The notes beneath the pieces are model-generated. The model saw only the letters and a program-made list of their open reading frames with translations. It was not told where the DNA came from and made no database searches. Shown in pieces: positions 1 through 55,758 of a stretch of DNA of 55,758 nucleotides (position 1 is its first letter; each line of letters starts with the position of its first letter). Location: assembly GCA_009784775.1 (NCBI GenBank), contig WQXQ01000003.1, positions 1 through 55,758 of the forward strand, written 5' to 3'. The position numbers and the translations under genes were made by a program. This stretch comes from Treponema sp. Lineage in GTDB: Bacteria; Spirochaetota; Spirochaetia; Treponematales; Breznakiellaceae.

Positions 1-933
1 CAAAGCGAAGTGGCGGAACTGACAAGGCAGCTTGAAGAAGCAAAAACCATTGCCCAGGAAGAAAAAGACCCCCAAATGCGCGAGCTTGCCAGGGAAGAAT
101 TTAAGGAACTGGAAACAAGACTATTAAACAGCGAAGACAGGCTCAAATTCCTGCTTATCCCCAAAGATCCTCTGGACGAAAAAAATATCATTATGGAAAT
201 CAGGGCCGGAACCGGCGGAGAAGAAGCCGCCCTGTTTGCGTCTGACCTGTACCGTATGTATTCCCGTTTTGCCGAAACAAAAGGCTGGAAATTCGAGATT
301 ATGAACTCCAACGAAACGGAGATCGGCGGCTTGAAAGAAATTGTGTTTTCGATCAGCGGCAATAATGTATACGAAAACCTGCGCTACGAATCCGGCGTTC
401 ACCGGGTGCAGCGGGTTCCTACAACCGAATCCTCCGGCAGGATTCACACTTCTGCAGTAACGGTGGCGGTATTACCCGAAGCGGACGAAACCGAAATCGA
501 CATAAAGCCGGATGATCTGCGCATTGACGTAATGCGCGCCGGAGGCCCCGGCGGCCAATGCGTTAACACAACCGATTCCGCCGTGCGCATTACCCACCTC
601 CCCACCGGCATTACCGTTCACTGCCAGGATGAAAAAAGCCAAATCAAAAACAAAGCCAAGGCAATGCGCATACTGCGCGCCCGTATTTACGAAGCCGAGG
701 CGGCAAAAGCCGCAGCGGAACGCGCCGAAGCCCGCAAAACCCAGGTCGGCTCCGGCGACCGCTCCGAACGAATCAGAACCTACAATTTCCCCGATAACCG
801 CGTCACCGATCACCGCATCGGCCTGACTCTCTACAAACTGGACCGCATCATGGAAGGCGATGTCGCCGAAGTCTTTGACGCCCTCAAACTCTCCGCCAGA
901 GAAGAACTCCTCCGGAGCACCAGCTCTGAATAA
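1..933 (+). CDS. prfA: Peptide chain release factor 1 (5'-truncated by window edge)
   Basis: Release factor 1 recognises UAA and UAG in the ribosomal A site and triggers hydrolysis of the finished peptide. The frame is open from base 1; a GTG at position 10 is only an internal Val, and compared with the roughly 355-residue family about 45 N-terminal residues are missing. In visible numbering, the PxT-type stop-codon recognition tripeptide is Pro-Thr-Thr at residues 140-142, followed by ESSGRIHTS. The GGQ catalytic loop is at residues 184-186, with Gln186 as the residue PrmC methylates. The early visible part is a charged helical stretch typical of domain 1. The PTT tripeptide separates it from RF2, which has SPF. 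prmC follows on the same strand after 165 bases, the usual prfA-prmC arrangement. Confidence 0.96.
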
Positions 934-945
934 TGCACTCGAATT

Positions 946-1087
946 TTTTCACACAAAGTTCACGAAGCCACAAAGCTCACAAAGGAAGAAAGTTGGTAAC
1001 GGCGTACTTTGAAATAACGGTGTCCTCCTTGATCTATTATCCTTCTCCGTGTCCTTTGTGCCTCTGTGAGCTCCGTGTGAGAAATTG
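946..1087. repeat. Imperfect inverted repeat between prfA and prmC
   Basis: The 165-base gap between prfA and prmC holds two arms of about 42 bases. The left arm (about 946-990) is rich in CACAAAG/CACGAAG units. The right arm (about 1041-1085) is its imperfect reverse complement, sharing TCACAC, AG(T/C)TCAC and CACAAAG blocks. The arms enclose about 50 bases of unrelated sequence. This could fold as a large hairpin and weaken read-through from prfA, but there is no T-tract. It looks like a dispersed palindromic element with the same style of C/A-rich arm as the elements at 29601, 36496 and 39636, though of a different family. A GGGGG run at 1086-1091 serves as ribosome binding site for prmC. 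Confidence 0.7.
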
Positions 1088-1098
1088 GGGGAAATATA

Positions 1099-2070
1099 AT
1101 GACCATTCGTGAGGCTCTTGCGGAGGGGAGCGCGGCTCTTGGCGGTGCCGGCATTGAAAGCGCAGCACTTGACGCATCGTTGTTGCTTGCGGAAATTCTT
1201 GCCGTGAGCCGGGCCTCGCTTATTGCCGCCGGCCCTGAACCAATGGCAGAAACCTCCCTTGCCGCATTGCGCAGCCTGATCAAACGGCGGCTGGCCGGAG
1301 AAAGTGTCGCGTACATTCTGGGCAAAAAAGAATTTTACGGCCTTGAATTTATCGTAAACCCTTCGGTTTTAGTCCCCCGGCCTGATACAGAAATACTGGT
1401 AGAAGCGGTTGTAAAAGAATTAGAAATGAGAAATGAGAAATTAGAAAAGGGCAAAGGGCTTAGGGTTTTGGAACTGTGTACGGGATCGGGGGCGGTGGCT
1501 ATTGCGTTAAAGCATACCATACCGGAACTGGAAATATGGGCCACCGACATCAGCGCCGAAGCATTAATAGTCGCCCAAACCAACGCCGCCCGCCTATTAC
1601 CCCCAAACTCAATCCATTTTTCGCAAGGCGATCTCTACGATGCCCTACAAGAGGGACTGGGGAAGGCGATTCAAAAACATAGCCCATTACCAACATGCTC
1701 AGTCCACAAATATTTATCCCTAGTCCCCAGTCCCCAGTCCCCAGTCCCTATAATCCTCGCCAACCCTCCCTATATTCCCAGTGCGGAAATTGCCGGGCTT
1801 GCTCCCGAAGTGCGCGCCGAACCGGTACTTGCCCTGGACGGCGGCAGTGATGGTCTGGACTTAATCAGAACCATTATTGCCCGCGCGCCGGAATTCCTGT
1901 GCCGCAACGGCACGCTGCTGCTGGAAGCCGATCCTCGTCAAATGCCCCGCATCGCTTCCCTGCTTGCGGAAAAAGGCTTTACACACATACAAACCCACAA
2001 GGATTTATCCGGCGCAGAACGAGTCATTCAGGGGACCATTATTCATACACCCGGACCCAGTCTACCATGA
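1099..2070 (+). CDS. prmC: Release factor glutamine methyltransferase PrmC (HemK)
   Basis: PrmC uses S-adenosylmethionine to methylate the amide of the GGQ glutamine in release factors. The protein has the helical N-terminal domain (1-90), the VLVPRPDTE block before the Rossmann fold, the SAM-binding motif I VLELCTGSG at 123-131, and the catalytic NPPY at 222-225. At 323 residues it is longer than the usual 280-290. Part of the excess comes from two low-complexity insertions. One lies between PRPDTE and motif I (around residues 109-117); the other lies just before NPPY (around 209-217). Both are written by 7-base tandem repeats. The conserved C-terminal ERVI is followed by about 12 extra residues that run into the end of the convergent GH16 gene, a 32-base overlap. 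The start ATG has a GGGGG ribosome site 8 bases upstream. Confidence 0.94.
   Translation: MTIREALAEGSAALGGAGIESAALDASLLLAEILAVSRASLIAAGPEPMAETSLAALRSLIKRRLAGESVAYILGKKEFYGLEFIVNPSVLVPRPDTEILVEAVVKELEMRNEKLEKGKGLRVLELCTGSGAVAIALKHTIPELEIWATDISAEALIVAQTNAARLLPPNSIHFSQGDLYDALQEGLGKAIQKHSPLPTCSVHKYLSLVPSPQSPVPIILANPPYIPSAEIAGLAPEVRAEPVLALDGGSDGLDLIRTIIARAPEFLCRNGTLLLEADPRQMPRIASLLAEKGFTHIQTHKDLSGAERVIQGTIIHTPGPSLP
1422..1449 (+). repeat. Heptanucleotide tandem repeat in prmC (4 x AGAAATG-like)
   Basis: Four consecutive 7-base units, AGAAATG, AGAAATG, AGAAATT and AGAAAAG, encode a charged Glu/Lys/Arg/Asn stretch. It lies in the loop between the substrate-recognition domain and SAM motif I of PrmC. 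Because seven is not a multiple of three, gain or loss of one unit would shift the reading frame. Confidence 0.85.
1722..1749 (+). repeat. Heptanucleotide tandem repeat in prmC (4 x AGTCCCC)
   Basis: Three perfect AGTCCCC units and one AGTCCCT are read in frame as a Ser/Pro/Val/Gln-rich segment. It immediately precedes the ILANPPY catalytic motif. As with the array at 1422, a change of one unit would frameshift the gene. Confidence 0.88.
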
Positions 2071-4015
2071 GGCTGCGGGCTTCGCGGGCGGCGGAGCTTT
2101 CGTCCAGGAATATGTGGCTGGGGGGGCCGTCTGCGCCGCCGGAGCTGCCCAGATAGTTGCCGCCTACCGCAAGGTTAAAAATAAGAACCCAGGGTATATC
2201 GTTGTAGAATGTCGGCGCGGTTTGTTCCCGGTAAGGGAAATCATTGTATAATGGCGTCCGCGTTCGTTCATTTGTATTGGCAAATTGCCGCAGTTGGCCG
2301 TTTACATAAAAATGTACGCCCAGTCCTGCAGTACTCTCATTAAAAAGGCCGGTAGGATTTTTATCCCAGCGAACAGCGTACACATGGTAGCCGTCACCGG
2401 CACCGGGACTGGGGGTGGTGTTCACATAACGGTACCAGCGATACTGGTTCCAGAACTCTTCCTGCCCTACCGGGGTTGGAATGCCATAGTGAACCGTTTG
2501 GCCGGCAGAACTGCTGCCGTTGGTTTCCATAATGTCAATTTCGCCGCACATTGGCCAGCCTTTTGCCGGATAGCCGCTGTGCGCATCAATATCCGCGCTG
2601 AGCAGCCAGAAAGCCGGCCAAAAGCCGGTTCCTTTCGGCGTTTTTATCCGCGCTTCCACATATCCTGTGGTTACACCCATAAAATCTTTGGCAGGATAAT
2701 GGGTAACACCATTTGCGGATAAAGTTCCTTTTGTGGTTATCTTTCCGGAACCAAACGGGTAAGAGCCGGGCCGCTGCGTTACCTCAATGACAAGCCTGCC
2801 ATTTTCAACCCTGACATTTGCCGGCTGGTAGTATTGCCTTTCACTATTACCCCAGCCTGCCATGCCGCCGTATTGAACTCCAGTGCCATAATCATAATTC
2901 CATTTGTTCAGGTCAAGCTGGTTTCCGCCAAATTCATCACGCCATACCAGTCTGCCTTTGCCTGGTACATTGTCTCCCAGTTTTAATCCGTCCGCATAGG
3001 GATCGGTCTGCGGGAACACAGCGGTCACAATGCCTGAACCGGCAGCATTTGTTGCGGTTGCCCCTGCAACGGTAAAGGCATTTGCCGGCATTCCGTTCAG
3101 GGTAAATGCCGCTTTTGGTGTGATCGTTATGGTTGCGGTGTATGTGGTTAAGGCGGCAAAAATGGCAGGACTGCCGCTTACCGCTGGCGACCATGTGATT
3201 GTTCCGGTGTATTGCGCTGTTTCAGTGACAGTGGCTGCCGGAATAGCTTCGGTAACCGGAAGCATGACACCCGATATGGCGCGGATACTGACAAGGGCAA
3301 GATCGGTTTCCGGGAATACCGCGGTAATGACGCCTGCATTGGCGGCATTGGCAGCCGGTGTTGTTGTTCCCGCAACCGTAAAGAAATTTTCCGCTACGCC
3401 TTCCAGGGTAAAGCCTGTTCGGGGCGTTAGTGTTATGGTTGCCGTATACACAGTCAGACTGGCATAGGACCCGCTTACGGCCGGCGACCATGCCACGGTT
3501 CCGGTATATTGTGTTGTGGGAGTGATAGCGGTTACCCGGTTAACCCCGGTTACCGGAGGAGCTACGCCCAGTATCGTTTTAATGTCGATGGTGGCAAGAT
3601 TACCGGTGACACCGGCAGTTATCGGGAATACTGCGGTAATGATGCCGGTATTGGCGGCGTTTGTTGCCGGTGTGATTGTTCCCGCAACCGTAAAAAAGTT
3701 TTCTGCTACGCCTTGCGGGGTAAAGCCGTCTTTTGGTATTAACGTTATCGTTGCGGTGTATACGGTCGAGGCAGCAAAGGAAGTATCGGTGAAGGCAACA
3801 CCGCCGGCGCTCCATTCGATAATGCCGGTGTATTGCATTGTATCGGTAATGGCAAGCGCCGGTGTTGCCCCGCGTACCGGAACACTCACGCCCAGTATGG
3901 TGTTGATAGTAATCGCAACGGGAGGCGGGCCGGATGGAACGGTATTATTGTCCGGACAAGACACGATAAAACCGCAGAATGTCAGCATAATTGCCCATTG
4001 TTTGATTTTTTTCAT
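2039..4015 (-). CDS. GH16 endo-beta-glucanase lipoprotein with three Ig-like modules
   Basis: This is a secreted beta-1,3(4)-glucanase of glycoside hydrolase family 16, anchored as a lipoprotein. The signal peptide ends in the lipobox IVSC with Cys20, followed by PDNN. Three modules of about 100 residues (roughly 30-340) repeat a pattern of YTGTITWSP, VYTATITLTPK and an ending FTVAG. The GH16 jelly roll fills about 355-658. Its active site is GEIDIMET, with Glu492 as nucleophile, Asp494 and Glu497 as acid/base. The ending MVDWVRVYE is typical of laminarinase-like GH16. An AAGGAG site lies 7 bases before the ATG. The gene has its own strong promoter and lies beyond the terminator of its upstream neighbour. 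Its stop overlaps the end of prmC, so its transcript probably runs antisense into prmC. Confidence 0.9.
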   Translation of the reverse strand: MKKIKQWAIMLTFCGFIVSCPDNNTVPSGPPPVAITINTILGVSVPVRGATPALAITDTMQYTGIIEWSAGGVAFTDTSFAASTVYTATITLIPKDGFTPQGVAENFFTVAGTITPATNAANTGIITAVFPITAGVTGNLATIDIKTILGVAPPVTGVNRVTAITPTTQYTGTVAWSPAVSGSYASLTVYTATITLTPRTGFTLEGVAENFFTVAGTTTPAANAANAGVITAVFPETDLALVSIRAISGVMLPVTEAIPAATVTETAQYTGTITWSPAVSGSPAIFAALTTYTATITITPKAAFTLNGMPANAFTVAGATATNAAGSGIVTAVFPQTDPYADGLKLGDNVPGKGRLVWRDEFGGNQLDLNKWNYDYGTGVQYGGMAGWGNSERQYYQPANVRVENGRLVIEVTQRPGSYPFGSGKITTKGTLSANGVTHYPAKDFMGVTTGYVEARIKTPKGTGFWPAFWLLSADIDAHSGYPAKGWPMCGEIDIMETNGSSSAGQTVHYGIPTPVGQEEFWNQYRWYRYVNTTPSPGAGDGYHVYAVRWDKNPTGLFNESTAGLGVHFYVNGQLRQFANTNERTRTPLYNDFPYREQTAPTFYNDIPWVLIFNLAVGGNYLGSSGGADGPPSHIFLDESSAAREARSLMVDWVRVYE

Positions 4016-4040
4016 GAGAGCGCTCCTTTATTGTGTCATA

Positions 4041-4069
4041 ATATTAGCACCCCTATGGCTGAAAGTCAA
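4041..4069 (-). promoter_or_regulatory. Sigma-70 promoter of the GH16 gene
   Basis: On the minus strand, TTGACT (4064-4069) is separated by 17 bases from TAATAT (4041-4046). The ATG follows 25 bases later with an AAGGAG ribosome site between. The box match and spacing are close to consensus. With the terminator at 4073-4111 directly upstream, this gene is probably its own transcription unit. Confidence 0.8.
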
Positions 4070-4072
4070 TGT

Positions 4073-4111
4073 AAAAAAAACGCCCGGCCACTTGCAGTGA
4101 ACCGGGCGTTT
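4073..4111 (-). terminator. Rho-independent terminator
   Basis: Read on the minus strand, the stem AACGCCCGG pairs with CCGGGCGTT around a loop of about 14 bases and is followed by a run of eight T. It lies about 48 bases beyond the stop codon of the FnIII-rich lipoprotein gene and closes that transcription unit. Confidence 0.9.
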
Positions 4112-4158
4112 AACCATCGCGATGCAAGCACCGCTGATGGGCTAAAGATTACATTCTA

Positions 4159-7100
4159 CTACGGAGCAGCAACAGCTCTGATTTCACCAAGGTAGCACCA
4201 CAGTCCTTTACCGGTTTGAACCTGAGCGACTGTATATATCCGCCATCCCTGAATTATCTTGGTTGCCCCGGTCAATCCAAAGGCTGACAATGGAATAGTT
4301 TGCTCATACCATGTCTCGAATTGCGGTATAGTCAAGTTCGGGCCATTGACCCAAGCGCCGTTGATATACAGGTCTACCCTAAAGGTATTTCCAGCCGGAA
4401 CCGCGCCAGTAGTAGGTGCGGTACTGGGCGCTGGCTGCTCGCGCATCATGCGTGCATCAAAGGTAAGCGTGGTATACTGGCTCACATCCCAGTTATGGCC
4501 TCTCACACCAGCCCATGTGTTATTCGCGGCCCATCCTTCACCACCATTAGCCTGGAAAGAGAATATATTGGGGCGAGGAGCCGCCGCTTGTCCTGCTGAC
4601 CAGAATGACCAAGCGCCTGACTTATCACCAAACGGCGGAGGATTGGAAGCTCCAATATAGTTCGGGAGATCTGTGGGTACTTCATAAGCCGCCTGGAAAG
4701 CTGCAGTCCAGTCTTCATCGCTCATACCAGTGGTCCAGGGATTAAAGTAGCCCGGTACCGAATTAGGCGTGAAGGGCTCAAGAATCACGAACGCTCCGGC
4801 AGCAATTTGATAGGGAGTGCTGGCGCTGGTTACTCCGCCGATAGTCACTTGCAGGTTGAAAGTCCCGCCCGCCACAGTCGGTGTGATTACCTGACCAGCA
4901 GCGGTTGCGGCACCAGTAACAGTCAAGGGAGCAGTAGGATGCCAGGCAAGACTGACATTGGTTAAGTTACGGGTTTGACCGCCAACGGTATACCCTATGT
5001 TCATCGGAAGCATATTGGTAATGGGTGTAGTCGCTGGAGGCGCAGCAAGAGCCGGCATGGGATTAGTGGCAACACTGGTCACTGTCTGAGAGGTAATAAC
5101 ATATTCGACCCGGTCGATGTAGATATTAAAACCAGCAGAGGCCGCCGCAGGAAGAATTGACAGCAGTGTACCAAGTTCCATCGCGCCGTTCGGCACCGGA
5201 ATCAGTACATTTTGCCAGGTGGTAGTAAATGGAATACCGCCGCCGGTTTGACCGGTGTATGAAATAGAATGGTTTCCACTGCCGAAGCCAACAGCATTAA
5301 GGTTGCCGTTAATATCGCCTCTTATCCAGAACGAAAGCGCGGTTGCTCCGCCAAGGGGAGTCAGGTAGGGGAATGCGCCAAGCGAGCCGCCCATAATCAA
5401 TGCGCCCCAGTCGTTTTCATAGTTGAATATCAAACAGGTGTTACCGCTCAAACCTTCCTGTTGGGCTGATACCGGGAAGTTAATATTCTCACCGAACATG
5501 GTACCTGCTTCCAATACGCCCTGAGGCTGCGCATCGGTATTCGGCGCGCCGTCTATCAAGACGCGATATGTTGCTATCGGGCCAAATGTTACTTCTACTG
5601 TTACATCGCCGGCGGGCATGGTAAAGTTGGGCCTGCCAATGAGAGATGTTGCGGCATCAATTAAATCGTACACTCTGAGCTGCGTACTGGGTGTAACCCG
5701 CATTACTCTGACAATAACCGGTTCCATTCCGGCCGGCGGGGTTATATCCAGGTAGACCATCTCGTTGCTAGGCGATGATGTCGGATTGCCGTTTTCAGTT
5801 GCAGCAGTAACGGTACCGGTACCGTTTACTGTCGGCAGAATGGTAATGTTGTATTCTACTGCCGCAGGCTGGAATGGCGTTGCGGACATAACATTCGAAT
5901 CACCGTTGGCATACCCCACAGCAGTCGCGGTTACTACAACGCTATAGGTGGTACCGTTGGTCAAACCAGTAATGGTATAAGGCGACACAGCGGGAGCATT
6001 GGTTGCCGCTGCTTTGATCTGCGCTGGGGTAAGATCAGCACCAACTGCCCAGTGTACCGTGTAGCTGGTTGCCGCAGGACTTGAAGCTGCCCAGGTAACG
6101 GCAATGGTTCCATTCCCTGCGGTAGCGGCAGTCAAATTCGGCATTGTGGTAAAGGGCGGCGAAGCCGGAGTTCCGGTTATAGGATCCGATGTGTCGTTGC
6201 CCAGATAGTTAGCCAAAGTCGCTACAACCACGAGGTTGATGAGCCGGCCATTGGTCAAACCAGTTATGGTACCGGTCACCGCAGTAGTAGGTTGCGTATT
6301 TCCATTGTCTATAATGATGTCTACAGGATGCACAGTTTGACTACCAGCAGCATTCTGGATGTAGTATATCGTGTAGCTGCTTGCCGCAGGAACTGAATCA
6401 GTAATGGTATAGGTAAGGCTGTTATGCGCTGGCGCAACGGTCAAAATCGGCGCCGTGGTGAACGGTTGTACTCCCGGACCTGCTGCTACCGGAGTGCCGG
6501 TTGCAACGGCCGATACGTCGTTGCCTGCATAATTAGCCAAAGTTGCTCGTACCACAAAACTGTAGGTGGTATTGTTGGTCAAACCGCTGATGGTGTTTGA
6601 TCCCACGGTAACAGTCTGGGGTGTTCCAGCAAGGAGCGTTGCCTCAGGTACAGCAGCACCCGCCGCATAGTAGAGCGCATAGCTGGACGCCGCAGGAGCT
6701 GAAGCGACAAGGTTAAAGGTAATACTGGTATCACCATTTACCACAGTGTTTATAACCGGAGCGGTGGTGAACGGTTGCACCGGTATCGCCGGGATGGCAT
6801 TCGCCACTGCCGATGTTCTATTTCCGGTATAACCAGTCAAAGTCGCCTGTACCACAAAACTGTAGGCTTGATCATTGGTCAAACCGCTGATGGTATTTGA
6901 TCCCACAGTAACAGTCTGGGGTGTTCCGGTAAGAAGCGTTGCCTCAGGTACAGAAGCGCCCGCCGCATAGAATACCGCATAGCTGGACGCCACAGGATTT
7001 GAAGCACCAAGCGTAAAGGTAATGCTTTGATTTGCGGTCGTAATAGCGCTTATAGCCGGCGCCGTAATGAAATTCTGAACCGCAGCAGCAGGTGTTCTTT

Positions 7101-7770
7101 GCAGAACGCCCGATGCGTCGTTGCCCGAATGGGTAGCCAAGGTTGCTACGACCACAAAACTGTATTCCAGATCGTTGGTCAAACTGCCGATGGTATTAGC
7201 TCCCACAGTAGCTGCTTGTGAATAGCCGTTTGCAATGAGCGCAGTCGCATCTACATTTCCTACATTGTAATACAGCATATAGCTGGTCGCCGCAGGAACT
7301 GAAGCAACAAGATCAAAGGTAATACTAAGGTTTGCTGCCAAAGCATTGCTTATAGACGGTGCTGTGGTGAATTGAGGAAGCAGTGTTGATGTAAACAAAA
7401 CCCGCACTTCCGCGTCATAAGCCGGCATTTCGAATGTGTAATCGCCCCCGGTGCCTGCAGTTGTAGCAAGGAACGTAGATCCATTGCCGACTTCGGTTTC
7501 TGCATACACTCTAACCCAGGTAATTGCGAAATTCGTATTCGCAGTCACATTCACGGTTACCGTAGTGCCTACGGCTACTTTTCCCGTAGTAGGCGAGGTT
7601 CTTGTTATAGAACCACCAGTGCTTCCTACAACAGCCTCATCCAGAAAATATTCCGCCGGCGGTGGTGTGGGTGTAGTACCACCATCATTGGGACAGGCGG
7701 TGAACATAAATGCACCAACCAGTAAAAAGATTCCGGCAATGCCGAAAATACTAAAGTTCTTTTTCCTCAT
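4159..7770 (-). CDS. FnIII-repeat lipoprotein with paired jelly-roll (carbohydrate-binding-like) domains
   Basis: No catalytic domain is visible in this 1203-residue protein. It starts MRKKNFSIFG, and the lipobox FTAC is followed by PNDGG. One InlB-like module is followed by five fibronectin-III-like modules of about 100 residues. Each of these has FTTAP at its start, a central Y-x-(L/I)-(Y/H)-(Y/W), and a GLTN...YSFVV block. A second InlB-like module comes next. Two beta-sandwich domains (about 760-885 and 993-1203) are joined by an Ig-like linker; the first ends IYIDRVEYV, a strand typical of CBM4/9/11-like jelly rolls. The likely role is glycan capture at the cell surface beside the glucanases. 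The ATG at 7770 is chosen because GAGGAG lies 7 bases upstream and the lipoprotein signal begins there. An in-frame extension upstream lacks both. Confidence 0.82.
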   Translation of the reverse strand: MRKKNFSIFGIAGIFLLVGAFMFTACPNDGGTTPTPPPAEYFLDEAVVGSTGGSITRTSPTTGKVAVGTTVTVNVTANTNFAITWVRVYAETEVGNGSTFLATTAGTGGDYTFEMPAYDAEVRVLFTSTLLPQFTTAPSISNALAANLSITFDLVASVPAATSYMLYYNVGNVDATALIANGYSQAATVGANTIGSLTNDLEYSFVVVATLATHSGNDASGVLQRTPAAAVQNFITAPAISAITTANQSITFTLGASNPVASSYAVFYAAGASVPEATLLTGTPQTVTVGSNTISGLTNDQAYSFVVQATLTGYTGNRTSAVANAIPAIPVQPFTTAPVINTVVNGDTSITFNLVASAPAASSYALYYAAGAAVPEATLLAGTPQTVTVGSNTISGLTNNTTYSFVVRATLANYAGNDVSAVATGTPVAAGPGVQPFTTAPILTVAPAHNSLTYTITDSVPAASSYTIYYIQNAAGSQTVHPVDIIIDNGNTQPTTAVTGTITGLTNGRLINLVVVATLANYLGNDTSDPITGTPASPPFTTMPNLTAATAGNGTIAVTWAASSPAATSYTVHWAVGADLTPAQIKAAATNAPAVSPYTITGLTNGTTYSVVVTATAVGYANGDSNVMSATPFQPAAVEYNITILPTVNGTGTVTAATENGNPTSSPSNEMVYLDITPPAGMEPVIVRVMRVTPSTQLRVYDLIDAATSLIGRPNFTMPAGDVTVEVTFGPIATYRVLIDGAPNTDAQPQGVLEAGTMFGENINFPVSAQQEGLSGNTCLIFNYENDWGALIMGGSLGAFPYLTPLGGATALSFWIRGDINGNLNAVGFGSGNHSISYTGQTGGGIPFTTTWQNVLIPVPNGAMELGTLLSILPAAASAGFNIYIDRVEYVITSQTVTSVATNPMPALAAPPATTPITNMLPMNIGYTVGGQTRNLTNVSLAWHPTAPLTVTGAATAAGQVITPTVAGGTFNLQVTIGGVTSASTPYQIAAGAFVILEPFTPNSVPGYFNPWTTGMSDEDWTAAFQAAYEVPTDLPNYIGASNPPPFGDKSGAWSFWSAGQAAAPRPNIFSFQANGGEGWAANNTWAGVRGHNWDVSQYTTLTFDARMMREQPAPSTAPTTGAVPAGNTFRVDLYINGAWVNGPNLTIPQFETWYEQTIPLSAFGLTGATKIIQGWRIYTVAQVQTGKGLWCYLGEIRAVAAP
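6455..7362 (-). repeat. Three tandem FnIII-coding repeats with a period of about 300 bases
   Basis: Copies at about 6455-6762, 6763-7062 and 7063-7362 are strongly alike at DNA level. For example, the segments ending at 6600, 6900 and 7200 align at offsets of exactly 300. Each encodes one FnIII module. Such near-identical tandem DNA is prone to unequal recombination, so module number may vary between strains. Confidence 0.8.
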
Positions 7771-7806
7771 ACATTTCTCCTCATCTATAAGGATATGCTT
7801 TTTTTT

Positions 7807-7823
7807 CTTGTTCAACGAACAAG
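7807..7823 (-). other. Short leader hairpin upstream of the FnIII lipoprotein gene
   Basis: The 7-bp stem CTTGTTC/GAACAAG with a 3-base loop lies 36 bases before the ATG at 7770. On the minus strand it is followed by A, not T, so it is not a terminator for the upstream gene. Hairpins at a similar distance precede the genes starting at 10882 and 13917. No convincing promoter was found in this 88-base gap. Confidence 0.5.
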
Positions 7824-7858
7824 TTTTATTAAAAACACTCAGGCAACGCCCGGCGTAA

Positions 7859-10800
7859 TTAATCAAATCGTAACCAGTTCAACGCAAAGTCACCAACGGT
7901 TACCCTTAGGCGTATGGTATTTTGCCCGGCAACCAACGGTATGGAAATATCGCCCCTGGTAGCCCAAGCATCGTTCCGGGGCAGCGTAACTCCTCCATCT
8001 CCAACGGATGCGCCATTAACCGTAATCGCTACCGTAGTATTGGCAGCGGCGTTATACCGCAAGGTCAGGTTATATGTTTTGGCTGTGGCCGCATTTACCT
8101 GATATTCCACCCACATAGCGTTAGTAAACCTAAAAATTTCCAAAACGCCGGCCGATTTGTCGGTATCGGTTACCGGCCGGAACTGCACAATATTTGACCA
8201 GCCGCTGACACCTATGTGATTTGCCATATTACAACTGGTAAATTGCGATGCGTCCATTTTCCGTCCGGCGGGTGTCCATTCACGATGCGGACCAAATGTG
8301 GGTATATTCGTGTAAATCAGGCCAAGAGGCGACAATTCAGGCATAAGGGGAGAATCAGGGTTGGATGGAACCTCGGTGATCAGGTTATGCGATGGAGTAT
8401 TGGCAGTACTGGGAGAAGGAACCGGAACGACATTTTCCCTTACATGGCCCTTGGGAAGATACCAGGCATAGCGATGCACATCCGGGTCCATTTCAAGGTA
8501 TACCAGAACCATACTCATGTACTCTGCCTGCAACTGCCAGTTTGGAGTCCGGTTTTGCAGGTCTTCCCAGCCGCAGAACTCGGTTAACCAGATCGGTTTT
8601 CCGTATCGTTTATAATCATGCAGAATACCCTTTACCGCGCTCGCCCACCACGGATAGGTATGCACTGAAATAGCTTCAATTTCGGCAGTTTGCGCCGGGC
8701 CAATTGCGGCAAAGAAATCATCCAGCCAGTTATAGGGACTGTTCCATCTGCCGGCAGGAATACCCGGAGGAGTTGGTAATTCTTCTCCGCCTCCGCTGAA
8801 ATTCATTGCGGGTGAAACAATTCTAAGACCGCCCGGCTTGGCATTTAAGGCCGTATTTCTGAACCGACTCCAGTCATTCGCCGCCGCCTGGGGAGTCAGA
8901 GCTGCCTGATGCCGGAAATTGGGTTCATTGTACGCAAGCAGGTATCTGGTATTGGGATGATTGCTGGAAAAAGTGGTTATTCTCTCTATGTTATAACCCG
9001 TGTTCCAGGCCATTGGACAGAATTCCAATCCGGATGCGCGAAATGCCGGCAGTATATCATTATCCGGTGCAGGTCCCCAGTTATAGAACCAGCTAATACC
9101 GGCGGTGCCGCTCTGCAAAAGAGCCATATCCCGCGCAGCGTGTTTGGAATTTTTGGCAGAACCGCCATAAGCCCCCAAGGTTCTAAAATCATACCCAACA
9201 CCGCGTTTGGGACTGGTACCCGGTATAAATACATAATCCCCGGGATCAACAAAATAGGTTAACTGCTTAACATCAGCATAGCCGTCATTGTATCCGTCCC
9301 TTTTTGCTATTACCAGGACGCTTATCACTTCATTATTGACAAAGCTGGCGCCCGATATGGTACCGGAAGCGTGGACATTGCTTACCAATGTCCCCTGAGC
9401 CAGCAGGGTTGCCTGATTTTGAGCGCCCTTCATCCAGCGCAGATCATAGCTTGTTGCAGCAGGAGCCGCAGGGGTATAGTTATACTGGAAGCTGCCTGTT
9501 TCCAGAGAAATGGTTACGTTTGGCTTTGTTACGAAATCATTAAGGGGAATAAAATAGGTTGAATATTTGACAGCCGAATAGCCATCCGTATACCCGCTCA
9601 ATATTGCCACCATCACAACACTTATCCATTCTCCATTGACAAAACTATCGCCTGGTATATCGCCCCAGCCGGACACATTGCTCATCAAAGTTCCCTGGTT
9701 CAGCAGGGTCGCCTGGTTACGATCGCCCTTCATCCAGTAGAGATCGTAGCGATCTGCTCGGGGAGTTGAATGGCGTGTTCGCATGAATGAGAAATCACCG
9801 GTTTCCGTATCAAAATCTAAACTGAAATCCGGCATTATGGTAAATACCGTTGGATCTCCACTGGTGGTAAAGGTCGCCTGACGAACCGGGGAATAGGTGT
9901 CACTGGGTCCAGCCCATTTCGCTATGACAATAACACTGATCACCTCATTATTGGCAAACACTGCAGAAGTGGCACCCGGTATGGTACCGGAAAGGGATAC
10001 ACCGATAACCGGAATTCCTGAACTGAGCAAGGTTGCCTGGTCCAGAGAACCCTTCGCCCAGCGCAGATCATAACCTACTGGAGCGGGAGTGGCGGGAGTG
10101 GGAGGCGTAATGGTATACTGGAAATTGCTGGCAGCCTGATTAAAACTTATCTGCAATCCCGGACTTCCGCCGCTGGGAGCGGTATAGGTTGCCTGTCTGG
10201 ACGGTGACCACGCGGCAATATACCCTTCCCTTTCCGCCATGACAATGATGCTCATTATTTCGTTGTGCAGATAACCGGTACCCGGTATGGTACCCGTAAG
10301 GGACACATTGCTTATTAAGGTTCCTTCGTTCATCAGGGTCGTATCACCCGGAGTGCCTTTCATATGGCGTATATGGTAGTTCGTTGCCTGAGGCACTGAA
10401 TGAGTAATGGTATAGTCGAAATTACTGGTTGCCTGATTAAAGGTAAAGGTTAACCCCGGAGAATCCACAAACGGATCCGGTCCCACAATGATAAAATAGG
10501 TTGCCTGACGAGCCTGGGAAACAGCGGTCTCAAACCCGCCCGATGTTGCCACTATTACAGCGCTTATTATTTCCCCGTTGCTATAACCAGCAGCCGGTAT
10601 GGTATAGGTGTTATTCCGTATGTCTTCTACTTTAGTTCCCCGTTCAAGAAGAGTCGCGCTCGTGTTACTACCCTTTCTATAGTATACATCGTACCGATCT
10701 GCCCGGGGCTCTGAATGGTCCCGGGTAAACTGAAAATTGCCTGTTGCTGCGTCAAAACTCAGGTTTAACACCGGTCTTCTTGAGAACTGCTGCAATGGCA

Positions 10801-10882
10801 CAGGACCATCGTCGCTGTTGTCGGGGCAAGAAACCAAAGCCAGGGCTGCCGCCATAGCTCCAATAACCAATAACTTCCTCAT
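7859..10882 (-). CDS. GH128-type beta-1,3-glucanase lipoprotein with N-terminal repeats and C-terminal CBM6
   Basis: This is a predicted surface endo-beta-1,3-glucanase of 1007 residues. The lipobox LVSC is followed by PDNSDD. Five FnIII-like modules (about 25-555) each contain Y-(D/H)-(V/I/L)-x-(Y/H/W)-x-KG and end in QATY. The catalytic domain (about 560-860) opens with RGVGYDF and includes SWFYNWG. It carries AYNEPN, with Glu653 as the likely acid/base, and WLTEFCGW, with Glu768 as the likely nucleophile; this matches the Asl1-like glycosyl hydrolase core of GH128. The last 110 residues form a CBM6-like module ending ALNWLRFD. The two glutamates are 115 residues apart, exactly as in the paralogue at 14001. 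The ATG at 10882 has GGAGG upstream. GH128 is inferred from motifs alone. Confidence 0.85.
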   Translation of the reverse strand: MRKLLVIGAMAAALALVSCPDNSDDGPVPLQQFSRRPVLNLSFDAATGNFQFTRDHSEPRADRYDVYYRKGSNTSATLLERGTKVEDIRNNTYTIPAAGYSNGEIISAVIVATSGGFETAVSQARQATYFIIVGPDPFVDSPGLTFTFNQATSNFDYTITHSVPQATNYHIRHMKGTPGDTTLMNEGTLISNVSLTGTIPGTGYLHNEIMSIIVMAEREGYIAAWSPSRQATYTAPSGGSPGLQISFNQAASNFQYTITPPTPATPAPVGYDLRWAKGSLDQATLLSSGIPVIGVSLSGTIPGATSAVFANNEVISVIVIAKWAGPSDTYSPVRQATFTTSGDPTVFTIMPDFSLDFDTETGDFSFMRTRHSTPRADRYDLYWMKGDRNQATLLNQGTLMSNVSGWGDIPGDSFVNGEWISVVMVAILSGYTDGYSAVKYSTYFIPLNDFVTKPNVTISLETGSFQYNYTPAAPAATSYDLRWMKGAQNQATLLAQGTLVSNVHASGTISGASFVNNEVISVLVIAKRDGYNDGYADVKQLTYFVDPGDYVFIPGTSPKRGVGYDFRTLGAYGGSAKNSKHAARDMALLQSGTAGISWFYNWGPAPDNDILPAFRASGLEFCPMAWNTGYNIERITTFSSNHPNTRYLLAYNEPNFRHQAALTPQAAANDWSRFRNTALNAKPGGLRIVSPAMNFSGGGEELPTPPGIPAGRWNSPYNWLDDFFAAIGPAQTAEIEAISVHTYPWWASAVKGILHDYKRYGKPIWLTEFCGWEDLQNRTPNWQLQAEYMSMVLVYLEMDPDVHRYAWYLPKGHVRENVVPVPSPSTANTPSHNLITEVPSNPDSPLMPELSPLGLIYTNIPTFGPHREWTPAGRKMDASQFTSCNMANHIGVSGWSNIVQFRPVTDTDKSAGVLEIFRFTNAMWVEYQVNAATAKTYNLTLRYNAAANTTVAITVNGASVGDGGVTLPRNDAWATRGDISIPLVAGQNTIRLRVTVGDFALNWLRFD

Positions 10883-10904
10883 GCGTTCCTCCATGTTATC
10901 TACC

Positions 10905-10933
10905 CTAATATAATATACAGCTAAAAAGCTCAA
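10905..10933 (-). promoter_or_regulatory. Possible promoter for the GH128 gene at 7859-10882
   Basis: TTGAGC (10928-10933) and TATTAG (10905-10910) on the minus strand are 17 bases apart, each matching consensus at four of six positions. The -35 lies inside the arm of the long hairpin at 10918-10964. A run of alternating TA around 10909-10917 offers other -10 choices, so this is tentative. Confidence 0.35.
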
Positions 10934-10964
10934 AAAACCAGTGTTTTTTTGAGCTTTTTAGCTG
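10918..10964 (-). terminator. Perfect 20-bp hairpin with T-rich arm (likely terminator or leader structure)
   Basis: The arms 10918-10937 and 10945-10964 pair perfectly over 20 bp around a 7-base loop. Both orientations contain T5-T6 runs within the stem. It lies in the 197-base gap after the gene ending at 11080 and 35 bases before the ATG at 10882. It may end the upstream transcript, shield the 5' end of the next, or do both. Confidence 0.6.
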
Positions 10965-11032
10965 CAAGAAAGCCGGCCTTGCACACCGACCCTCTTGCAG
11001 GCAGCGGATTGGTAACCCGCGCATTGTCATGC

Positions 11033-11066
11033 AAGTTGTTCGGAAACAACCGTTTCCGAACAACTT
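11033..11066 (-). other. Perfect 15-bp stem-loop just after the stop codon of the lipoprotein gene
   Basis: The arms 11033-11047 and 11052-11066 pair perfectly around a 4-base loop, starting 13 bases past the stop at 11080. No T-tract follows on the minus strand. It could be a factor-assisted terminator or a 3'-end stabiliser. A further 8-bp stem (CTGCAAGA/TCTTGCAG) lies between here and the hairpin at 10918. The rest of the gap shows no gene. Confidence 0.6.
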
Positions 11067-11079
11067 CTGGTACTAAACC

Positions 11080-13917
11080 CTATTCCGCTCTGAAGTAGTC
11101 CATATAGAACATCCAACCAGCTCCTAAATCAGGCCATGCAAAATGCATTGTAAACTCATTTATTTGCCTAAGGCCATTAGGAATCGGGAATGTTATAATT
11201 TGCCAGGTATTAGCAACAGTCGGACCAATATTTATATCAATTCTGCCAACATTGGTATTAAGCTCCAACAGAGGGGGAGCACCTGTGCGATTCGACATAA
11301 CTCTAATAGCAAAGGTAGAGAAAACCCGTCCATCAACCTGTATCGGGTTATCATAGGTTTGTCCCATGCCGGCCCAGTCATTAATTATTCCATGCCATGT
11401 ACACTCTAATACCGGCAGTGACGTAGCACCTTCTATCGTATCACTAAATACTCCCCATGGAGTACCCATGTGTACCCAAGCTTCAAGAGTTTGTCCATCT
11501 TTTATGCTTTCATGGAAACCTCCCGTTGGTCCAGGCGTTCGATCCAGGAAGTTTTCAATCCATACGATTGGGGTGGTAAATACCTGCACGGTCATTTCAT
11601 TGCTGACCCTTGTATCAAATTGAACGGTCAGCGGGAAATTCGACACACCTGCATTAGGCGTGAGCATACCGGTCGCATAGGCCTGTGCGGAAAGGGTCGC
11701 GTTGGTAACCGTATAGGTTGTATTATACCAGTTATCAAACTTAACCCTGTTAATGTATAAGCTGCGCGTTGTGCCGTTAACACTATAAGTTGCTCTTGAG
11801 CCTCCCAGAACAACATTTAACCTTGTTTGCGTTGGACTCATTTCAATCGGTCCGTTCATATCAGGAATAATAAGATTGGTCATGCTTACGGTCGCGGGAA
11901 TAAACCTGATGTCATGCAGATACAGTTCGGCGCCATTAATATTCGAGCCGGTAATACCGATCTGGAACGCAGAGTAGATAGTACCGTCTATCCGTTTTGG
12001 AAGCGGTATAATAAGCTGTTGCCAGGTTGTAGTGGCTACAAACCCCTGATTATTTTCGCCGGCATAATCAACCCCATACGGATCGGTCGCCGCGGCGCCG
12101 CCAAACCCAATGCGATCTACCGTAACGTTCCTGCCGCGAGCTCTAATCCAGAGCGAAAGCGCGTCTACGGAATTCAGATCAATGCCATCGGGATAGTCAA
12201 TCGCAAAGCCATGGAAATAGCCGCTAGAGGGAGCAAGGGTAATGGGTGTAATTATACCCTGTCCGGTAGGTCCCATTTCATCATTCACCCACGTAGCCTC
12301 ATCGCCTTCCCAGTGTATAAAGTCACCGTACATTATCCCATTCAGGAAGATCGGTATGACACCCGCTTCTATAAATGTTGCATTAATGGTGACACTGCTG
12401 GGGGGCATATTAAATCGCCAGGTATTGGTGTCCGTTTCCTGAAGAGAAAGATTGTTGCCGTTGCTATCCCAGGTACCAGTCAGGCTTCCCAGTTCTCTGC
12501 CTGAAGCCGGAGCTACCGTCAACGTGATTGGTGTACCAGCGGTTATACCACTCGTTGCACTGGCACTGACACTACCTCCGGTCGGTGGAGTCGATGGATT
12601 TATGGTAATACTGTAGGTTGGTCCAGTGATTATATTGGGTGTTCCCGTCACAACATTGGAATTAATGGGTGTACGGGTACCATCGGTCGCCCGTACCACC
12701 ACGCTGTAGAGCTGGCCATTGGTCAGACTGGGAATAGTATAGGTCAGCGCCGTACCGGCATTGAAAGAGTTCGAACCTGCTACCAAATTATCCGCAGATT
12801 GCGTTCCCGCTCCCCAGTATACGGTATAGCTGGTCGCCGCAGGAGTTGAATTGCTCCAATTAACGATAAAGGTGGTATCCCCTGCCGTACCGGCAGTCAA
12901 GGTTGGCGCCGCGCTAAATACCGGAGGCGGTGCGGCCTGCGGGGTTCCGGTTTGCACTGCAGAATTAACATAGTACGTATTACTGCCAATAACCACGGTT
13001 GCCCGTACCACCACGCTGTAGAGCTGGTCATTGGTCAGACTGGGAATAGTATAGGTCAGCGCCGTACCGGCATTGAAAGAGTTTGCACCTGCTACCAAAT
13101 TATCCGCAGATTGCGTTCCCATTCCCCAGTATACGGTATAGCTGGTCGCCGCAGGCGCTGAAACAGTCCAGGTAGCGGCAAGCGTGTTAACCCCTGCCGT
13201 AAGAGCGCTCAAGGTCGGCGCCGTAACAGTGGGGGCCACCGGAGTTCCGGTTTGTGTATTGGAATTGCTATTTACTTGGTTATAGCCTGTTTTATACGCC
13301 ATGACCACCACGCTATAGGCGGTGCCATTGTTCAAACCCGGTATCGTACCGCTCAATGCCACATTGGTGAGTTGAGTTCCGCCTTTGATCGCTGTTACAT
13401 CAGTGGTATTTCCCTGTATATGCCATAGGTTGTAGCCATCCGCCACAGGGTCTGAAGCAGTAATGGTATAACCAAGAGTACCATCCCCTGGCGTAAGAAC
13501 GCTCAGGAACGGCGCCGTAGTGAAAGGATTAACCGGGTCTACAAATTGCGCGACAATCTGAACATCGTAGCCGGGCATTTGGAATTGCCAATATCCAGCC
13601 CCGGTATTAGGGTCAGCGCCATCATCTTCAACGACAACGTCCGTGGGGTCTCCATCTTCATCTAAAACCTTGAGTGAATTGGTCACGAGCACCCAACCAG
13701 GGGTGGTTATCGTTACCAACAGGTCTACCCATGTCCCTTCTGTCGCCTGAACAGGCTCCGCTTCTACTGTACCTCCGAAAAAGGTCCCAACAACGATATT
13801 GTACACCGCCGGGGAACTGGGAGTAGTTCCTCCATCATTTGGACAGGCGGTGAACAAAAACGCACCAATCAGCACACAGATTCCGACAATGTCGAAAAAA
13901 CGAATGTTCTTTTTCAT
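11080..13917 (-). CDS. FnIII-repeat lipoprotein with paired jelly-roll binding domains
   Basis: This is a paralogue of the gene at 4159-7770, with 945 residues. The start MKKNIRFFDI and the lipobox FTAC followed by PNDGG are almost the same as in that gene. An InlB-like module is followed by three FnIII-like modules containing Y-(N/T)-(L/V)-(W/Y)-(H/W) and SLTN...YSVVVRAT. A second InlB-like segment comes next, then a jelly roll at about 525-667 ending LYLHDIRFI, an Ig-like linker, and a second beta-sandwich at about 780-945. No catalytic pair of acidic residues stands out, so a glycan-binding role is inferred from architecture and neighbours. GAGGAG lies 6 bases before the ATG. The 83-base gap upstream is the largest in this part of the cluster and contains a possible promoter. 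Confidence 0.82.
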   Translation of the reverse strand: MKKNIRFFDIVGICVLIGAFLFTACPNDGGTTPSSPAVYNIVVGTFFGGTVEAEPVQATEGTWVDLLVTITTPGWVLVTNSLKVLDEDGDPTDVVVEDDGADPNTGAGYWQFQMPGYDVQIVAQFVDPVNPFTTAPFLSVLTPGDGTLGYTITASDPVADGYNLWHIQGNTTDVTAIKGGTQLTNVALSGTIPGLNNGTAYSVVVMAYKTGYNQVNSNSNTQTGTPVAPTVTAPTLSALTAGVNTLAATWTVSAPAATSYTVYWGMGTQSADNLVAGANSFNAGTALTYTIPSLTNDQLYSVVVRATVVIGSNTYYVNSAVQTGTPQAAPPPVFSAAPTLTAGTAGDTTFIVNWSNSTPAATSYTVYWGAGTQSADNLVAGSNSFNAGTALTYTIPSLTNGQLYSVVVRATDGTRTPINSNVVTGTPNIITGPTYSITINPSTPPTGGSVSASATSGITAGTPITLTVAPASGRELGSLTGTWDSNGNNLSLQETDTNTWRFNMPPSSVTINATFIEAGVIPIFLNGIMYGDFIHWEGDEATWVNDEMGPTGQGIITPITLAPSSGYFHGFAIDYPDGIDLNSVDALSLWIRARGRNVTVDRIGFGGAAATDPYGVDYAGENNQGFVATTTWQQLIIPLPKRIDGTIYSAFQIGITGSNINGAELYLHDIRFIPATVSMTNLIIPDMNGPIEMSPTQTRLNVVLGGSRATYSVNGTTRSLYINRVKFDNWYNTTYTVTNATLSAQAYATGMLTPNAGVSNFPLTVQFDTRVSNEMTVQVFTTPIVWIENFLDRTPGPTGGFHESIKDGQTLEAWVHMGTPWGVFSDTIEGATSLPVLECTWHGIINDWAGMGQTYDNPIQVDGRVFSTFAIRVMSNRTGAPPLLELNTNVGRIDINIGPTVANTWQIITFPIPNGLRQINEFTMHFAWPDLGAGWMFYMDYFRAE
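12689..13162 (-). repeat. Direct repeat pair, 162 bases each, offset 312
   Basis: The segments 12689-12850 and 13001-13162 differ at only a handful of positions. They encode the same half of two neighbouring FnIII modules. This marks a recent internal duplication or gene conversion. Confidence 0.85.
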
Positions 13918-13936
13918 AAGCTTCTCCTCTACCTTA

Positions 13937-13964
13937 AGTATAGCACAACTTTTGGCTTATCCAA
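13937..13964 (-). promoter_or_regulatory. Possible internal promoter and leader hairpin
   Basis: TTGGAT (13959-13964) is 16 bases from TATACT (13937-13942) on the minus strand. A 6-bp hairpin TTATCC/GGATAA with a 3-base loop spans 13957-13971 and overlaps the -35. The -10 is good and the -35 is weak. It would allow separate transcription of the FnIII lipoprotein gene. Confidence 0.4.
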
Positions 13965-14000
13965 CGGATAAACGCATATTTATAGTAAAAAACCGCAAAA

Positions 14001-15440
14001 TTAATCCAAACGCAGCCAGTTTAAGGCACAGTCACCTTCCACAACGGTCAGCCGCAGGGTATGCCTGCCTGCTTCCAGTTGCACGGGTACTGTGCTGGTT
14101 CTCCACGCGGTGGTTGGCGATAAGCTGACCGTCGCGGCCGGCTGTCTGTCTCCGGCAGCTTCGCTGCTCACGGTAATGGCAATTTCGGTTGCCTCCGCGA
14201 CCATGTTACGCAGGCTGAACGTATAGGCTTTGGCTGCAGGCACGTCCACCTGATACTCTACCCATTTTCCCCTGGAAAAACTATGCATATCCAGGGGCGC
14301 CCCGCCCGAATCGGTGCCGGGACGGAACCAAACGCCGGCCCCCTTGCGCCGTTCATTGCGCGGCCAGTGCGGATCATCGTTTTTAAAGATATAGTCCGAA
14401 AAGACCATGTCGGTAAAGTCTTTTGCCCAGAATGTTTGCCCGGCAGGAACCCATACGCTTTTGTCGCAGGTGCCCATGTTGACATACACGATGCCAAGGG
14501 GAATCAGTTCCGGCGGATTCATATCCGGCCGCACGGTTCTGGAGAGCAATTTATGGTAGGGCTTGTGATCTTCGTGCTCGCTGCCCTTGGGAATAAACCA
14601 GGCGTATTTTTCCACATCCGGATCAAGTTCCAGATAGGTAATCGCCTCGCTCAAAAACTTAAGCTGTATTTCATGGCCTTGTTCGTGGGTAAGGCTGTCC
14701 CAGTTAATGCCGTCCCAAGCGCAGAATTCAGTCAGCCAGATTGGCTTGCCGTATTCTTTGAATCGGGCGATGTACCCTTTCAGGGCGCCTGCATCCGGCA
14801 TATAGGAATGAACGGATATGGCGTCAATATCATTAAGGGATACGCCCTTAAAACCCCGGTTCTTATAGGTTTTACCTTCTTCTTCGTTATACCAATCCAT
14901 GCCAAAAAACTCATGCAGCCATTTCCAGGGGTTCCCATAGTCTTGCAAAGTGCCGTAGTTCATTGCCGGTGACAAGACTTTCAGGTTGTGTTTTTTGGCA
15001 AGCGCAATCAGTTTGGGCCAGGTTTTGGCTGCCTGACGGGGGGTCATATTGGCCTGATCCGTCAGGTTTGGCTCGTTATAACCCATAATCCACTCAATCT
15101 GGGGATTCTCCGTCAGATAGGCATCCAGCATTTCTATATGCCTTGGATAGGGGCTCCATGCCATGGGGTAGAACAGTACATTGTGTTCCGCTGCCGCTGC
15201 GGCTACTTCCTCATGGGGCTGAACGCCCCAGTTATAGAACCATCTAACCGATGGAGCAAGCAGTTCGACATCTTCCCGGTAGGTTTTATCCTGTTCAAAG
15301 GCGTATGAAACGCCCCGCTTGTCGGTAAAGGGCCCAGTTCTTTTTTCTGTTTCAACCGGGCTGCCTGCCGTACCACAGGACATTATCACTGCAGCCAATG
15401 TGAGAATAGTTATACTTATTACCACAAACTTTCCTTTCAC
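14001..15440 (-). CDS. GH128-type beta-1,3-glucanase lipoprotein with C-terminal CBM6
   Basis: A compact 479-residue glucanase. The lipobox IMSC anchors it. The catalytic domain (about 40-340) contains RGVSYAF, RWFYNWG, GYNEPN with Glu123 as likely acid/base, and WLTEFCAW with Glu238 as likely nucleophile. It ends near YAWFIPKG and LIPLGIVYVNM. A CBM6-like module (about 365-479) has WVEYQVDVP, HTLRLTV and the terminal ALNWLRLD. It is a simpler paralogue of the gene at 7859 and lacks the FnIII-like repeats. The start codon is GTG, with AAGGAG 7 bases upstream. The gene follows its upstream neighbour after 12 bases and is probably cotranscribed with it. GH128 members known to me cleave beta-1,3-glucan; substrate here is inferred. 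Confidence 0.87.
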   Translation of the reverse strand: MKGKFVVISITILTLAAVIMSCGTAGSPVETEKRTGPFTDKRGVSYAFEQDKTYREDVELLAPSVRWFYNWGVQPHEEVAAAAAEHNVLFYPMAWSPYPRHIEMLDAYLTENPQIEWIMGYNEPNLTDQANMTPRQAAKTWPKLIALAKKHNLKVLSPAMNYGTLQDYGNPWKWLHEFFGMDWYNEEEGKTYKNRGFKGVSLNDIDAISVHSYMPDAGALKGYIARFKEYGKPIWLTEFCAWDGINWDSLTHEQGHEIQLKFLSEAITYLELDPDVEKYAWFIPKGSEHEDHKPYHKLLSRTVRPDMNPPELIPLGIVYVNMGTCDKSVWVPAGQTFWAKDFTDMVFSDYIFKNDDPHWPRNERRKGAGVWFRPGTDSGGAPLDMHSFSRGKWVEYQVDVPAAKAYTFSLRNMVAEATEIAITVSSEAAGDRQPAATVSLSPTTAWRTSTVPVQLEAGRHTLRLTVVEGDCALNWLRLD

Positions 15441-15452
15441 GTATATACTCCT

Positions 15453-18400
15453 TTATTCTGCCGTTATTGAATGAACTTCAATGAAGAATTCGCTGCCATC
15501 GAACGCGCCTACCGGCAGCCCTGTGTTCAATCCTGCCCCTTCCGTAAAGAAGGTATATCCCGTGACGCAGCTCAGATTAACACCGGCGTTCCTAAAGTCG
15601 CTCAATTGGAGCACATACGCCTGAGATGAGAAACCTCTTCCCGTAAGCGTTACGGTATGCGAGAATTTCCCGCCGTCCGCTTTGTTGCCCACCAGTGTTG
15701 ACGCTACTCCCGGATATCCGCTTTCCAGGCCAAAGGTGTATTTTACCCCTACATTCAGGGCCATATTGACGGTAATCGTGGTGAGGGTGCTCAGATCGTG
15801 ATTAAGCCCCCATGTTCCCAGTTCATACCAGTCGTCACGCTGCCTGCCGCTATCCACATAAGACGGCGACCTCATTAAGTCGTCAACATAGCCAAACAAG
15901 ATGGGTGGGGTTCCACGGCTCTGACTGTCACCAGCCCAGCCACCCCAGAAATACGGAGACTGCACATGCCCGCTCGCCAGCACAGGAACATTGGCAAAGT
16001 CATCAATCAGCATAGTACCGCCAACTGGTGTCTGAGGCAGACCCAATACCCTGAATTCCATGGAGTTTTCACTCGCAACGCCGTCATAGGTGGCAACCAG
16101 CCTGTGTACAGCACCGCTGAGTACACCGCCGCCAGGCCCGGTTGGAGTAATGGTATGGGTACCATTGTTAACGGTTAGACCGCCGCCAACCACATTGTAG
16201 ACAATGTCACCAGGGTTCACAAAGAAATCGGTGAACCTGTTGTAGAATCGGGTTACTTCAGGATCGCCGTCCTTGCCAAACAGGGATACACTCGAAGTGC
16301 CTATCCGGTACACCAGTCTGGTATCCATAGTCAGCACATGCGCGCAGGTTGCAAAAGTAGTGCTGCCGCCATTCAGCCTGTAGGGAACCGTAGGTCTATA
16401 GGGCGATGTTTCCAAATCTTCGGGCAGCCACACTTGTTCCAATACCGCTCCGCCTTCCATAAACCGTATTTGGTCAATGAAAATCTCAAAGGTTTGAGGC
16501 GGCAGATTCGGGTTGGCAACATACAATTGCCGCGGAGCAAAATACAGCATGACGGTGTTGATCTCGTGATCGATAGCTTTGGGTACCGGCACCAGTATTT
16601 CGCGGTAATTGGGACCCAGTTGGATACCATCGCCGTTGTTCAGTTCACCGGCATACCAAACCGATTTTACCCAATCCGGCTCGGCAAGCGTTTCATCATA
16701 ATCTCCAAAAACGACACTGTTAATTGCCGGACGGAAATAGGATTCTGTCACAGCCCCTGTATACTGATACGAACTTCGTACATACAGAGAAAGCCATTGG
16801 ACATCCTGCATATTCAGCGGGTCATCCAGAGTAATTTTTAAGCCAAAATAGTCACTTACACTGGTAAAGGCCACCTTAATCGCCGCGCCTCTGCCGCCTA
16901 CCCCTGCGCCGGGCGCCAGAGAATTCTGCGGCAACAGCCAGGTATCTATAGGAGGAACAGTGTCACCTTTCTCAAATTCGGTCTCTCCGCCCAGGATACC
17001 ATTGTTAAACCCGCCGCTAAAGATAACGCGGGGACTGTTTATACTAAAGGATGATGTTACCAGAGTATCGGTCGTCAGAGTGAAGCTGTATACGCCGTCA
17101 TCATCCGGTAACTCAAGCGCACCGTTTACTAAAATCGAATCAAGCCGGAAGCCCTGATCAATAAGCGGCGTAATCACTATCCTCTGACCGCTTTGTCCCG
17201 CTCCCGGAGAAACAGATACCGTTCCGCCGCCGCCGATGGGGGGGATAACCGTCACGGCAAAGGTACTGGCTTGCAGCTTAAAGCCCCCCATTACAACGGC
17301 ATTGGCCGTCAGTTGGAATTGGTACTGGTTGTTATTGTCCAGATCCACAGGCTCACCGTCCACACTGACCCAGTCTATATCATAGCCGGCAGCAGCAGCC
17401 GCGGTAACGGTTACCTGCTCGTGCCTTCCCGTTGTCGGTACCGCAGAGATAGTTCCGCCTACTGAGGGCGGGATAACCGTAACGGTAAATAACGGTACAA
17501 ATAACGCGCTTATAATGGTACTGTCTTCCAGAGTAAATTGGTATACACCCTCAGCATCCGGATCCAGTTCATCATCGTTCACTTTAATCCATTCCAGCTT
17601 ATAACCAGGAACAGGCTCCGGCAGAAGCACTATATCTACACCCTTATCCATTCGAGGTTCAATCTGTATCCCGTCTACAGAAGCCATTATCGTTCCGCCT
17701 TCCGGGGTCAAAGAAACCACCCTAACCATAACCTGCTGGTTAGTATTTATAGGTGTAGGGGTAAACAATGCGGTTACCGTGGTATCTCTTGTCAAGTTGA
17801 ATCGATAGTCGCCGTGAGTTGGATCCGTCTCCAGAATCTCATCGTTCACCAGAACCCACTTTGTAGAATGTTGGGAAGGAGGACTCAAGAAAAATGTTAC
17901 TATTGTGTTCTTCGGCACATCATCGTATCCGGTTAAACTATACTCACCGCCACCATCAATAGAAACCCTGACCATCCCACTTCCTGTGGGGGGTGGGATA
18001 ACCGTAAGGTTAAACGGACCGTCAACATTTATGACTACTACCGGCTTAAAGAACGCGGCTACCGTGGCATTGGCGGTTAAAGTAAAGGTGTTCACGCCTG
18101 AACCCAGACGGACACCGTTTACGGCAATATAGTCCAGTTCCCAATCCGCATCATCAGGAGTCGCGGTAATCGTTACCAGATCATCTCTGGCTCCATCCAG
18201 TATCGTCGTAGAGCTGTTTCCGTCTATCGCAACAGACACCGTTCCGCCTGCGTCCGGCTGACGAACGGTAACTGTATACATACCATCGTCAAGCTTAAAC
18301 GCTGCCATTACCGTAGTATTATTGAGCAGAGTGAATTCGTACACATCGGGACTAACCGGATTCCGGGGAACGCCGTACACGCTTACCCACTCCAGTATAT

Positions 18401-18857
18401 AGTCGGGATCGGGTATTGCGGTAACCGTTATTACCTGACCCTTGTTTGCCTCATCACCAGAATCAAGGGGTACTCCATTTACCGCAAACGTAAGAGTCCC
18501 GCCTGTTCCTCCGACAATTCCTTCCGTAACCGTAAACGGACCAGGGCCTCCGCTGAAGAATCCGGTTACAACAGAATTGCCAAATAAAGTGAACTGGCTA
18601 CCCTGTATTGCCGCGCCGTTCACTAAAATATAGTCAACCTCCCAGCTTATGTCATTAGAGTTCGGAAGAACCGTTATTAATGAGCCATTGGGCGCCGCTG
18701 AAGAATCGACCTTAAAAGTCCCGCCTATAGCAGGCTGTTCAATCGTAACCGTATAATAACCAAAATAGGATTGTTTAACCTCGTAGTTTGGACCTGGACA
18801 GGCAGCAAAAACCACCAGCGCAGCCATTATCAGAGCTGCTATCGCTATTTTCTTCAT
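15453..18857 (-). CDS. InlB-type repeat lipoprotein with jelly-roll binding domains
   Basis: A large non-catalytic lipoprotein of 1134 residues. The lipobox FAAC is followed by PGPN. Seven modules of about 80 residues (roughly 30-605) follow the divergent InlB/Listeria-Bacteroides repeat pattern: an opening VTVxxPxxGGT, then W-x-(V/L)-(D/E)-(Y/W)-I-x-V-(N/D)-G, then F-x-(L/F)-x-x-(N/D)-(A/T)-x-V-x-(A/G)-x-F. A beta-sandwich at about 609-797 ends IFIDQIRFM and resembles a CBM jelly roll. An Ig-like linker leads to a last beta-sandwich with TMLIDDFANV at its start. The layout matches the lipoproteins at 4159 and 11080 with a different spacer repeat, suggesting the repeats act as stalks. An AGGGGG site precedes the ATG, and the gap to the upstream gene is only 9 bases. 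Confidence 0.8.
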   Translation of the reverse strand: MKKIAIAALIMAALVVFAACPGPNYEVKQSYFGYYTVTIEQPAIGGTFKVDSSAAPNGSLITVLPNSNDISWEVDYILVNGAAIQGSQFTLFGNSVVTGFFSGGPGPFTVTEGIVGGTGGTLTFAVNGVPLDSGDEANKGQVITVTAIPDPDYILEWVSVYGVPRNPVSPDVYEFTLLNNTTVMAAFKLDDGMYTVTVRQPDAGGTVSVAIDGNSSTTILDGARDDLVTITATPDDADWELDYIAVNGVRLGSGVNTFTLTANATVAAFFKPVVVINVDGPFNLTVIPPPTGSGMVRVSIDGGGEYSLTGYDDVPKNTIVTFFLSPPSQHSTKWVLVNDEILETDPTHGDYRFNLTRDTTVTALFTPTPINTNQQVMVRVVSLTPEGGTIMASVDGIQIEPRMDKGVDIVLLPEPVPGYKLEWIKVNDDELDPDAEGVYQFTLEDSTIISALFVPLFTVTVIPPSVGGTISAVPTTGRHEQVTVTAAAAAGYDIDWVSVDGEPVDLDNNNQYQFQLTANAVVMGGFKLQASTFAVTVIPPIGGGGTVSVSPGAGQSGQRIVITPLIDQGFRLDSILVNGALELPDDDGVYSFTLTTDTLVTSSFSINSPRVIFSGGFNNGILGGETEFEKGDTVPPIDTWLLPQNSLAPGAGVGGRGAAIKVAFTSVSDYFGLKITLDDPLNMQDVQWLSLYVRSSYQYTGAVTESYFRPAINSVVFGDYDETLAEPDWVKSVWYAGELNNGDGIQLGPNYREILVPVPKAIDHEINTVMLYFAPRQLYVANPNLPPQTFEIFIDQIRFMEGGAVLEQVWLPEDLETSPYRPTVPYRLNGGSTTFATCAHVLTMDTRLVYRIGTSSVSLFGKDGDPEVTRFYNRFTDFFVNPGDIVYNVVGGGLTVNNGTHTITPTGPGGGVLSGAVHRLVATYDGVASENSMEFRVLGLPQTPVGGTMLIDDFANVPVLASGHVQSPYFWGGWAGDSQSRGTPPILFGYVDDLMRSPSYVDSGRQRDDWYELGTWGLNHDLSTLTTITVNMALNVGVKYTFGLESGYPGVASTLVGNKADGGKFSHTVTLTGRGFSSQAYVLQLSDFRNAGVNLSCVTGYTFFTEGAGLNTGLPVGAFDGSEFFIEVHSITAE

Positions 18858-18866
18858 ACAATCCCC

Positions 18867-19652
18867 CTATTCAATAACAATTTCATCCACAAACACTCTG
18901 CCGCTGTTTGGCGGAAGGCCAATACTCCATTGCTTAAGCGCCTCGCCTTTTGGAAATGGAACCCGAGCATACACCGTGATCGTCTTGCTCGTATCTTCAG
19001 GATCAGGTATCGTCACCGGAGCAAGGATACTCGTGTCCAATTGAACCGTATGCCGGTACCATTGCTGATTCCGTTGATTATTCGGTATTGCAAGAGATGC
19101 ATTTGCGATGCGATAACCGCTGCTCGAATATGCCTGAAAGCCCACGTTACACGAATGAGCATTAAAGGCAACACCTGGCACCGGTTGTACATACTTGACC
19201 CATAAAGTAACCTGCGTCTTACCGTCCAGGAAAATGGGCTTAGTATCAAACAGGGTGAATCGCCATTCCTGCCTCTGACCGCCGCCAATATCATTACCGG
19301 GCAGGTCCATTCGCCATTCCATTGATGATATACCATTGGTATTATACCGTGATGCATACTGCGAAGCGGGGTTGGCGGAATCCAAGCCCCTGCCTCCGGC
19401 AAACCATTGGCCTTTCGTACTCATGCTGGTAAACAAGCCGCCTCCGGCTGGAGTTTCGGCGGGGTTTATAGCCAATTCAATACCGTCATATTTTGCTGTA
19501 TAGTCAAAGTTATAGACCGAGCCGTTTACAAACAGGGTAACGGATCCATCCGGATTCGGCCCCGGAGACGGCAGCGGATCTTCGCCGAGATTGCTGCAGC
19601 CGGAAAAACCGAGTAATAAAGCCGCTAATGTAACGATTATTATGTTCTTCAT
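18867..19652 (-). CDS. Small lipoprotein, single jelly-roll domain
   Basis: A 261-residue lipoprotein with the lipobox FSGC. After a Pro-rich linker, the whole protein reads as one beta-sandwich rich in Trp, Tyr and Gly. Its final strand RVFVDEIVIE is the kind that closes the jelly rolls in the larger neighbours. No catalytic motif is recognised. It is probably a compact glycan-binding protein of the same system, since it sits between a GH16 enzyme and the InlB-repeat lipoprotein with gaps of 18 and 9 bases. GGAGGT precedes the ATG and lies next to the stop of the GH16 gene, so translation may be coupled. No family name can be given with confidence. Confidence 0.75.
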   Translation of the reverse strand: MKNIIIVTLAALLLGFSGCSNLGEDPLPSPGPNPDGSVTLFVNGSVYNFDYTAKYDGIELAINPAETPAGGGLFTSMSTKGQWFAGGRGLDSANPASQYASRYNTNGISSMEWRMDLPGNDIGGGQRQEWRFTLFDTKPIFLDGKTQVTLWVKYVQPVPGVAFNAHSCNVGFQAYSSSGYRIANASLAIPNNQRNQQWYRHTVQLDTSILAPVTIPDPEDTSKTITVYARVPFPKGEALKQWSIGLPPNSGRVFVDEIVIE

Positions 19653-19670
19653 AATATACTTACCTCCGTG

Positions 19671-20636
19671 TTATTTCCGGTACACTCGTATCCAGTCCAC
19701 CATAAAGCAGCGATCTTCATAAGGGGCATCATCCTCGAAGACTGAGTCATCGGGGGTTTTGCCGCCAGAGAAGGCGCCGGCAATGGCGAGGTTCAGGTTA
19801 ATGACGAAGCCTGTTTTGGCATTGAATGCTTCCTTAACGTAGAACTCTTTGCCGTTATCGTCATGGAGCTGCTGCATATCAATGGAATACCAAATTTCGC
19901 CGTCAAACAAAAAGTGCATGAACTTACTGTCCCAGGTAACACCGTATACATGAAAGTCATCGGCAAGGTTAATATCTATTTTCTGGGACTTGCCATCGGC
20001 CCGGTTCAGCGGCCAATAGGGACCAAAATGGACGGTGGACATCAGTTGGTTTTCCTGACCGCCCCTGATTTCCAAAACATCAATTTCACCAGCGCGCGGC
20101 CAGCCGTATACTTTTTTGGTGTCGCCATATTTGTTTGTGGTCGCGCCGATAAGCCAGAAAGCCGGCCAGAAACCAACGCCGCGGGTGGAACGAATGCGCG
20201 CTTCTACCCGGTCACCAGGCAGCGCCACAAATTTTTGGGTACCGGTGGTCAGACCATCATGCGACAAATTGCCGCCGGTGGTGATTTTTCCCGAAGTAAA
20301 CACAACGCCGCCCGCCGTATCCCTTTTGTCATAGTCGGCATTGTCTTTGCGCGATTCAAGGTACAGGATGCCGTCTTTTACCACGACATTTTCCGGCCGG
20401 TAGAACTGCAATTCATTGTTGCCCCAGCCGGTCAAACCGTACTGAGCGCCGGTGCCGGTATCGATATTCCATTTGGTTAAGTCCAGCGAATCGCCGTCAA
20501 ACTCATCGCTCCATACCAGAGTTCCCCCGGTTACAAAAGGCTCATCGTGCGCCACCAGCATCATATTGCTCGCGCATGCACCCGCCATAATTAATGCAAT
20601 ACCACAAAAAATTATAATCCATTTGTTGTTCTTCAT
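19671..20636 (-). CDS. GH16 endo-beta-1,3-glucanase (laminarinase-like) lipoprotein
   Basis: A single-domain GH16 enzyme of 321 residues. The signal peptide ends in the lipobox AGAC. The catalytic jelly roll starts LVWSDEFDG and includes GWGNNELQFY, a substrate-cleft block typical of laminarinases. Its active site is GEIDVLEI: Glu184 nucleophile, Asp186 and Glu189 acid/base. It ends MVDWIRVYRK. It differs from the GH16 at 2039 by lacking Ig-like modules, although GTGAQYG and the active-site region are shared. AAGGAG lies 6 bases before the ATG, and the gene is 17 bases from its upstream neighbour. It should cut beta-1,3-linked glucan at the cell surface or in the periplasm. Confidence 0.93.
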   Translation of the reverse strand: MKNNKWIIIFCGIALIMAGACASNMMLVAHDEPFVTGGTLVWSDEFDGDSLDLTKWNIDTGTGAQYGLTGWGNNELQFYRPENVVVKDGILYLESRKDNADYDKRDTAGGVVFTSGKITTGGNLSHDGLTTGTQKFVALPGDRVEARIRSTRGVGFWPAFWLIGATTNKYGDTKKVYGWPRAGEIDVLEIRGGQENQLMSTVHFGPYWPLNRADGKSQKIDINLADDFHVYGVTWDSKFMHFLFDGEIWYSIDMQQLHDDNGKEFYVKEAFNAKTGFVINLNLAIAGAFSGGKTPDDSVFEDDAPYEDRCFMVDWIRVYRK

Positions 20637-20653
20637 CGTCTTCTCCTTGTTAA

Positions 20654-23600
20654 TTAAAATGTATAGTTAAAGTACAGTATCAATTCCTGCGAATCTCTGC
20701 CCTGGCTTGCGTTGGGGGAGAACCGGTCGCGGATTACCCCATTCCAGCGAATGCCAACCCTGTTCGACGAGTCCATCAACGATGGTCTGTGGGTAAGGCC
20801 CCAGGCTAAATCAAAGCCCCAGCGCATGGGGTAGGTTTGGTTATTTTCCCGATCGGAGCTTACCGGCCCCCACAGGTCAAAGGCTACCAAACCGGAGAAT
20901 ACTACCCGCTTGTAGCGGAACCGGAGCGATTCCTGCCAGCCGGTAATGACTTCCCGCTCAGCATCGGCGCTGTCCGGTATGCCGTTCCAGGCAAAACCAC
21001 GGGTAAAGTCCAGCGAATTGGCAACACGGATATCATTTTTGGGATTCCAGAAAACCATCCAGCCCAGTTCGTAGTTACCGTATGTTTCCGGATAGCCGCT
21101 GTAGTCAGACCGGAACTTCCCATCGGCGCCTTTGCGGGTTCCGGGGTCGGAGAGTCCCTCAAAGATATTGTAGCGCCCCCGTACTCTGGTGGCAAATAAA
21201 GCACCTTCGGTATCCCACACATTCCATTCCCAGAGCCATGACGCCGGCTCAAGGTCAAAGGAGAATATGGCTTCCAGACTCAGCATTTCACGATTTCCGC
21301 CAACCGCAAAGGGCTCGACGGGTCTGTTGATACTATGTATCGCCCCAGCTCCTATATACTTGCTGGTAACCGGACCCTGCAAAGGTTTCCGGTACAGGCC
21401 GTTCAGGGCAGCGCCGTAGTTTCTGTATGTGCCGTTTACGCCGCCTTTTATTTCAAAGCGGTTTCCCGTGCCAATATCGGCAAAAATCGTACTCATAAGG
21501 GGCGGTACCCAGTTGCTGTTCGCCACCAGACCGGCGTGTATGATTTCCGTTTGGAAACCTAAAATTCGTCCCGTCCGGTATTCAACCCGCAACTTGGTCG
21601 CAAGGGTATCAAGGGCGGTTATTTCCCCTTCTTTAAGGAGATATCCATCTTTATCAAGACCAGGGTAGTAATTTACATCGGTGTTCCGCAAGAAATACCC
21701 TTCGCCGATTTTCTGGAAATTGGTTCCCATTATGCCCACTTGTACCTGGAAAAACGGCGCGGCCACCCAACCAATGGGCGGTGTCGCCGCGCTTCGGGTA
21801 GGTGTCCAGGAGAACCACAGTGAACCGGTCGTATTGGGTTTTTCATAGACACCAAGGTCCTCATATTCGCCCTTTTCTTCATTAAGGTGCGAGAATGACT
21901 GGCCGACCATAACCGAATAGGCCATATAATGACCTTTTACCCATTCACCTTCTTTGTACCATTTTCCCAAAATCATGGGAGGGGCGCCGGCATAAATTTT
22001 GGGGCCCATGATAACCGCAAGCCCCTGCCTTCCCTGCATCCCAAAGTTATATCTTCCTTCTACGGCGATGGGGGACTTTACGTTCCATATATCATCGCTG
22101 TACAAGTCATATTTTTCTGTATTTAAATTGAAGAAGTCGCCTTCACCCAGCCAGCTGCCTTTGCCATGGTGGTAGTGGGCGTTTATTTCCGCGCCAAAAC
22201 CTTTCCAGGTGAACCAGCCCTGATACACATCGAAGGGCCGTTCCGCCAGTCCCATTTCCTGCGTCCGGTAAATGTCTGACCGTACCGGTCCTTCTCCGGT
22301 AACCATATCATGCCGCATATACACGGTGGCTCCGCCTTCAAGTTTGCCGCCGCTAATGGTTCCCAGTTCAGTTTGGCCCCAGAAGGTCGTTGACAGTTTA
22401 ACGCCGTATTGGGTGTCTTTGAATGCGGTAAAGAAATTTTCACCGTCTTCTTTCATGGTTTTTTGCACATCATCGCCGGTTTGCATGGCAAGAACATTCA
22501 CCTCATTGGTTACTCTCCAATTGGGTGGTTTCTCAACGGCGTCCCGGCCGCGAGCCAGCGCATAGGCATAATCCAGTTTGGCAAAATGGGAATCGATGGT
22601 GGCGGCGCCTTCATCGGCTGAATCGGCGAGCCTCCAGGGATCAGCGCTCCAGATATGCTGTAACGTATAATAAGACGCGCGGGGTATCTTTTCGCGGAAC
22701 CAGGCGACATATTTACGCTCTCCCTGGCTGGTAATACCCATCCATTCAGGAGTCATGTTCGCGTGCCGCGGCGTATGAGAAAATGTGTAATCCGGCACTT
22801 CGCCGGTCGGCTCGGTATTGTGGATATGTATTTGCGCTCCGCCTGCCGAACCATAGTCATTTTTATACCATTGGTCGGTCCATTCACTGACAAAACCGCC
22901 AATATTGTTTGATTGGCCCTTGCCGTAGGCATTGCCGTACATATCCTTCCATTGATTGACAATCCACAGGGCCTGATTGTATTGATCTTCCCGCATATGC
23001 TTGGCGTTCCAGGCCGGCGCTCCAAACGAGCCAATGATAACCGGCTTGTTCAGTTTTTGCCTGGCCTCACGCCAAAAATCCGGGTTTGTCCGCATAGCCG
23101 CCCAATCGTAGAACTGACCCAGGGTACACGCGATGAAATCCAGACTGGGACATTCATCGGCAATAAGGTCAATCGAGCTAAGGCCGTTGGTCAAAAACCC
23201 TACCGGACGGTCGGGATCAAGGTCTTTTGTTTGTTGAAATACATCTTCGGTTAGAGAGAAAAGGGCCCGGGCTTTGCGCAAGCCCGGATTGGACCCGTAT
23301 TTTCTGGCAACATCGGGGTCGTTGTCATGGTATTTGCCCGACCCTTCATAGTAAAGACCCTCCGGATTCCCGTCTCCAAACAAGTAGCCGAGTATACCGC
23401 TTGCGTCTTTATACCGGTTGACCATATTATAGGCCTTTTTCATGACATTTTGACGCACTTCGGGGTCATAGTAATTGGCAGTATGGCCATAGATGCCAGA
23501 CCAGCGCTCAAGATCATAGTTGACAAGGGTAAGAATGTCGAAATTGTTGTACAGATATTCTACCCATCTTCGTGGGATATCCGGACCGGTTCTAATTGCA

Positions 23601-23860
23601 TTAATACCCGCCGCCCGCATCAGCTCGCCTTCATAGTCGAGTACTCTGCGGATAGTTGTATCACCTTCATTCCATAGGTTGTATGTAAAGCTGGTTCCCG
23701 GCGGATTAACGGCAAAAACAACCCCTTTTACAAACATCTGTTTGCCATCAACAAGGAGTTCCCAGCCGTCATTGCTGTTCTGGACAACCTTAACAACCTG
23801 TGCCCATGCCCCAGCCAAAACAACTAAAAATAGAACAAATAACAGCGCTGTTCTTTTCAT
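20654..23860 (-). CDS. TIM-barrel glycosidase fused to a C-terminal outer-membrane beta-barrel
   Basis: This 1068-residue protein has two parts. After a Sec signal peptide cut at AWA|Q comes a TIM-barrel domain (about 20-470). Its opening FVKGVVF and GINAIRTGPDIP resemble GH2 and GH72-like enzymes. The probable nucleophile is Glu326 in GGFVSEWTDQW. The expected acid/base site reads FGDGNPEG with Glu167, where related enzymes have a GNE motif, so the assignment is uncertain. From about 480 to the end the sequence alternates polar and aromatic/aliphatic residues in short strands and ends YFNYTF, the C-terminal Phe signature of BAM-inserted barrels. The enzyme would thus be tethered in the outer membrane. 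It is the second gene of the glucan operon, with a GGAAGG site before the ATG. Which side of the membrane the enzyme faces is not known. Confidence 0.8.
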   Translation of the reverse strand: MKRTALLFVLFLVVLAGAWAQVVKVVQNSNDGWELLVDGKQMFVKGVVFAVNPPGTSFTYNLWNEGDTTIRRVLDYEGELMRAAGINAIRTGPDIPRRWVEYLYNNFDILTLVNYDLERWSGIYGHTANYYDPEVRQNVMKKAYNMVNRYKDASGILGYLFGDGNPEGLYYEGSGKYHDNDPDVARKYGSNPGLRKARALFSLTEDVFQQTKDLDPDRPVGFLTNGLSSIDLIADECPSLDFIACTLGQFYDWAAMRTNPDFWREARQKLNKPVIIGSFGAPAWNAKHMREDQYNQALWIVNQWKDMYGNAYGKGQSNNIGGFVSEWTDQWYKNDYGSAGGAQIHIHNTEPTGEVPDYTFSHTPRHANMTPEWMGITSQGERKYVAWFREKIPRASYYTLQHIWSADPWRLADSADEGAATIDSHFAKLDYAYALARGRDAVEKPPNWRVTNEVNVLAMQTGDDVQKTMKEDGENFFTAFKDTQYGVKLSTTFWGQTELGTISGGKLEGGATVYMRHDMVTGEGPVRSDIYRTQEMGLAERPFDVYQGWFTWKGFGAEINAHYHHGKGSWLGEGDFFNLNTEKYDLYSDDIWNVKSPIAVEGRYNFGMQGRQGLAVIMGPKIYAGAPPMILGKWYKEGEWVKGHYMAYSVMVGQSFSHLNEEKGEYEDLGVYEKPNTTGSLWFSWTPTRSAATPPIGWVAAPFFQVQVGIMGTNFQKIGEGYFLRNTDVNYYPGLDKDGYLLKEGEITALDTLATKLRVEYRTGRILGFQTEIIHAGLVANSNWVPPLMSTIFADIGTGNRFEIKGGVNGTYRNYGAALNGLYRKPLQGPVTSKYIGAGAIHSINRPVEPFAVGGNREMLSLEAIFSFDLEPASWLWEWNVWDTEGALFATRVRGRYNIFEGLSDPGTRKGADGKFRSDYSGYPETYGNYELGWMVFWNPKNDIRVANSLDFTRGFAWNGIPDSADAEREVITGWQESLRFRYKRVVFSGLVAFDLWGPVSSDRENNQTYPMRWGFDLAWGLTHRPSLMDSSNRVGIRWNGVIRDRFSPNASQGRDSQELILYFNYTF

Positions 23861-23887
23861 CTCTAACCTTCCTTTACTGGGGAAACA

Positions 23888-24640
23888 TTATCTTTTAACC
23901 ACTGTCCCGTAAGACCAAGTGCTCGGATCTTTCCACGCATTATCGGTGGGTGTCCGCCAGTTTACGATAAATTCGCGCGCCATTTCTGGCTCTTCTTCTT
24001 CGGATTTGGCGGTATTGATTCGGAATTCAAGCATTACCGTTTGATTTGCTTTCAAAGGCTTTTTCATGCTCAGCGCATCCAGAGAGATGCTCATATCAAG
24101 AATGTAGGAATTTTCGGTCCATTCGACGACCGCACCCTTAAATTGCCGGCTGTTGAATCGCCCTATTTGAACCCTCAGGTCGCCGTCTTCTTCTTCCGGC
24201 TGCACTACAAACATTTGCAGGCCAACATCGCCGTCCGTATATTCGGTGCGTTTTTTGGTATTGGTACCAAAGAACACCTGCAGAGAGGTTCCATTCCATA
24301 CCGAACCCAGCTCAAAATCATGCGGCCAGGCTCTGAGGGACTTGTCAAAGATATCAGCGCGGACATACAGGTTGCCTGTGTCTGCGGCAAGGTAGAATGT
24401 ACCGTATACTTCTTCTCTGCTTCCGCCCCAGGGATGCCTGCTGACCGAAACCCCATCAAGGCCGTCAAAGAAATCGCCGAATTCGCCAACGGTAAGGGCT
24501 TTATCCGTCAGATATATTTTCGCCATCTCGTAGTTTACCTTGGGCTGCGAAGCGCAGGAAACAAGGGCGAAAACCGACACCGCGCACAAAGCTATGATCA
24601 TTGTGCGGACCGAAAGAATTTGTGTTTTATGACTTGACAT
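23888..24640 (-). CDS. CBM9/DOMON-like lipoprotein, first gene of the glucan operon
   Basis: A 250-residue lipoprotein; the lipobox LVSC ends an unusually long n-region. The mature part has the layout of a CBM9-like sugar-binding domain. It includes GTFYLAADTGNLYVRADIFD early, a central LQVFF and GLQMFVV, and later YILDMSISLDAL and LEFRIN. The role is probably binding released glucan ends or another sugar; it has no visible catalytic residues. It opens the ten-gene minus-strand cluster and is divergent from the importer operon. No Shine-Dalgarno precedes the ATG, and the -10 box lies only 6 bases upstream, so a leaderless message is likely. An internal ATG at 24601 is an alternative start but also lacks a ribosome site and would give a very short n-region. 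Confidence 0.78.
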   Translation of the reverse strand: MSSHKTQILSVRTMIIALCAVSVFALVSCASQPKVNYEMAKIYLTDKALTVGEFGDFFDGLDGVSVSRHPWGGSREEVYGTFYLAADTGNLYVRADIFDKSLRAWPHDFELGSVWNGTSLQVFFGTNTKKRTEYTDGDVGLQMFVVQPEEEDGDLRVQIGRFNSRQFKGAVVEWTENSYILDMSISLDALSMKKPLKANQTVMLEFRINTAKSEEEEPEMAREFIVNWRTPTDNAWKDPSTWSYGTVVKR

Positions 24641-24662
24641 ACATCTATAATACAGGTACTCT
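24634..24662 (+). promoter_or_regulatory. Promoter of the importer operon
   Basis: On the plus strand, TTGACA (24634-24639) is 17 bases from TACTCT (24657-24662), a perfect -35 with a weak -10. It overlaps the opposing promoter, so polymerase can occupy only one at a time. An alternative plus-strand -10, TATAAT at 24646-24651, lacks a good -35. Confidence 0.55.
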
Positions 24663-24676
24663 TAAGGCTATGTCAA
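24647..24676 (-). promoter_or_regulatory. Promoter of the glucan-degradation operon
   Basis: On the minus strand, TTGACA (24671-24676) is 18 bases from TATTAT (24647-24652). The ATG at 24640 follows after 6 bases. With the plus-strand -35 it forms an inverted repeat, TTGACATA at 24634-24641 and TATGTCAA at 24669-24676, which could also be an operator. Confidence 0.75.
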
Positions 24677-24713
24677 CACTTTTTTTTAATAATATCATAA
24701 TTAGGTTAGGCGT

Positions 24714-25661
24714 ATGAGAATTAACCAACCAAATCTGTGGAAACGGTTCCGGCAAGAAAAATACCTGCAAATAATGGCCCTTTTTGGGCTTCTTTGGATG
24801 GTCATTTTTAACTACGCCCCCATGTATGGCTTATTGATAGCTTTCAAGCAAAACTTCAGGCCAACCGAAAGTATATTCAGCCTTTCCTTTTTGACCTCGG
24901 GTTGGGCCTCACACGGCGGGTTTAATCACTTTATTGCCTTTATCAAAGACCCTGAATTTGCGCATATTCTCCAAAATACCCTGGGAATCAGCCTGTTGCG
25001 GCTCTTTGTGGTCTTTCCGCTGCCCATTATTTTCGCATTGTTGCTCAATGAAGTGCATTTACCGCAGTTTAAGCGCTTTGTACAGACCATTTCCTACCTG
25101 CCCCACTTCCTTTCATGGGTAGTTTTAGGCGGTATTTTGACCACATGGCTCTCTGAAACCGGCTTTTTCAATGATATATTGGTCAAAATGGGCGTATTAA
25201 AGCAGGGAGTCACCTTTCTGGCGTTTCCCCAGTACTTTTGGGGTATTATTACGATATCCTCAATATGGAAGGAACTTGGCTGGTCGGCGATTATCTACCT
25301 TGCCGCCATAAGCGGTATTGATCAGGATATGTACGAAGCCGCGGAAATTGACGGGGTAGGACGCCTCCAAAAAATATGGCATATTACCCTGCCCTGCATT
25401 ATGGGAACCATTACGATTCTGTTCATTCTTGCGGTTGGCGGGCTGTTAAACTCGAATTTTGACCAAATTCTGGTATTATGGAACCCACTTAATGCTCCCC
25501 GCAGTAACGTGATAGACATATATACCTATCACTCAGCCATGCGGAGTATGCGGTTTTCTTATGCCGCCGCGATTGGCTTCTTTAAGTCTATTGTTGCCTT
25601 TGGCCTTCTGTTTGGAGCCAACAGGATAACCAAGAAACTCAACGATGTGTCGCTCTTTTAG
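24714..25661 (+). CDS. Carbohydrate ABC transporter permease, LplB type (CUT1)
   Basis: An inner-membrane permease of 315 residues with about six hydrophobic helices. The N-terminus (KYLQIMALFGLLWMVIFNY) and the NYAPMYGLLIAFK block are typical of the LplB/YteP family that imports oligosaccharides. The cytoplasmic EAA loop is EAAEIDGVGRLQKIWHITLP, beginning at Glu208, which docks the ATPase. The C-terminus ANRITKKLNDVSLF also fits the family. The gene heads the plus-strand operon, with the second permease 23 bases downstream. The ribosome site is weak (AGG repeats before the ATG). The substrate is inferred from the divergent glucanase genes. Confidence 0.92.
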   Translation: MRINQPNLWKRFRQEKYLQIMALFGLLWMVIFNYAPMYGLLIAFKQNFRPTESIFSLSFLTSGWASHGGFNHFIAFIKDPEFAHILQNTLGISLLRLFVVFPLPIIFALLLNEVHLPQFKRFVQTISYLPHFLSWVVLGGILTTWLSETGFFNDILVKMGVLKQGVTFLAFPQYFWGIITISSIWKELGWSAIIYLAAISGIDQDMYEAAEIDGVGRLQKIWHITLPCIMGTITILFILAVGGLLNSNFDQILVLWNPLNAPRSNVIDIYTYHSAMRSMRFSYAAAIGFFKSIVAFGLLFGANRITKKLNDVSLF

Positions 25662-25684
25662 AGCGCTGTTTTAGGAGACCTGTT

Positions 25685-26557
25685 ATGGAAAAGCCCTTAG
25701 GCATCAGCGATTTTATCATTATTGCGATAATGGTGTTAATTTGTATTGTTACCCTGTATCCGGTATGGAATGTCACGGTTATTTCGTTCAATGACTCCCA
25801 GGACACCATGATGGGCAATATATACCTGTGGCCCCGGAAATTTTCACTGGAAAGCTACCGTATGGTGTTTATGGACAAGGCTATCGTACAGGCTTTCACC
25901 ATTACCGTGCTTCGTACCCTGATTGGGACGGCAACCGGCGTGTTTTTTACCTCCATGGTTGCCTATGCGTTCTCCAAAAGGTACATTCTGGGCAGCCGGT
26001 TTTACCTGACCGTTGGTACGATTACCATGTTCTTCGGCGGCGGGCTTATTCCCTACTTTATTTTGCTGCGGAGCCTTGGATTGTACGATACGTTCCTGGT
26101 ATATATCATTCCCGGCCTGTTTAATTTCTTCTATTGTATCATTTTCATGACCTTTTTCCGGGAATTACCGGCCAGTTTGGAAGAATCGGCAAAAATCGAC
26201 GGGGCTAACGACTTTTTTATCTTTATTCGCATCATTTTGCCCCTGTCCATGCCGGTTATCGCGACTATTACCCTTTTTGCCGGCGTTGGCCACTGGAATG
26301 ACTACTTTGCGGGGGTCATGTTTGTGAATAACCCCGATTTACAGCCGATTCAGACCTTTTTGTATCGCGTTATTGCCAGCTCATCGCAAACAAGGTCCAT
26401 TGTCGGGATGCCTGCGAGTGTATCGGCCCAGGCGGTCAGTTCCACATCGGTACAGTTGGCAACAATGGTGGTAACCACCGCACCGATTATTTGTATCTAT
26501 CCATTCCTGCAGCGCTACTTTGTGAAGGGCGTTATGATTGGAGCGATTAAAGGATAA
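25685..26557 (+). CDS. Carbohydrate ABC transporter permease, YtcP/LplC type (CUT1)
   Basis: The partner inner-membrane permease, 290 residues with six hydrophobic segments. It contains TLYPVWNVTVISFND near the start, the family phrase GGGLIPYFILLRSLGLYD, and the EAA loop EESAKIDGANDFFIFIRIILP beginning at Glu166. It ends QRYFVKGVMIGAIKG, a hallmark of LplC/YtcP permeases. The upstream gap is 23 bases with an AGGAG site. It should form a heterodimer with the preceding gene product. No ATP-binding subunit is encoded nearby; in this subfamily a shared MsmX-like ATPase usually serves several importers. Confidence 0.93.
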   Translation: MEKPLGISDFIIIAIMVLICIVTLYPVWNVTVISFNDSQDTMMGNIYLWPRKFSLESYRMVFMDKAIVQAFTITVLRTLIGTATGVFFTSMVAYAFSKRYILGSRFYLTVGTITMFFGGGLIPYFILLRSLGLYDTFLVYIIPGLFNFFYCIIFMTFFRELPASLEESAKIDGANDFFIFIRIILPLSMPVIATITLFAGVGHWNDYFAGVMFVNNPDLQPIQTFLYRVIASSSQTRSIVGMPASVSAQAVSSTSVQLATMVVTTAPIICIYPFLQRYFVKGVMIGAIKG

Positions 26558-26592
26558 GGAAAAAATATTTATATCATTTGAGGAGGAAAGAG

Positions 26593-28251
26593 ATGAGAAA
26601 GAGTGTGATGTTAGTGTTGGTTGTCGCCATTGTAACGGCGATGGCATTGGTTGCCTGTAAGAATAGAGATTCGTTTATTCCTGCAGTAGCAAGCACCTCG
26701 GCGGATGTTCCGGGATGGACGTTAAATACCGAAAAACCCATCCGGTTTGACTGGTACATCCATTTTAACTGGTTTAGCCGGCAATGGGGCGATTCCCGGG
26801 TATCGAAGTACATTACCGAGAAAACAGGCGTGGATGTCCGCTTTATCGTACCGGCAGGAGCCGAAGATGACCGGCTTAACGCAATGATCGCTGGTCAGGT
26901 ATTGCCCGATTTTATCACCCTGGGCCATTGGGCGGTTCAAATCCCCATGATGATCGATGCGGGATTGCTTTTGCCGCTGGAAGAACTTGCCGATCAGTAT
27001 GATCCCTACTTCTTTGAAGTAGCAAATCCGCAAAGACTGGGCTGGTTCCGCCACAATAACAACAATGTCTATGGGTATCCCAATGCGTCTTTTACCCCCA
27101 CTGACATTGAACGGTACAGAGGTTTACTGGATTCCAACCAGACCTTCCTGGTTCGCAAGGATATGTATGAAGCTATTGGCAGCCCCGACATGACCACGCC
27201 GGAAGGTTTCCTGAATGCGCTGCGCAAAGCGCGGGATACATTCCCCGTCATAAACGGCCAACCCATTATTCCGATGGGCTTTGGTGAATTTAACGCCACC
27301 GGCAACGTAACACTCCACGACTATCTTCTTAACTTCCTGGCTATACCGCGGGAAAACGCAAATGGCGTATTTGAAAACCCGGATCTGGGCTATAACCACC
27401 CCGAATATGTGCGCTGGCTGAAAGTATTCCGCCAGGCCACCGAAGATGGGCTTATCCCCATGGACACATTTGTTGACAATCGTCCGCAGATTGAAGAAAA
27501 AGCCGCACAGGGACGTTTCTTTGCCATGCTCTATCAGAACTGGGATATGCAGGCTCCTCAAAATGCCCGCTACAATATTGACCCCAATACGATTTACATA
27601 GCGGTTCCCGGCCCCAAAAACAGCCGCGGCGATGATCCCAGGCTTGCTTCCGGCGGAATTTCCGGCTGGACATTAACGCTGATTTCCAAAAACGTAAAAG
27701 ACAAGGCCCGCGCCATTCAGTTCATGAGTTACCTCTTGAGCGAAGAAGGCCAGATGGACCTCTTCTTTGGCGTTCCCGAAGGCAATCCCTTTGGTATTGA
27801 GCCGACTTACTCCATTGTTGACGGCGTACCCACCCTGCTTCCCGAAATTAAAGATATGGACAAGTTCGACAAGAACCGCCAGGAAATTGAAATTGGCGTT
27901 CAGTACACCTACTGGATGCTGATGAACAACCCCTGGACCTATCAGTTCCCCCGTGAATTTTCTCCGGCACTGGAACAACCGCAGTTGTGGACACGGCCTT
28001 ATGTGACTTCGTACACCATGTACGACCGGCTTGATATGGAAGCCGGCAGTGAAGAAGCCCTTATTAAAGACAATATTGCCCGCCGCTGGGGAAGAGACCT
28101 GCCCCGGCTGTTCCTGGCAAAAACGAATGCGGAATTTGACCAAATCTGGGTTGACTTCCAGAAGTTTAAAGTTGACCAGGGTTATAGCAAGCTGCAAGCC
28201 AAACAAATGGAATTGGTGAACCAGAACAAAGCAAAACTGGGCGTACACTAA
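26593..28251 (+). CDS. Extracellular solute-binding lipoprotein of the CUT1 importer
   Basis: A 552-residue lipoprotein (lipobox LVAC) that delivers sugar to the two permeases. Length and sequence fit the large LplA/YtcQ-type binding proteins. Recognisable features are VSKYITEKTGVDVRF, the DDRLNAMIAGQVLPDFI hinge region, and the C-terminal DLPRLFLAKTNAEFDQIWVDF segment followed by a Lys/Gln-rich helix. The start is set by a perfect AGGAGG at 26581-26586 with 6-base spacing; an upstream in-frame TTG overlaps it and is rejected. It is the last gene of the operon and is followed by a strong terminator. It probably binds oligosaccharides released by the divergent glucanases. Confidence 0.92.
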   Translation: MRKSVMLVLVVAIVTAMALVACKNRDSFIPAVASTSADVPGWTLNTEKPIRFDWYIHFNWFSRQWGDSRVSKYITEKTGVDVRFIVPAGAEDDRLNAMIAGQVLPDFITLGHWAVQIPMMIDAGLLLPLEELADQYDPYFFEVANPQRLGWFRHNNNNVYGYPNASFTPTDIERYRGLLDSNQTFLVRKDMYEAIGSPDMTTPEGFLNALRKARDTFPVINGQPIIPMGFGEFNATGNVTLHDYLLNFLAIPRENANGVFENPDLGYNHPEYVRWLKVFRQATEDGLIPMDTFVDNRPQIEEKAAQGRFFAMLYQNWDMQAPQNARYNIDPNTIYIAVPGPKNSRGDDPRLASGGISGWTLTLISKNVKDKARAIQFMSYLLSEEGQMDLFFGVPEGNPFGIEPTYSIVDGVPTLLPEIKDMDKFDKNRQEIEIGVQYTYWMLMNNPWTYQFPREFSPALEQPQLWTRPYVTSYTMYDRLDMEAGSEEALIKDNIARRWGRDLPRLFLAKTNAEFDQIWVDFQKFKVDQGYSKLQAKQMELVNQNKAKLGVH

Positions 28252-28272
28252 GCCAAAGGTTCATTGTAAACG

Positions 28273-28303
28273 AGGGCTGCTCTTTCGGGCAGCCCTTTTT
28301 TTT
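28273..28303 (+). terminator. Rho-independent terminator of the importer operon
   Basis: The 8-bp stem AGGGCTGC/GCAGCCCT with a loop of 8 bases is followed by a run of eight T. It lies 21 bases after the stop codon of the binding-protein gene. Confidence 0.93.
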
Positions 28304-28314
28304 ATATAATATGC

Positions 28315-28320
28315 TATAAT
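28315..28320 (+). promoter_or_regulatory. -10 box of the CorC-like gene, abutting its start codon
   Basis: A perfect TATAAT ends 8 bases before the ATG at 28329, inside an AT-rich run that follows the terminator. No good -35 is seen at 17 bases. No Shine-Dalgarno is present, so the transcript would have almost no leader. Confidence 0.5.
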
Positions 28321-28328
28321 TATAAAAC

Positions 28329-29633
28329 ATGGATGCATCGTACTATATAGGTCTTATCGCGGCGCTGGCAGTGCTATTGGGACTAAGCGCTTTTTTTTCT
28401 TCCTGTGAAACATCTTTTTCATCGTTAAGCAAAATAAAACTGAAAAATATGGCGGCAAAACACAAACCGGGCGGCAAGGCGAACCGGCTATCGGCAAAGA
28501 CGCCGGTGCGGGCGCGGCTTACCCTTGCGTTACTGAACGTATACGATACAATTCTTTCTACCATACTGGTGGGGAACACACTGGTTAATATTGCCGCTTC
28601 GGCGCTTGCCACCATGCTTTGCATTGGCCTTTTGGGCGCAAAGGGAGTAAGTATTGCGACCATTACCATGACGGTGATTATTCTGGTCTTTACCGAAATT
28701 ACCCCCAAGACTTTGGCAAAAGAATCACCGGAACTGACCGCGCTGAGAGTTGCGCCATTGCTGCGTTTTTTTATGGCGATATTTGCCCCGTTTAACTATC
28801 TTGCCGGAGCATGGAAAAAAGTTATTGTCAAAATTTTTCCGGTAAAAACAGACAGGACAGTAACCGAAGATGAGCTGTTAACGTTTGTGGAGGAAGTACG
28901 GCAGGAAGGGGGAATCAACAAGCAGGAAGAACAAATGATCCGCCAGGTTATTGCATTCGATAATATTACCGCAGCGGATATTGTGACCCCCCGCATTGAT
29001 GTGGCGGCCATTTCCGAAAACAGCTCTGCCGGGGAGATTGATCGGGCATTTGCCGAAACCGGATTTTCCCGCCTGCCGGTTTTCCGTGAAAACATTGATA
29101 CCATAAGCGGCGTTATCCTGTTCAAGGATTTTCATTATGAAGTGATAAAAAAAGGCAGGCCGCCTTTGGAAATTATCAAACCGGTTGTCTTTGTGACCAA
29201 AACAATGAAAATATCCCGGCTGCTGCAAACGCTGCAAAAGAAACAGTCGCATCTGGCGGTTTTGGTGGATGAATTCGGCGGCACTTTGGGCATAGTTACC
29301 ATAGAGGATATTCTGGAAGAGCTGGTTGGCGAGATATGGGACGAGCATGACGAAATAGTGGAACCAATCAGGCGTAATGCCAACGGCAGTTATACCGTAC
29401 TGGGCAGCGTAAAATTCCAGGAAATGCTGGAGTACATTGACGGTGAACATACGCCCGAAGAAATACCCAATACCACCATTGGCAGCTGGATACTGGAAAC
29501 CGCAGGCACCCCACCCCGCATCAACGACCAATTCACCTGGAATAGCTTGCGCATAACGGTATCAAGAATGCAACGCCAACGGATTTTAGAAACAATATTA
29601 ACCACAAACCACACGAACACCACGAACCCGTAG
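28329..29633 (+). CDS. CNNM/CorC (HlyC) family membrane protein with CBS pair
   Basis: A 434-residue member of the DUF21-CBS-CorC_HlyC family, linked to Mg2+/Co2+ transport or resistance; the old name 'hemolysin' does not imply a toxin. An N-terminal DUF21 membrane domain (about 1-180) contains FFSSCETSFSSLS and ILVFTEITPKTLAKESPE. The CBS pair (about 205-330) contains VTPRIDVAAI and HLAVLVDEFGGTLGIVTIED, ending in DILEELVGEIWDEHDE. A C-terminal CorC/HlyC domain follows. The last residues, TTNHTNTTNP, are encoded by the left arm of the palindromic repeat at 29601-29679, so the native C-terminus has been replaced or extended. The start has no ribosome site and a TATAAT only 8 bases upstream. 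Confidence 0.9.
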   Translation: MDASYYIGLIAALAVLLGLSAFFSSCETSFSSLSKIKLKNMAAKHKPGGKANRLSAKTPVRARLTLALLNVYDTILSTILVGNTLVNIAASALATMLCIGLLGAKGVSIATITMTVIILVFTEITPKTLAKESPELTALRVAPLLRFFMAIFAPFNYLAGAWKKVIVKIFPVKTDRTVTEDELLTFVEEVRQEGGINKQEEQMIRQVIAFDNITAADIVTPRIDVAAISENSSAGEIDRAFAETGFSRLPVFRENIDTISGVILFKDFHYEVIKKGRPPLEIIKPVVFVTKTMKISRLLQTLQKKQSHLAVLVDEFGGTLGIVTIEDILEELVGEIWDEHDEIVEPIRRNANGSYTVLGSVKFQEMLEYIDGEHTPEEIPNTTIGSWILETAGTPPRINDQFTWNSLRITVSRMQRQRILETILTTNHTNTTNP

Positions 29634-29679
29634 TCCTAAGTATTCTTATTGTTCGTGTTGGTTCGTGTTGGTTTGTGGT
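29601..29679. repeat. Palindromic repeat, copy 1 (3' end of corC-like gene and convergent gap)
   Basis: The left arm 29601-29627, made of ACCACAAACC and CACGAAC units, is the imperfect complement of the right arm 29651-29679. The first arm codes the C-terminus of the CorC-like protein; the rest fills the 52-base gap to glgA. It may serve as a two-way terminator for the convergent genes. Copies 2 and 3 lie at 36496 and 39636. Confidence 0.9.
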
Positions 29680-29685
29680 AGAAAT

Positions 29686-31188
29686 TTATTTTTCATTTTT
29701 TAACGTTTCTTCGTATAACTCGATGTATTGTTTGGCGGAATTTTCCCAGGAAAAATCTTGCTGCATGGCGCGTTTTTGCATGGCATGGATGTGTTCGGGG
29801 TTGTTGTACCAGGTGTGGACAGCCCAGCCGACCGTATTGTAAATTGCCCCCGGGGTTAAATCATCGAACATAAAGCCGGTGCCGGTGCCTTTTGCTGCAT
29901 TGTAATTTTCGACCGTGTCGGTAAGGCCGCCGGTTCTGCGTACAATGGGAAGGGTGCCATACACCAGAGAATACATCTGGTTAAGGCCGCAGGGCTCATA
30001 ACGGCTGGGCATAAGGAAGAAATCGGCGCCGGCCTCAATGAGATGGCTGACAACTTCGCTATACCCGATATATGCCCTAAAATTGGGAATTCGGAGCGGC
30101 AGACTGCGTATTTCCTGCTCGCACCATGCTTCACCTTCGCCAATCAGTATAAATTGCAGTTTAATGTCATTGCAGATTGACCACACACAGCCATAACCAG
30201 GGCCGAACAATTCCCCTATGCCTTTTTGTTCGGCAAGCCGCGTTACCATACCGATTATGGGTACGTTGGGATCTTCGGGAAGATTAAAATACCGCTGCAG
30301 GGCCTTTTTTGCCGCCGCCTTTCCTTCCATTTTGCCAACCGAATATTGCTCAGGGATAAGGGTATCCTTTTTGGGATTCCATACATCGGTGTCAATGCCG
30401 TTCAGAATACCGGAATAGTCGGCGGAGCGATAACGCAATACCCCGTCAAGCCGGAAGCCGTGGACCTGCAGCTTTGTTTCTTCGGCATAGTTAGGCGAAA
30501 CGGTATTCAGTTTGTCCGCGCTGTACAGACCGGCTTTGAGCAAATTAAGCATATTCCAGTCTTCAAAGCCCGCATTGTAAAAGACATCCCAGCCCATGCC
30601 GGTATAGTCAAAATTATCTTTGCTGTAAATGCCCTGGTATCCAAGGTTGTGGATAGTAAGCACGGAAACGGTTTTTTCGAAACCGCTGACAAGGTCCTTC
30701 TCCTTGCGGGGAACCCGTTCGGCATATTTCAGGTACACCGGCGCAAGGGCGGTGGGCCAGTCATGGGAATGCAATACATCGGGGTACCAGGCCAGTTTCC
30801 GGCACAACTGAAAAGCGGCGCGGCAAAAAAAGGTAAAGCGGCGCGGGTTGTCAATAAAGTCCGGTTCATAGGGCGTTCCGTAAATGCCGTCCCTGCCAAA
30901 ATAAATTTCATGATCGATAAAGTATACCTGTACCGGATTTTTTTTGGGCGCTCCCGGCAATGAGGTAGTGTACACAGCGCACCATTCTTCTCCGCCGCCA
31001 ACAGGAACGCCCATTTCTCCCGGAAGCATCTTGAGTTTGCCTTTGTCTATCGAGTAGTAGCGGGGGATAACAATTTTAACCTCATGGTCCAACTTTGCCA
31101 GACTAATCGAAAGGGCAGAAACCATGTCGGCAAGGCCGCCGGTTTTTGCAAAAGGGACCGCTTCGCTGGTAACCATCAGTATATTCAT
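29686..31188 (-). CDS. glgA: Glycogen synthase (ADP-glucose type)
   Basis: GlgA transfers glucose from ADP-glucose to the non-reducing end of a growing alpha-1,4-glucan in the cytoplasm. The 500-residue GT5 protein begins MNILMVTSEAVPFAKTGGLA with the KTGGL nucleotide-sugar loop at residues 15-19. It has the HSHDWPTALAP segment, and in the C-terminal half the catalytic-site block PSRYEPCGLNQMYSLVYGT followed by RRTGGLTDTV. Length and both motifs match the bacterial family. AGAGG precedes the ATG. The gap to the ACT gene upstream is 18 bases, so it may be transcribed with paaK. No other glycogen gene is present in the window. Confidence 0.96.
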   Translation of the reverse strand: MNILMVTSEAVPFAKTGGLADMVSALSISLAKLDHEVKIVIPRYYSIDKGKLKMLPGEMGVPVGGGEEWCAVYTTSLPGAPKKNPVQVYFIDHEIYFGRDGIYGTPYEPDFIDNPRRFTFFCRAAFQLCRKLAWYPDVLHSHDWPTALAPVYLKYAERVPRKEKDLVSGFEKTVSVLTIHNLGYQGIYSKDNFDYTGMGWDVFYNAGFEDWNMLNLLKAGLYSADKLNTVSPNYAEETKLQVHGFRLDGVLRYRSADYSGILNGIDTDVWNPKKDTLIPEQYSVGKMEGKAAAKKALQRYFNLPEDPNVPIIGMVTRLAEQKGIGELFGPGYGCVWSICNDIKLQFILIGEGEAWCEQEIRSLPLRIPNFRAYIGYSEVVSHLIEAGADFFLMPSRYEPCGLNQMYSLVYGTLPIVRRTGGLTDTVENYNAAKGTGTGFMFDDLTPGAIYNTVGWAVHTWYNNPEHIHAMQKRAMQQDFSWENSAKQYIELYEETLKNEK

Positions 31189-31206
31189 ATTAACCTCTTT
31201 ACTATT

Positions 31207-31623
31207 TTAGAAATTCTTCGGCATTGTTAAGCCGTTTTTTTCAAGGAGCGTTTTGCCTTTTTCGTGGTCTTCAAGTTTGAAAATAACCACTGCCTTACCC
31301 TCTTTACCTTCAAGCGAGGCGTACAGGTACTCGATATTTATGCCCGATTTCTGGAAAAGCTCCATGAGCGAGGCAAGGCTTCCCGGCACGTCTTCGATTT
31401 CGACTGCAGCGACCTCCGTTTGCCGGCAGGTAAAACCTGCGGCAACAAGGACACTGGTCGCCACATCGGTTTTATCGACAATGAGCCTGAGTATCCCAAA
31501 GTCCGCCGTGTCGGCAATGCTGATTGCCCGCAGATTGACGTCCGCTTCCGCCAGAGTCCGCGTAACCTCGCAAATTCTGCCGGTGGTATTTTCCAAAAAA
31601 ACCGATATCTGATTGATTCCCAT
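31207..31623 (-). CDS. Tandem ACT-domain protein
   Basis: A 138-residue cytoplasmic protein made of two ACT domains. The first (about 1-70) begins INQISVFLENTTGRICEVTRTL and the second (about 72-138) begins AVEIEDVPGSLASLMELFQ. Both show the G-x-(L/I) turn where small ligands, often amino acids, bind in this family. Homologous tandem ACT proteins are commonly encoded beside phenylacetate-CoA ligase, as here. The ATG overlaps the paaK stop by one base (TAATG) with AGGAGG inside the end of paaK, so translation is coupled. The likely job is sensing an aromatic or branched amino acid; this is inference. Confidence 0.88.
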   Translation of the reverse strand: MGINQISVFLENTTGRICEVTRTLAEADVNLRAISIADTADFGILRLIVDKTDVATSVLVAAGFTCRQTEVAAVEIEDVPGSLASLMELFQKSGINIEYLYASLEGKEGKAVVIFKLEDHEKGKTLLEKNGLTMPKNF

Positions 31624-32924
31624 TATATCCTCCTGTTATCAATAACCCGTTTTGCCTTGCCTATTGACCGCTCAATGGTCTTGGGCTCCACCAATTTTAC
31701 CTTCAGTACAATCTGAAGTTTTGATTTCATTACATTTTCGATGCGATTGCGCAGCTTTTCAAGGTTCCGCACCTCATCGCTGAACAATTCCTTTTTTACC
31801 TCAACCTGCAGTTCTATCTCGTCCAGATAATCATCGCCGCGGTTAACCACAATAAGGTACTGCGGCTCGATTCCCTCGATGCCGATAAGGGCATGTTCGA
31901 TCTGGCTGGGGAATATATTCACTCCCCGGATGATCAACATATCGTCGGTGCGGCCAAAGAGCCGATGCATACGCACCGTGGTACGCCCGCAGGTGCATGG
32001 TTCCGGCATGAGGTAGGTAATGTCCCGTGTGCGGTAGCGAAGCAGCGGCGTTCCCTCTTTGGTGAGGGTGGTAAAAACCAGTTCGCCCCGTTCGCCGTAC
32101 GGCAGGGGATTACCGGTATCGGGATCGATGACCTCCGGGTAAAATAAATCTTCGTTGACGTGCAGGCCATTCTGGGCCTCGCACTCAAAGGCAACACCCG
32201 GTCCAATGATCTCGGTAAGGCCGTAGATGTCGTAGGCCTTCATGTGGTAACGGGCCTCGATCTCCTTACGCATATTCTCGCTCCAGGGCTCCGCGCCAAA
32301 ACAGCCTTTGTGCAAAGGCAATGCCCGAAGATCCACTCCCGCTTCCGCCGCTTCCTCTGCCATATACAGGGCATAAGACGGCGTACAGGCAAGCATGGTA
32401 CTGCCAAAGTCCTGCATAACCATGAGCTGCCGGTCGGTGTTGCCGCTGGACATGGGAAGCACCTGCGCGCCTATGGTAAGCGCCCCATAATGCGCCCCCA
32501 GGCCGCCGGTAAACAGGCCGTATCCATAACAGTTTTGCACAATATCGTCCTTGGTACAACCGGCTGCCGCCAAAGTTCTGGCCATGGATTCTTTCCATAT
32601 TTCAATGTCTTTATTGGTGTATTCGTCAACGATAGGCTTTCCGGTAGTGCCTGAACTCATGTGTACTTCTATGATTCGGTCGGCAGGGCAGGCCCGCAGA
32701 CCGTGGGGATAGTTATCCCGCAGGTCATCTTTGGTGGTAAAGGGCAGTTTTTGTATATCGCTCAGCGCATTAATATTGCCGGGCTGTATACCAGCCTCGT
32801 CCATTTTCTTCCGGTAAAAAGGAACATGGGAGTACAGTATTTCCGCCAAATTTTTCAGGCTGGCAAGCTGTAATTTTTGCCGAGCCTGAATTTCCATACA
32901 TTCAGATACAGAATTGAAAATCAT
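31623..32924 (-). CDS. paaK: Phenylacetate-CoA ligase family AMP-forming enzyme
   Basis: An ANL-superfamily enzyme of 433 residues that activates an aryl acid with ATP and CoA. The P-loop-like motif is SSGTTGKP, followed by the adenylation motif [13 protein letters not shown] and, later, [22 protein letters not shown]. The C-terminal lid domain begins near the [20 protein letters not shown] hinge. The N-terminus, with [15 protein letters not shown] at about 33-47, aligns from the first Met with typical PaaK, which supports this start. No ribosome site is present; TATAAT ends 9 bases before the ATG. With the ACT protein it fits the anaerobic aromatic amino-acid degradation pairs known in fermenters, where the acyl-CoA feeds ATP or redox balance. 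The exact substrate is not shown by the sequence. Confidence 0.9.
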
Positions 32925-32933
32925 ACCGTATAT

Positions 32934-32962
32934 ATTATACGCTATTTCTTAAAAAAAGTTAA
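32934..32962 (-). promoter_or_regulatory. Promoter of paaK inside the end of the upstream gene
   Basis: TTAACT (32957-32962) and TATAAT (32934-32939) on the minus strand are 17 bases apart. The -35 lies in the last codons of the Ig-barrel gene. Predicted transcription starts two or three bases before the paaK ATG. Confidence 0.65.
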
Positions 32963-35900
32963 CCCTTAAACCAACAGTCAATCTAAATATTGTTGCCGCC
33001 TGCACATCGGAAGAGGCAAACCACAGTTCCGGCCCCAAATACAGGGCAAAATTACTGCAATACCTCCAATTGGGATAGAAATGGCGCATATCAATATTGG
33101 CTATATCCCACTGCCCCACTATGGCGCCCATAAACAAGGGCTCCCGCAGTGTATCCATGGTGAAATAGGAGAAATTTGCCCCTAACGCGAAATTCATTGA
33201 GAAGAAGGCCCAATCCAGCCCAAATAAATAGTCAAAGGGCAGGTAGAAAATATTCGCCATCAGTTTTATGCCATATACATACCCGTTATACCGTCCGCCG
33301 CTGGTGAACAGGGATTCCACTCCGTCCGCCGGCGCCAGGCCAAATTGCGCCTGTAAACGTACATTATTATCGAAGAAACTAAGGCCCAGGCCTACGTCAA
33401 AGTAGGTCGCGCCAAGTCCCTTTATATCAAAGTACAGACCCTGCAGGGCGCCGGGAACGGCATAAAAGAATTTGTCGCCCGGACGCAGGCTTATGGCAAC
33501 ATTGGCCAGTTCGGCATTGTCACTGGCAGTACCGTAAATCAGAACATTGTCACGATGGAAGCTGTCTTCCTGCGGGGCAAGCGTTTCGAGCTGCGGAAGC
33601 GTGGTATCCACATTAATCAATACACGGCGAATCGCTTCACTGCCATTGGCGAAGACTGCTTTGACGACCACCGGCTGCGGTCCCGGATGCAGTTCGCTGG
33701 TTTCCATGCGGAACTTCCATTCACTGCCGCCGCTTGCCCGCCTGAATGTGCGGCCATTGTCGTGGCTTACGGTTATTTCCTTTACGTTATATTCCGCCTT
33801 CTGGCGGCGGGTCAGCGGCGCTTCTCCTTCGGCTGGTTCGGGAAGAGCAACCCAGGCACGTCCTGTTAACCAGGGCCGTTGCGTAATAACATCGCCGTCC
33901 TGATGACTCTCTATCAATAATATGGGGCCGTAGGGAGAATAATACACCATATGCTCCGGACTGGTTATTCTGGCGCCTGCCTGCGATTCATAGTATACCG
34001 ATACTTTGAATGATTTTTCTTCCTGCAGCATTTCTTCGGGGATGGTATAGGAGAATATTCCCGAGAAACGATCCACCGGCGCGGAATCCATTCGGGTGTC
34101 ATTCATCATAATATTCACCGTTTGCGGCCGGAATACTCCGGTAACGCGTCCGACCACATTGATCTGACCCGAATGTATTTCGCCCGGCATTGGATTAAAC
34201 AGGGCGACTTGCGCAGATGTATCATCCGCATCATAGACAATTTGCCGTGACACAAGGGTTTCATTATCCGCAAGGTCTTTTGCAACAACCCGTACGATAT
34301 ACTCGCCCTGGGGAAAACCATCCAGACTGATGCGCCGGGAAATGAGCATTTGCGGGTCCAGTTCCACGGTCCGCCGGTAACTGGAGTTTGTCGCGTTGAT
34401 AAGCTGCACCGACAGGCTTTTCAAAGCGACATTATCAAGTACCTGACCGGTTAACAGCATATCGGTACCAACGTACTGGCCATCGACCGGAGCGCTGATA
34501 TACAGTTCCGGCGGCGTATTGTCTATGTTAATCATCGCGGTGGATAACGCCATAACATCATAGCCATCGGTGGTGCGTATCAATACCGAGTAACTGCCGT
34601 CGGCATAATTGGCCGAGTTCAACACAACTTCCCATGTTCCGTCGGCCTGTACCACTGTATTCTGCCAGGTATTGCCATTGTCCATCGAAAGGGACACTTC
34701 CTTTATGCCGTTGGCATCAATGGAAGTACCCTGTACCTTAATGGCCTTGCGGTTGTAGTCCGTGGTTACCGGCGAAACTATTCTGGTTACCGGCAGGGCG
34801 GTACTGACTCTGATTGTACGGGAAACGGTTTCGCTCTGCAGTCCGTATATATCGGTGGCATATATCTCAAGGGTATATTCGCCATTGGTAACCATCGTGA
34901 AATCAACCGGAATCAGGAAATCCCTGCTGGTGGACAATTCGCGGAAAGGAATCTCTTCCTGTGACGCTCCCTGAAGCCGCCAGTAGACAGCGTTAATATC
35001 AATATCATAATACGCCAGACCGGAAATTTCAAAAGCGCTGGTAATGGTTTGGCCATCATCGGGGGAATTGACAATAATGGTAGGGATGGGCGGATTCGGT
35101 TCAAAGTCATAGTTACAGGCCATGTCGTACGAGCCGGTGGAATCGGTAACCCGGAATACAAGCCGGCCATTGTTAGCTGAAAGAGCGGTAAAATCGCAGA
35201 AGTAGCTGAACCATGCCTTGTCATAGCGCGAGGCAAAATCCAGCGGGGTAAAATTCACACCGTCAAGGGCATAGGCAATAGTTTGTACCGGCGCGGTAAG
35301 ATCGACAACGCCCATGACTGTTTTGCTGCCATACGCCGGATTTTCAAATGCCGGAGCAATAATCTGAATCTCCGGCCGGGTCAATGCGGCATTGTACGCA
35401 GGCGCTTTAACCTTGCGGCGATCTTCGACTTTACTGGTAACGCTGGTAACGTTACCGGCTATATCCACCGCAACTACTTTGATATTTTTCGGCGGTTTTG
35501 GACCGAGTTCCAGCGTTACATTCCAGTAAGGATCGCCCGGACGCAGTTCAATATCCGTTTTTACTTTGCCCCATTCATAGTACAGTTTGGAAAGGCCAAT
35601 GGTATGATACGCGCGGCCGGAGAGGAAGAGGGTTTCATACACATCTTCGCCTTTTACCGGCGTATACACTTCAAGTTCGGGTCCGCTGTTGGTTACAAAA
35701 AACAGGAAGGGCTTAACGATAGCCAGGCCGGTTGTATCTACTGCCCGCAGATAATATACCAGCGAGCCGTCTTTGGGCATCAGTTTTTTGGTGTTGATGG
35801 AAAAGTTAAATTCAACCGCGGTAGAATCGCGCCGCCGCTTTACGGACAAGGGGCTAAAGGTAACGCCGTCTGTGCTGAATTCCATTGACTGTATGCCGTT

Positions 35901-36605
35901 GAGATCATCTGCCGTTCCCTTAATTTTGGTATTGCCGGTAATAATATCGCCAATACCATGGGAGCTGAGCAGAATCTCCGGCGGCGCCCTGTCAAGCGTA
36001 AAGTCGATGCTTTGCACCGGACCGGAAAAACCTTTGTCGTCAAAGGCCTGCACAAAAAAGGTATATTTGCCATCGGGAACGCCGGTTAAATCGACCAGCT
36101 TGTTCCAGTATTCGGCTCCGTCGGCCACGACACCATCGTCAAGATCGCCCAGGCGTATCAATACTCTTTCCACACCGTAGTACCCTGACGCAACGCCCAA
36201 AAGGTTAATATTATCCCGGATTATCATATTATTTTCCGGGTATATTATCCGCACTGCGGGAAGGCCGGCGCTGGGATCAATGTGCAGGTTAAAGGGGCCT
36301 GACACTGCTTCATTGCCGGCAGTATCCTGCGCGTGTATAATGAAGTTATACGGGCCCGGTTTTCGTTCGGAAATATCAAACTCATGCGACCATATTTCGG
36401 CGCCGTCAACCGTGATTGTTTCGATCTGGTCTTTTTTTCCTCCAGCCCACACCGCCGATGCCAACAACACAAACAGAACAGAAAAAAATAAGAATTTACC
36501 ACGAACCACACTAACCATCACGAACAACAGTTTACATATCAAAGCAAAGGTTCGTGTTGGTTTGTGTTGGTTTGTGGTAAAAATATTAGAGCTTTTGTTA
36601 TTCAT
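32949..36605 (-). CDS. Ig-repeat protein with C-terminal outer-membrane beta-barrel (paralogue 1)
   Basis: A 1218-residue surface protein. After the signal peptide (cut near AVWA|GG), about nine Ig-like modules follow, each with a P-x-(I/V) opening, a central GxAxDxxG turn and aromatic closing strands. From about 1042 the protein becomes a small barrel with GDKFFYAVPG, GLGLSFFDNNV, WAFFSMNFALG and a final GLRVNFF. This is the C-terminal Phe signature of outer-membrane insertion. The ATG has a perfect AGGAGG 5 bases upstream that overlaps the stop of the preceding gene, yet the first 35 or so residues are encoded by a palindromic repeat (IFTTNQHKPTRT...). The function is unknown; possible roles are adhesin, envelope scaffold or export of the Ig stalk in the manner of an autotransporter. 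Confidence 0.82.
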   Translation of the reverse strand: MNNKSSNIFTTNQHKPTRTFALICKLLFVMVSVVRGKFLFFSVLFVLLASAVWAGGKKDQIETITVDGAEIWSHEFDISERKPGPYNFIIHAQDTAGNEAVSGPFNLHIDPSAGLPAVRIIYPENNMIIRDNINLLGVASGYYGVERVLIRLGDLDDGVVADGAEYWNKLVDLTGVPDGKYTFFVQAFDDKGFSGPVQSIDFTLDRAPPEILLSSHGIGDIITGNTKIKGTADDLNGIQSMEFSTDGVTFSPLSVKRRRDSTAVEFNFSINTKKLMPKDGSLVYYLRAVDTTGLAIVKPFLFFVTNSGPELEVYTPVKGEDVYETLFLSGRAYHTIGLSKLYYEWGKVKTDIELRPGDPYWNVTLELGPKPPKNIKVVAVDIAGNVTSVTSKVEDRRKVKAPAYNAALTRPEIQIIAPAFENPAYGSKTVMGVVDLTAPVQTIAYALDGVNFTPLDFASRYDKAWFSYFCDFTALSANNGRLVFRVTDSTGSYDMACNYDFEPNPPIPTIIVNSPDDGQTITSAFEISGLAYYDIDINAVYWRLQGASQEEIPFRELSTSRDFLIPVDFTMVTNGEYTLEIYATDIYGLQSETVSRTIRVSTALPVTRIVSPVTTDYNRKAIKVQGTSIDANGIKEVSLSMDNGNTWQNTVVQADGTWEVVLNSANYADGSYSVLIRTTDGYDVMALSTAMINIDNTPPELYISAPVDGQYVGTDMLLTGQVLDNVALKSLSVQLINATNSSYRRTVELDPQMLISRRISLDGFPQGEYIVRVVAKDLADNETLVSRQIVYDADDTSAQVALFNPMPGEIHSGQINVVGRVTGVFRPQTVNIMMNDTRMDSAPVDRFSGIFSYTIPEEMLQEEKSFKVSVYYESQAGARITSPEHMVYYSPYGPILLIESHQDGDVITQRPWLTGRAWVALPEPAEGEAPLTRRQKAEYNVKEITVSHDNGRTFRRASGGSEWKFRMETSELHPGPQPVVVKAVFANGSEAIRRVLINVDTTLPQLETLAPQEDSFHRDNVLIYGTASDNAELANVAISLRPGDKFFYAVPGALQGLYFDIKGLGATYFDVGLGLSFFDNNVRLQAQFGLAPADGVESLFTSGGRYNGYVYGIKLMANIFYLPFDYLFGLDWAFFSMNFALGANFSYFTMDTLREPLFMGAIVGQWDIANIDMRHFYPNWRYCSNFALYLGPELWFASSDVQAATIFRLTVGLRVNFF
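36496..36580. repeat. Palindromic repeat, copy 2, within the signal-peptide coding region
   Basis: The arms are about 36496-36525 and 36550-36580, with ACCACGAACC/GGTTTGTGGT ends. It begins 25 bases inside the gene starting at 36605 and is translated in frame throughout. In the message it would form a strong hairpin just past the initiating ribosome. Confidence 0.92.
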
Positions 36606-36614
36606 TTGTTCCTC

Positions 36615-39600
36615 CTAGAACAGGCTGATGCGCCCGCCAAATGCAATAGTAAATTTGGTGCGCCATGCCTGTTCGGAACTGACATCCGAAGGGGCAAACC
36701 AAAGACCGGGTTCTACATATAACGAAAATGTTTTAAAGTATTTCCATTTGGGGAAGAAGTAAGACAAATCTGCCTTGACAATTTCCCACTGTCCTATGAG
36801 CTGGCTCATCCACAGGGAATCCTCGCTTTCATCCATCATGTAATACAGGAACTGGGCGCCAATCGCAATGCTGGTCGTGTAGAAACTCCAGTCCGGTCCG
36901 AACCAGTCGCCCAGATTTTTGGCAAAGATATTGGCAATAATTTTTCCGCCGAATGCCCAGCCGGAATAACGGGTTTCGGGAGGAGCCTTGGCGGCATTAA
37001 CCTGAACCTTGACATTATCGTCAAAGAAGGTCAGACCCAGACCGTTTGAAAAGACAAGACCGCCCAGGAAACTGGTATCCACATACAGGCCCTGAATAAA
37101 GGCAGGCGTTGCATAATTGAACTTGTCGCCTGAACGCAGACTGACCTCGATGGTATCCATGTCAAATTCATCACTGGAGGAACCGTATACCAGCACACTT
37201 GTGCGGTGGGAACTGTTCTCCGGCGGACCTATGGTATGCACCATCGGCGCATTGGTATCTACCGTAATAAGCATACGGCGTACGGCAACAGTGCCGTTGT
37301 CAAAGGTGGCCTTAATGACCAGCGGCAACATTCCGGTTTCCATACCGCCGGTTTCCAGCCGGTATTTCCAGTTACTGGTGCCGCTTGCCTGCACAAAAGT
37401 ACGGCCATTGTTCAAACTGATTTCCACTTTGCTTGCCGCGGGATCTTTCAGCAGTTTTGCGGCCTTGCGGGAAACTTTTACATTATCCATTTCATCTGTT
37501 TCGGGCGCGGGGGGGGATACATACAATGCCCTGCCCATAATCCACGGCCGATGGGTTACGACATCACCGTCATGGTGGCTGTCTACCAGCAATACCGGCC
37601 CGACATTCTGTACGGTTACCGCGCTTTCGAATGAGTCAATCTGCTCCCCGCCGGGGGTTTGGAATGACGCGGAAAACACCAGCGGCCCATCCGCTGACTG
37701 CGCGACATCATCCGGCAGCTCATACCGGAAAATGCCGTAACGGTTTACTTCCACGCTGGCCAAAGACCGCTGGTTCATCATCAAGGTGACGGTATCGGGA
37801 ATAACCGCGCCGGAGATTCTGCCGCTGACTACCAGCGGTCCGCAGTGATCGATGCCGGGCAGCGGATTCATCAGGGCTATTTCAGACGCCGCAGCGGCTT
37901 TGAGTATGGTAACATTGCGAATAACGGAAGTTTCATTTTCCGCCTGATCCCGCGCGGTAATTTTAAGCGTGTATTCGCCGTCGGGGAAGGCGGAAACATC
38001 AATTGATTCCATGATAACCACATCTTTGGACAGGTCGTACGCCTGCTGCCGGGTGGCGCTTGCAATGTTGATAAACTGTATTGAAGCAGAAGCAAGTTCG
38101 ATATTGTCATACACCTGTCCGGTAACAAAAAGCGTTACGCCTATCCGGTCGCCATTGCGGGGAGACCCTATGTCCAGTACCGGCGCAGTGTTATCGATAT
38201 TGATGATGCAGTTGGAGAATGAGCTTACGCCGGCTGTATCTATGGTGCGAATCAGCATGGAATACATCCCGTCCGCATAGGCTTTGGTGTTCAGGCTAAA
38301 ATCCCATTCAACAGTGTCATCCTGAACGCTGGTAAAATTCGCCCTTTGGTAACTTATGCCGTTGTCCATTGACAGGAGCAGTTCGGCAATGCCGTTACGG
38401 TCAGCGCTGGTACCGCGAACCATGATGTTTCCCCGGTTCCATGATGTCATTACCGGTTCGGCAACTCTGGTTTCCGGCGGCGCGGTACTGACCTTAAACA
38501 CCTGCTGAATCGTTTCGCCGGTAACGCCGTAAACGTCTTCGGCATATATCTCCAGTATATTTTCACCGTCACTGACGTCTCCCAGAGGGAGCGAGACGCT
38601 GAAATTCTGGTTTGTATCCAGCCGGTTAAATTCCACGCCGCTATTTTGGGCAATGGTTTGCGCAACGGTGTCCCGCGGGTTTGCCGGAACCAGTACGCGC
38701 CAATGCACCGCGGCAATGCCGCTCGCGCTAAAGGCAATACCCCTAACGGCAAAATCTCTGGTTATCAGCTCATCCTTCACCGGCGAGGTGAGTATGACTG
38801 TAGGGTTATCGACTGCATTGTCTTCGGCTTGATTATTCACTACGAAGAGCAGGAAGGGGCTGGTTATGGTGCGGCCGGCGCCGTTTACTGCCCGGAGGTA
38901 GTAGACCAGCGGGCCGTCATGGTGCCGTTTGCTTGGGATGGAAAATTGGAAATAACCGTTGTCGTCATTGCGTTTGCTGCTCAGGCGCAGGGGGGTAAAT
39001 TTTTGCCCGTCTGTGCTGAAAGACAGGGACTGCACCTTGTTGGCATCGTATATTGTGCCGCTTATTTTTGCCGTGCCGGAAATACGATCGCCCATGGCAT
39101 GACTGGTAATTTCTATATCAGACGGATTAATGTCCAGTATAAATTCTGTTTTTGATTCAGGCCCGGTAAAATCCTGAACGTCTACGGCCCGGACAAAGAT
39201 GGTATGTTTTCCTTCCGGCAAATCTGCCGCAGGCACACGGAAGCTCCAAAACTCTTCGCCTGCAAGCTCCTGATATTCACCATCATTGATTTTAATCTCG
39301 ATACGCTTAAGGCCATAGCGGGAGGCGGCAACGCCGACAATGGTTAGATCTTCGCGGACAACCTGGCCCTGATCGGGATACACAACCCGCACTTCGGGAA
39401 GGCCGGCCTGCGGATCGATCTTGACATTGAAGGGGCCGCTGGTACCCACATTGCCTGCCGCGTCTTTGGCATTGACAATGATATTGTAGGTTCCCGGTTT
39501 AAGGCCGGAAACATCAAATTCTTTTTGCCATATATCTATGCCGTCTGCGGTTTCGGTGATTACCTGCTTCTCGCCCCTTGCATACGCCATCACCGGCAGC

Positions 39601-39737
39601 AGGAGTACGAGTACAAAGACTATCACCCGTTTATTTAACCACGAACCATACGAACGACACGAACGTTTTGTATTTGTTCGTGTTGGTTTGTGTTGGTTCG
39701 TGGTAAAAATCTTGTTATTCTTTATTGTGTGCATCAT
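36615..39737 (-). CDS. Ig-repeat protein with C-terminal outer-membrane beta-barrel (paralogue 2)
   Basis: This 1040-residue paralogue of the 32949 product shares its layout. The hydrophobic core VIVFVLVLLLPVMAYA is preceded by a 38-residue n-region, mostly written by a palindromic repeat. Seven or eight Ig-like modules follow, the first containing DGIDIWQKEFDVSGLKPGTYN. The barrel from about residue 869 has GDKFNYATPAF, GLGLTFFDDNV, WSFYTTSIAIG and the end GGRISLF. It lacks about two Ig-like modules present in paralogue 1. AAGGAG lies 4-5 bases before the ATG pair, and the first 23 bases overlap the end of the upstream gene. Both the start and the repeat-coded segment are therefore likely to be really translated. 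Confidence 0.82.
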   Translation of the reverse strand: MMHTIKNNKIFTTNQHKPTRTNTKRSCRSYGSWLNKRVIVFVLVLLLPVMAYARGEKQVITETADGIDIWQKEFDVSGLKPGTYNIIVNAKDAAGNVGTSGPFNVKIDPQAGLPEVRVVYPDQGQVVREDLTIVGVAASRYGLKRIEIKINDGEYQELAGEEFWSFRVPAADLPEGKHTIFVRAVDVQDFTGPESKTEFILDINPSDIEITSHAMGDRISGTAKISGTIYDANKVQSLSFSTDGQKFTPLRLSSKRNDDNGYFQFSIPSKRHHDGPLVYYLRAVNGAGRTITSPFLLFVVNNQAEDNAVDNPTVILTSPVKDELITRDFAVRGIAFSASGIAAVHWRVLVPANPRDTVAQTIAQNSGVEFNRLDTNQNFSVSLPLGDVSDGENILEIYAEDVYGVTGETIQQVFKVSTAPPETRVAEPVMTSWNRGNIMVRGTSADRNGIAELLLSMDNGISYQRANFTSVQDDTVEWDFSLNTKAYADGMYSMLIRTIDTAGVSSFSNCIINIDNTAPVLDIGSPRNGDRIGVTLFVTGQVYDNIELASASIQFINIASATRQQAYDLSKDVVIMESIDVSAFPDGEYTLKITARDQAENETSVIRNVTILKAAAASEIALMNPLPGIDHCGPLVVSGRISGAVIPDTVTLMMNQRSLASVEVNRYGIFRYELPDDVAQSADGPLVFSASFQTPGGEQIDSFESAVTVQNVGPVLLVDSHHDGDVVTHRPWIMGRALYVSPPAPETDEMDNVKVSRKAAKLLKDPAASKVEISLNNGRTFVQASGTSNWKYRLETGGMETGMLPLVIKATFDNGTVAVRRMLITVDTNAPMVHTIGPPENSSHRTSVLVYGSSSDEFDMDTIEVSLRSGDKFNYATPAFIQGLYVDTSFLGGLVFSNGLGLTFFDDNVKVQVNAAKAPPETRYSGWAFGGKIIANIFAKNLGDWFGPDWSFYTTSIAIGAQFLYYMMDESEDSLWMSQLIGQWEIVKADLSYFFPKWKYFKTFSLYVEPGLWFAPSDVSSEQAWRTKFTIAFGGRISLF
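39636..39706. repeat. Palindromic repeat, copy 3, within the signal-peptide coding region
   Basis: The arms are about 39636-39664 and 39676-39706, with an 11-base loop. It starts 31 bases inside the gene beginning at 39737. The codons ACC-ACG-AAC (Thr-Thr-Asn) are read in the same phase as in copies 1 and 2. Confidence 0.92.
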
Positions 39738-40728
39738 TTACTCCTTGCCATATAAATAGACTTCGTACCCAAGCCATTTGAGTCTCCCATGAAATAGTAT
39801 TGTACGGAACCCCCGAAGGATGCGCGGGAATCCACTCGATTGTATTTGCTATAAACGTTTGTGTTTTGGAATCTTTCAGCCATTTTTCGGCGGTTTCAAG
39901 CTGGTGTATCCGCCGCTGTTTTCCGTCGTTATGCGCTTTTGCCCACAGAATGTCCGCCTGTAATCCATACCGGTTCCAGTGTTCCGGTTCCGGAAAACGG
40001 CTGGCGCCCAGGCGGCCGGAACGTTCCGGAGCCAGAGCCCGCGCCTGACTAAGCGGCGCATAGAGTACCGCAGTATTATCGCGAAACACCAGCGGCCAGA
40101 CCTGCATCCATGCATAGGAAAAGGCGCCGCTCTGGAAGGGATAATCCCGTACCAGGTCCCTGCCCTGCTCCTGCCATACTCTGCTGTCCGATGTAAATAC
40201 ACCCGGCGCGGTTTGCAGCAGCTGACAAAGCCAGGCGTGCGCCGCGCGGCTGTCGGCACCGGGAAGCAGGATAGAGCCCCGTTCATTATGCAGGTTTATA
40301 AACGACCGATCCGGCTCCGGGTCCTGATGTTTCCGAAACACCATCCAGGGATCCAGAGCCAAAGCCATCCAGTCCTGATATTCTCTGGTGCGCGACAGAT
40401 TGGGATACATAACTACCGGCGCGCCGTCCGCCCGTTCCCCTTCCGGGCCATTGCGGCCTACAATAAAACCGAATCGCCCTTTGGGGAAAGAGGTGTCTCC
40501 CGGTTCCAGAGCAGCTGGACGGGACTGCACTTCATACCGGGAAAAAGGCGGGGCATTGTCCCGCAGAATACGGTTCCAGGCAGCGGAAAAATCTTCGTCC
40601 ACATACCACAGTAATGTGGGACGGCTGAGAAATAATACCAACAAGACCAATAGGGCGGCGCCCAGTACGATGGCTCCACCGTACAGAAAACGCCGAAAAT
40701 CCCTTTTGGTTACGTTACCTTTTTTCAT
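39715..40728 (-). CDS. Membrane-anchored protein of unknown function
   Basis: I do not recognise this 337-residue protein. A basic start (MKKGNVTKRDFRRF) leads into one transmembrane helix at about 16-37 (GGAIVLGAALLVLLVLFL). The rest, beginning RPTLLWYVDEDFSAAWN, should lie in the periplasm and is rich in Trp, Arg and Pro. The closing region (LETAEKWLKDSKTQTFIA, then WIPAHPSGVPYN and SLFIWQG) faintly recalls sugar-binding proteins but is not enough for a call. It sits between the giant Ig protein and the Ig-barrel pair, 14 bases after the first and overlapping the second by 23 bases. It is therefore part of the same operon and may help assemble these surface proteins. The ATG at 40728 has AAGGA upstream. 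Confidence 0.75.
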   Translation of the reverse strand: MKKGNVTKRDFRRFLYGGAIVLGAALLVLLVLFLSRPTLLWYVDEDFSAAWNRILRDNAPPFSRYEVQSRPAALEPGDTSFPKGRFGFIVGRNGPEGERADGAPVVMYPNLSRTREYQDWMALALDPWMVFRKHQDPEPDRSFINLHNERGSILLPGADSRAAHAWLCQLLQTAPGVFTSDSRVWQEQGRDLVRDYPFQSGAFSYAWMQVWPLVFRDNTAVLYAPLSQARALAPERSGRLGASRFPEPEHWNRYGLQADILWAKAHNDGKQRRIHQLETAEKWLKDSKTQTFIANTIEWIPAHPSGVPYNTISWETQMAWVRSLFIWQGVNDAHNKE

Positions 40729-40742
40729 CAAATCTTCCTTGT

Positions 40743-43700
40743 TTACCAGCCGCTCATAATGCCGGCGGCAGGCTTAAAGAAATAAGCCAAGCGGAACATA
40801 TCGCTGCCATAACCAACGGCCGCATCCCAGGAATGCAAGTCTCCAGTCGGACGAGTACCAAGGGTATGGGCGGCCGGTATTCGCGGCGGCCAGGCCGCAA
40901 TGTTCAGGCGGTCATCGTTGACCACATAATTCGCCGGCATGGTTATCGCTTCCCAGCCCGTCAAATGCGCCAAATCGGTGATGGGATTTCCATCCGCATC
41001 ATTCATTGTCCTGGTAAACGCGGCAGCATCGCGGTATGCGATACGCGCGCCGTCCCGGTTTCCGGTACGACTGGTATCCGCGTACACAATCCAGGGATTG
41101 GCGCCGCTATCCAGCGAAATATCCGTCCAGGTTCCGCCGCTGACTACATTGTCAACGGTATAGGCGGTAAAGTCTCCGTCATACCGGCCAGTTGCATACA
41201 CCAGAGAATTACTAATTCTGTTGAAGAAGGCAAGATGTACGGTGACACCATCGTTGCGGTCAACCACCATACTCACATAGGTACCAGAGCCCCGGTAGAA
41301 ATCATCGGTGGGTTTAAATACATAACGTCTGGTCCAGTTTGTTGCTGTTGTGAGAGTAGTATTTTGAGTAGTATTAGCGTCGGTAAGGCTTAAGTCACCT
41401 TGATGATTATACACCAGGCGGACCGTATCATTCGCTTCATCATAGTAGGCGATTATGGGTCTGTTTACACCGGTGCTTAAGGTAATATAATCAATCGCGG
41501 TGTATCTGCCTGCCCTGCCCGATGTGGGGGCTGCATAATTATGATCGCCAACATCCAGAGCAGTGTTGATGGCAACGCCATTTAGACCATCAAGCAGCAT
41601 TACTGGAGTACTAGTGGCAGTAGCAGCAGCAGTATCAGAACCAGACACTCGCGCGCCAAACCACAAGCTCCTTCTTACGGAATCGTAAGCGCTTACATAC
41701 ATTCTTCGCGCAACACTAGCATTTGTCGATGTATTGGGCGCAGCCATACTCACCCGTACACTCTGCCAACGATCGGTAGAAGATGGATTTAAGCCTGTGC
41801 CAATAGTAGTAAAGAAATTGACTGCTGAATTATCACCAGGAGCAGTAGCCCAACCGGTTCCCAATCTAATGTTAATACCAAGCCGGGCTTGTCCATCTAT
41901 CTGGTAGACATGCGCAATGCCGACATTCGCGGCAACGGCATTAGCGGAATTAAAATAATCAATAGCCGGATCGACAAACGGTTCGGCATCGCCAGCAGCC
42001 AGATCAATTCTGGCACCGGCGTTATTTTGTCCATAGTAGGTACCTTCGGTACCATAGACCGCCCATGCTCCATGGAGCCGGCCAACCCGATCCGCGCTGC
42101 CGGTATCACCGTCGGCAAGATACTGCAGCGACATACTGGGTCTTTGCAGACTGGTACTGCCGGCAAAGTAGGTTGCCGGCAAATCGCTGCTGTTTTCGGA
42201 GCGCCAGATATGGGCATAGGGTTTATTGACCCACAGTTCAGAGCCGCTGATGTAGTCACTCGCTTCTGTGTTCCATACGTTTGTATGGTCACTGGTATGA
42301 TTGTACACCGGTATACTGCCAACACTCATGTTTATTCTGCCGCTCTTTGCATCAGCGGGTATGCTGAAGGTAAAGAGGTTTTTGCTATAAGCCGCATTGG
42401 TATTGGGCTTGTGGGCCGGAGCAAGATCAAAGGAGTCCGTGTCATCAAACAAGTTCATGGTAACGGCGTTGCCAGAACCGCCCGCGCCAAAGTTATACCC
42501 CAGTACGGTGATGTTTTGTTCGCCCTGATAGAAGCTGTACCAGCCCTGCCGTGAACGCCGGGTTACAAAACGCGGGGTTTCCCGCTCAAAGCCCGTGATG
42601 TACGGCACAATGTCAACGGTTTTTGTAAAGTTCGAAGCGTTATTTTTCCGGTCATTGGCACGTACGATTATGTTCAGACCAGTGACAGGAACACCCGCGC
42701 TGCTGGGTTCTTCTTCGGTATCCCAGACATAGGCCCATTCAACAATATGGCCTGTCTGCCAGTGCAGGGTTTCTGTCACATACGCCAGTACACCGTCAGA
42801 CGGCACCATTATACCGTCCTCCAGCTCAAGGATGGTCTTTACCGGATTACTCCCTATCTGAATCGAGATGGTATCGATAAGCTGGTTATCCGCAACTCTG
42901 CCGCGCAGAATAACTTTGCCGCTGACTTTATCATTGCCGCTGGCAGGCACATCAATATACCCTGACTTTATGGGGTTCCGTTCGGTGCCCACATTAAAGA
43001 GGCCGCCCCGCGTTCGATTAAAGTCAATATTGATGGGATCGGCAGCGTTATCTCTGGTTAACAGACGGTCTGCCGGATCGATATTATTCCTGACCACATC
43101 CATTATGGTATCGGGATTCAGGGGATGGAGCGTTATCACCGGAGCCGTTTGGTCATGTAAAAATATTTGCATGCCGACAACGACCGCGTCATAGAGCATA
43201 TCGTCTTCCGTACTGGTAGGCCTTGTATCTACGCTGTCCCAGACTTTAATCAGGAAGAATGCCGTTTGACCGGCTTCAGTTTCATTGATAAAGCCCGGAC
43301 CATCTCCAAAATATGTATTGCCGTCGAAGCGCAAATGATCGTCATCGTCATAAATCGTATTTCCGGAATTCAGCCATTCCTGACTAAGGTTTTCTCCCAA
43401 TAGGGTATAGGCCCACACATAGCTATTAAGGAAGCCCGATTCTGTTAATTGCGCAACAGTATCTTCATCCGCCTGAAATACAAAATGCGTACCCACTGCA
43501 TTGCCCAGAACCGCGCCCAGCGCAGTCCATTGGGCGTCGTTCATACCGGAGTTGGTCTCGATGGTATACAGGTTCAGATATTTCGGCTTACCCGGATTTT
43601 CCGAATCCGGGGGCCACTTTGCTGCCATATCATCCAGATTTGCCCTGTTCAGCTGTATCCGTTGTCTTGCAACATGCTGTACACGGTAGTGCAGGTCTCC

Positions 43701-46700
43701 GTTGCCAAAACTGGTTTCAACGCCAAAACCCAGCGCCATATTTTTGACAATGAAATTGGTGTTCAGATAACCGGACGCATTGGTACTGACCTCGTATTGT
43801 CTGGATACTGATTCATCATCTTCAAAACCTGAGAATGCCGCGCCTTCACCCACATTGCTGGTGCGCAGGCTTATCCGGTCAATTTTGGGATAATTGTTCA
43901 TGACCACTATGTCCTGCTGGTAATAACTGGCATTACCGGCGGTGTCAATAACCAGATAGTTCAGATAGATTAATCCATCCGGCATATTCGTTGTATCGGC
44001 CTCAAAGCTCCAGGTAATATCCTCATTATTCCCGCTGTTCGACTGCCACATCATCCTGTTTTCCTGTTTGGCGGCGTTCGATTCATTAATTATCTTTACA
44101 TATTCATTGCCTACAAGCCCGGAACCGGGATTGGGATAGGTGCGGGTTTCGGGAATACCCTGACTGCCAATAACAATGGTGCCTGCCCTTTCAGAACCTG
44201 CTTCATACAGGCTGGAGGTTGTGCGCCCTTCCATTGCCGTCATTGCCAATGTGGAAACACTCAGCGCAGGGGTGTCTTTGGCATTCATGTTAATGTAGCC
44301 GCTATTACCGCTCGAATGCTGGGTAAACCATGCGTAAACGGTTTTTATATTGCGATTGATCGGCTGCGAGGCATTTTCCAGTCCCGGCCGTATGTTCAGG
44401 TTTCCTTGATAGTCAAAAACCCTGCCCATGAATGTTTCATTGGAGCCTGCCACTTTACCCCGCGTTCTTATTTTTTCCTGATCAGCTACCGGCGCAAAGT
44501 TATCGATGTTTACTTCAAAGATATATTCAGCCTGTCCGGGCGGATCCACATTGTCGCGGATGCGGATGGCAATGGTATATCTGCCGCCCAGGTGTCTCCA
44601 TTCTCCATCCCGTACTGCCGCAAAGCCATTGGCCGCAGATGGTATAGCCGGATCAAAGGCATAGACCATTTCGGCAGCGGTAAAGCTGGTGGCAAGGCTG
44701 CCATCAAGGGCCTTCAGATGCAGACCCGTTGGCGGAGTAACCGCTGCATTGCCGCGGACATATACCTGCTGCCAGCCGGTATTTTCCGTTTCATTGCGCA
44801 GCTGCATGGCAATTTGCGTAATGGGCGAACCGGCACCGTCCAGTTTTGCTTTAATGGCAAATTTACCATTCAGCAATGTACTGCTGGCATACGGAGCAAA
44901 AGTCCCGCCAACAACACCATCAACACCATCAACACCACTAATGGAATCGATATCCGTATTGATCGCTCGTTCGCTTATGGCCGGGGCGCTGTCTTTCAGG
45001 TAGAACACCCGAATATTCGGCAATGGATTTTCGGGATCGTCTGACGCGCCAATGCTGATACGATTGAAATCGCCGCCGTTTCCGGACGCAAGCATTCCGT
45101 CTAAGACAAACACTTCTACCCATACGCGGATCATGTCGTTAAAGCCCCATTCTTCTATTACTGCATTGATCTCGCTGTGCGCATTGATCATGAAATTCCA
45201 GGGTCTGGTTGCCGCAAGTCCTGTTTCAAAATTGGCCCGGTACCAGCCGGTAGTTTGGTAATCCGACGGCAGTTTGCCATATTCGGGATCCCCACTGGCT
45301 ACAGGGGTTAGACCGGGTACTATAATGATCTGGTCATCAATAGGAGCGGTAACCTGCCAACCTGGCGCGGTACTTTGCGTATTATCTACTTTAACGCGGT
45401 AGAGCACTTCCTTGACGCTCCGGTTATCGCTGGCCATGCCATCAACACTGACCACACCGCCTCTTGCCTCGGTTTGAGGGGTATTATTCTGCGGGTTAAT
45501 GAAGACAGTGCTGGGAATGTCGCCGTTGGGATATATCCATATATCGTGGGAGAAATAATTCACATTGCCAACGGTATCAACAACCCGAATCCACAGCGGC
45601 AGATTGTACAGACCATCCATCGGACCATCTGTTACTTTCTGCGTTATCCAAACACCACCACCGTTATTATAACTGGTTCCTCCTGTTTTTAGGACTGCAC
45701 CTGGTTTGGTGTAATATACCAGGCCGCCATCCCTTGCCGGTGTTGCCACTGTTGCCAATGTCCAGCTTAACAGATCGGGGTTTGCCGGAATGTCGGCAAA
45801 CCCGGGCGGGAGAAGTCCGCCGGCGGTGCCTGAGGTAGCGTACGCATATTTGAACCAGTTATTGTCATTCCTTTCCGCAGCAGCGTCGAATGCGTCATTA
45901 TTGGCTGTGCCGCCCGCATCGGTTCCGGATCCCAGCGCCGCATTAATTACTTGTGTTTGGCTGGGGATGCTTGCGCCCACATCACCGATCGCGCCCAGAT
46001 ACCCCAGGTGGTACCAGATGCCGGCAACACCGCTGGCGCTGCCGGAAACACCGGTATCCTCGGTTACGCCCGATATCTCAAAGTCTTCGCCGCCAAAGAT
46101 AACTTGTTCCTGCCGCGGCCATTCAACTCTGCCGGTGGGCAGCGTATTATCCAGGGTAATGGTACGATCCCGTGTCTGTTTCCCGCCCGCCAAATCCGTT
46201 ATGGTAAAGCTGATCTTATAGTTACCATCGCTCCAGCTGGTTGGGAAGTCAATTTCCGCAGCCCAGTCCCAGGTATCCCCGTATGAAGCTTCTGGCCAGG
46301 GAATGGTCTGTTCAGAACGTTCAACACCGCCAAAACTGACGCTTACCACCAGTTTATCAAAGCTATTATTACTGGTCGCTGTTCCCGCAAATGCCAATTT
46401 GCCATTGGAGACCCGTGAGGAGAAATTGCGGTTACTGGTATCATCAAGATCCAGCACCGGCGCGTTAACTGCATAGAAGAAATAATAATAATCGGAATAA
46501 TCGGCGTTACCGTCATTGCCGGTAGTCCAGTTAAATGCAGTGTCATCTATAATGGCAGAATCTTTTGCCCGTAACCGGATACGGTAGAAGCCATCGGTCA
46601 GACCGGTGGCAGCGCCGACGGGCTGGAGCCAGGTTTTTTCCTGCAGCCGCTCGCCGGGTGCCAGTATTTCTGTCCAGTCCTGCAATTGCGTCCATGGATT

Positions 46701-49700
46701 ACTCGCGGCCGCATAATCGAATCGTTCGATGCGCCACTGGACCGATGTAAGGTTACTGTGCGTATCACTGATAGTGCCCTGAATCGGCGCAGTTGCACTC
46801 CTGAATACAACGGGAGTCACGCCGGGAGCCACTCCTCCGGGACTAAGGTCATCTCTTGATTCCGGAGTCATATCAACAACAGCAAATTCCGGTTTTACCG
46901 TATCAATGGTAAAGGTCCATGTCCGGGGCTCTGCTTCCAAATCAATATCCACGCCGACAGGCGTTAATACCAGTTCATAGATTCCGCTGGTCATTGGATC
47001 GGTATCAACCTTGCCAACCGCGCTATTGACCATTGCTCTGGTAATAGCCAGATTGGTCCATGTCAGTTCTTCCATATCACCGGCAGCATTACCGGTAAAA
47101 TCCCAATCACCACTAGTTCCCAAAGACAGAACCGGCGACATGGTATTGCCCTGCCGAAGTCGCAATTCTGCATTCTGCAGATTAGCTCCCCACGCCTTGC
47201 CGCTTATCGTAAAGAGAGTGCCGGCTTTGTCTCCGTATACCGCATTGGGGGTAAACCCGGTTAAATCAACAGACGGCGGAGCGGAGCTAATCCTGAAACC
47301 ATAGAATATGGGGTCGCCGTCTTCGTCTTCATAGTCAATAGCGTTTTCTCGTTCATCAGCTACGGTAAACCGTATGCTATAGATGCCATCGGGGAGCGGC
47401 GTTCCATCGTGCCTGCCGGTATCGGTAAGGTACACTGTCCAGCGAACGCTTTTGCCGCTGCCGGTGAATACCGCTCGTCCAGCATTGTAGGTGTCAACCG
47501 GATCACCTTTCAAACCGTAGCTAAACGATGCGATATCAATGTCAGAAATATCATCATCAAAAGTACCAATCAGCATGGGCGGCGTACCGCCCCGTTGATA
47601 CTGAATGATCGGTATCGAATAGTAGCCCGCCCATGCCCGTTTTGCCTCATAGGATGACTCCCACCAATCATGGGGAAGACGTTCCGCATCAATACTGGTA
47701 AAACTGAAATCCGGCGGATCGATATCCATGATAAAGTCGTAACGCCTGTCGCCCGTTTTGCCGCTATCGTCATAGACCATAAAGATAAGGGTATTGCTGC
47801 CCGACTGCAGTGTTAACGTATTATAGAACCGATCAGCTGTTATCTCGAACGTTATCCTTAAACCATTGTGTCCGGGCTCGGCAGGAATATTAACCGTTAT
47901 ACCAGACAGTTCTCCGTCCAATATAAACCGTTCCGGCTGCTCGCCTTCCAGGTAGTAGTCAAAATAATATTTGCCGTCTTCGGTCAGACTCAGGTTGGCA
48001 TCTTCCATGTAGCCGCTCAGCGTAAAGTCTTTATCAAAGCTCAAGCCATGAATTTCCGGCGGCAATGTATCGTAGATAAAGGAGAAGACATCGGATGTAC
48101 GCGACACACGGTAATCGTCTTTATTGGTGACAGAGGGATCCTGCGCCAAAACCCACGCGCCGTTGTGCAATACCGGTTTATTAAAATAACTGTCGGTCGC
48201 GGTGATTCTATAATATTTATGACCGTCAGTATTAAAAATGGTATCACGGAACAGGGGAATACTTCTAAGCGGTATCGCAATGTTAAGATTTTTGCCTGAA
48301 GCGGCAAAATTACCAACGGGAGCAATTTGTTCCGGAGTCCAGGTGGTACCGTCATTGCTCATTGCTATTTTGATTGAATCCGGCAGAATCTCGCCGCCGG
48401 CAATAACAAAACCGTCATCCTCGAACACCATACCGCTGACCGTTAATCGGGATTCGGAATCGCCGATTACCATTAACGATGACGGGGTCATGGAGCCGAA
48501 CCAGGGTTTATCCTGATCATCCAGAATATAAATCGTCTGCTGGTGGCGGGTATCAAGTTCGTTTATATTGCCCGCCGAGTCCCTTGCCAATACATGGAGC
48601 CGGTACTCACCGTCCTCAAGTTTGGGACCAAACAATCCGGCGGCATCAATATACTGTACCGCGCCAAAGTCGCCTCTTATTTCCCCGTATCTGATAGTAG
48701 TCTCGTCATAAGCTGCCGCTCCGCGGGGATACGCATTAAAACTTGCCACTTGTCCCCAGAGCGGTTCTTCTGCATTCAGGGTGCTGCCTTCGACTGCGCT
48801 TATATTTGCCTTAAGCAGCCACCAGCGAACTTCGGTTACTTCAAAGTTGTCGGTAGCGATAACGCGGAAAGCAAGTGTCCCATTGCTCAAACGATCTTTG
48901 TTCGCGACAGGGTCTGACGAAGAAACCGCAGGTATTGTTACGCTGTCGGTAATGCCGGGTATATCGCGTACAAAGGTTTCGATATTCTGCCGCATACCCA
49001 CGCTGGGAGGTTCTTCGTCCAGATTGTACTTTAGTTCCGCCATTTGGGAATTACCAAAGCGGTCGGCAATACTGAATGTGATAACGTATCGTCCCGAAGG
49101 AAGATTCATGTTTATGATGGGGATTTCAAAGGCACATTCCCACTGCGCAGTGCTGGTGGAATTTCCTCTTCGTATATCGCCCACGTTCACGGCCGCATCA
49201 AAATCCGGATCGGCAGTACCTGCGTCGCCGGTTAAACGTATACTGTTTTTTATGAAATCCGGATCAAAAGGACCGTTTTGGTCGGATACTATTCCTTCTA
49301 TGGTCACACCGGTCGATGACATATAACCGCCTGAACGGGGCATTACATCGCTTATTTCGGGACGGATTGTGTCGACGACAACCCAGAAACTGGTACTTGC
49401 CGTTGCTTTTTGGGGATCGTCACCCGACATTCCCAGCTTAAATGCGGGGTCGTCCGCTATTTCGATGGTGATTTCATATATGCCGTCGGGCAGGCTGACG
49501 GCGCTGGAACCTGGTGTCAGCGCATCCAGCAACATTCTTTGGGTTATTATACCCGCCTGTTCCGTTATCCTTCGCCCATTCGGTTCGTAGGAAAAAACTT
49601 GTCTTATTGCGGCATTGCTTAACGGAAACCGCTCACCGGCGACGATGGTTCCATTGACCAATGTGGAGCCGGCAATAGAAATTTTGACAGCATCTATATC

Positions 49701-51740
49701 AAGGCTGTCATCGTCCCGTATCCGGAAATTAATCGTTGTGGTGGTGCCCAGTCTGTTTCGGACAGCGCCGTTGGTATCGACAAATCCGTTTTCTGTTCCA
49801 TCGGCTGCCTGATTGGGATCGGTGACCTTATCGGTAAACAGGCCGGCGCTAAAGTCAAAGACAGGGAAGTCGCTGCGGTGATCTACTTCGAGTTTAATAC
49901 TGGTATGCCCCACATTAAACGCATTGTCACGGGCAAATACATACAGATAGTATTCGCCGTCCGGCAAGGCGTCCAGTTCATCTGCAAGAGCACTGTCATA
50001 ATCAGCTTCACTGGTAATTTCAGTATTAACCGGAGAGGTCTTAAATGTACAAGTGCCGCCAAAAATCGGTCCGTGCTTAAGCGCGGTTATTCCCGGTATA
50101 TCCAAATCGTCCGTTGCGGCTGCCGGAACCGGCGGCCACCAGTTATTGGCAATAAGCCCGTCCAATGCCGTCTTATCCGCCTCGCTTACCAGTATGTAGC
50201 GCTGTTCAAAGCCAAATGCGGAACTTGCCGGATTCTGGAAATAGGGTTCTATTGCCCTGCGCAAACCGGAATCCTGCGATCTGGAATCTTCAAAACGGAA
50301 TCGGGGGGTAATGACCCCGTTTACCACGGCATCATCGGTCAGATTCTGAATTTCCACTGCGGGCGGTCCAAAATCAAGCTGCACAAAGCAGAGCAAGGGC
50401 GCGTCCGCCAGAGTGCCGCCGCTGCTGGCGGCAGATACGGTAATGCGGTATGTTCCTTCGGACAATGTGCCGCTATTATGGTCATAGGTAAAAATAAAGG
50501 TACGAGTACCGGGAAGATTCGGATCATTGTCGCTGGAAGTCCAGGTAACACTTACGGGCGGATCCCATTCCATTGTCGCAGCGCTAATGCCTTCGGGATG
50601 GGAAGCCTTTACCCTCAGGGTAAAATCGCCGTTTTTGGTTACCGACAGTTTGTGTACATAGGGATGAGCGCGGGTATCGTCAATGTCAAGCATACCGTAC
50701 GCGCCGTTATCCCAATTGTCTAAATCTTCCAGCCCCCACAGTTCTACCGTGGGAGGAACCTGTTCATCGGGATTGATATAGAATAATACATACCGGTTTT
50801 CCTTTTCGAAATCCGGATTGGCTGCAAGTTCGTCCCAATTTGCCCAGGAATCGCGGGGATAGTAAAACTCGGTGCCATCTTCACTTTGCGCCCGTATTTC
50901 GAATCCATAATATTTGCCGGCATCTGAGGGAAGCTCATAGGTAAACATATAATTACCCGATTCCAGCTCAAACAGCGGCCCGCCGCCAAAGGTTAACGGT
51001 ACCCAGGGCTTTTCTGTTTCACTGGGCCATACTCCCGGCTGATAACCAGAAGCGCCGACTTCCCACAGACGAATCTGCGGAGGGAATTTTCCATTTGCCT
51101 CGGTTCCCCGGTATATACCTCTGTCATCGCGGATGGTACCAATCACGGAAACATCGCGATCAATGCGGCGGTCATAAGCGCTGGCGGGCAGCGTATCAAT
51201 AACGCCAAAATTCAGATTAACGCCGCCCAGTTTACCTGTCTCGTTGCTCTGACCCCGATCCACCACCGGCATGGATACGCTAATCGCCGGCGGCGCGTTT
51301 TTAATATTAAACAGTATCTCGTCTGTTTCGGCGGTTTTGCCTGCCGCATCCAGCGCCCTCACCTGCACCTTTAATTCGCCGTCTGCAAATTTGGTGGTAT
51401 CAACAGGCCAGTTCCAGGTACCGTTGCTGTTCAGGTTTACCCGCGTGTATTCCCGCAAATAGTCCTCATCGTCAGAATTCTTGACATTGGGACTGCTGGT
51501 TATGCGAATCCACACTGAGTCCAGTTTATAGTCGTCTTCGGCAAAACCCGTAAATGTCCGGTTCCCGCCGAAAATGTATTCACCGGCGCCCGGGCTGTCC
51601 AGCCTGACCGTAGGGGGTCTGGTATCCACAATGGGACCAAGGCCGGACTTAAACGGCTGCTCGCAGGCAAGCGCGAGGGCTATGACGATTACCCCAAAAC
51701 CAATTTTTTTCACGATATTCATGGTTATATTCCTTTTCAT
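40743..51740 (-). CDS. Giant Ig-rich lipoprotein with C-terminal IPT-like and beta-propeller-like regions (3665 residues)
   Basis: A single frame of 3665 residues, by far the largest gene here. The signal peptide ends in the lipobox LALAC followed by EQPFKSG. From about 40 to 3000 it is a long chain of Ig-like modules, many opening with P-x-(V/I)-x-(L/I) and containing G-x-(I/V)-x-D turns and Y-x-(I/L)-x-(I/V)-x-(A/V)-x-D strands typical of Big-type stalks. Near residue 3047 an IPT-like segment begins with PYITGFERETPRF. The last 480 residues repeat motifs such as PIIAYYDEANDTVRLVY and NPWIVYADTSR, suggesting a beta-propeller. The DFNRTRGGLFN motif is shared with the upstream gene. The ATG at 51740 has AAGGGG and a lipoprotein signal; a second ATG at 51722 is possible. 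The function is unknown; an adhesin or S-layer-like fibre is a guess. Confidence 0.82.
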   Translation of the reverse strand: MKRNITMNIVKKIGFGVIVIALALACEQPFKSGLGPIVDTRPPTVRLDSPGAGEYIFGGNRTFTGFAEDDYKLDSVWIRITSSPNVKNSDDEDYLREYTRVNLNSNGTWNWPVDTTKFADGELKVQVRALDAAGKTAETDEILFNIKNAPPAISVSMPVVDRGQSNETGKLGGVNLNFGVIDTLPASAYDRRIDRDVSVIGTIRDDRGIYRGTEANGKFPPQIRLWEVGASGYQPGVWPSETEKPWVPLTFGGGPLFELESGNYMFTYELPSDAGKYYGFEIRAQSEDGTEFYYPRDSWANWDELAANPDFEKENRYVLFYINPDEQVPPTVELWGLEDLDNWDNGAYGMLDIDDTRAHPYVHKLSVTKNGDFTLRVKASHPEGISAATMEWDPPVSVTWTSSDNDPNLPGTRTFIFTYDHNSGTLSEGTYRITVSAASSGGTLADAPLLCFVQLDFGPPAVEIQNLTDDAVVNGVITPRFRFEDSRSQDSGLRRAIEPYFQNPASSAFGFEQRYILVSEADKTALDGLIANNWWPPVPAAATDDLDIPGITALKHGPIFGGTCTFKTSPVNTEITSEADYDSALADELDALPDGEYYLYVFARDNAFNVGHTSIKLEVDHRSDFPVFDFSAGLFTDKVTDPNQAADGTENGFVDTNGAVRNRLGTTTTINFRIRDDDSLDIDAVKISIAGSTLVNGTIVAGERFPLSNAAIRQVFSYEPNGRRITEQAGIITQRMLLDALTPGSSAVSLPDGIYEITIEIADDPAFKLGMSGDDPQKATASTSFWVVVDTIRPEISDVMPRSGGYMSSTGVTIEGIVSDQNGPFDPDFIKNSIRLTGDAGTADPDFDAAVNVGDIRRGNSTSTAQWECAFEIPIINMNLPSGRYVITFSIADRFGNSQMAELKYNLDEEPPSVGMRQNIETFVRDIPGITDSVTIPAVSSSDPVANKDRLSNGTLAFRVIATDNFEVTEVRWWLLKANISAVEGSTLNAEEPLWGQVASFNAYPRGAAAYDETTIRYGEIRGDFGAVQYIDAAGLFGPKLEDGEYRLHVLARDSAGNINELDTRHQQTIYILDDQDKPWFGSMTPSSLMVIGDSESRLTVSGMVFEDDGFVIAGGEILPDSIKIAMSNDGTTWTPEQIAPVGNFAASGKNLNIAIPLRSIPLFRDTIFNTDGHKYYRITATDSYFNKPVLHNGAWVLAQDPSVTNKDDYRVSRTSDVFSFIYDTLPPEIHGLSFDKDFTLSGYMEDANLSLTEDGKYYFDYYLEGEQPERFILDGELSGITVNIPAEPGHNGLRITFEITADRFYNTLTLQSGSNTLIFMVYDDSGKTGDRRYDFIMDIDPPDFSFTSIDAERLPHDWWESSYEAKRAWAGYYSIPIIQYQRGGTPPMLIGTFDDDISDIDIASFSYGLKGDPVDTYNAGRAVFTGSGKSVRWTVYLTDTGRHDGTPLPDGIYSIRFTVADERENAIDYEDEDGDPIFYGFRISSAPPSVDLTGFTPNAVYGDKAGTLFTISGKAWGANLQNAELRLRQGNTMSPVLSLGTSGDWDFTGNAAGDMEELTWTNLAITRAMVNSAVGKVDTDPMTSGIYELVLTPVGVDIDLEAEPRTWTFTIDTVKPEFAVVDMTPESRDDLSPGGVAPGVTPVVFRSATAPIQGTISDTHSNLTSVQWRIERFDYAAASNPWTQLQDWTEILAPGERLQEKTWLQPVGAATGLTDGFYRIRLRAKDSAIIDDTAFNWTTGNDGNADYSDYYYFFYAVNAPVLDLDDTSNRNFSSRVSNGKLAFAGTATSNNSFDKLVVSVSFGGVERSEQTIPWPEASYGDTWDWAAEIDFPTSWSDGNYKISFTITDLAGGKQTRDRTITLDNTLPTGRVEWPRQEQVIFGGEDFEISGVTEDTGVSGSASGVAGIWYHLGYLGAIGDVGASIPSQTQVINAALGSGTDAGGTANNDAFDAAAERNDNNWFKYAYATSGTAGGLLPPGFADIPANPDLLSWTLATVATPARDGGLVYYTKPGAVLKTGGTSYNNGGGVWITQKVTDGPMDGLYNLPLWIRVVDTVGNVNYFSHDIWIYPNGDIPSTVFINPQNNTPQTEARGGVVSVDGMASDNRSVKEVLYRVKVDNTQSTAPGWQVTAPIDDQIIIVPGLTPVASGDPEYGKLPSDYQTTGWYRANFETGLAATRPWNFMINAHSEINAVIEEWGFNDMIRVWVEVFVLDGMLASGNGGDFNRISIGASDDPENPLPNIRVFYLKDSAPAISERAINTDIDSISGVDGVDGVVGGTFAPYASSTLLNGKFAIKAKLDGAGSPITQIAMQLRNETENTGWQQVYVRGNAAVTPPTGLHLKALDGSLATSFTAAEMVYAFDPAIPSAANGFAAVRDGEWRHLGGRYTIAIRIRDNVDPPGQAEYIFEVNIDNFAPVADQEKIRTRGKVAGSNETFMGRVFDYQGNLNIRPGLENASQPINRNIKTVYAWFTQHSSGNSGYINMNAKDTPALSVSTLAMTAMEGRTTSSLYEAGSERAGTIVIGSQGIPETRTYPNPGSGLVGNEYVKIINESNAAKQENRMMWQSNSGNNEDITWSFEADTTNMPDGLIYLNYLVIDTAGNASYYQQDIVVMNNYPKIDRISLRTSNVGEGAAFSGFEDDESVSRQYEVSTNASGYLNTNFIVKNMALGFGVETSFGNGDLHYRVQHVARQRIQLNRANLDDMAAKWPPDSENPGKPKYLNLYTIETNSGMNDAQWTALGAVLGNAVGTHFVFQADEDTVAQLTESGFLNSYVWAYTLLGENLSQEWLNSGNTIYDDDDHLRFDGNTYFGDGPGFINETEAGQTAFFLIKVWDSVDTRPTSTEDDMLYDAVVVGMQIFLHDQTAPVITLHPLNPDTIMDVVRNNIDPADRLLTRDNAADPINIDFNRTRGGLFNVGTERNPIKSGYIDVPASGNDKVSGKVILRGRVADNQLIDTISIQIGSNPVKTILELEDGIMVPSDGVLAYVTETLHWQTGHIVEWAYVWDTEEEPSSAGVPVTGLNIIVRANDRKNNASNFTKTVDIVPYITGFERETPRFVTRRSRQGWYSFYQGEQNITVLGYNFGAGGSGNAVTMNLFDDTDSFDLAPAHKPNTNAAYSKNLFTFSIPADAKSGRINMSVGSIPVYNHTSDHTNVWNTEASDYISGSELWVNKPYAHIWRSENSSDLPATYFAGSTSLQRPSMSLQYLADGDTGSADRVGRLHGAWAVYGTEGTYYGQNNAGARIDLAAGDAEPFVDPAIDYFNSANAVAANVGIAHVYQIDGQARLGINIRLGTGWATAPGDNSAVNFFTTIGTGLNPSSTDRWQSVRVSMAAPNTSTNASVARRMYVSAYDSVRRSLWFGARVSGSDTAAATATSTPVMLLDGLNGVAINTALDVGDHNYAAPTSGRAGRYTAIDYITLSTGVNRPIIAYYDEANDTVRLVYNHQGDLSLTDANTTQNTTLTTATNWTRRYVFKPTDDFYRGSGTYVSMVVDRNDGVTVHLAFFNRISNSLVYATGRYDGDFTAYTVDNVVSGGTWTDISLDSGANPWIVYADTSRTGNRDGARIAYRDAAAFTRTMNDADGNPITDLAHLTGWEAITMPANYVVNDDRLNIAAWPPRIPAAHTLGTRPTGDLHSWDAAVGYGSDMFRLAYFFKPAAGIMSGW
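44912..44938 (-). repeat. Three tandem 9-base units in the giant gene
   Basis: CAACACCAT occurs twice and CAACACCAC once in direct succession on the plus strand. It codes a Gly-Val-Asp-Gly-Val-Asp-Gly-Val-Val linker. The unit is a multiple of three, so copy change would not shift the frame. Confidence 0.7.
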
Positions 51741-51750
51741 TTCCAGCCCC

Positions 51751-54700
51751 TTATTCCACATAGTACGCAATGCGATAGTAATCCTGACTAAGATAGCCAA
51801 CCGCTCCCTTCCAGAATCTGGCTGCCCCGGTAGCGGTGATATTCCTGGTGGGGAAATTCTCCATACCAAAGCGGGCATCTTCTACCCGGTACATGGTGGG
51901 AATATGCATATTTTCCCAGCCGGCAACTGACACGCCATATATATCCCGATCGTCTTTATAGAATACATCTTCATTCAGGAAGGCTACTTTAACCCCGTCG
52001 CGGGCACCCACCCGGCTTCTGTCCAGATAGGCAATCCAGGGATTGCCGTCCTTGTCCAGTGATATTTCCGCCCGGCTGCCCACGCTGCCCACACTGTCAA
52101 CCACCTGCACTGTATCAAAGACAAAGGTTCTGGCGTCAGTATCAATTTCTCCGCTTATATATACCAGATTGCCGTCTATTGCATTTAACGCGGTGATATG
52201 GGCTATATCAGCACCATTAACCGTATCTATTCTCATACTGACAAATTCACCGGTACCAACACGGTTCAGGTTGCCCTCGGGAATGACATTATCGACTATA
52301 TTCCAGTCATTCGCGACAGTGGGCCTTTCCGAATTGCTGATTGCCATTTTAAGTATCTGGTTCGTTTGGTCATAGTAGGCAATAACCGGATAACCCTCGT
52401 GGGTAACTGCTATGGCGCTGTGATAACCGGCATTGGGGCGATTTGATACACTTACATTATTTCGTTCTGTATAATTGACCACCCTGTCATTAAGAGAAGT
52501 AATAGTAAACACATTGACAGTAAGGGCTTGATTGGTACCGCTAGGTGCCAAGAGGCCGGTAATTGTCCCTGATATTGGGGCGTAAATTAATGTTAGGTTA
52601 GTATTAGTACCAGACCCAAATGTATATATCAGATCACCTTGCGTTACCTCAGCACCGTTAGCGACATGAACTTGCCGAACTTGTCTATTACCAGCGGTAC
52701 CTATGTTACCTGTTCCAATACCATTATTTGCCTGTTGGAGCGTGAATGTCATCGCAGGCGTTTCCCGATCATCCGCATCAAAACCGCCGTCCAGATTAAT
52801 CCATCTTCGGGGCGCGGTAGTGGCATTAATTACACCAGGTAAACCCCGCCGATTATACGCATATTTCATTGCACCGTCTTTACTATCGTAGTAACTCACA
52901 TGAATATGTTCATCATTTTGATCCGCACTAAACCGATGGGTAACAATACGGGGGTTTTTGAACTGGTCGGTGGGTTTAGGGGTTGCAAATGCGCCAGGGG
53001 GATTGGCACTGGCATTGTAATAGGCACTTTCTACATAATAATGCGATGTTGTAGCGCCCATGCCACTTGTAAGAGCAGGGTTAGCGCCATTTGGCCCATG
53101 GACATACAGACCGCCAAGTTGGGCCCATGTTAAATTAGATTGCGCATTGCTTGCCTGGCCTATAATACTGAAAGCGGTAAATTGTTCGCCCCTTTCATTC
53201 ACATAGATGTCGCTGTAGCGGAACGGGTCAATAAATTCAGCAACGCGGGTAGGAGGAGTGCCAGCATTGAAATTATTACTTATCAGGTTAACACCGGTAT
53301 TTTGAGATGTTGGGCTGCTTCCACCTTCGATATGACTTGACCAGAGCTGACCATTAAGCGGATTAATCGACATGGCGGGATAGCCGATATTAAAGGGCTG
53401 GCCGCCATGAGTTGTTTGCATCGTTACCGTAAACCTGCCCCGGTTAATATCGACACCGGTGCCGGTAGCGGTGTTATCATTCGACTGCCAGATATGCACC
53501 ATGGTATAGTCGTCCCACAGGTCGGAGCCGTCTATACCCGGAGAACGTTCGGTGTTCCAGGGCTGGAGGACCGGGCGATCATCTTCATCAAGCCGGTCTG
53601 CAATGGTGTTCACCGCCGCATAGGTGTGAGCGCCGCGGGTAACGGTTAAGGTTACCAGACCGGTGCCGCTTACGGCAGCTGCCGGTACCGTGAAAAACCG
53701 GTAACGGGCTGCATTGTCAGAACTCAATACAAAGTTTGTCACCTGAGTTGCCGTTACCGCAGCGGGAGCGGGATCCGCGGACGCACCGGGCAGGTTAATC
53801 GCCGTAGCCGTAGTGCCTGCGCCGCCCAGGTTAAAGCCGCTGACCACTACGCCTTCCCCGCGGGCAAGCAGGTAGCGGCCCTGGCGGGAACGGGTATCAT
53901 GGGCGAAGTCTGTCTTGTTCCGCTTAAAGCCGGTAATGTACGGCCTAATCTCGACCGCAATTTGATTGTACCGTTTCAGCTCATTCGGGAAATCGGGGTT
54001 AAAATAATTATACGTGTCTACCACAGCACCCGCCTGCGCCATTCCTTCGCTGGCCGCAGGAGCAGTATTCGCGTTATACGCTATAACGCTGACGGTAATA
54101 TCGCCTACCACTGTATTTACGGGAAGGGCCTGGGTATCCCAGAGATACGCCCATTCCACGCGGTGGCGATCCAGTTCGATTTCTTCGGCAAATCGAACTC
54201 TGCCTGTCATAGCGGGCGGTATTACCATGTTGGTAGCAGCGCCGTCGGACGTTAAAATGGTAACGGTATCAGCCGGCACATCGGAGAATCGCAGATCGAT
54301 TCTTCCTATCCGCTGATCGTCTTCGGCATAGCCGCGCAGGATAACCTCGCCGCTGACCGTGTCGGCATCAAAGAAATAATCGGGATCGGCTACCGGCCTG
54401 AATATGGTAGCCTGAGCTTCTGTTAATGCGCCGCCCATTTGAATATTGCTTAAACTGGTGCCTTTCCGCGGTTCAATGTGGCCGGATTTTACCACTTCCC
54501 GCACTGAGTTTTCGTTCCACAGGCCGCCGCGGGTGCGGTTTTCGCCCATGACTGGCTGCAGCGCAGCTGCCTGCCGCGCGGCAGGCGTTGTTCCGGTCAA
54601 TGCCGTATACTGCCCTTCAGTTCCCGGGTTAAGGTCGTAGAGCTGGGCATAGGGTTTCGTTTTGTCATCATTATTGACCCGAATGGAAAGCAGAGCAAAG

Positions 54701-55758
54701 TCGCCAAACAGCTCGTATTCCGGGCCGTCAAATACTTTCACGATAAACAGCGAATGGTTTATCCAGGGATTACCCGTTCCCGGATAATCGCCGGGACGGC
54801 CGTCGGTATTCAATATAGGAGCAAAATCAATTATCGTGGTGCCTGCCGCTGTTCCAAAAGCGCCTGTGCGGTACGCAAATTCGGCGCTTGAGGCAGCCGC
54901 GCCGGCACTTGTTAGATAATGAATGTCAGGAAGCGCCAAAGCGGATGGTAAAGTACGCAAGAGCCTGTTATTGGTAACGCCGCCGCCGTGAGGATTGGAT
55001 ATGGAAGTAATATCCCCGCTCAGATTATAGTAAGAGCTGTTTAGTTCCCACACCGAAGGATTACCGTAATCACCTTCCGGTATATCCAGAGTGGGGTTAT
55101 CGCCGTCTTCTATAGCCATAAACGCAAGGCCGCGCCGCGGTGTTTCACCCGGCATACCAAAGCTGCCCCAGGGGAAGCGGTATTCTTCCGGTCCCGGATT
55201 AAGATGGCCGGGGTTGTTAATGATATATACCTTGCCCGCCCTGATTCGCTGATACGTTGTTTCATCCAGGATTATTTCCGTTGCATTGGAAACATATTCA
55301 ACACGGAAATTCCGGGGTTTGTCGACTATAGCCTGTGATGTTTCCACCTTCATGGCCAGCAGGCCATTCCGCACATTAAACGCTTCGTCATACACTACGT
55401 TGTATGTGTTAAGGGTTCTGGTATCAATGACAATTTCTTCGCTGACACCATCGCCAAGCGTAGCAATGGTTGCCGATCCATTGTCCGCAGTGCCAAGGAT
55501 GTCGGTACCCAGAGTAATGTGGGATATGCGGGGAATATCGTTCAGGATCATCAGCCGTTGGTTAATGTAGTTCACATTGCCTGCCGTATCGTATACCAGA
55601 ACGTGCGCGGTAACGCGGCCCGATTCCAGAGCCGTGCTGTCCAGCGTTACATACCAGGACTGGCTTAAAACGCCGCCGACCGTGGCATAACCGATGGGCC
55701 GCCGGTGACCGTAGCGGGTTTGTGTTCCCATTGGGTCGTTGCGGTCAATAACAATACA
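51751..55758 (-). CDS. Ig/IPT/beta-propeller surface protein, paralogue of the giant protein (5' end outside window)
   Basis: The frame is open through the window edge, so at least 1335 C-terminal residues are seen and the N-terminus is missing. It aligns with the C-terminal third of the 3665-residue protein. Shared features are DTAGNVNYINQRLMILND against DTAGNASYYQQDIVVMNN, GENRTRGGLWN against DFNRTRGGLFN, IRPYITGFKRNKTDF, RSRQGRYLLARGEGVVVSGFNLG, and the propeller phrases PVIAYYDQTNQILKMA and NPWIAYLDRSR. It ends IAYYVE. Compared with the paralogue it has an extra segment of about 80 residues at roughly 52495-52750, resembling a lipoyl/biotinyl or HlyD-type hairpin. The gene stop lies 10 bases before the next ATG, so the two are cotranscribed. 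Confidence 0.82.
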   Translation of the reverse strand, partial: CIVIDRNDPMGTQTRYGHRRPIGYATVGGVLSQSWYVTLDSTALESGRVTAHVLVYDTAGNVNYINQRLMILNDIPRISHITLGTDILGTADNGSATIATLGDGVSEEIVIDTRTLNTYNVVYDEAFNVRNGLLAMKVETSQAIVDKPRNFRVEYVSNATEIILDETTYQRIRAGKVYIINNPGHLNPGPEEYRFPWGSFGMPGETPRRGLAFMAIEDGDNPTLDIPEGDYGNPSVWELNSSYYNLSGDITSISNPHGGGVTNNRLLRTLPSALALPDIHYLTSAGAAASSAEFAYRTGAFGTAAGTTIIDFAPILNTDGRPGDYPGTGNPWINHSLFIVKVFDGPEYELFGDFALLSIRVNNDDKTKPYAQLYDLNPGTEGQYTALTGTTPAARQAAALQPVMGENRTRGGLWNENSVREVVKSGHIEPRKGTSLSNIQMGGALTEAQATIFRPVADPDYFFDADTVSGEVILRGYAEDDQRIGRIDLRFSDVPADTVTILTSDGAATNMVIPPAMTGRVRFAEEIELDRHRVEWAYLWDTQALPVNTVVGDITVSVIAYNANTAPAASEGMAQAGAVVDTYNYFNPDFPNELKRYNQIAVEIRPYITGFKRNKTDFAHDTRSRQGRYLLARGEGVVVSGFNLGGAGTTATAINLPGASADPAPAAVTATQVTNFVLSSDNAARYRFFTVPAAAVSGTGLVTLTVTRGAHTYAAVNTIADRLDEDDRPVLQPWNTERSPGIDGSDLWDDYTMVHIWQSNDNTATGTGVDINRGRFTVTMQTTHGGQPFNIGYPAMSINPLNGQLWSSHIEGGSSPTSQNTGVNLISNNFNAGTPPTRVAEFIDPFRYSDIYVNERGEQFTAFSIIGQASNAQSNLTWAQLGGLYVHGPNGANPALTSGMGATTSHYYVESAYYNASANPPGAFATPKPTDQFKNPRIVTHRFSADQNDEHIHVSYYDSKDGAMKYAYNRRGLPGVINATTAPRRWINLDGGFDADDRETPAMTFTLQQANNGIGTGNIGTAGNRQVRQVHVANGAEVTQGDLIYTFGSGTNTNLTLIYAPISGTITGLLAPSGTNQALTVNVFTITSLNDRVVNYTERNNVSVSNRPNAGYHSAIAVTHEGYPVIAYYDQTNQILKMAISNSERPTVANDWNIVDNVIPEGNLNRVGTGEFVSMRIDTVNGADIAHITALNAIDGNLVYISGEIDTDARTFVFDTVQVVDSVGSVGSRAEISLDKDGNPWIAYLDRSRVGARDGVKVAFLNEDVFYKDDRDIYGVSVAGWENMHIPTMYRVEDARFGMENFPTRNITATGAARFWKGAVGYLSQDYYRIAYYVE
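52495..52750 (-). other. Inserted lipoyl/biotinyl-like segment with low G+C
   Basis: This stretch codes VRQVHVANGAEVTQGDLIYTF and then IYAPISGTITGLLAPSG, the two half-motifs of a HlyD or biotinyl/lipoyl hairpin, without the acceptor Lys. It interrupts the propeller-like region relative to the paralogue. Hand counting 52501-52740 gives 104 G+C in 240 bases (43%), which appears lower than the flanks. Confidence 0.6.

Follow-up and report, generated by a model that had tools for sequence, protein, structure and literature searches.

Background

Outside the SusCD paradigm, the passage of polysaccharide fragments across the outer membrane is poorly understood. Among the closest described systems (the articles cited in this report were available to us as partial texts), the β(1,3)-glucan utilization loci of Bacteroides combine GH16 and GH158 enzymes with surface glycan-binding proteins, and couple them to a TonB-dependent transporter and a SusD homologue, with GH158 as a separate protein (PMC7157763). 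Clusters encoding GH149 occur as polysaccharide utilization loci (PULs) and as susCD-lacking CAZyme clusters in Bacteroidetes, and as type I and type II clusters in Proteobacteria; within that partial text the term "spirochaet" is absent and a barrel-fused enzyme goes unmentioned (PMC5827456). The GH149 of Formosa is encoded near SusD and TonB receptors (PMC6246565), and a laminarin PUL of Muricauda contains a LuxR regulator together with a "GH2 beta-glycosidase", GH16 and GH149 (PMC13188888). GH161 clusters, with examples in Paenibacillus, Bacillus and Acholeplasma, contain ABC permeases, the ATPase being missing in the majority (PMC6484121). Breznakiellaceae have been placed among the plant-polymer-degrading spirochaetes of the termite gut, in a report whose accessible portion does not contain the term GH128 (PMC11481507), and termite-gut clusters are also treated elsewhere (PMC6298952).

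In this work we analyze a spirochaetal locus that resembles the Bacteroides loci in its GH16 enzymes, its putative glycan-binding proteins, its probable β-1,3-glucan target and perhaps in a GH158-like domain (PMC7157763). It differs in that our search detected no SusD, that the GH158-like domain is joined to a barrel and no longer has catalytic residues, and that import across the inner membrane is of CUT1 type. The locus shares with GH149 clusters the association of β-1,3-glucan enzymes and a phosphorylase with transporters, partly without susCD (PMC5827456), yet it holds no GH149, and the genome carries a GH161-type gene on another contig. It likewise shares with GH161 clusters a β-1,3-glucan phosphorylase, importer genes and the lack of an ATPase gene, whereas those clusters, as partially available, have no outer-membrane component (PMC6484121). 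We consider it likely that the locus serves to capture and take up β-1,3-glucan and that the enzyme domain of its fusion protein is non-catalytic but retained, most plausibly binding or gating glucan at the channel.

Methods

The window, meaning the whole stretch of DNA analyzed, comprises 55,758 nucleotides of a Treponema sp. contig (C3) belonging to a 2.40-Mb draft genome of 153 contigs and 92.7% completeness. Family alignments of the fusion placed 33 (set A3) and 45 (set A6) relatives beside the window protein. A profile for CBM11-like modules was derived from the first module of the gene between the fusion and GH16 in relatives' loci, using 17 of 47 such proteins. Genome counts among relatives, genus, family and phylum include the window genome in their totals.

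Results

Organization and gene content of the locus

The ORF table places ten minus-strand genes between 2039 and 24640 and a divergent three-gene importer on the plus strand between 24714 and 28251, in agreement with the earlier note in number, strand and coordinates:

2039..4015, minus strand: P0001, 658-aa lipoprotein with N-terminal repeats (by eye) followed by a GH16 domain with EIDIME (Pfam, motif)
4159..7866, minus strand: P0002, fn3-repeat lipoprotein with a CBM11-like module at about residues 838-922 (own profile)
7859..10933, minus strand: P0003, lipoprotein with a GH128-type domain at residues 600-829 (Pfam Glyco_hydro_cc)
11080..13917, minus strand: P0004, fn3 lipoprotein with a CBM11-like module at about residues 564-642 (own profile)
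14001..15440, minus strand: P0005, GH128-type lipoprotein with a CBM6 domain (Pfam, solved relatives)
15453..18857, minus strand: P0006, 1134-aa lipoprotein with InlB-type repeats (Pfam)
18867..19652, minus strand: P0007, 261-aa lipoprotein of no known family (Pfam)
19671..20636, minus strand: P0008, laminarinase-type GH16 lipoprotein with EIDVLE (Pfam, motif, solved relatives)
20654..23860, minus strand: P0009, 1068-aa fusion of a signal peptide, a GH158-like TIM domain (about residues 22-410) and a predicted outer-membrane β-barrel (about 450-1068) (family profile, predicted structure)
23888..24640, minus strand: P0010, CBM9-type lipoprotein (Pfam)
24641..24713, no strand: divergent intergenic region with promoter-like matches
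24714..25661, plus strand: P0011, CUT1-type permease (Pfam BPD_transp_1)
25685..26557, plus strand: P0012, second CUT1-type permease (by homologues)
26578..28251, plus strand: P0013, substrate-binding lipoprotein (Pfam SBP_bac_1)

The tight spacing reported before is borne out, with gaps of -8 to 146 bp along the minus-strand run and a divergent gap of 73 bp. Pattern searches recover the claimed lipoboxes in P0013 and in nine of the ten minus-strand proteins, the exception being P0009. For the proposed shared promoter region the evidence is suggestive only, since positions 24400-24900 contain three promoter-like sites, where shuffled sequence gives 0.8 on average (sd 1.1); the strongest site, between P0010 and P0011 on the minus strand at 24676-24647, matches 11 of 12 positions. 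This match fits better with a P0010 that starts at its second Met. The true starts of P0002, P0003, P0010 and P0013 probably lie downstream of those listed, because by eye an internal Met codon looks to be the first residue of each signal peptide; for P0002, the start is probably the Met at residue 33.

Both pairs of hydrolases described in the earlier note are present. P0001 and P0008 exceed the GH16 Pfam cut-off of 22 bits (31.1 and 46.2 bits) with their ExDxxE motifs intact, and the best solved relative of P0008 is an endo-β-1,3-glucanase (2vy0, 2.9e-32). P0003 and P0005 match Glyco_hydro_cc (5.6e-45 and 1.7e-44) and contain the NEPN and WLTEFC motifs with both catalytic Glu residues; we take these motifs and the solved relatives of P0005, which include 8j3x, 6uaw and 6uav, to denote GH128, the listings themselves saying Glyco_hydro_cc. 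The set of five binding-type lipoproteins holds in part: P0010 has a CBM9 domain (6.4e-15) and P0002 and P0004 match our CBM11-like profile (domain E-values of 4.6e-8 and 2.9e-7 in a small protein set), but no binding domain was detected in P0006, with its InlB-type repeats, or in P0007. The C-terminus of P0003 yields CBM-like matches, all under Pfam cut-offs. Neither P0007 nor P0009 matches a Pfam family at E 0.1, and the ten minus-strand proteins have no above-cut-off match in NCBIfam.

Model searches support the absence of SusC and SusD from the locus. A SusD model has no match in the 92.7% complete genome (its control matched in one of 14 genomes), and the four TonB plug matches in the genome fall on contigs C32, C33, C76 and C78, with none on the window's contig. 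In these searches the locus lacks the SusC/SusD pair that marks a Sus-like PUL, and it has the makeup of a SusCD-less glycan locus, in which CAZymes for one substrate and transport genes are kept as a unit, here with a patchy distribution within the genus.

Import and downstream metabolism

The permease pair and binding protein claimed for the importer are supported by BPD_transp_1 in P0011, SBP_bac_1 in P0013 and, for P0012, by its homologues. Two permeases, a binding lipoprotein and an MsmX/UgpC-type ATPase elsewhere in the genome conform to a CUT1 system. No ATPase gene lies in the locus; the UgpC/MsmX-type gene, on contig C5, scores 481.9 bits against a cut-off of 432, using a model whose control exceeds the cut-off in 8 of 14 genomes, and its product may serve P0011 and P0012.

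Contig C4 encodes a GH161-type phosphorylase adjoining two GH16 lipoproteins and a relative of 4pew, which we take to be a GH55 exo-β-1,3-glucanase. No clear GH149 was found in the window genome, where the best match reaches 1.4e-4; it was this weak match that led to the GH161-type gene.

Conservation of the gene set across spirochaetes

Homologues of P0009 are distributed patchily, with matches in 3 of 98 relatives, none of 38 genomes of the same genus, 4 of 195 family genomes and 22 of 392 phylum genomes. P0013 (E<=1e-100) and P0005 (E<=1e-20) are found in 5 and 2 of the 98 relatives, respectively. The closest match to P0009 belongs to another genus of the same family (genome G577), whose gene set is almost identical to that of the window locus. 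On one G577 contig, genes for the binding protein and two permeases diverge from those for the CBM9 lipoprotein and the beginning of the fusion; a second continues with the rest of the fusion, followed by GH16, P0007, P0006 and P0005 counterparts in the window's order, and then by P0003, a P0004-like protein, an unmatched lipoprotein-like protein and a P0002-like protein, so that P0003 and P0004 are swapped relative to the window. The P0007 counterpart is 40-47% identical, and no separate counterpart of P0001 was seen in G577.

P0009 homologues occur in 26 spirochaete loci, many of which are truncated at the end of a contig; some are closely related, and two come from the same genome. These loci encode GH16 (19 loci), CBM9 (18), a P0013-type binding protein (17) and a CUT1 permease (9), as well as GH149 (6), GH128 (4), GH161 (2) and GH64 (1); these counts use a strict threshold that leaves weaker CBM9 matches in L042 and L061 uncounted. 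Spirochaete loci variously pair the binding protein and the CBM9 lipoprotein, which recurs adjoining P0009 homologues, with GH16, GH128, GH64, GH149 or GH161. P0013 is 55-61% identical across the Treponema-type loci examined. Two short contigs show partial sets: the importer genes without hydrolases on 12.5 kb (G003), and the binding protein with two GH128-type genes on 6.6 kb (G045).

Such recurrence bears on the reading that independent CAZyme lipoproteins and a general sugar importer are neighbours by chance. The lack of the gene set in most genomes of the genus would fit that view, but nearly the same set occurs in another genus, and other families repeatedly combine the fusion and GH16 with CBM9 and the binding protein, which makes chance highly improbable. 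The co-conservation that the earlier note named as a check is largely borne out, between genera and in recurrent pairings, although most same-genus genomes do not have the locus.

P0009 has lost its catalytic residues but shows signs of constraint

On its own, P0009 matched no solved structure at E<=1, and a family profile was needed to place it. This profile matches GH158 structures best (9oro, 1.1e-9; 6pal, 9.4e-9), with GNE and TEFG motifs aligned between them, and GH2 structures from 4.5e-5, while the predicted fold ties GH158 with GH2. Six of six members scanned match the GH2 TIM-barrel Pfam model (22.1-46.4 bits against a cut-off of 21). Structure prediction gives P0009 a glycosidase fold and a barrel which, ending in an aromatic residue (Phe), corresponds to an outer-membrane β-barrel. 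The earlier note had described an outer-membrane-anchored glycosidase, and its predicted fold and barrel stand, but both catalytic glutamates are gone: D163, G164 and S278 replace the Asn-Glu pair and the nucleophile Glu, which are kept in 85 of 85 other family members. A role as an enzyme in the locus is not upheld by these alignments, and a live surface glycosidase was dropped as a candidate on the same grounds. N-terminal domains of barrel proteins normally face the periplasm, so the TIM domain is expected there rather than on the surface.

Several substitutions (E164G, E278S, N224T and W353G) are common to P0009 and its G577 counterpart. In a barrel tree of 40 rows these proteins group together as a clade (100/100 support) whose stem measures 2.32 changes per column; G067 was left out of the tree as it lacks the motif used for cutting out the barrel. 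The shared substitutions and the fully supported clade indicate that the catalytic loss probably predates the split between the window and G577. Two other members from the window's family (G464 and G465) keep the catalytic residues and lie elsewhere in this tree. A fusion with intact catalytic residues is also encoded in the loci of Treponema bryantii and Treponema sp. JC4.

It could be argued that P0009 is still an enzyme through other residues, or a transglycosylase, given that it retains the TIM fold and several residues that do not vary among 74 of 74 members (D241, P273, G280, D329, W331, K333, N368 and E372). Against this, both catalytic Glu, the Asn before the acid/base, and Y248, R249 and W353 are all replaced, part of these changes is shared with G577 as noted above, and in BuGH158 alanine at the equivalent residues (N136, E137 or E220) abolishes activity (PMC7157763, partial text). 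We regard continued catalysis as improbable.

The degree of constraint speaks to the alternative of a decaying, functionless gene carried along in the operon, for which the active-site loss and the very long stem of the two-member clade may be adduced. P0009 breaks 24 of 59 near-invariant TIM columns and G577 breaks 17, against 8 in the worst residue-intact member and a median of 0, whereas in the barrel P0009 breaks 5 of 35, equal to the worst residue-intact member (TIM versus barrel, Fisher p 0.010). P0009 and G577 are 66% identical in the barrel and 58% in the TIM domain, the reverse of the pattern in 45 of 45 pairs of ten residue-intact members, where the TIM domain is better conserved. 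Their dN/dS values of 0.13 (TIM) and 0.19 (barrel) are rough, dS being near saturation at 2.4 and 1.4, and seven neighbouring genes give 0.07-0.29 between the window and G577. The open 1068-aa frame, the frames of the second genus (58-66% identical and likewise open), the low dN/dS, rough as it is, the retained C-terminal aromatic residue and the intactness of the barrel argue against decay, which we consider unlikely. Two scans of viral contigs returned no match to P0009.

A putative route for glucan uptake

The reading we prefer is that of a retained, non-catalytic domain in a glucan uptake cluster. The GH16 and GH128-type lipoproteins, whose families are established, would cut the polymer while the CBM lipoproteins hold it; the resulting oligosaccharides may pass the outer membrane by way of the P0009 barrel, which would stand in for SusC as the CBM lipoproteins would for SusD. 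The TIM domain could bind or gate glucan at the barrel channel. Oligosaccharides would then be handed to P0013 and imported by P0011 and P0012 with a shared ATPase, for which the C5 gene is a candidate, and could finally be phosphorolysed by the GH161-type enzyme of C4. The earlier proposal of a PUL-like system in which lipoproteins and a barrel-fused enzyme replace SusCD survives insofar as the glucan locus genes travel together and SusD has no match in the 92.7% complete genome, but not as regards P0009 being an enzyme, and the locus is absent from most same-genus genomes. A natural inactive P0009 separates binding from catalysis and could show which half of the fusion transport needs.

Judging from gene families, the cluster probably serves β-1,3-glucan uptake, which suggests that the window spirochaete can use this polymer; a gut or fungal source would be a guess. 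Another glucan (mixed-linkage, fungal or host polymer) might be the target instead, as GH16 spans several substrates, the companion module resembles CBM11, and P0001 and P0008 match 1,3-1,4-glycanase and kappa-carrageenase models, although far under cut-off. The recurrence of GH149 and GH161 phosphorylases, GH64, GH128 and the 4pew relative in related loci or in the genome weighs against it, leaving a low probability for a target other than plain β-1,3-glucan. In locus L052, a divergent 1120-aa gene is by sequence a GH149 β-1,3-oligosaccharide phosphorylase (6hq6, 1.5e-266), and L041 contains a GH64 gene (1.7e-79).

The fusion family in other phyla

A scan of named-genome contigs with the family alignment matched at least 585 stretches, of which 567 were confirmed and 80 kept, so the fusion family is larger than the matches listed. 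According to record titles and tree labels, the phyla among these listed matches are Spirochaetota, Bacteroidota, Gemmatimonadota, Myxococcota, Pseudomonadota, Ignavibacteriota and Balneolota. Members of 1025-1152 aa were obtained from 74 of the 80 kept loci, the ORF caller yielding none in L069, L075, L081, L082, L096 and L133. Among the 66 fetched stretches that are not labelled Spirochaetota, 52 contain GH16 and 36 GH149, mostly two and three genes downstream of the fusion. The earlier note spoke of a spirochaetal locus; we abandoned the view that the arrangement is specifically spirochaetal, because barrel-fused relatives near GH16 and GH149 are repeatedly found in other phyla as well, among them Bacteroidota and Pseudomonadota.

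The gene between the fusion and GH16 (47 of 65 downstream genes in the set) encodes Ig-like Big_2 domains in 27 of 47 cases and CBM11 in 9 of 47. Across 63 neighbour proteins from nine loci, GH16 (9), GH17 (6), GH30 (3) and GH3 (2) recur, and TonB, Plug, SusC and SusD models are absent among the 25 families listed (of 68); this set leaves out 48 of 111 proteins, namely all of L073, L085, L097, L105, L108 and L119 and seven single proteins. In the open-access literature, as partially available, we found no description of the barrel fusion.

A glucanase-like domain and a barrel in a single chain, near GH16 and phosphorylase genes in several phyla, constitute a concrete, purifiable candidate for outer-membrane passage. 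We tentatively put forward, as a possibility that we rate as less likely than not, that the GH158-like glucanase-barrel fusion is a dedicated SusCD-independent β-1,3-glucan port in at least five phyla, and that in one spirochaete lineage its enzyme half became a non-catalytic binding gate, with GH16 and GH128 lipoproteins doing the cutting.

The family may already be represented in a described system. Since the Allomuricauda locus L116 contains the fusion, GH16 and GH149, the "GH2" enzyme of the Muricauda laminarin PUL probably belongs to the barrel-fusion family, the two being set together by gene neighbourhood and not by sequence; as described in the partial text, that PUL carries the GH2 label, with no barrel, spirochaete or inactive version (PMC13188888).

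Candidate further beta-1,3-glucan genes in the same genome

Contig C4 of the Treponema sp. draft genome (G000) carries a candidate further beta-1,3-glucan locus, containing the following features, all within G000:C4:34000-53848 (L154:6179-18162):

GH161-type phosphorylase
Secreted protein, like solved structure 4pew
Two GH16 lipoproteins

The CBM11-like module profile built in this analysis also matches both of these GH16 lipoproteins. Outside the window, more GH128-type proteins are encoded at G000:C64:1781-3037 and G000:C26:11120-12445, the latter adjoined by lipoproteins related to P0004, itself an fn3 lipoprotein with a CBM11-like module.

Locus arrangement and related genes

The flanks of the glucan locus differ between the window and G577, a genome of another genus in the same family with nearly the same glucan gene set, since the P0019, P0018 and P0017 genes and their G577 relatives lie on different sides: the relatives immediately downstream of the glucan lipoproteins in G577 (L145:15055-18541), but the window genes past the importer, on the opposite side (29686-32924). 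In several Treponema-type loci (L044, L046, L048, L049), a binding protein of the P0013 type (the CUT1 importer lipoprotein) adjoins genes of the P0009 family, which fuse a TIM domain to an outer-membrane barrel, with permease genes absent nearby. Some same-phylum genomes encode the GH158-like TIM domain without the outer-membrane barrel (~390-430 aa; L150:8023-9315, L151:5416-6597).

Large repeat proteins

Judged by eye, two similar neighbouring window proteins (32949-39737; 1218 and 1040 aa) have Ig-like repeats and a barrel-resembling C-terminal part, and a lipoprotein-like ORF of 3711 aa (40743-51878) comprises repeated Ig-like segments; another long ORF (51751-55731) overlaps the latter.
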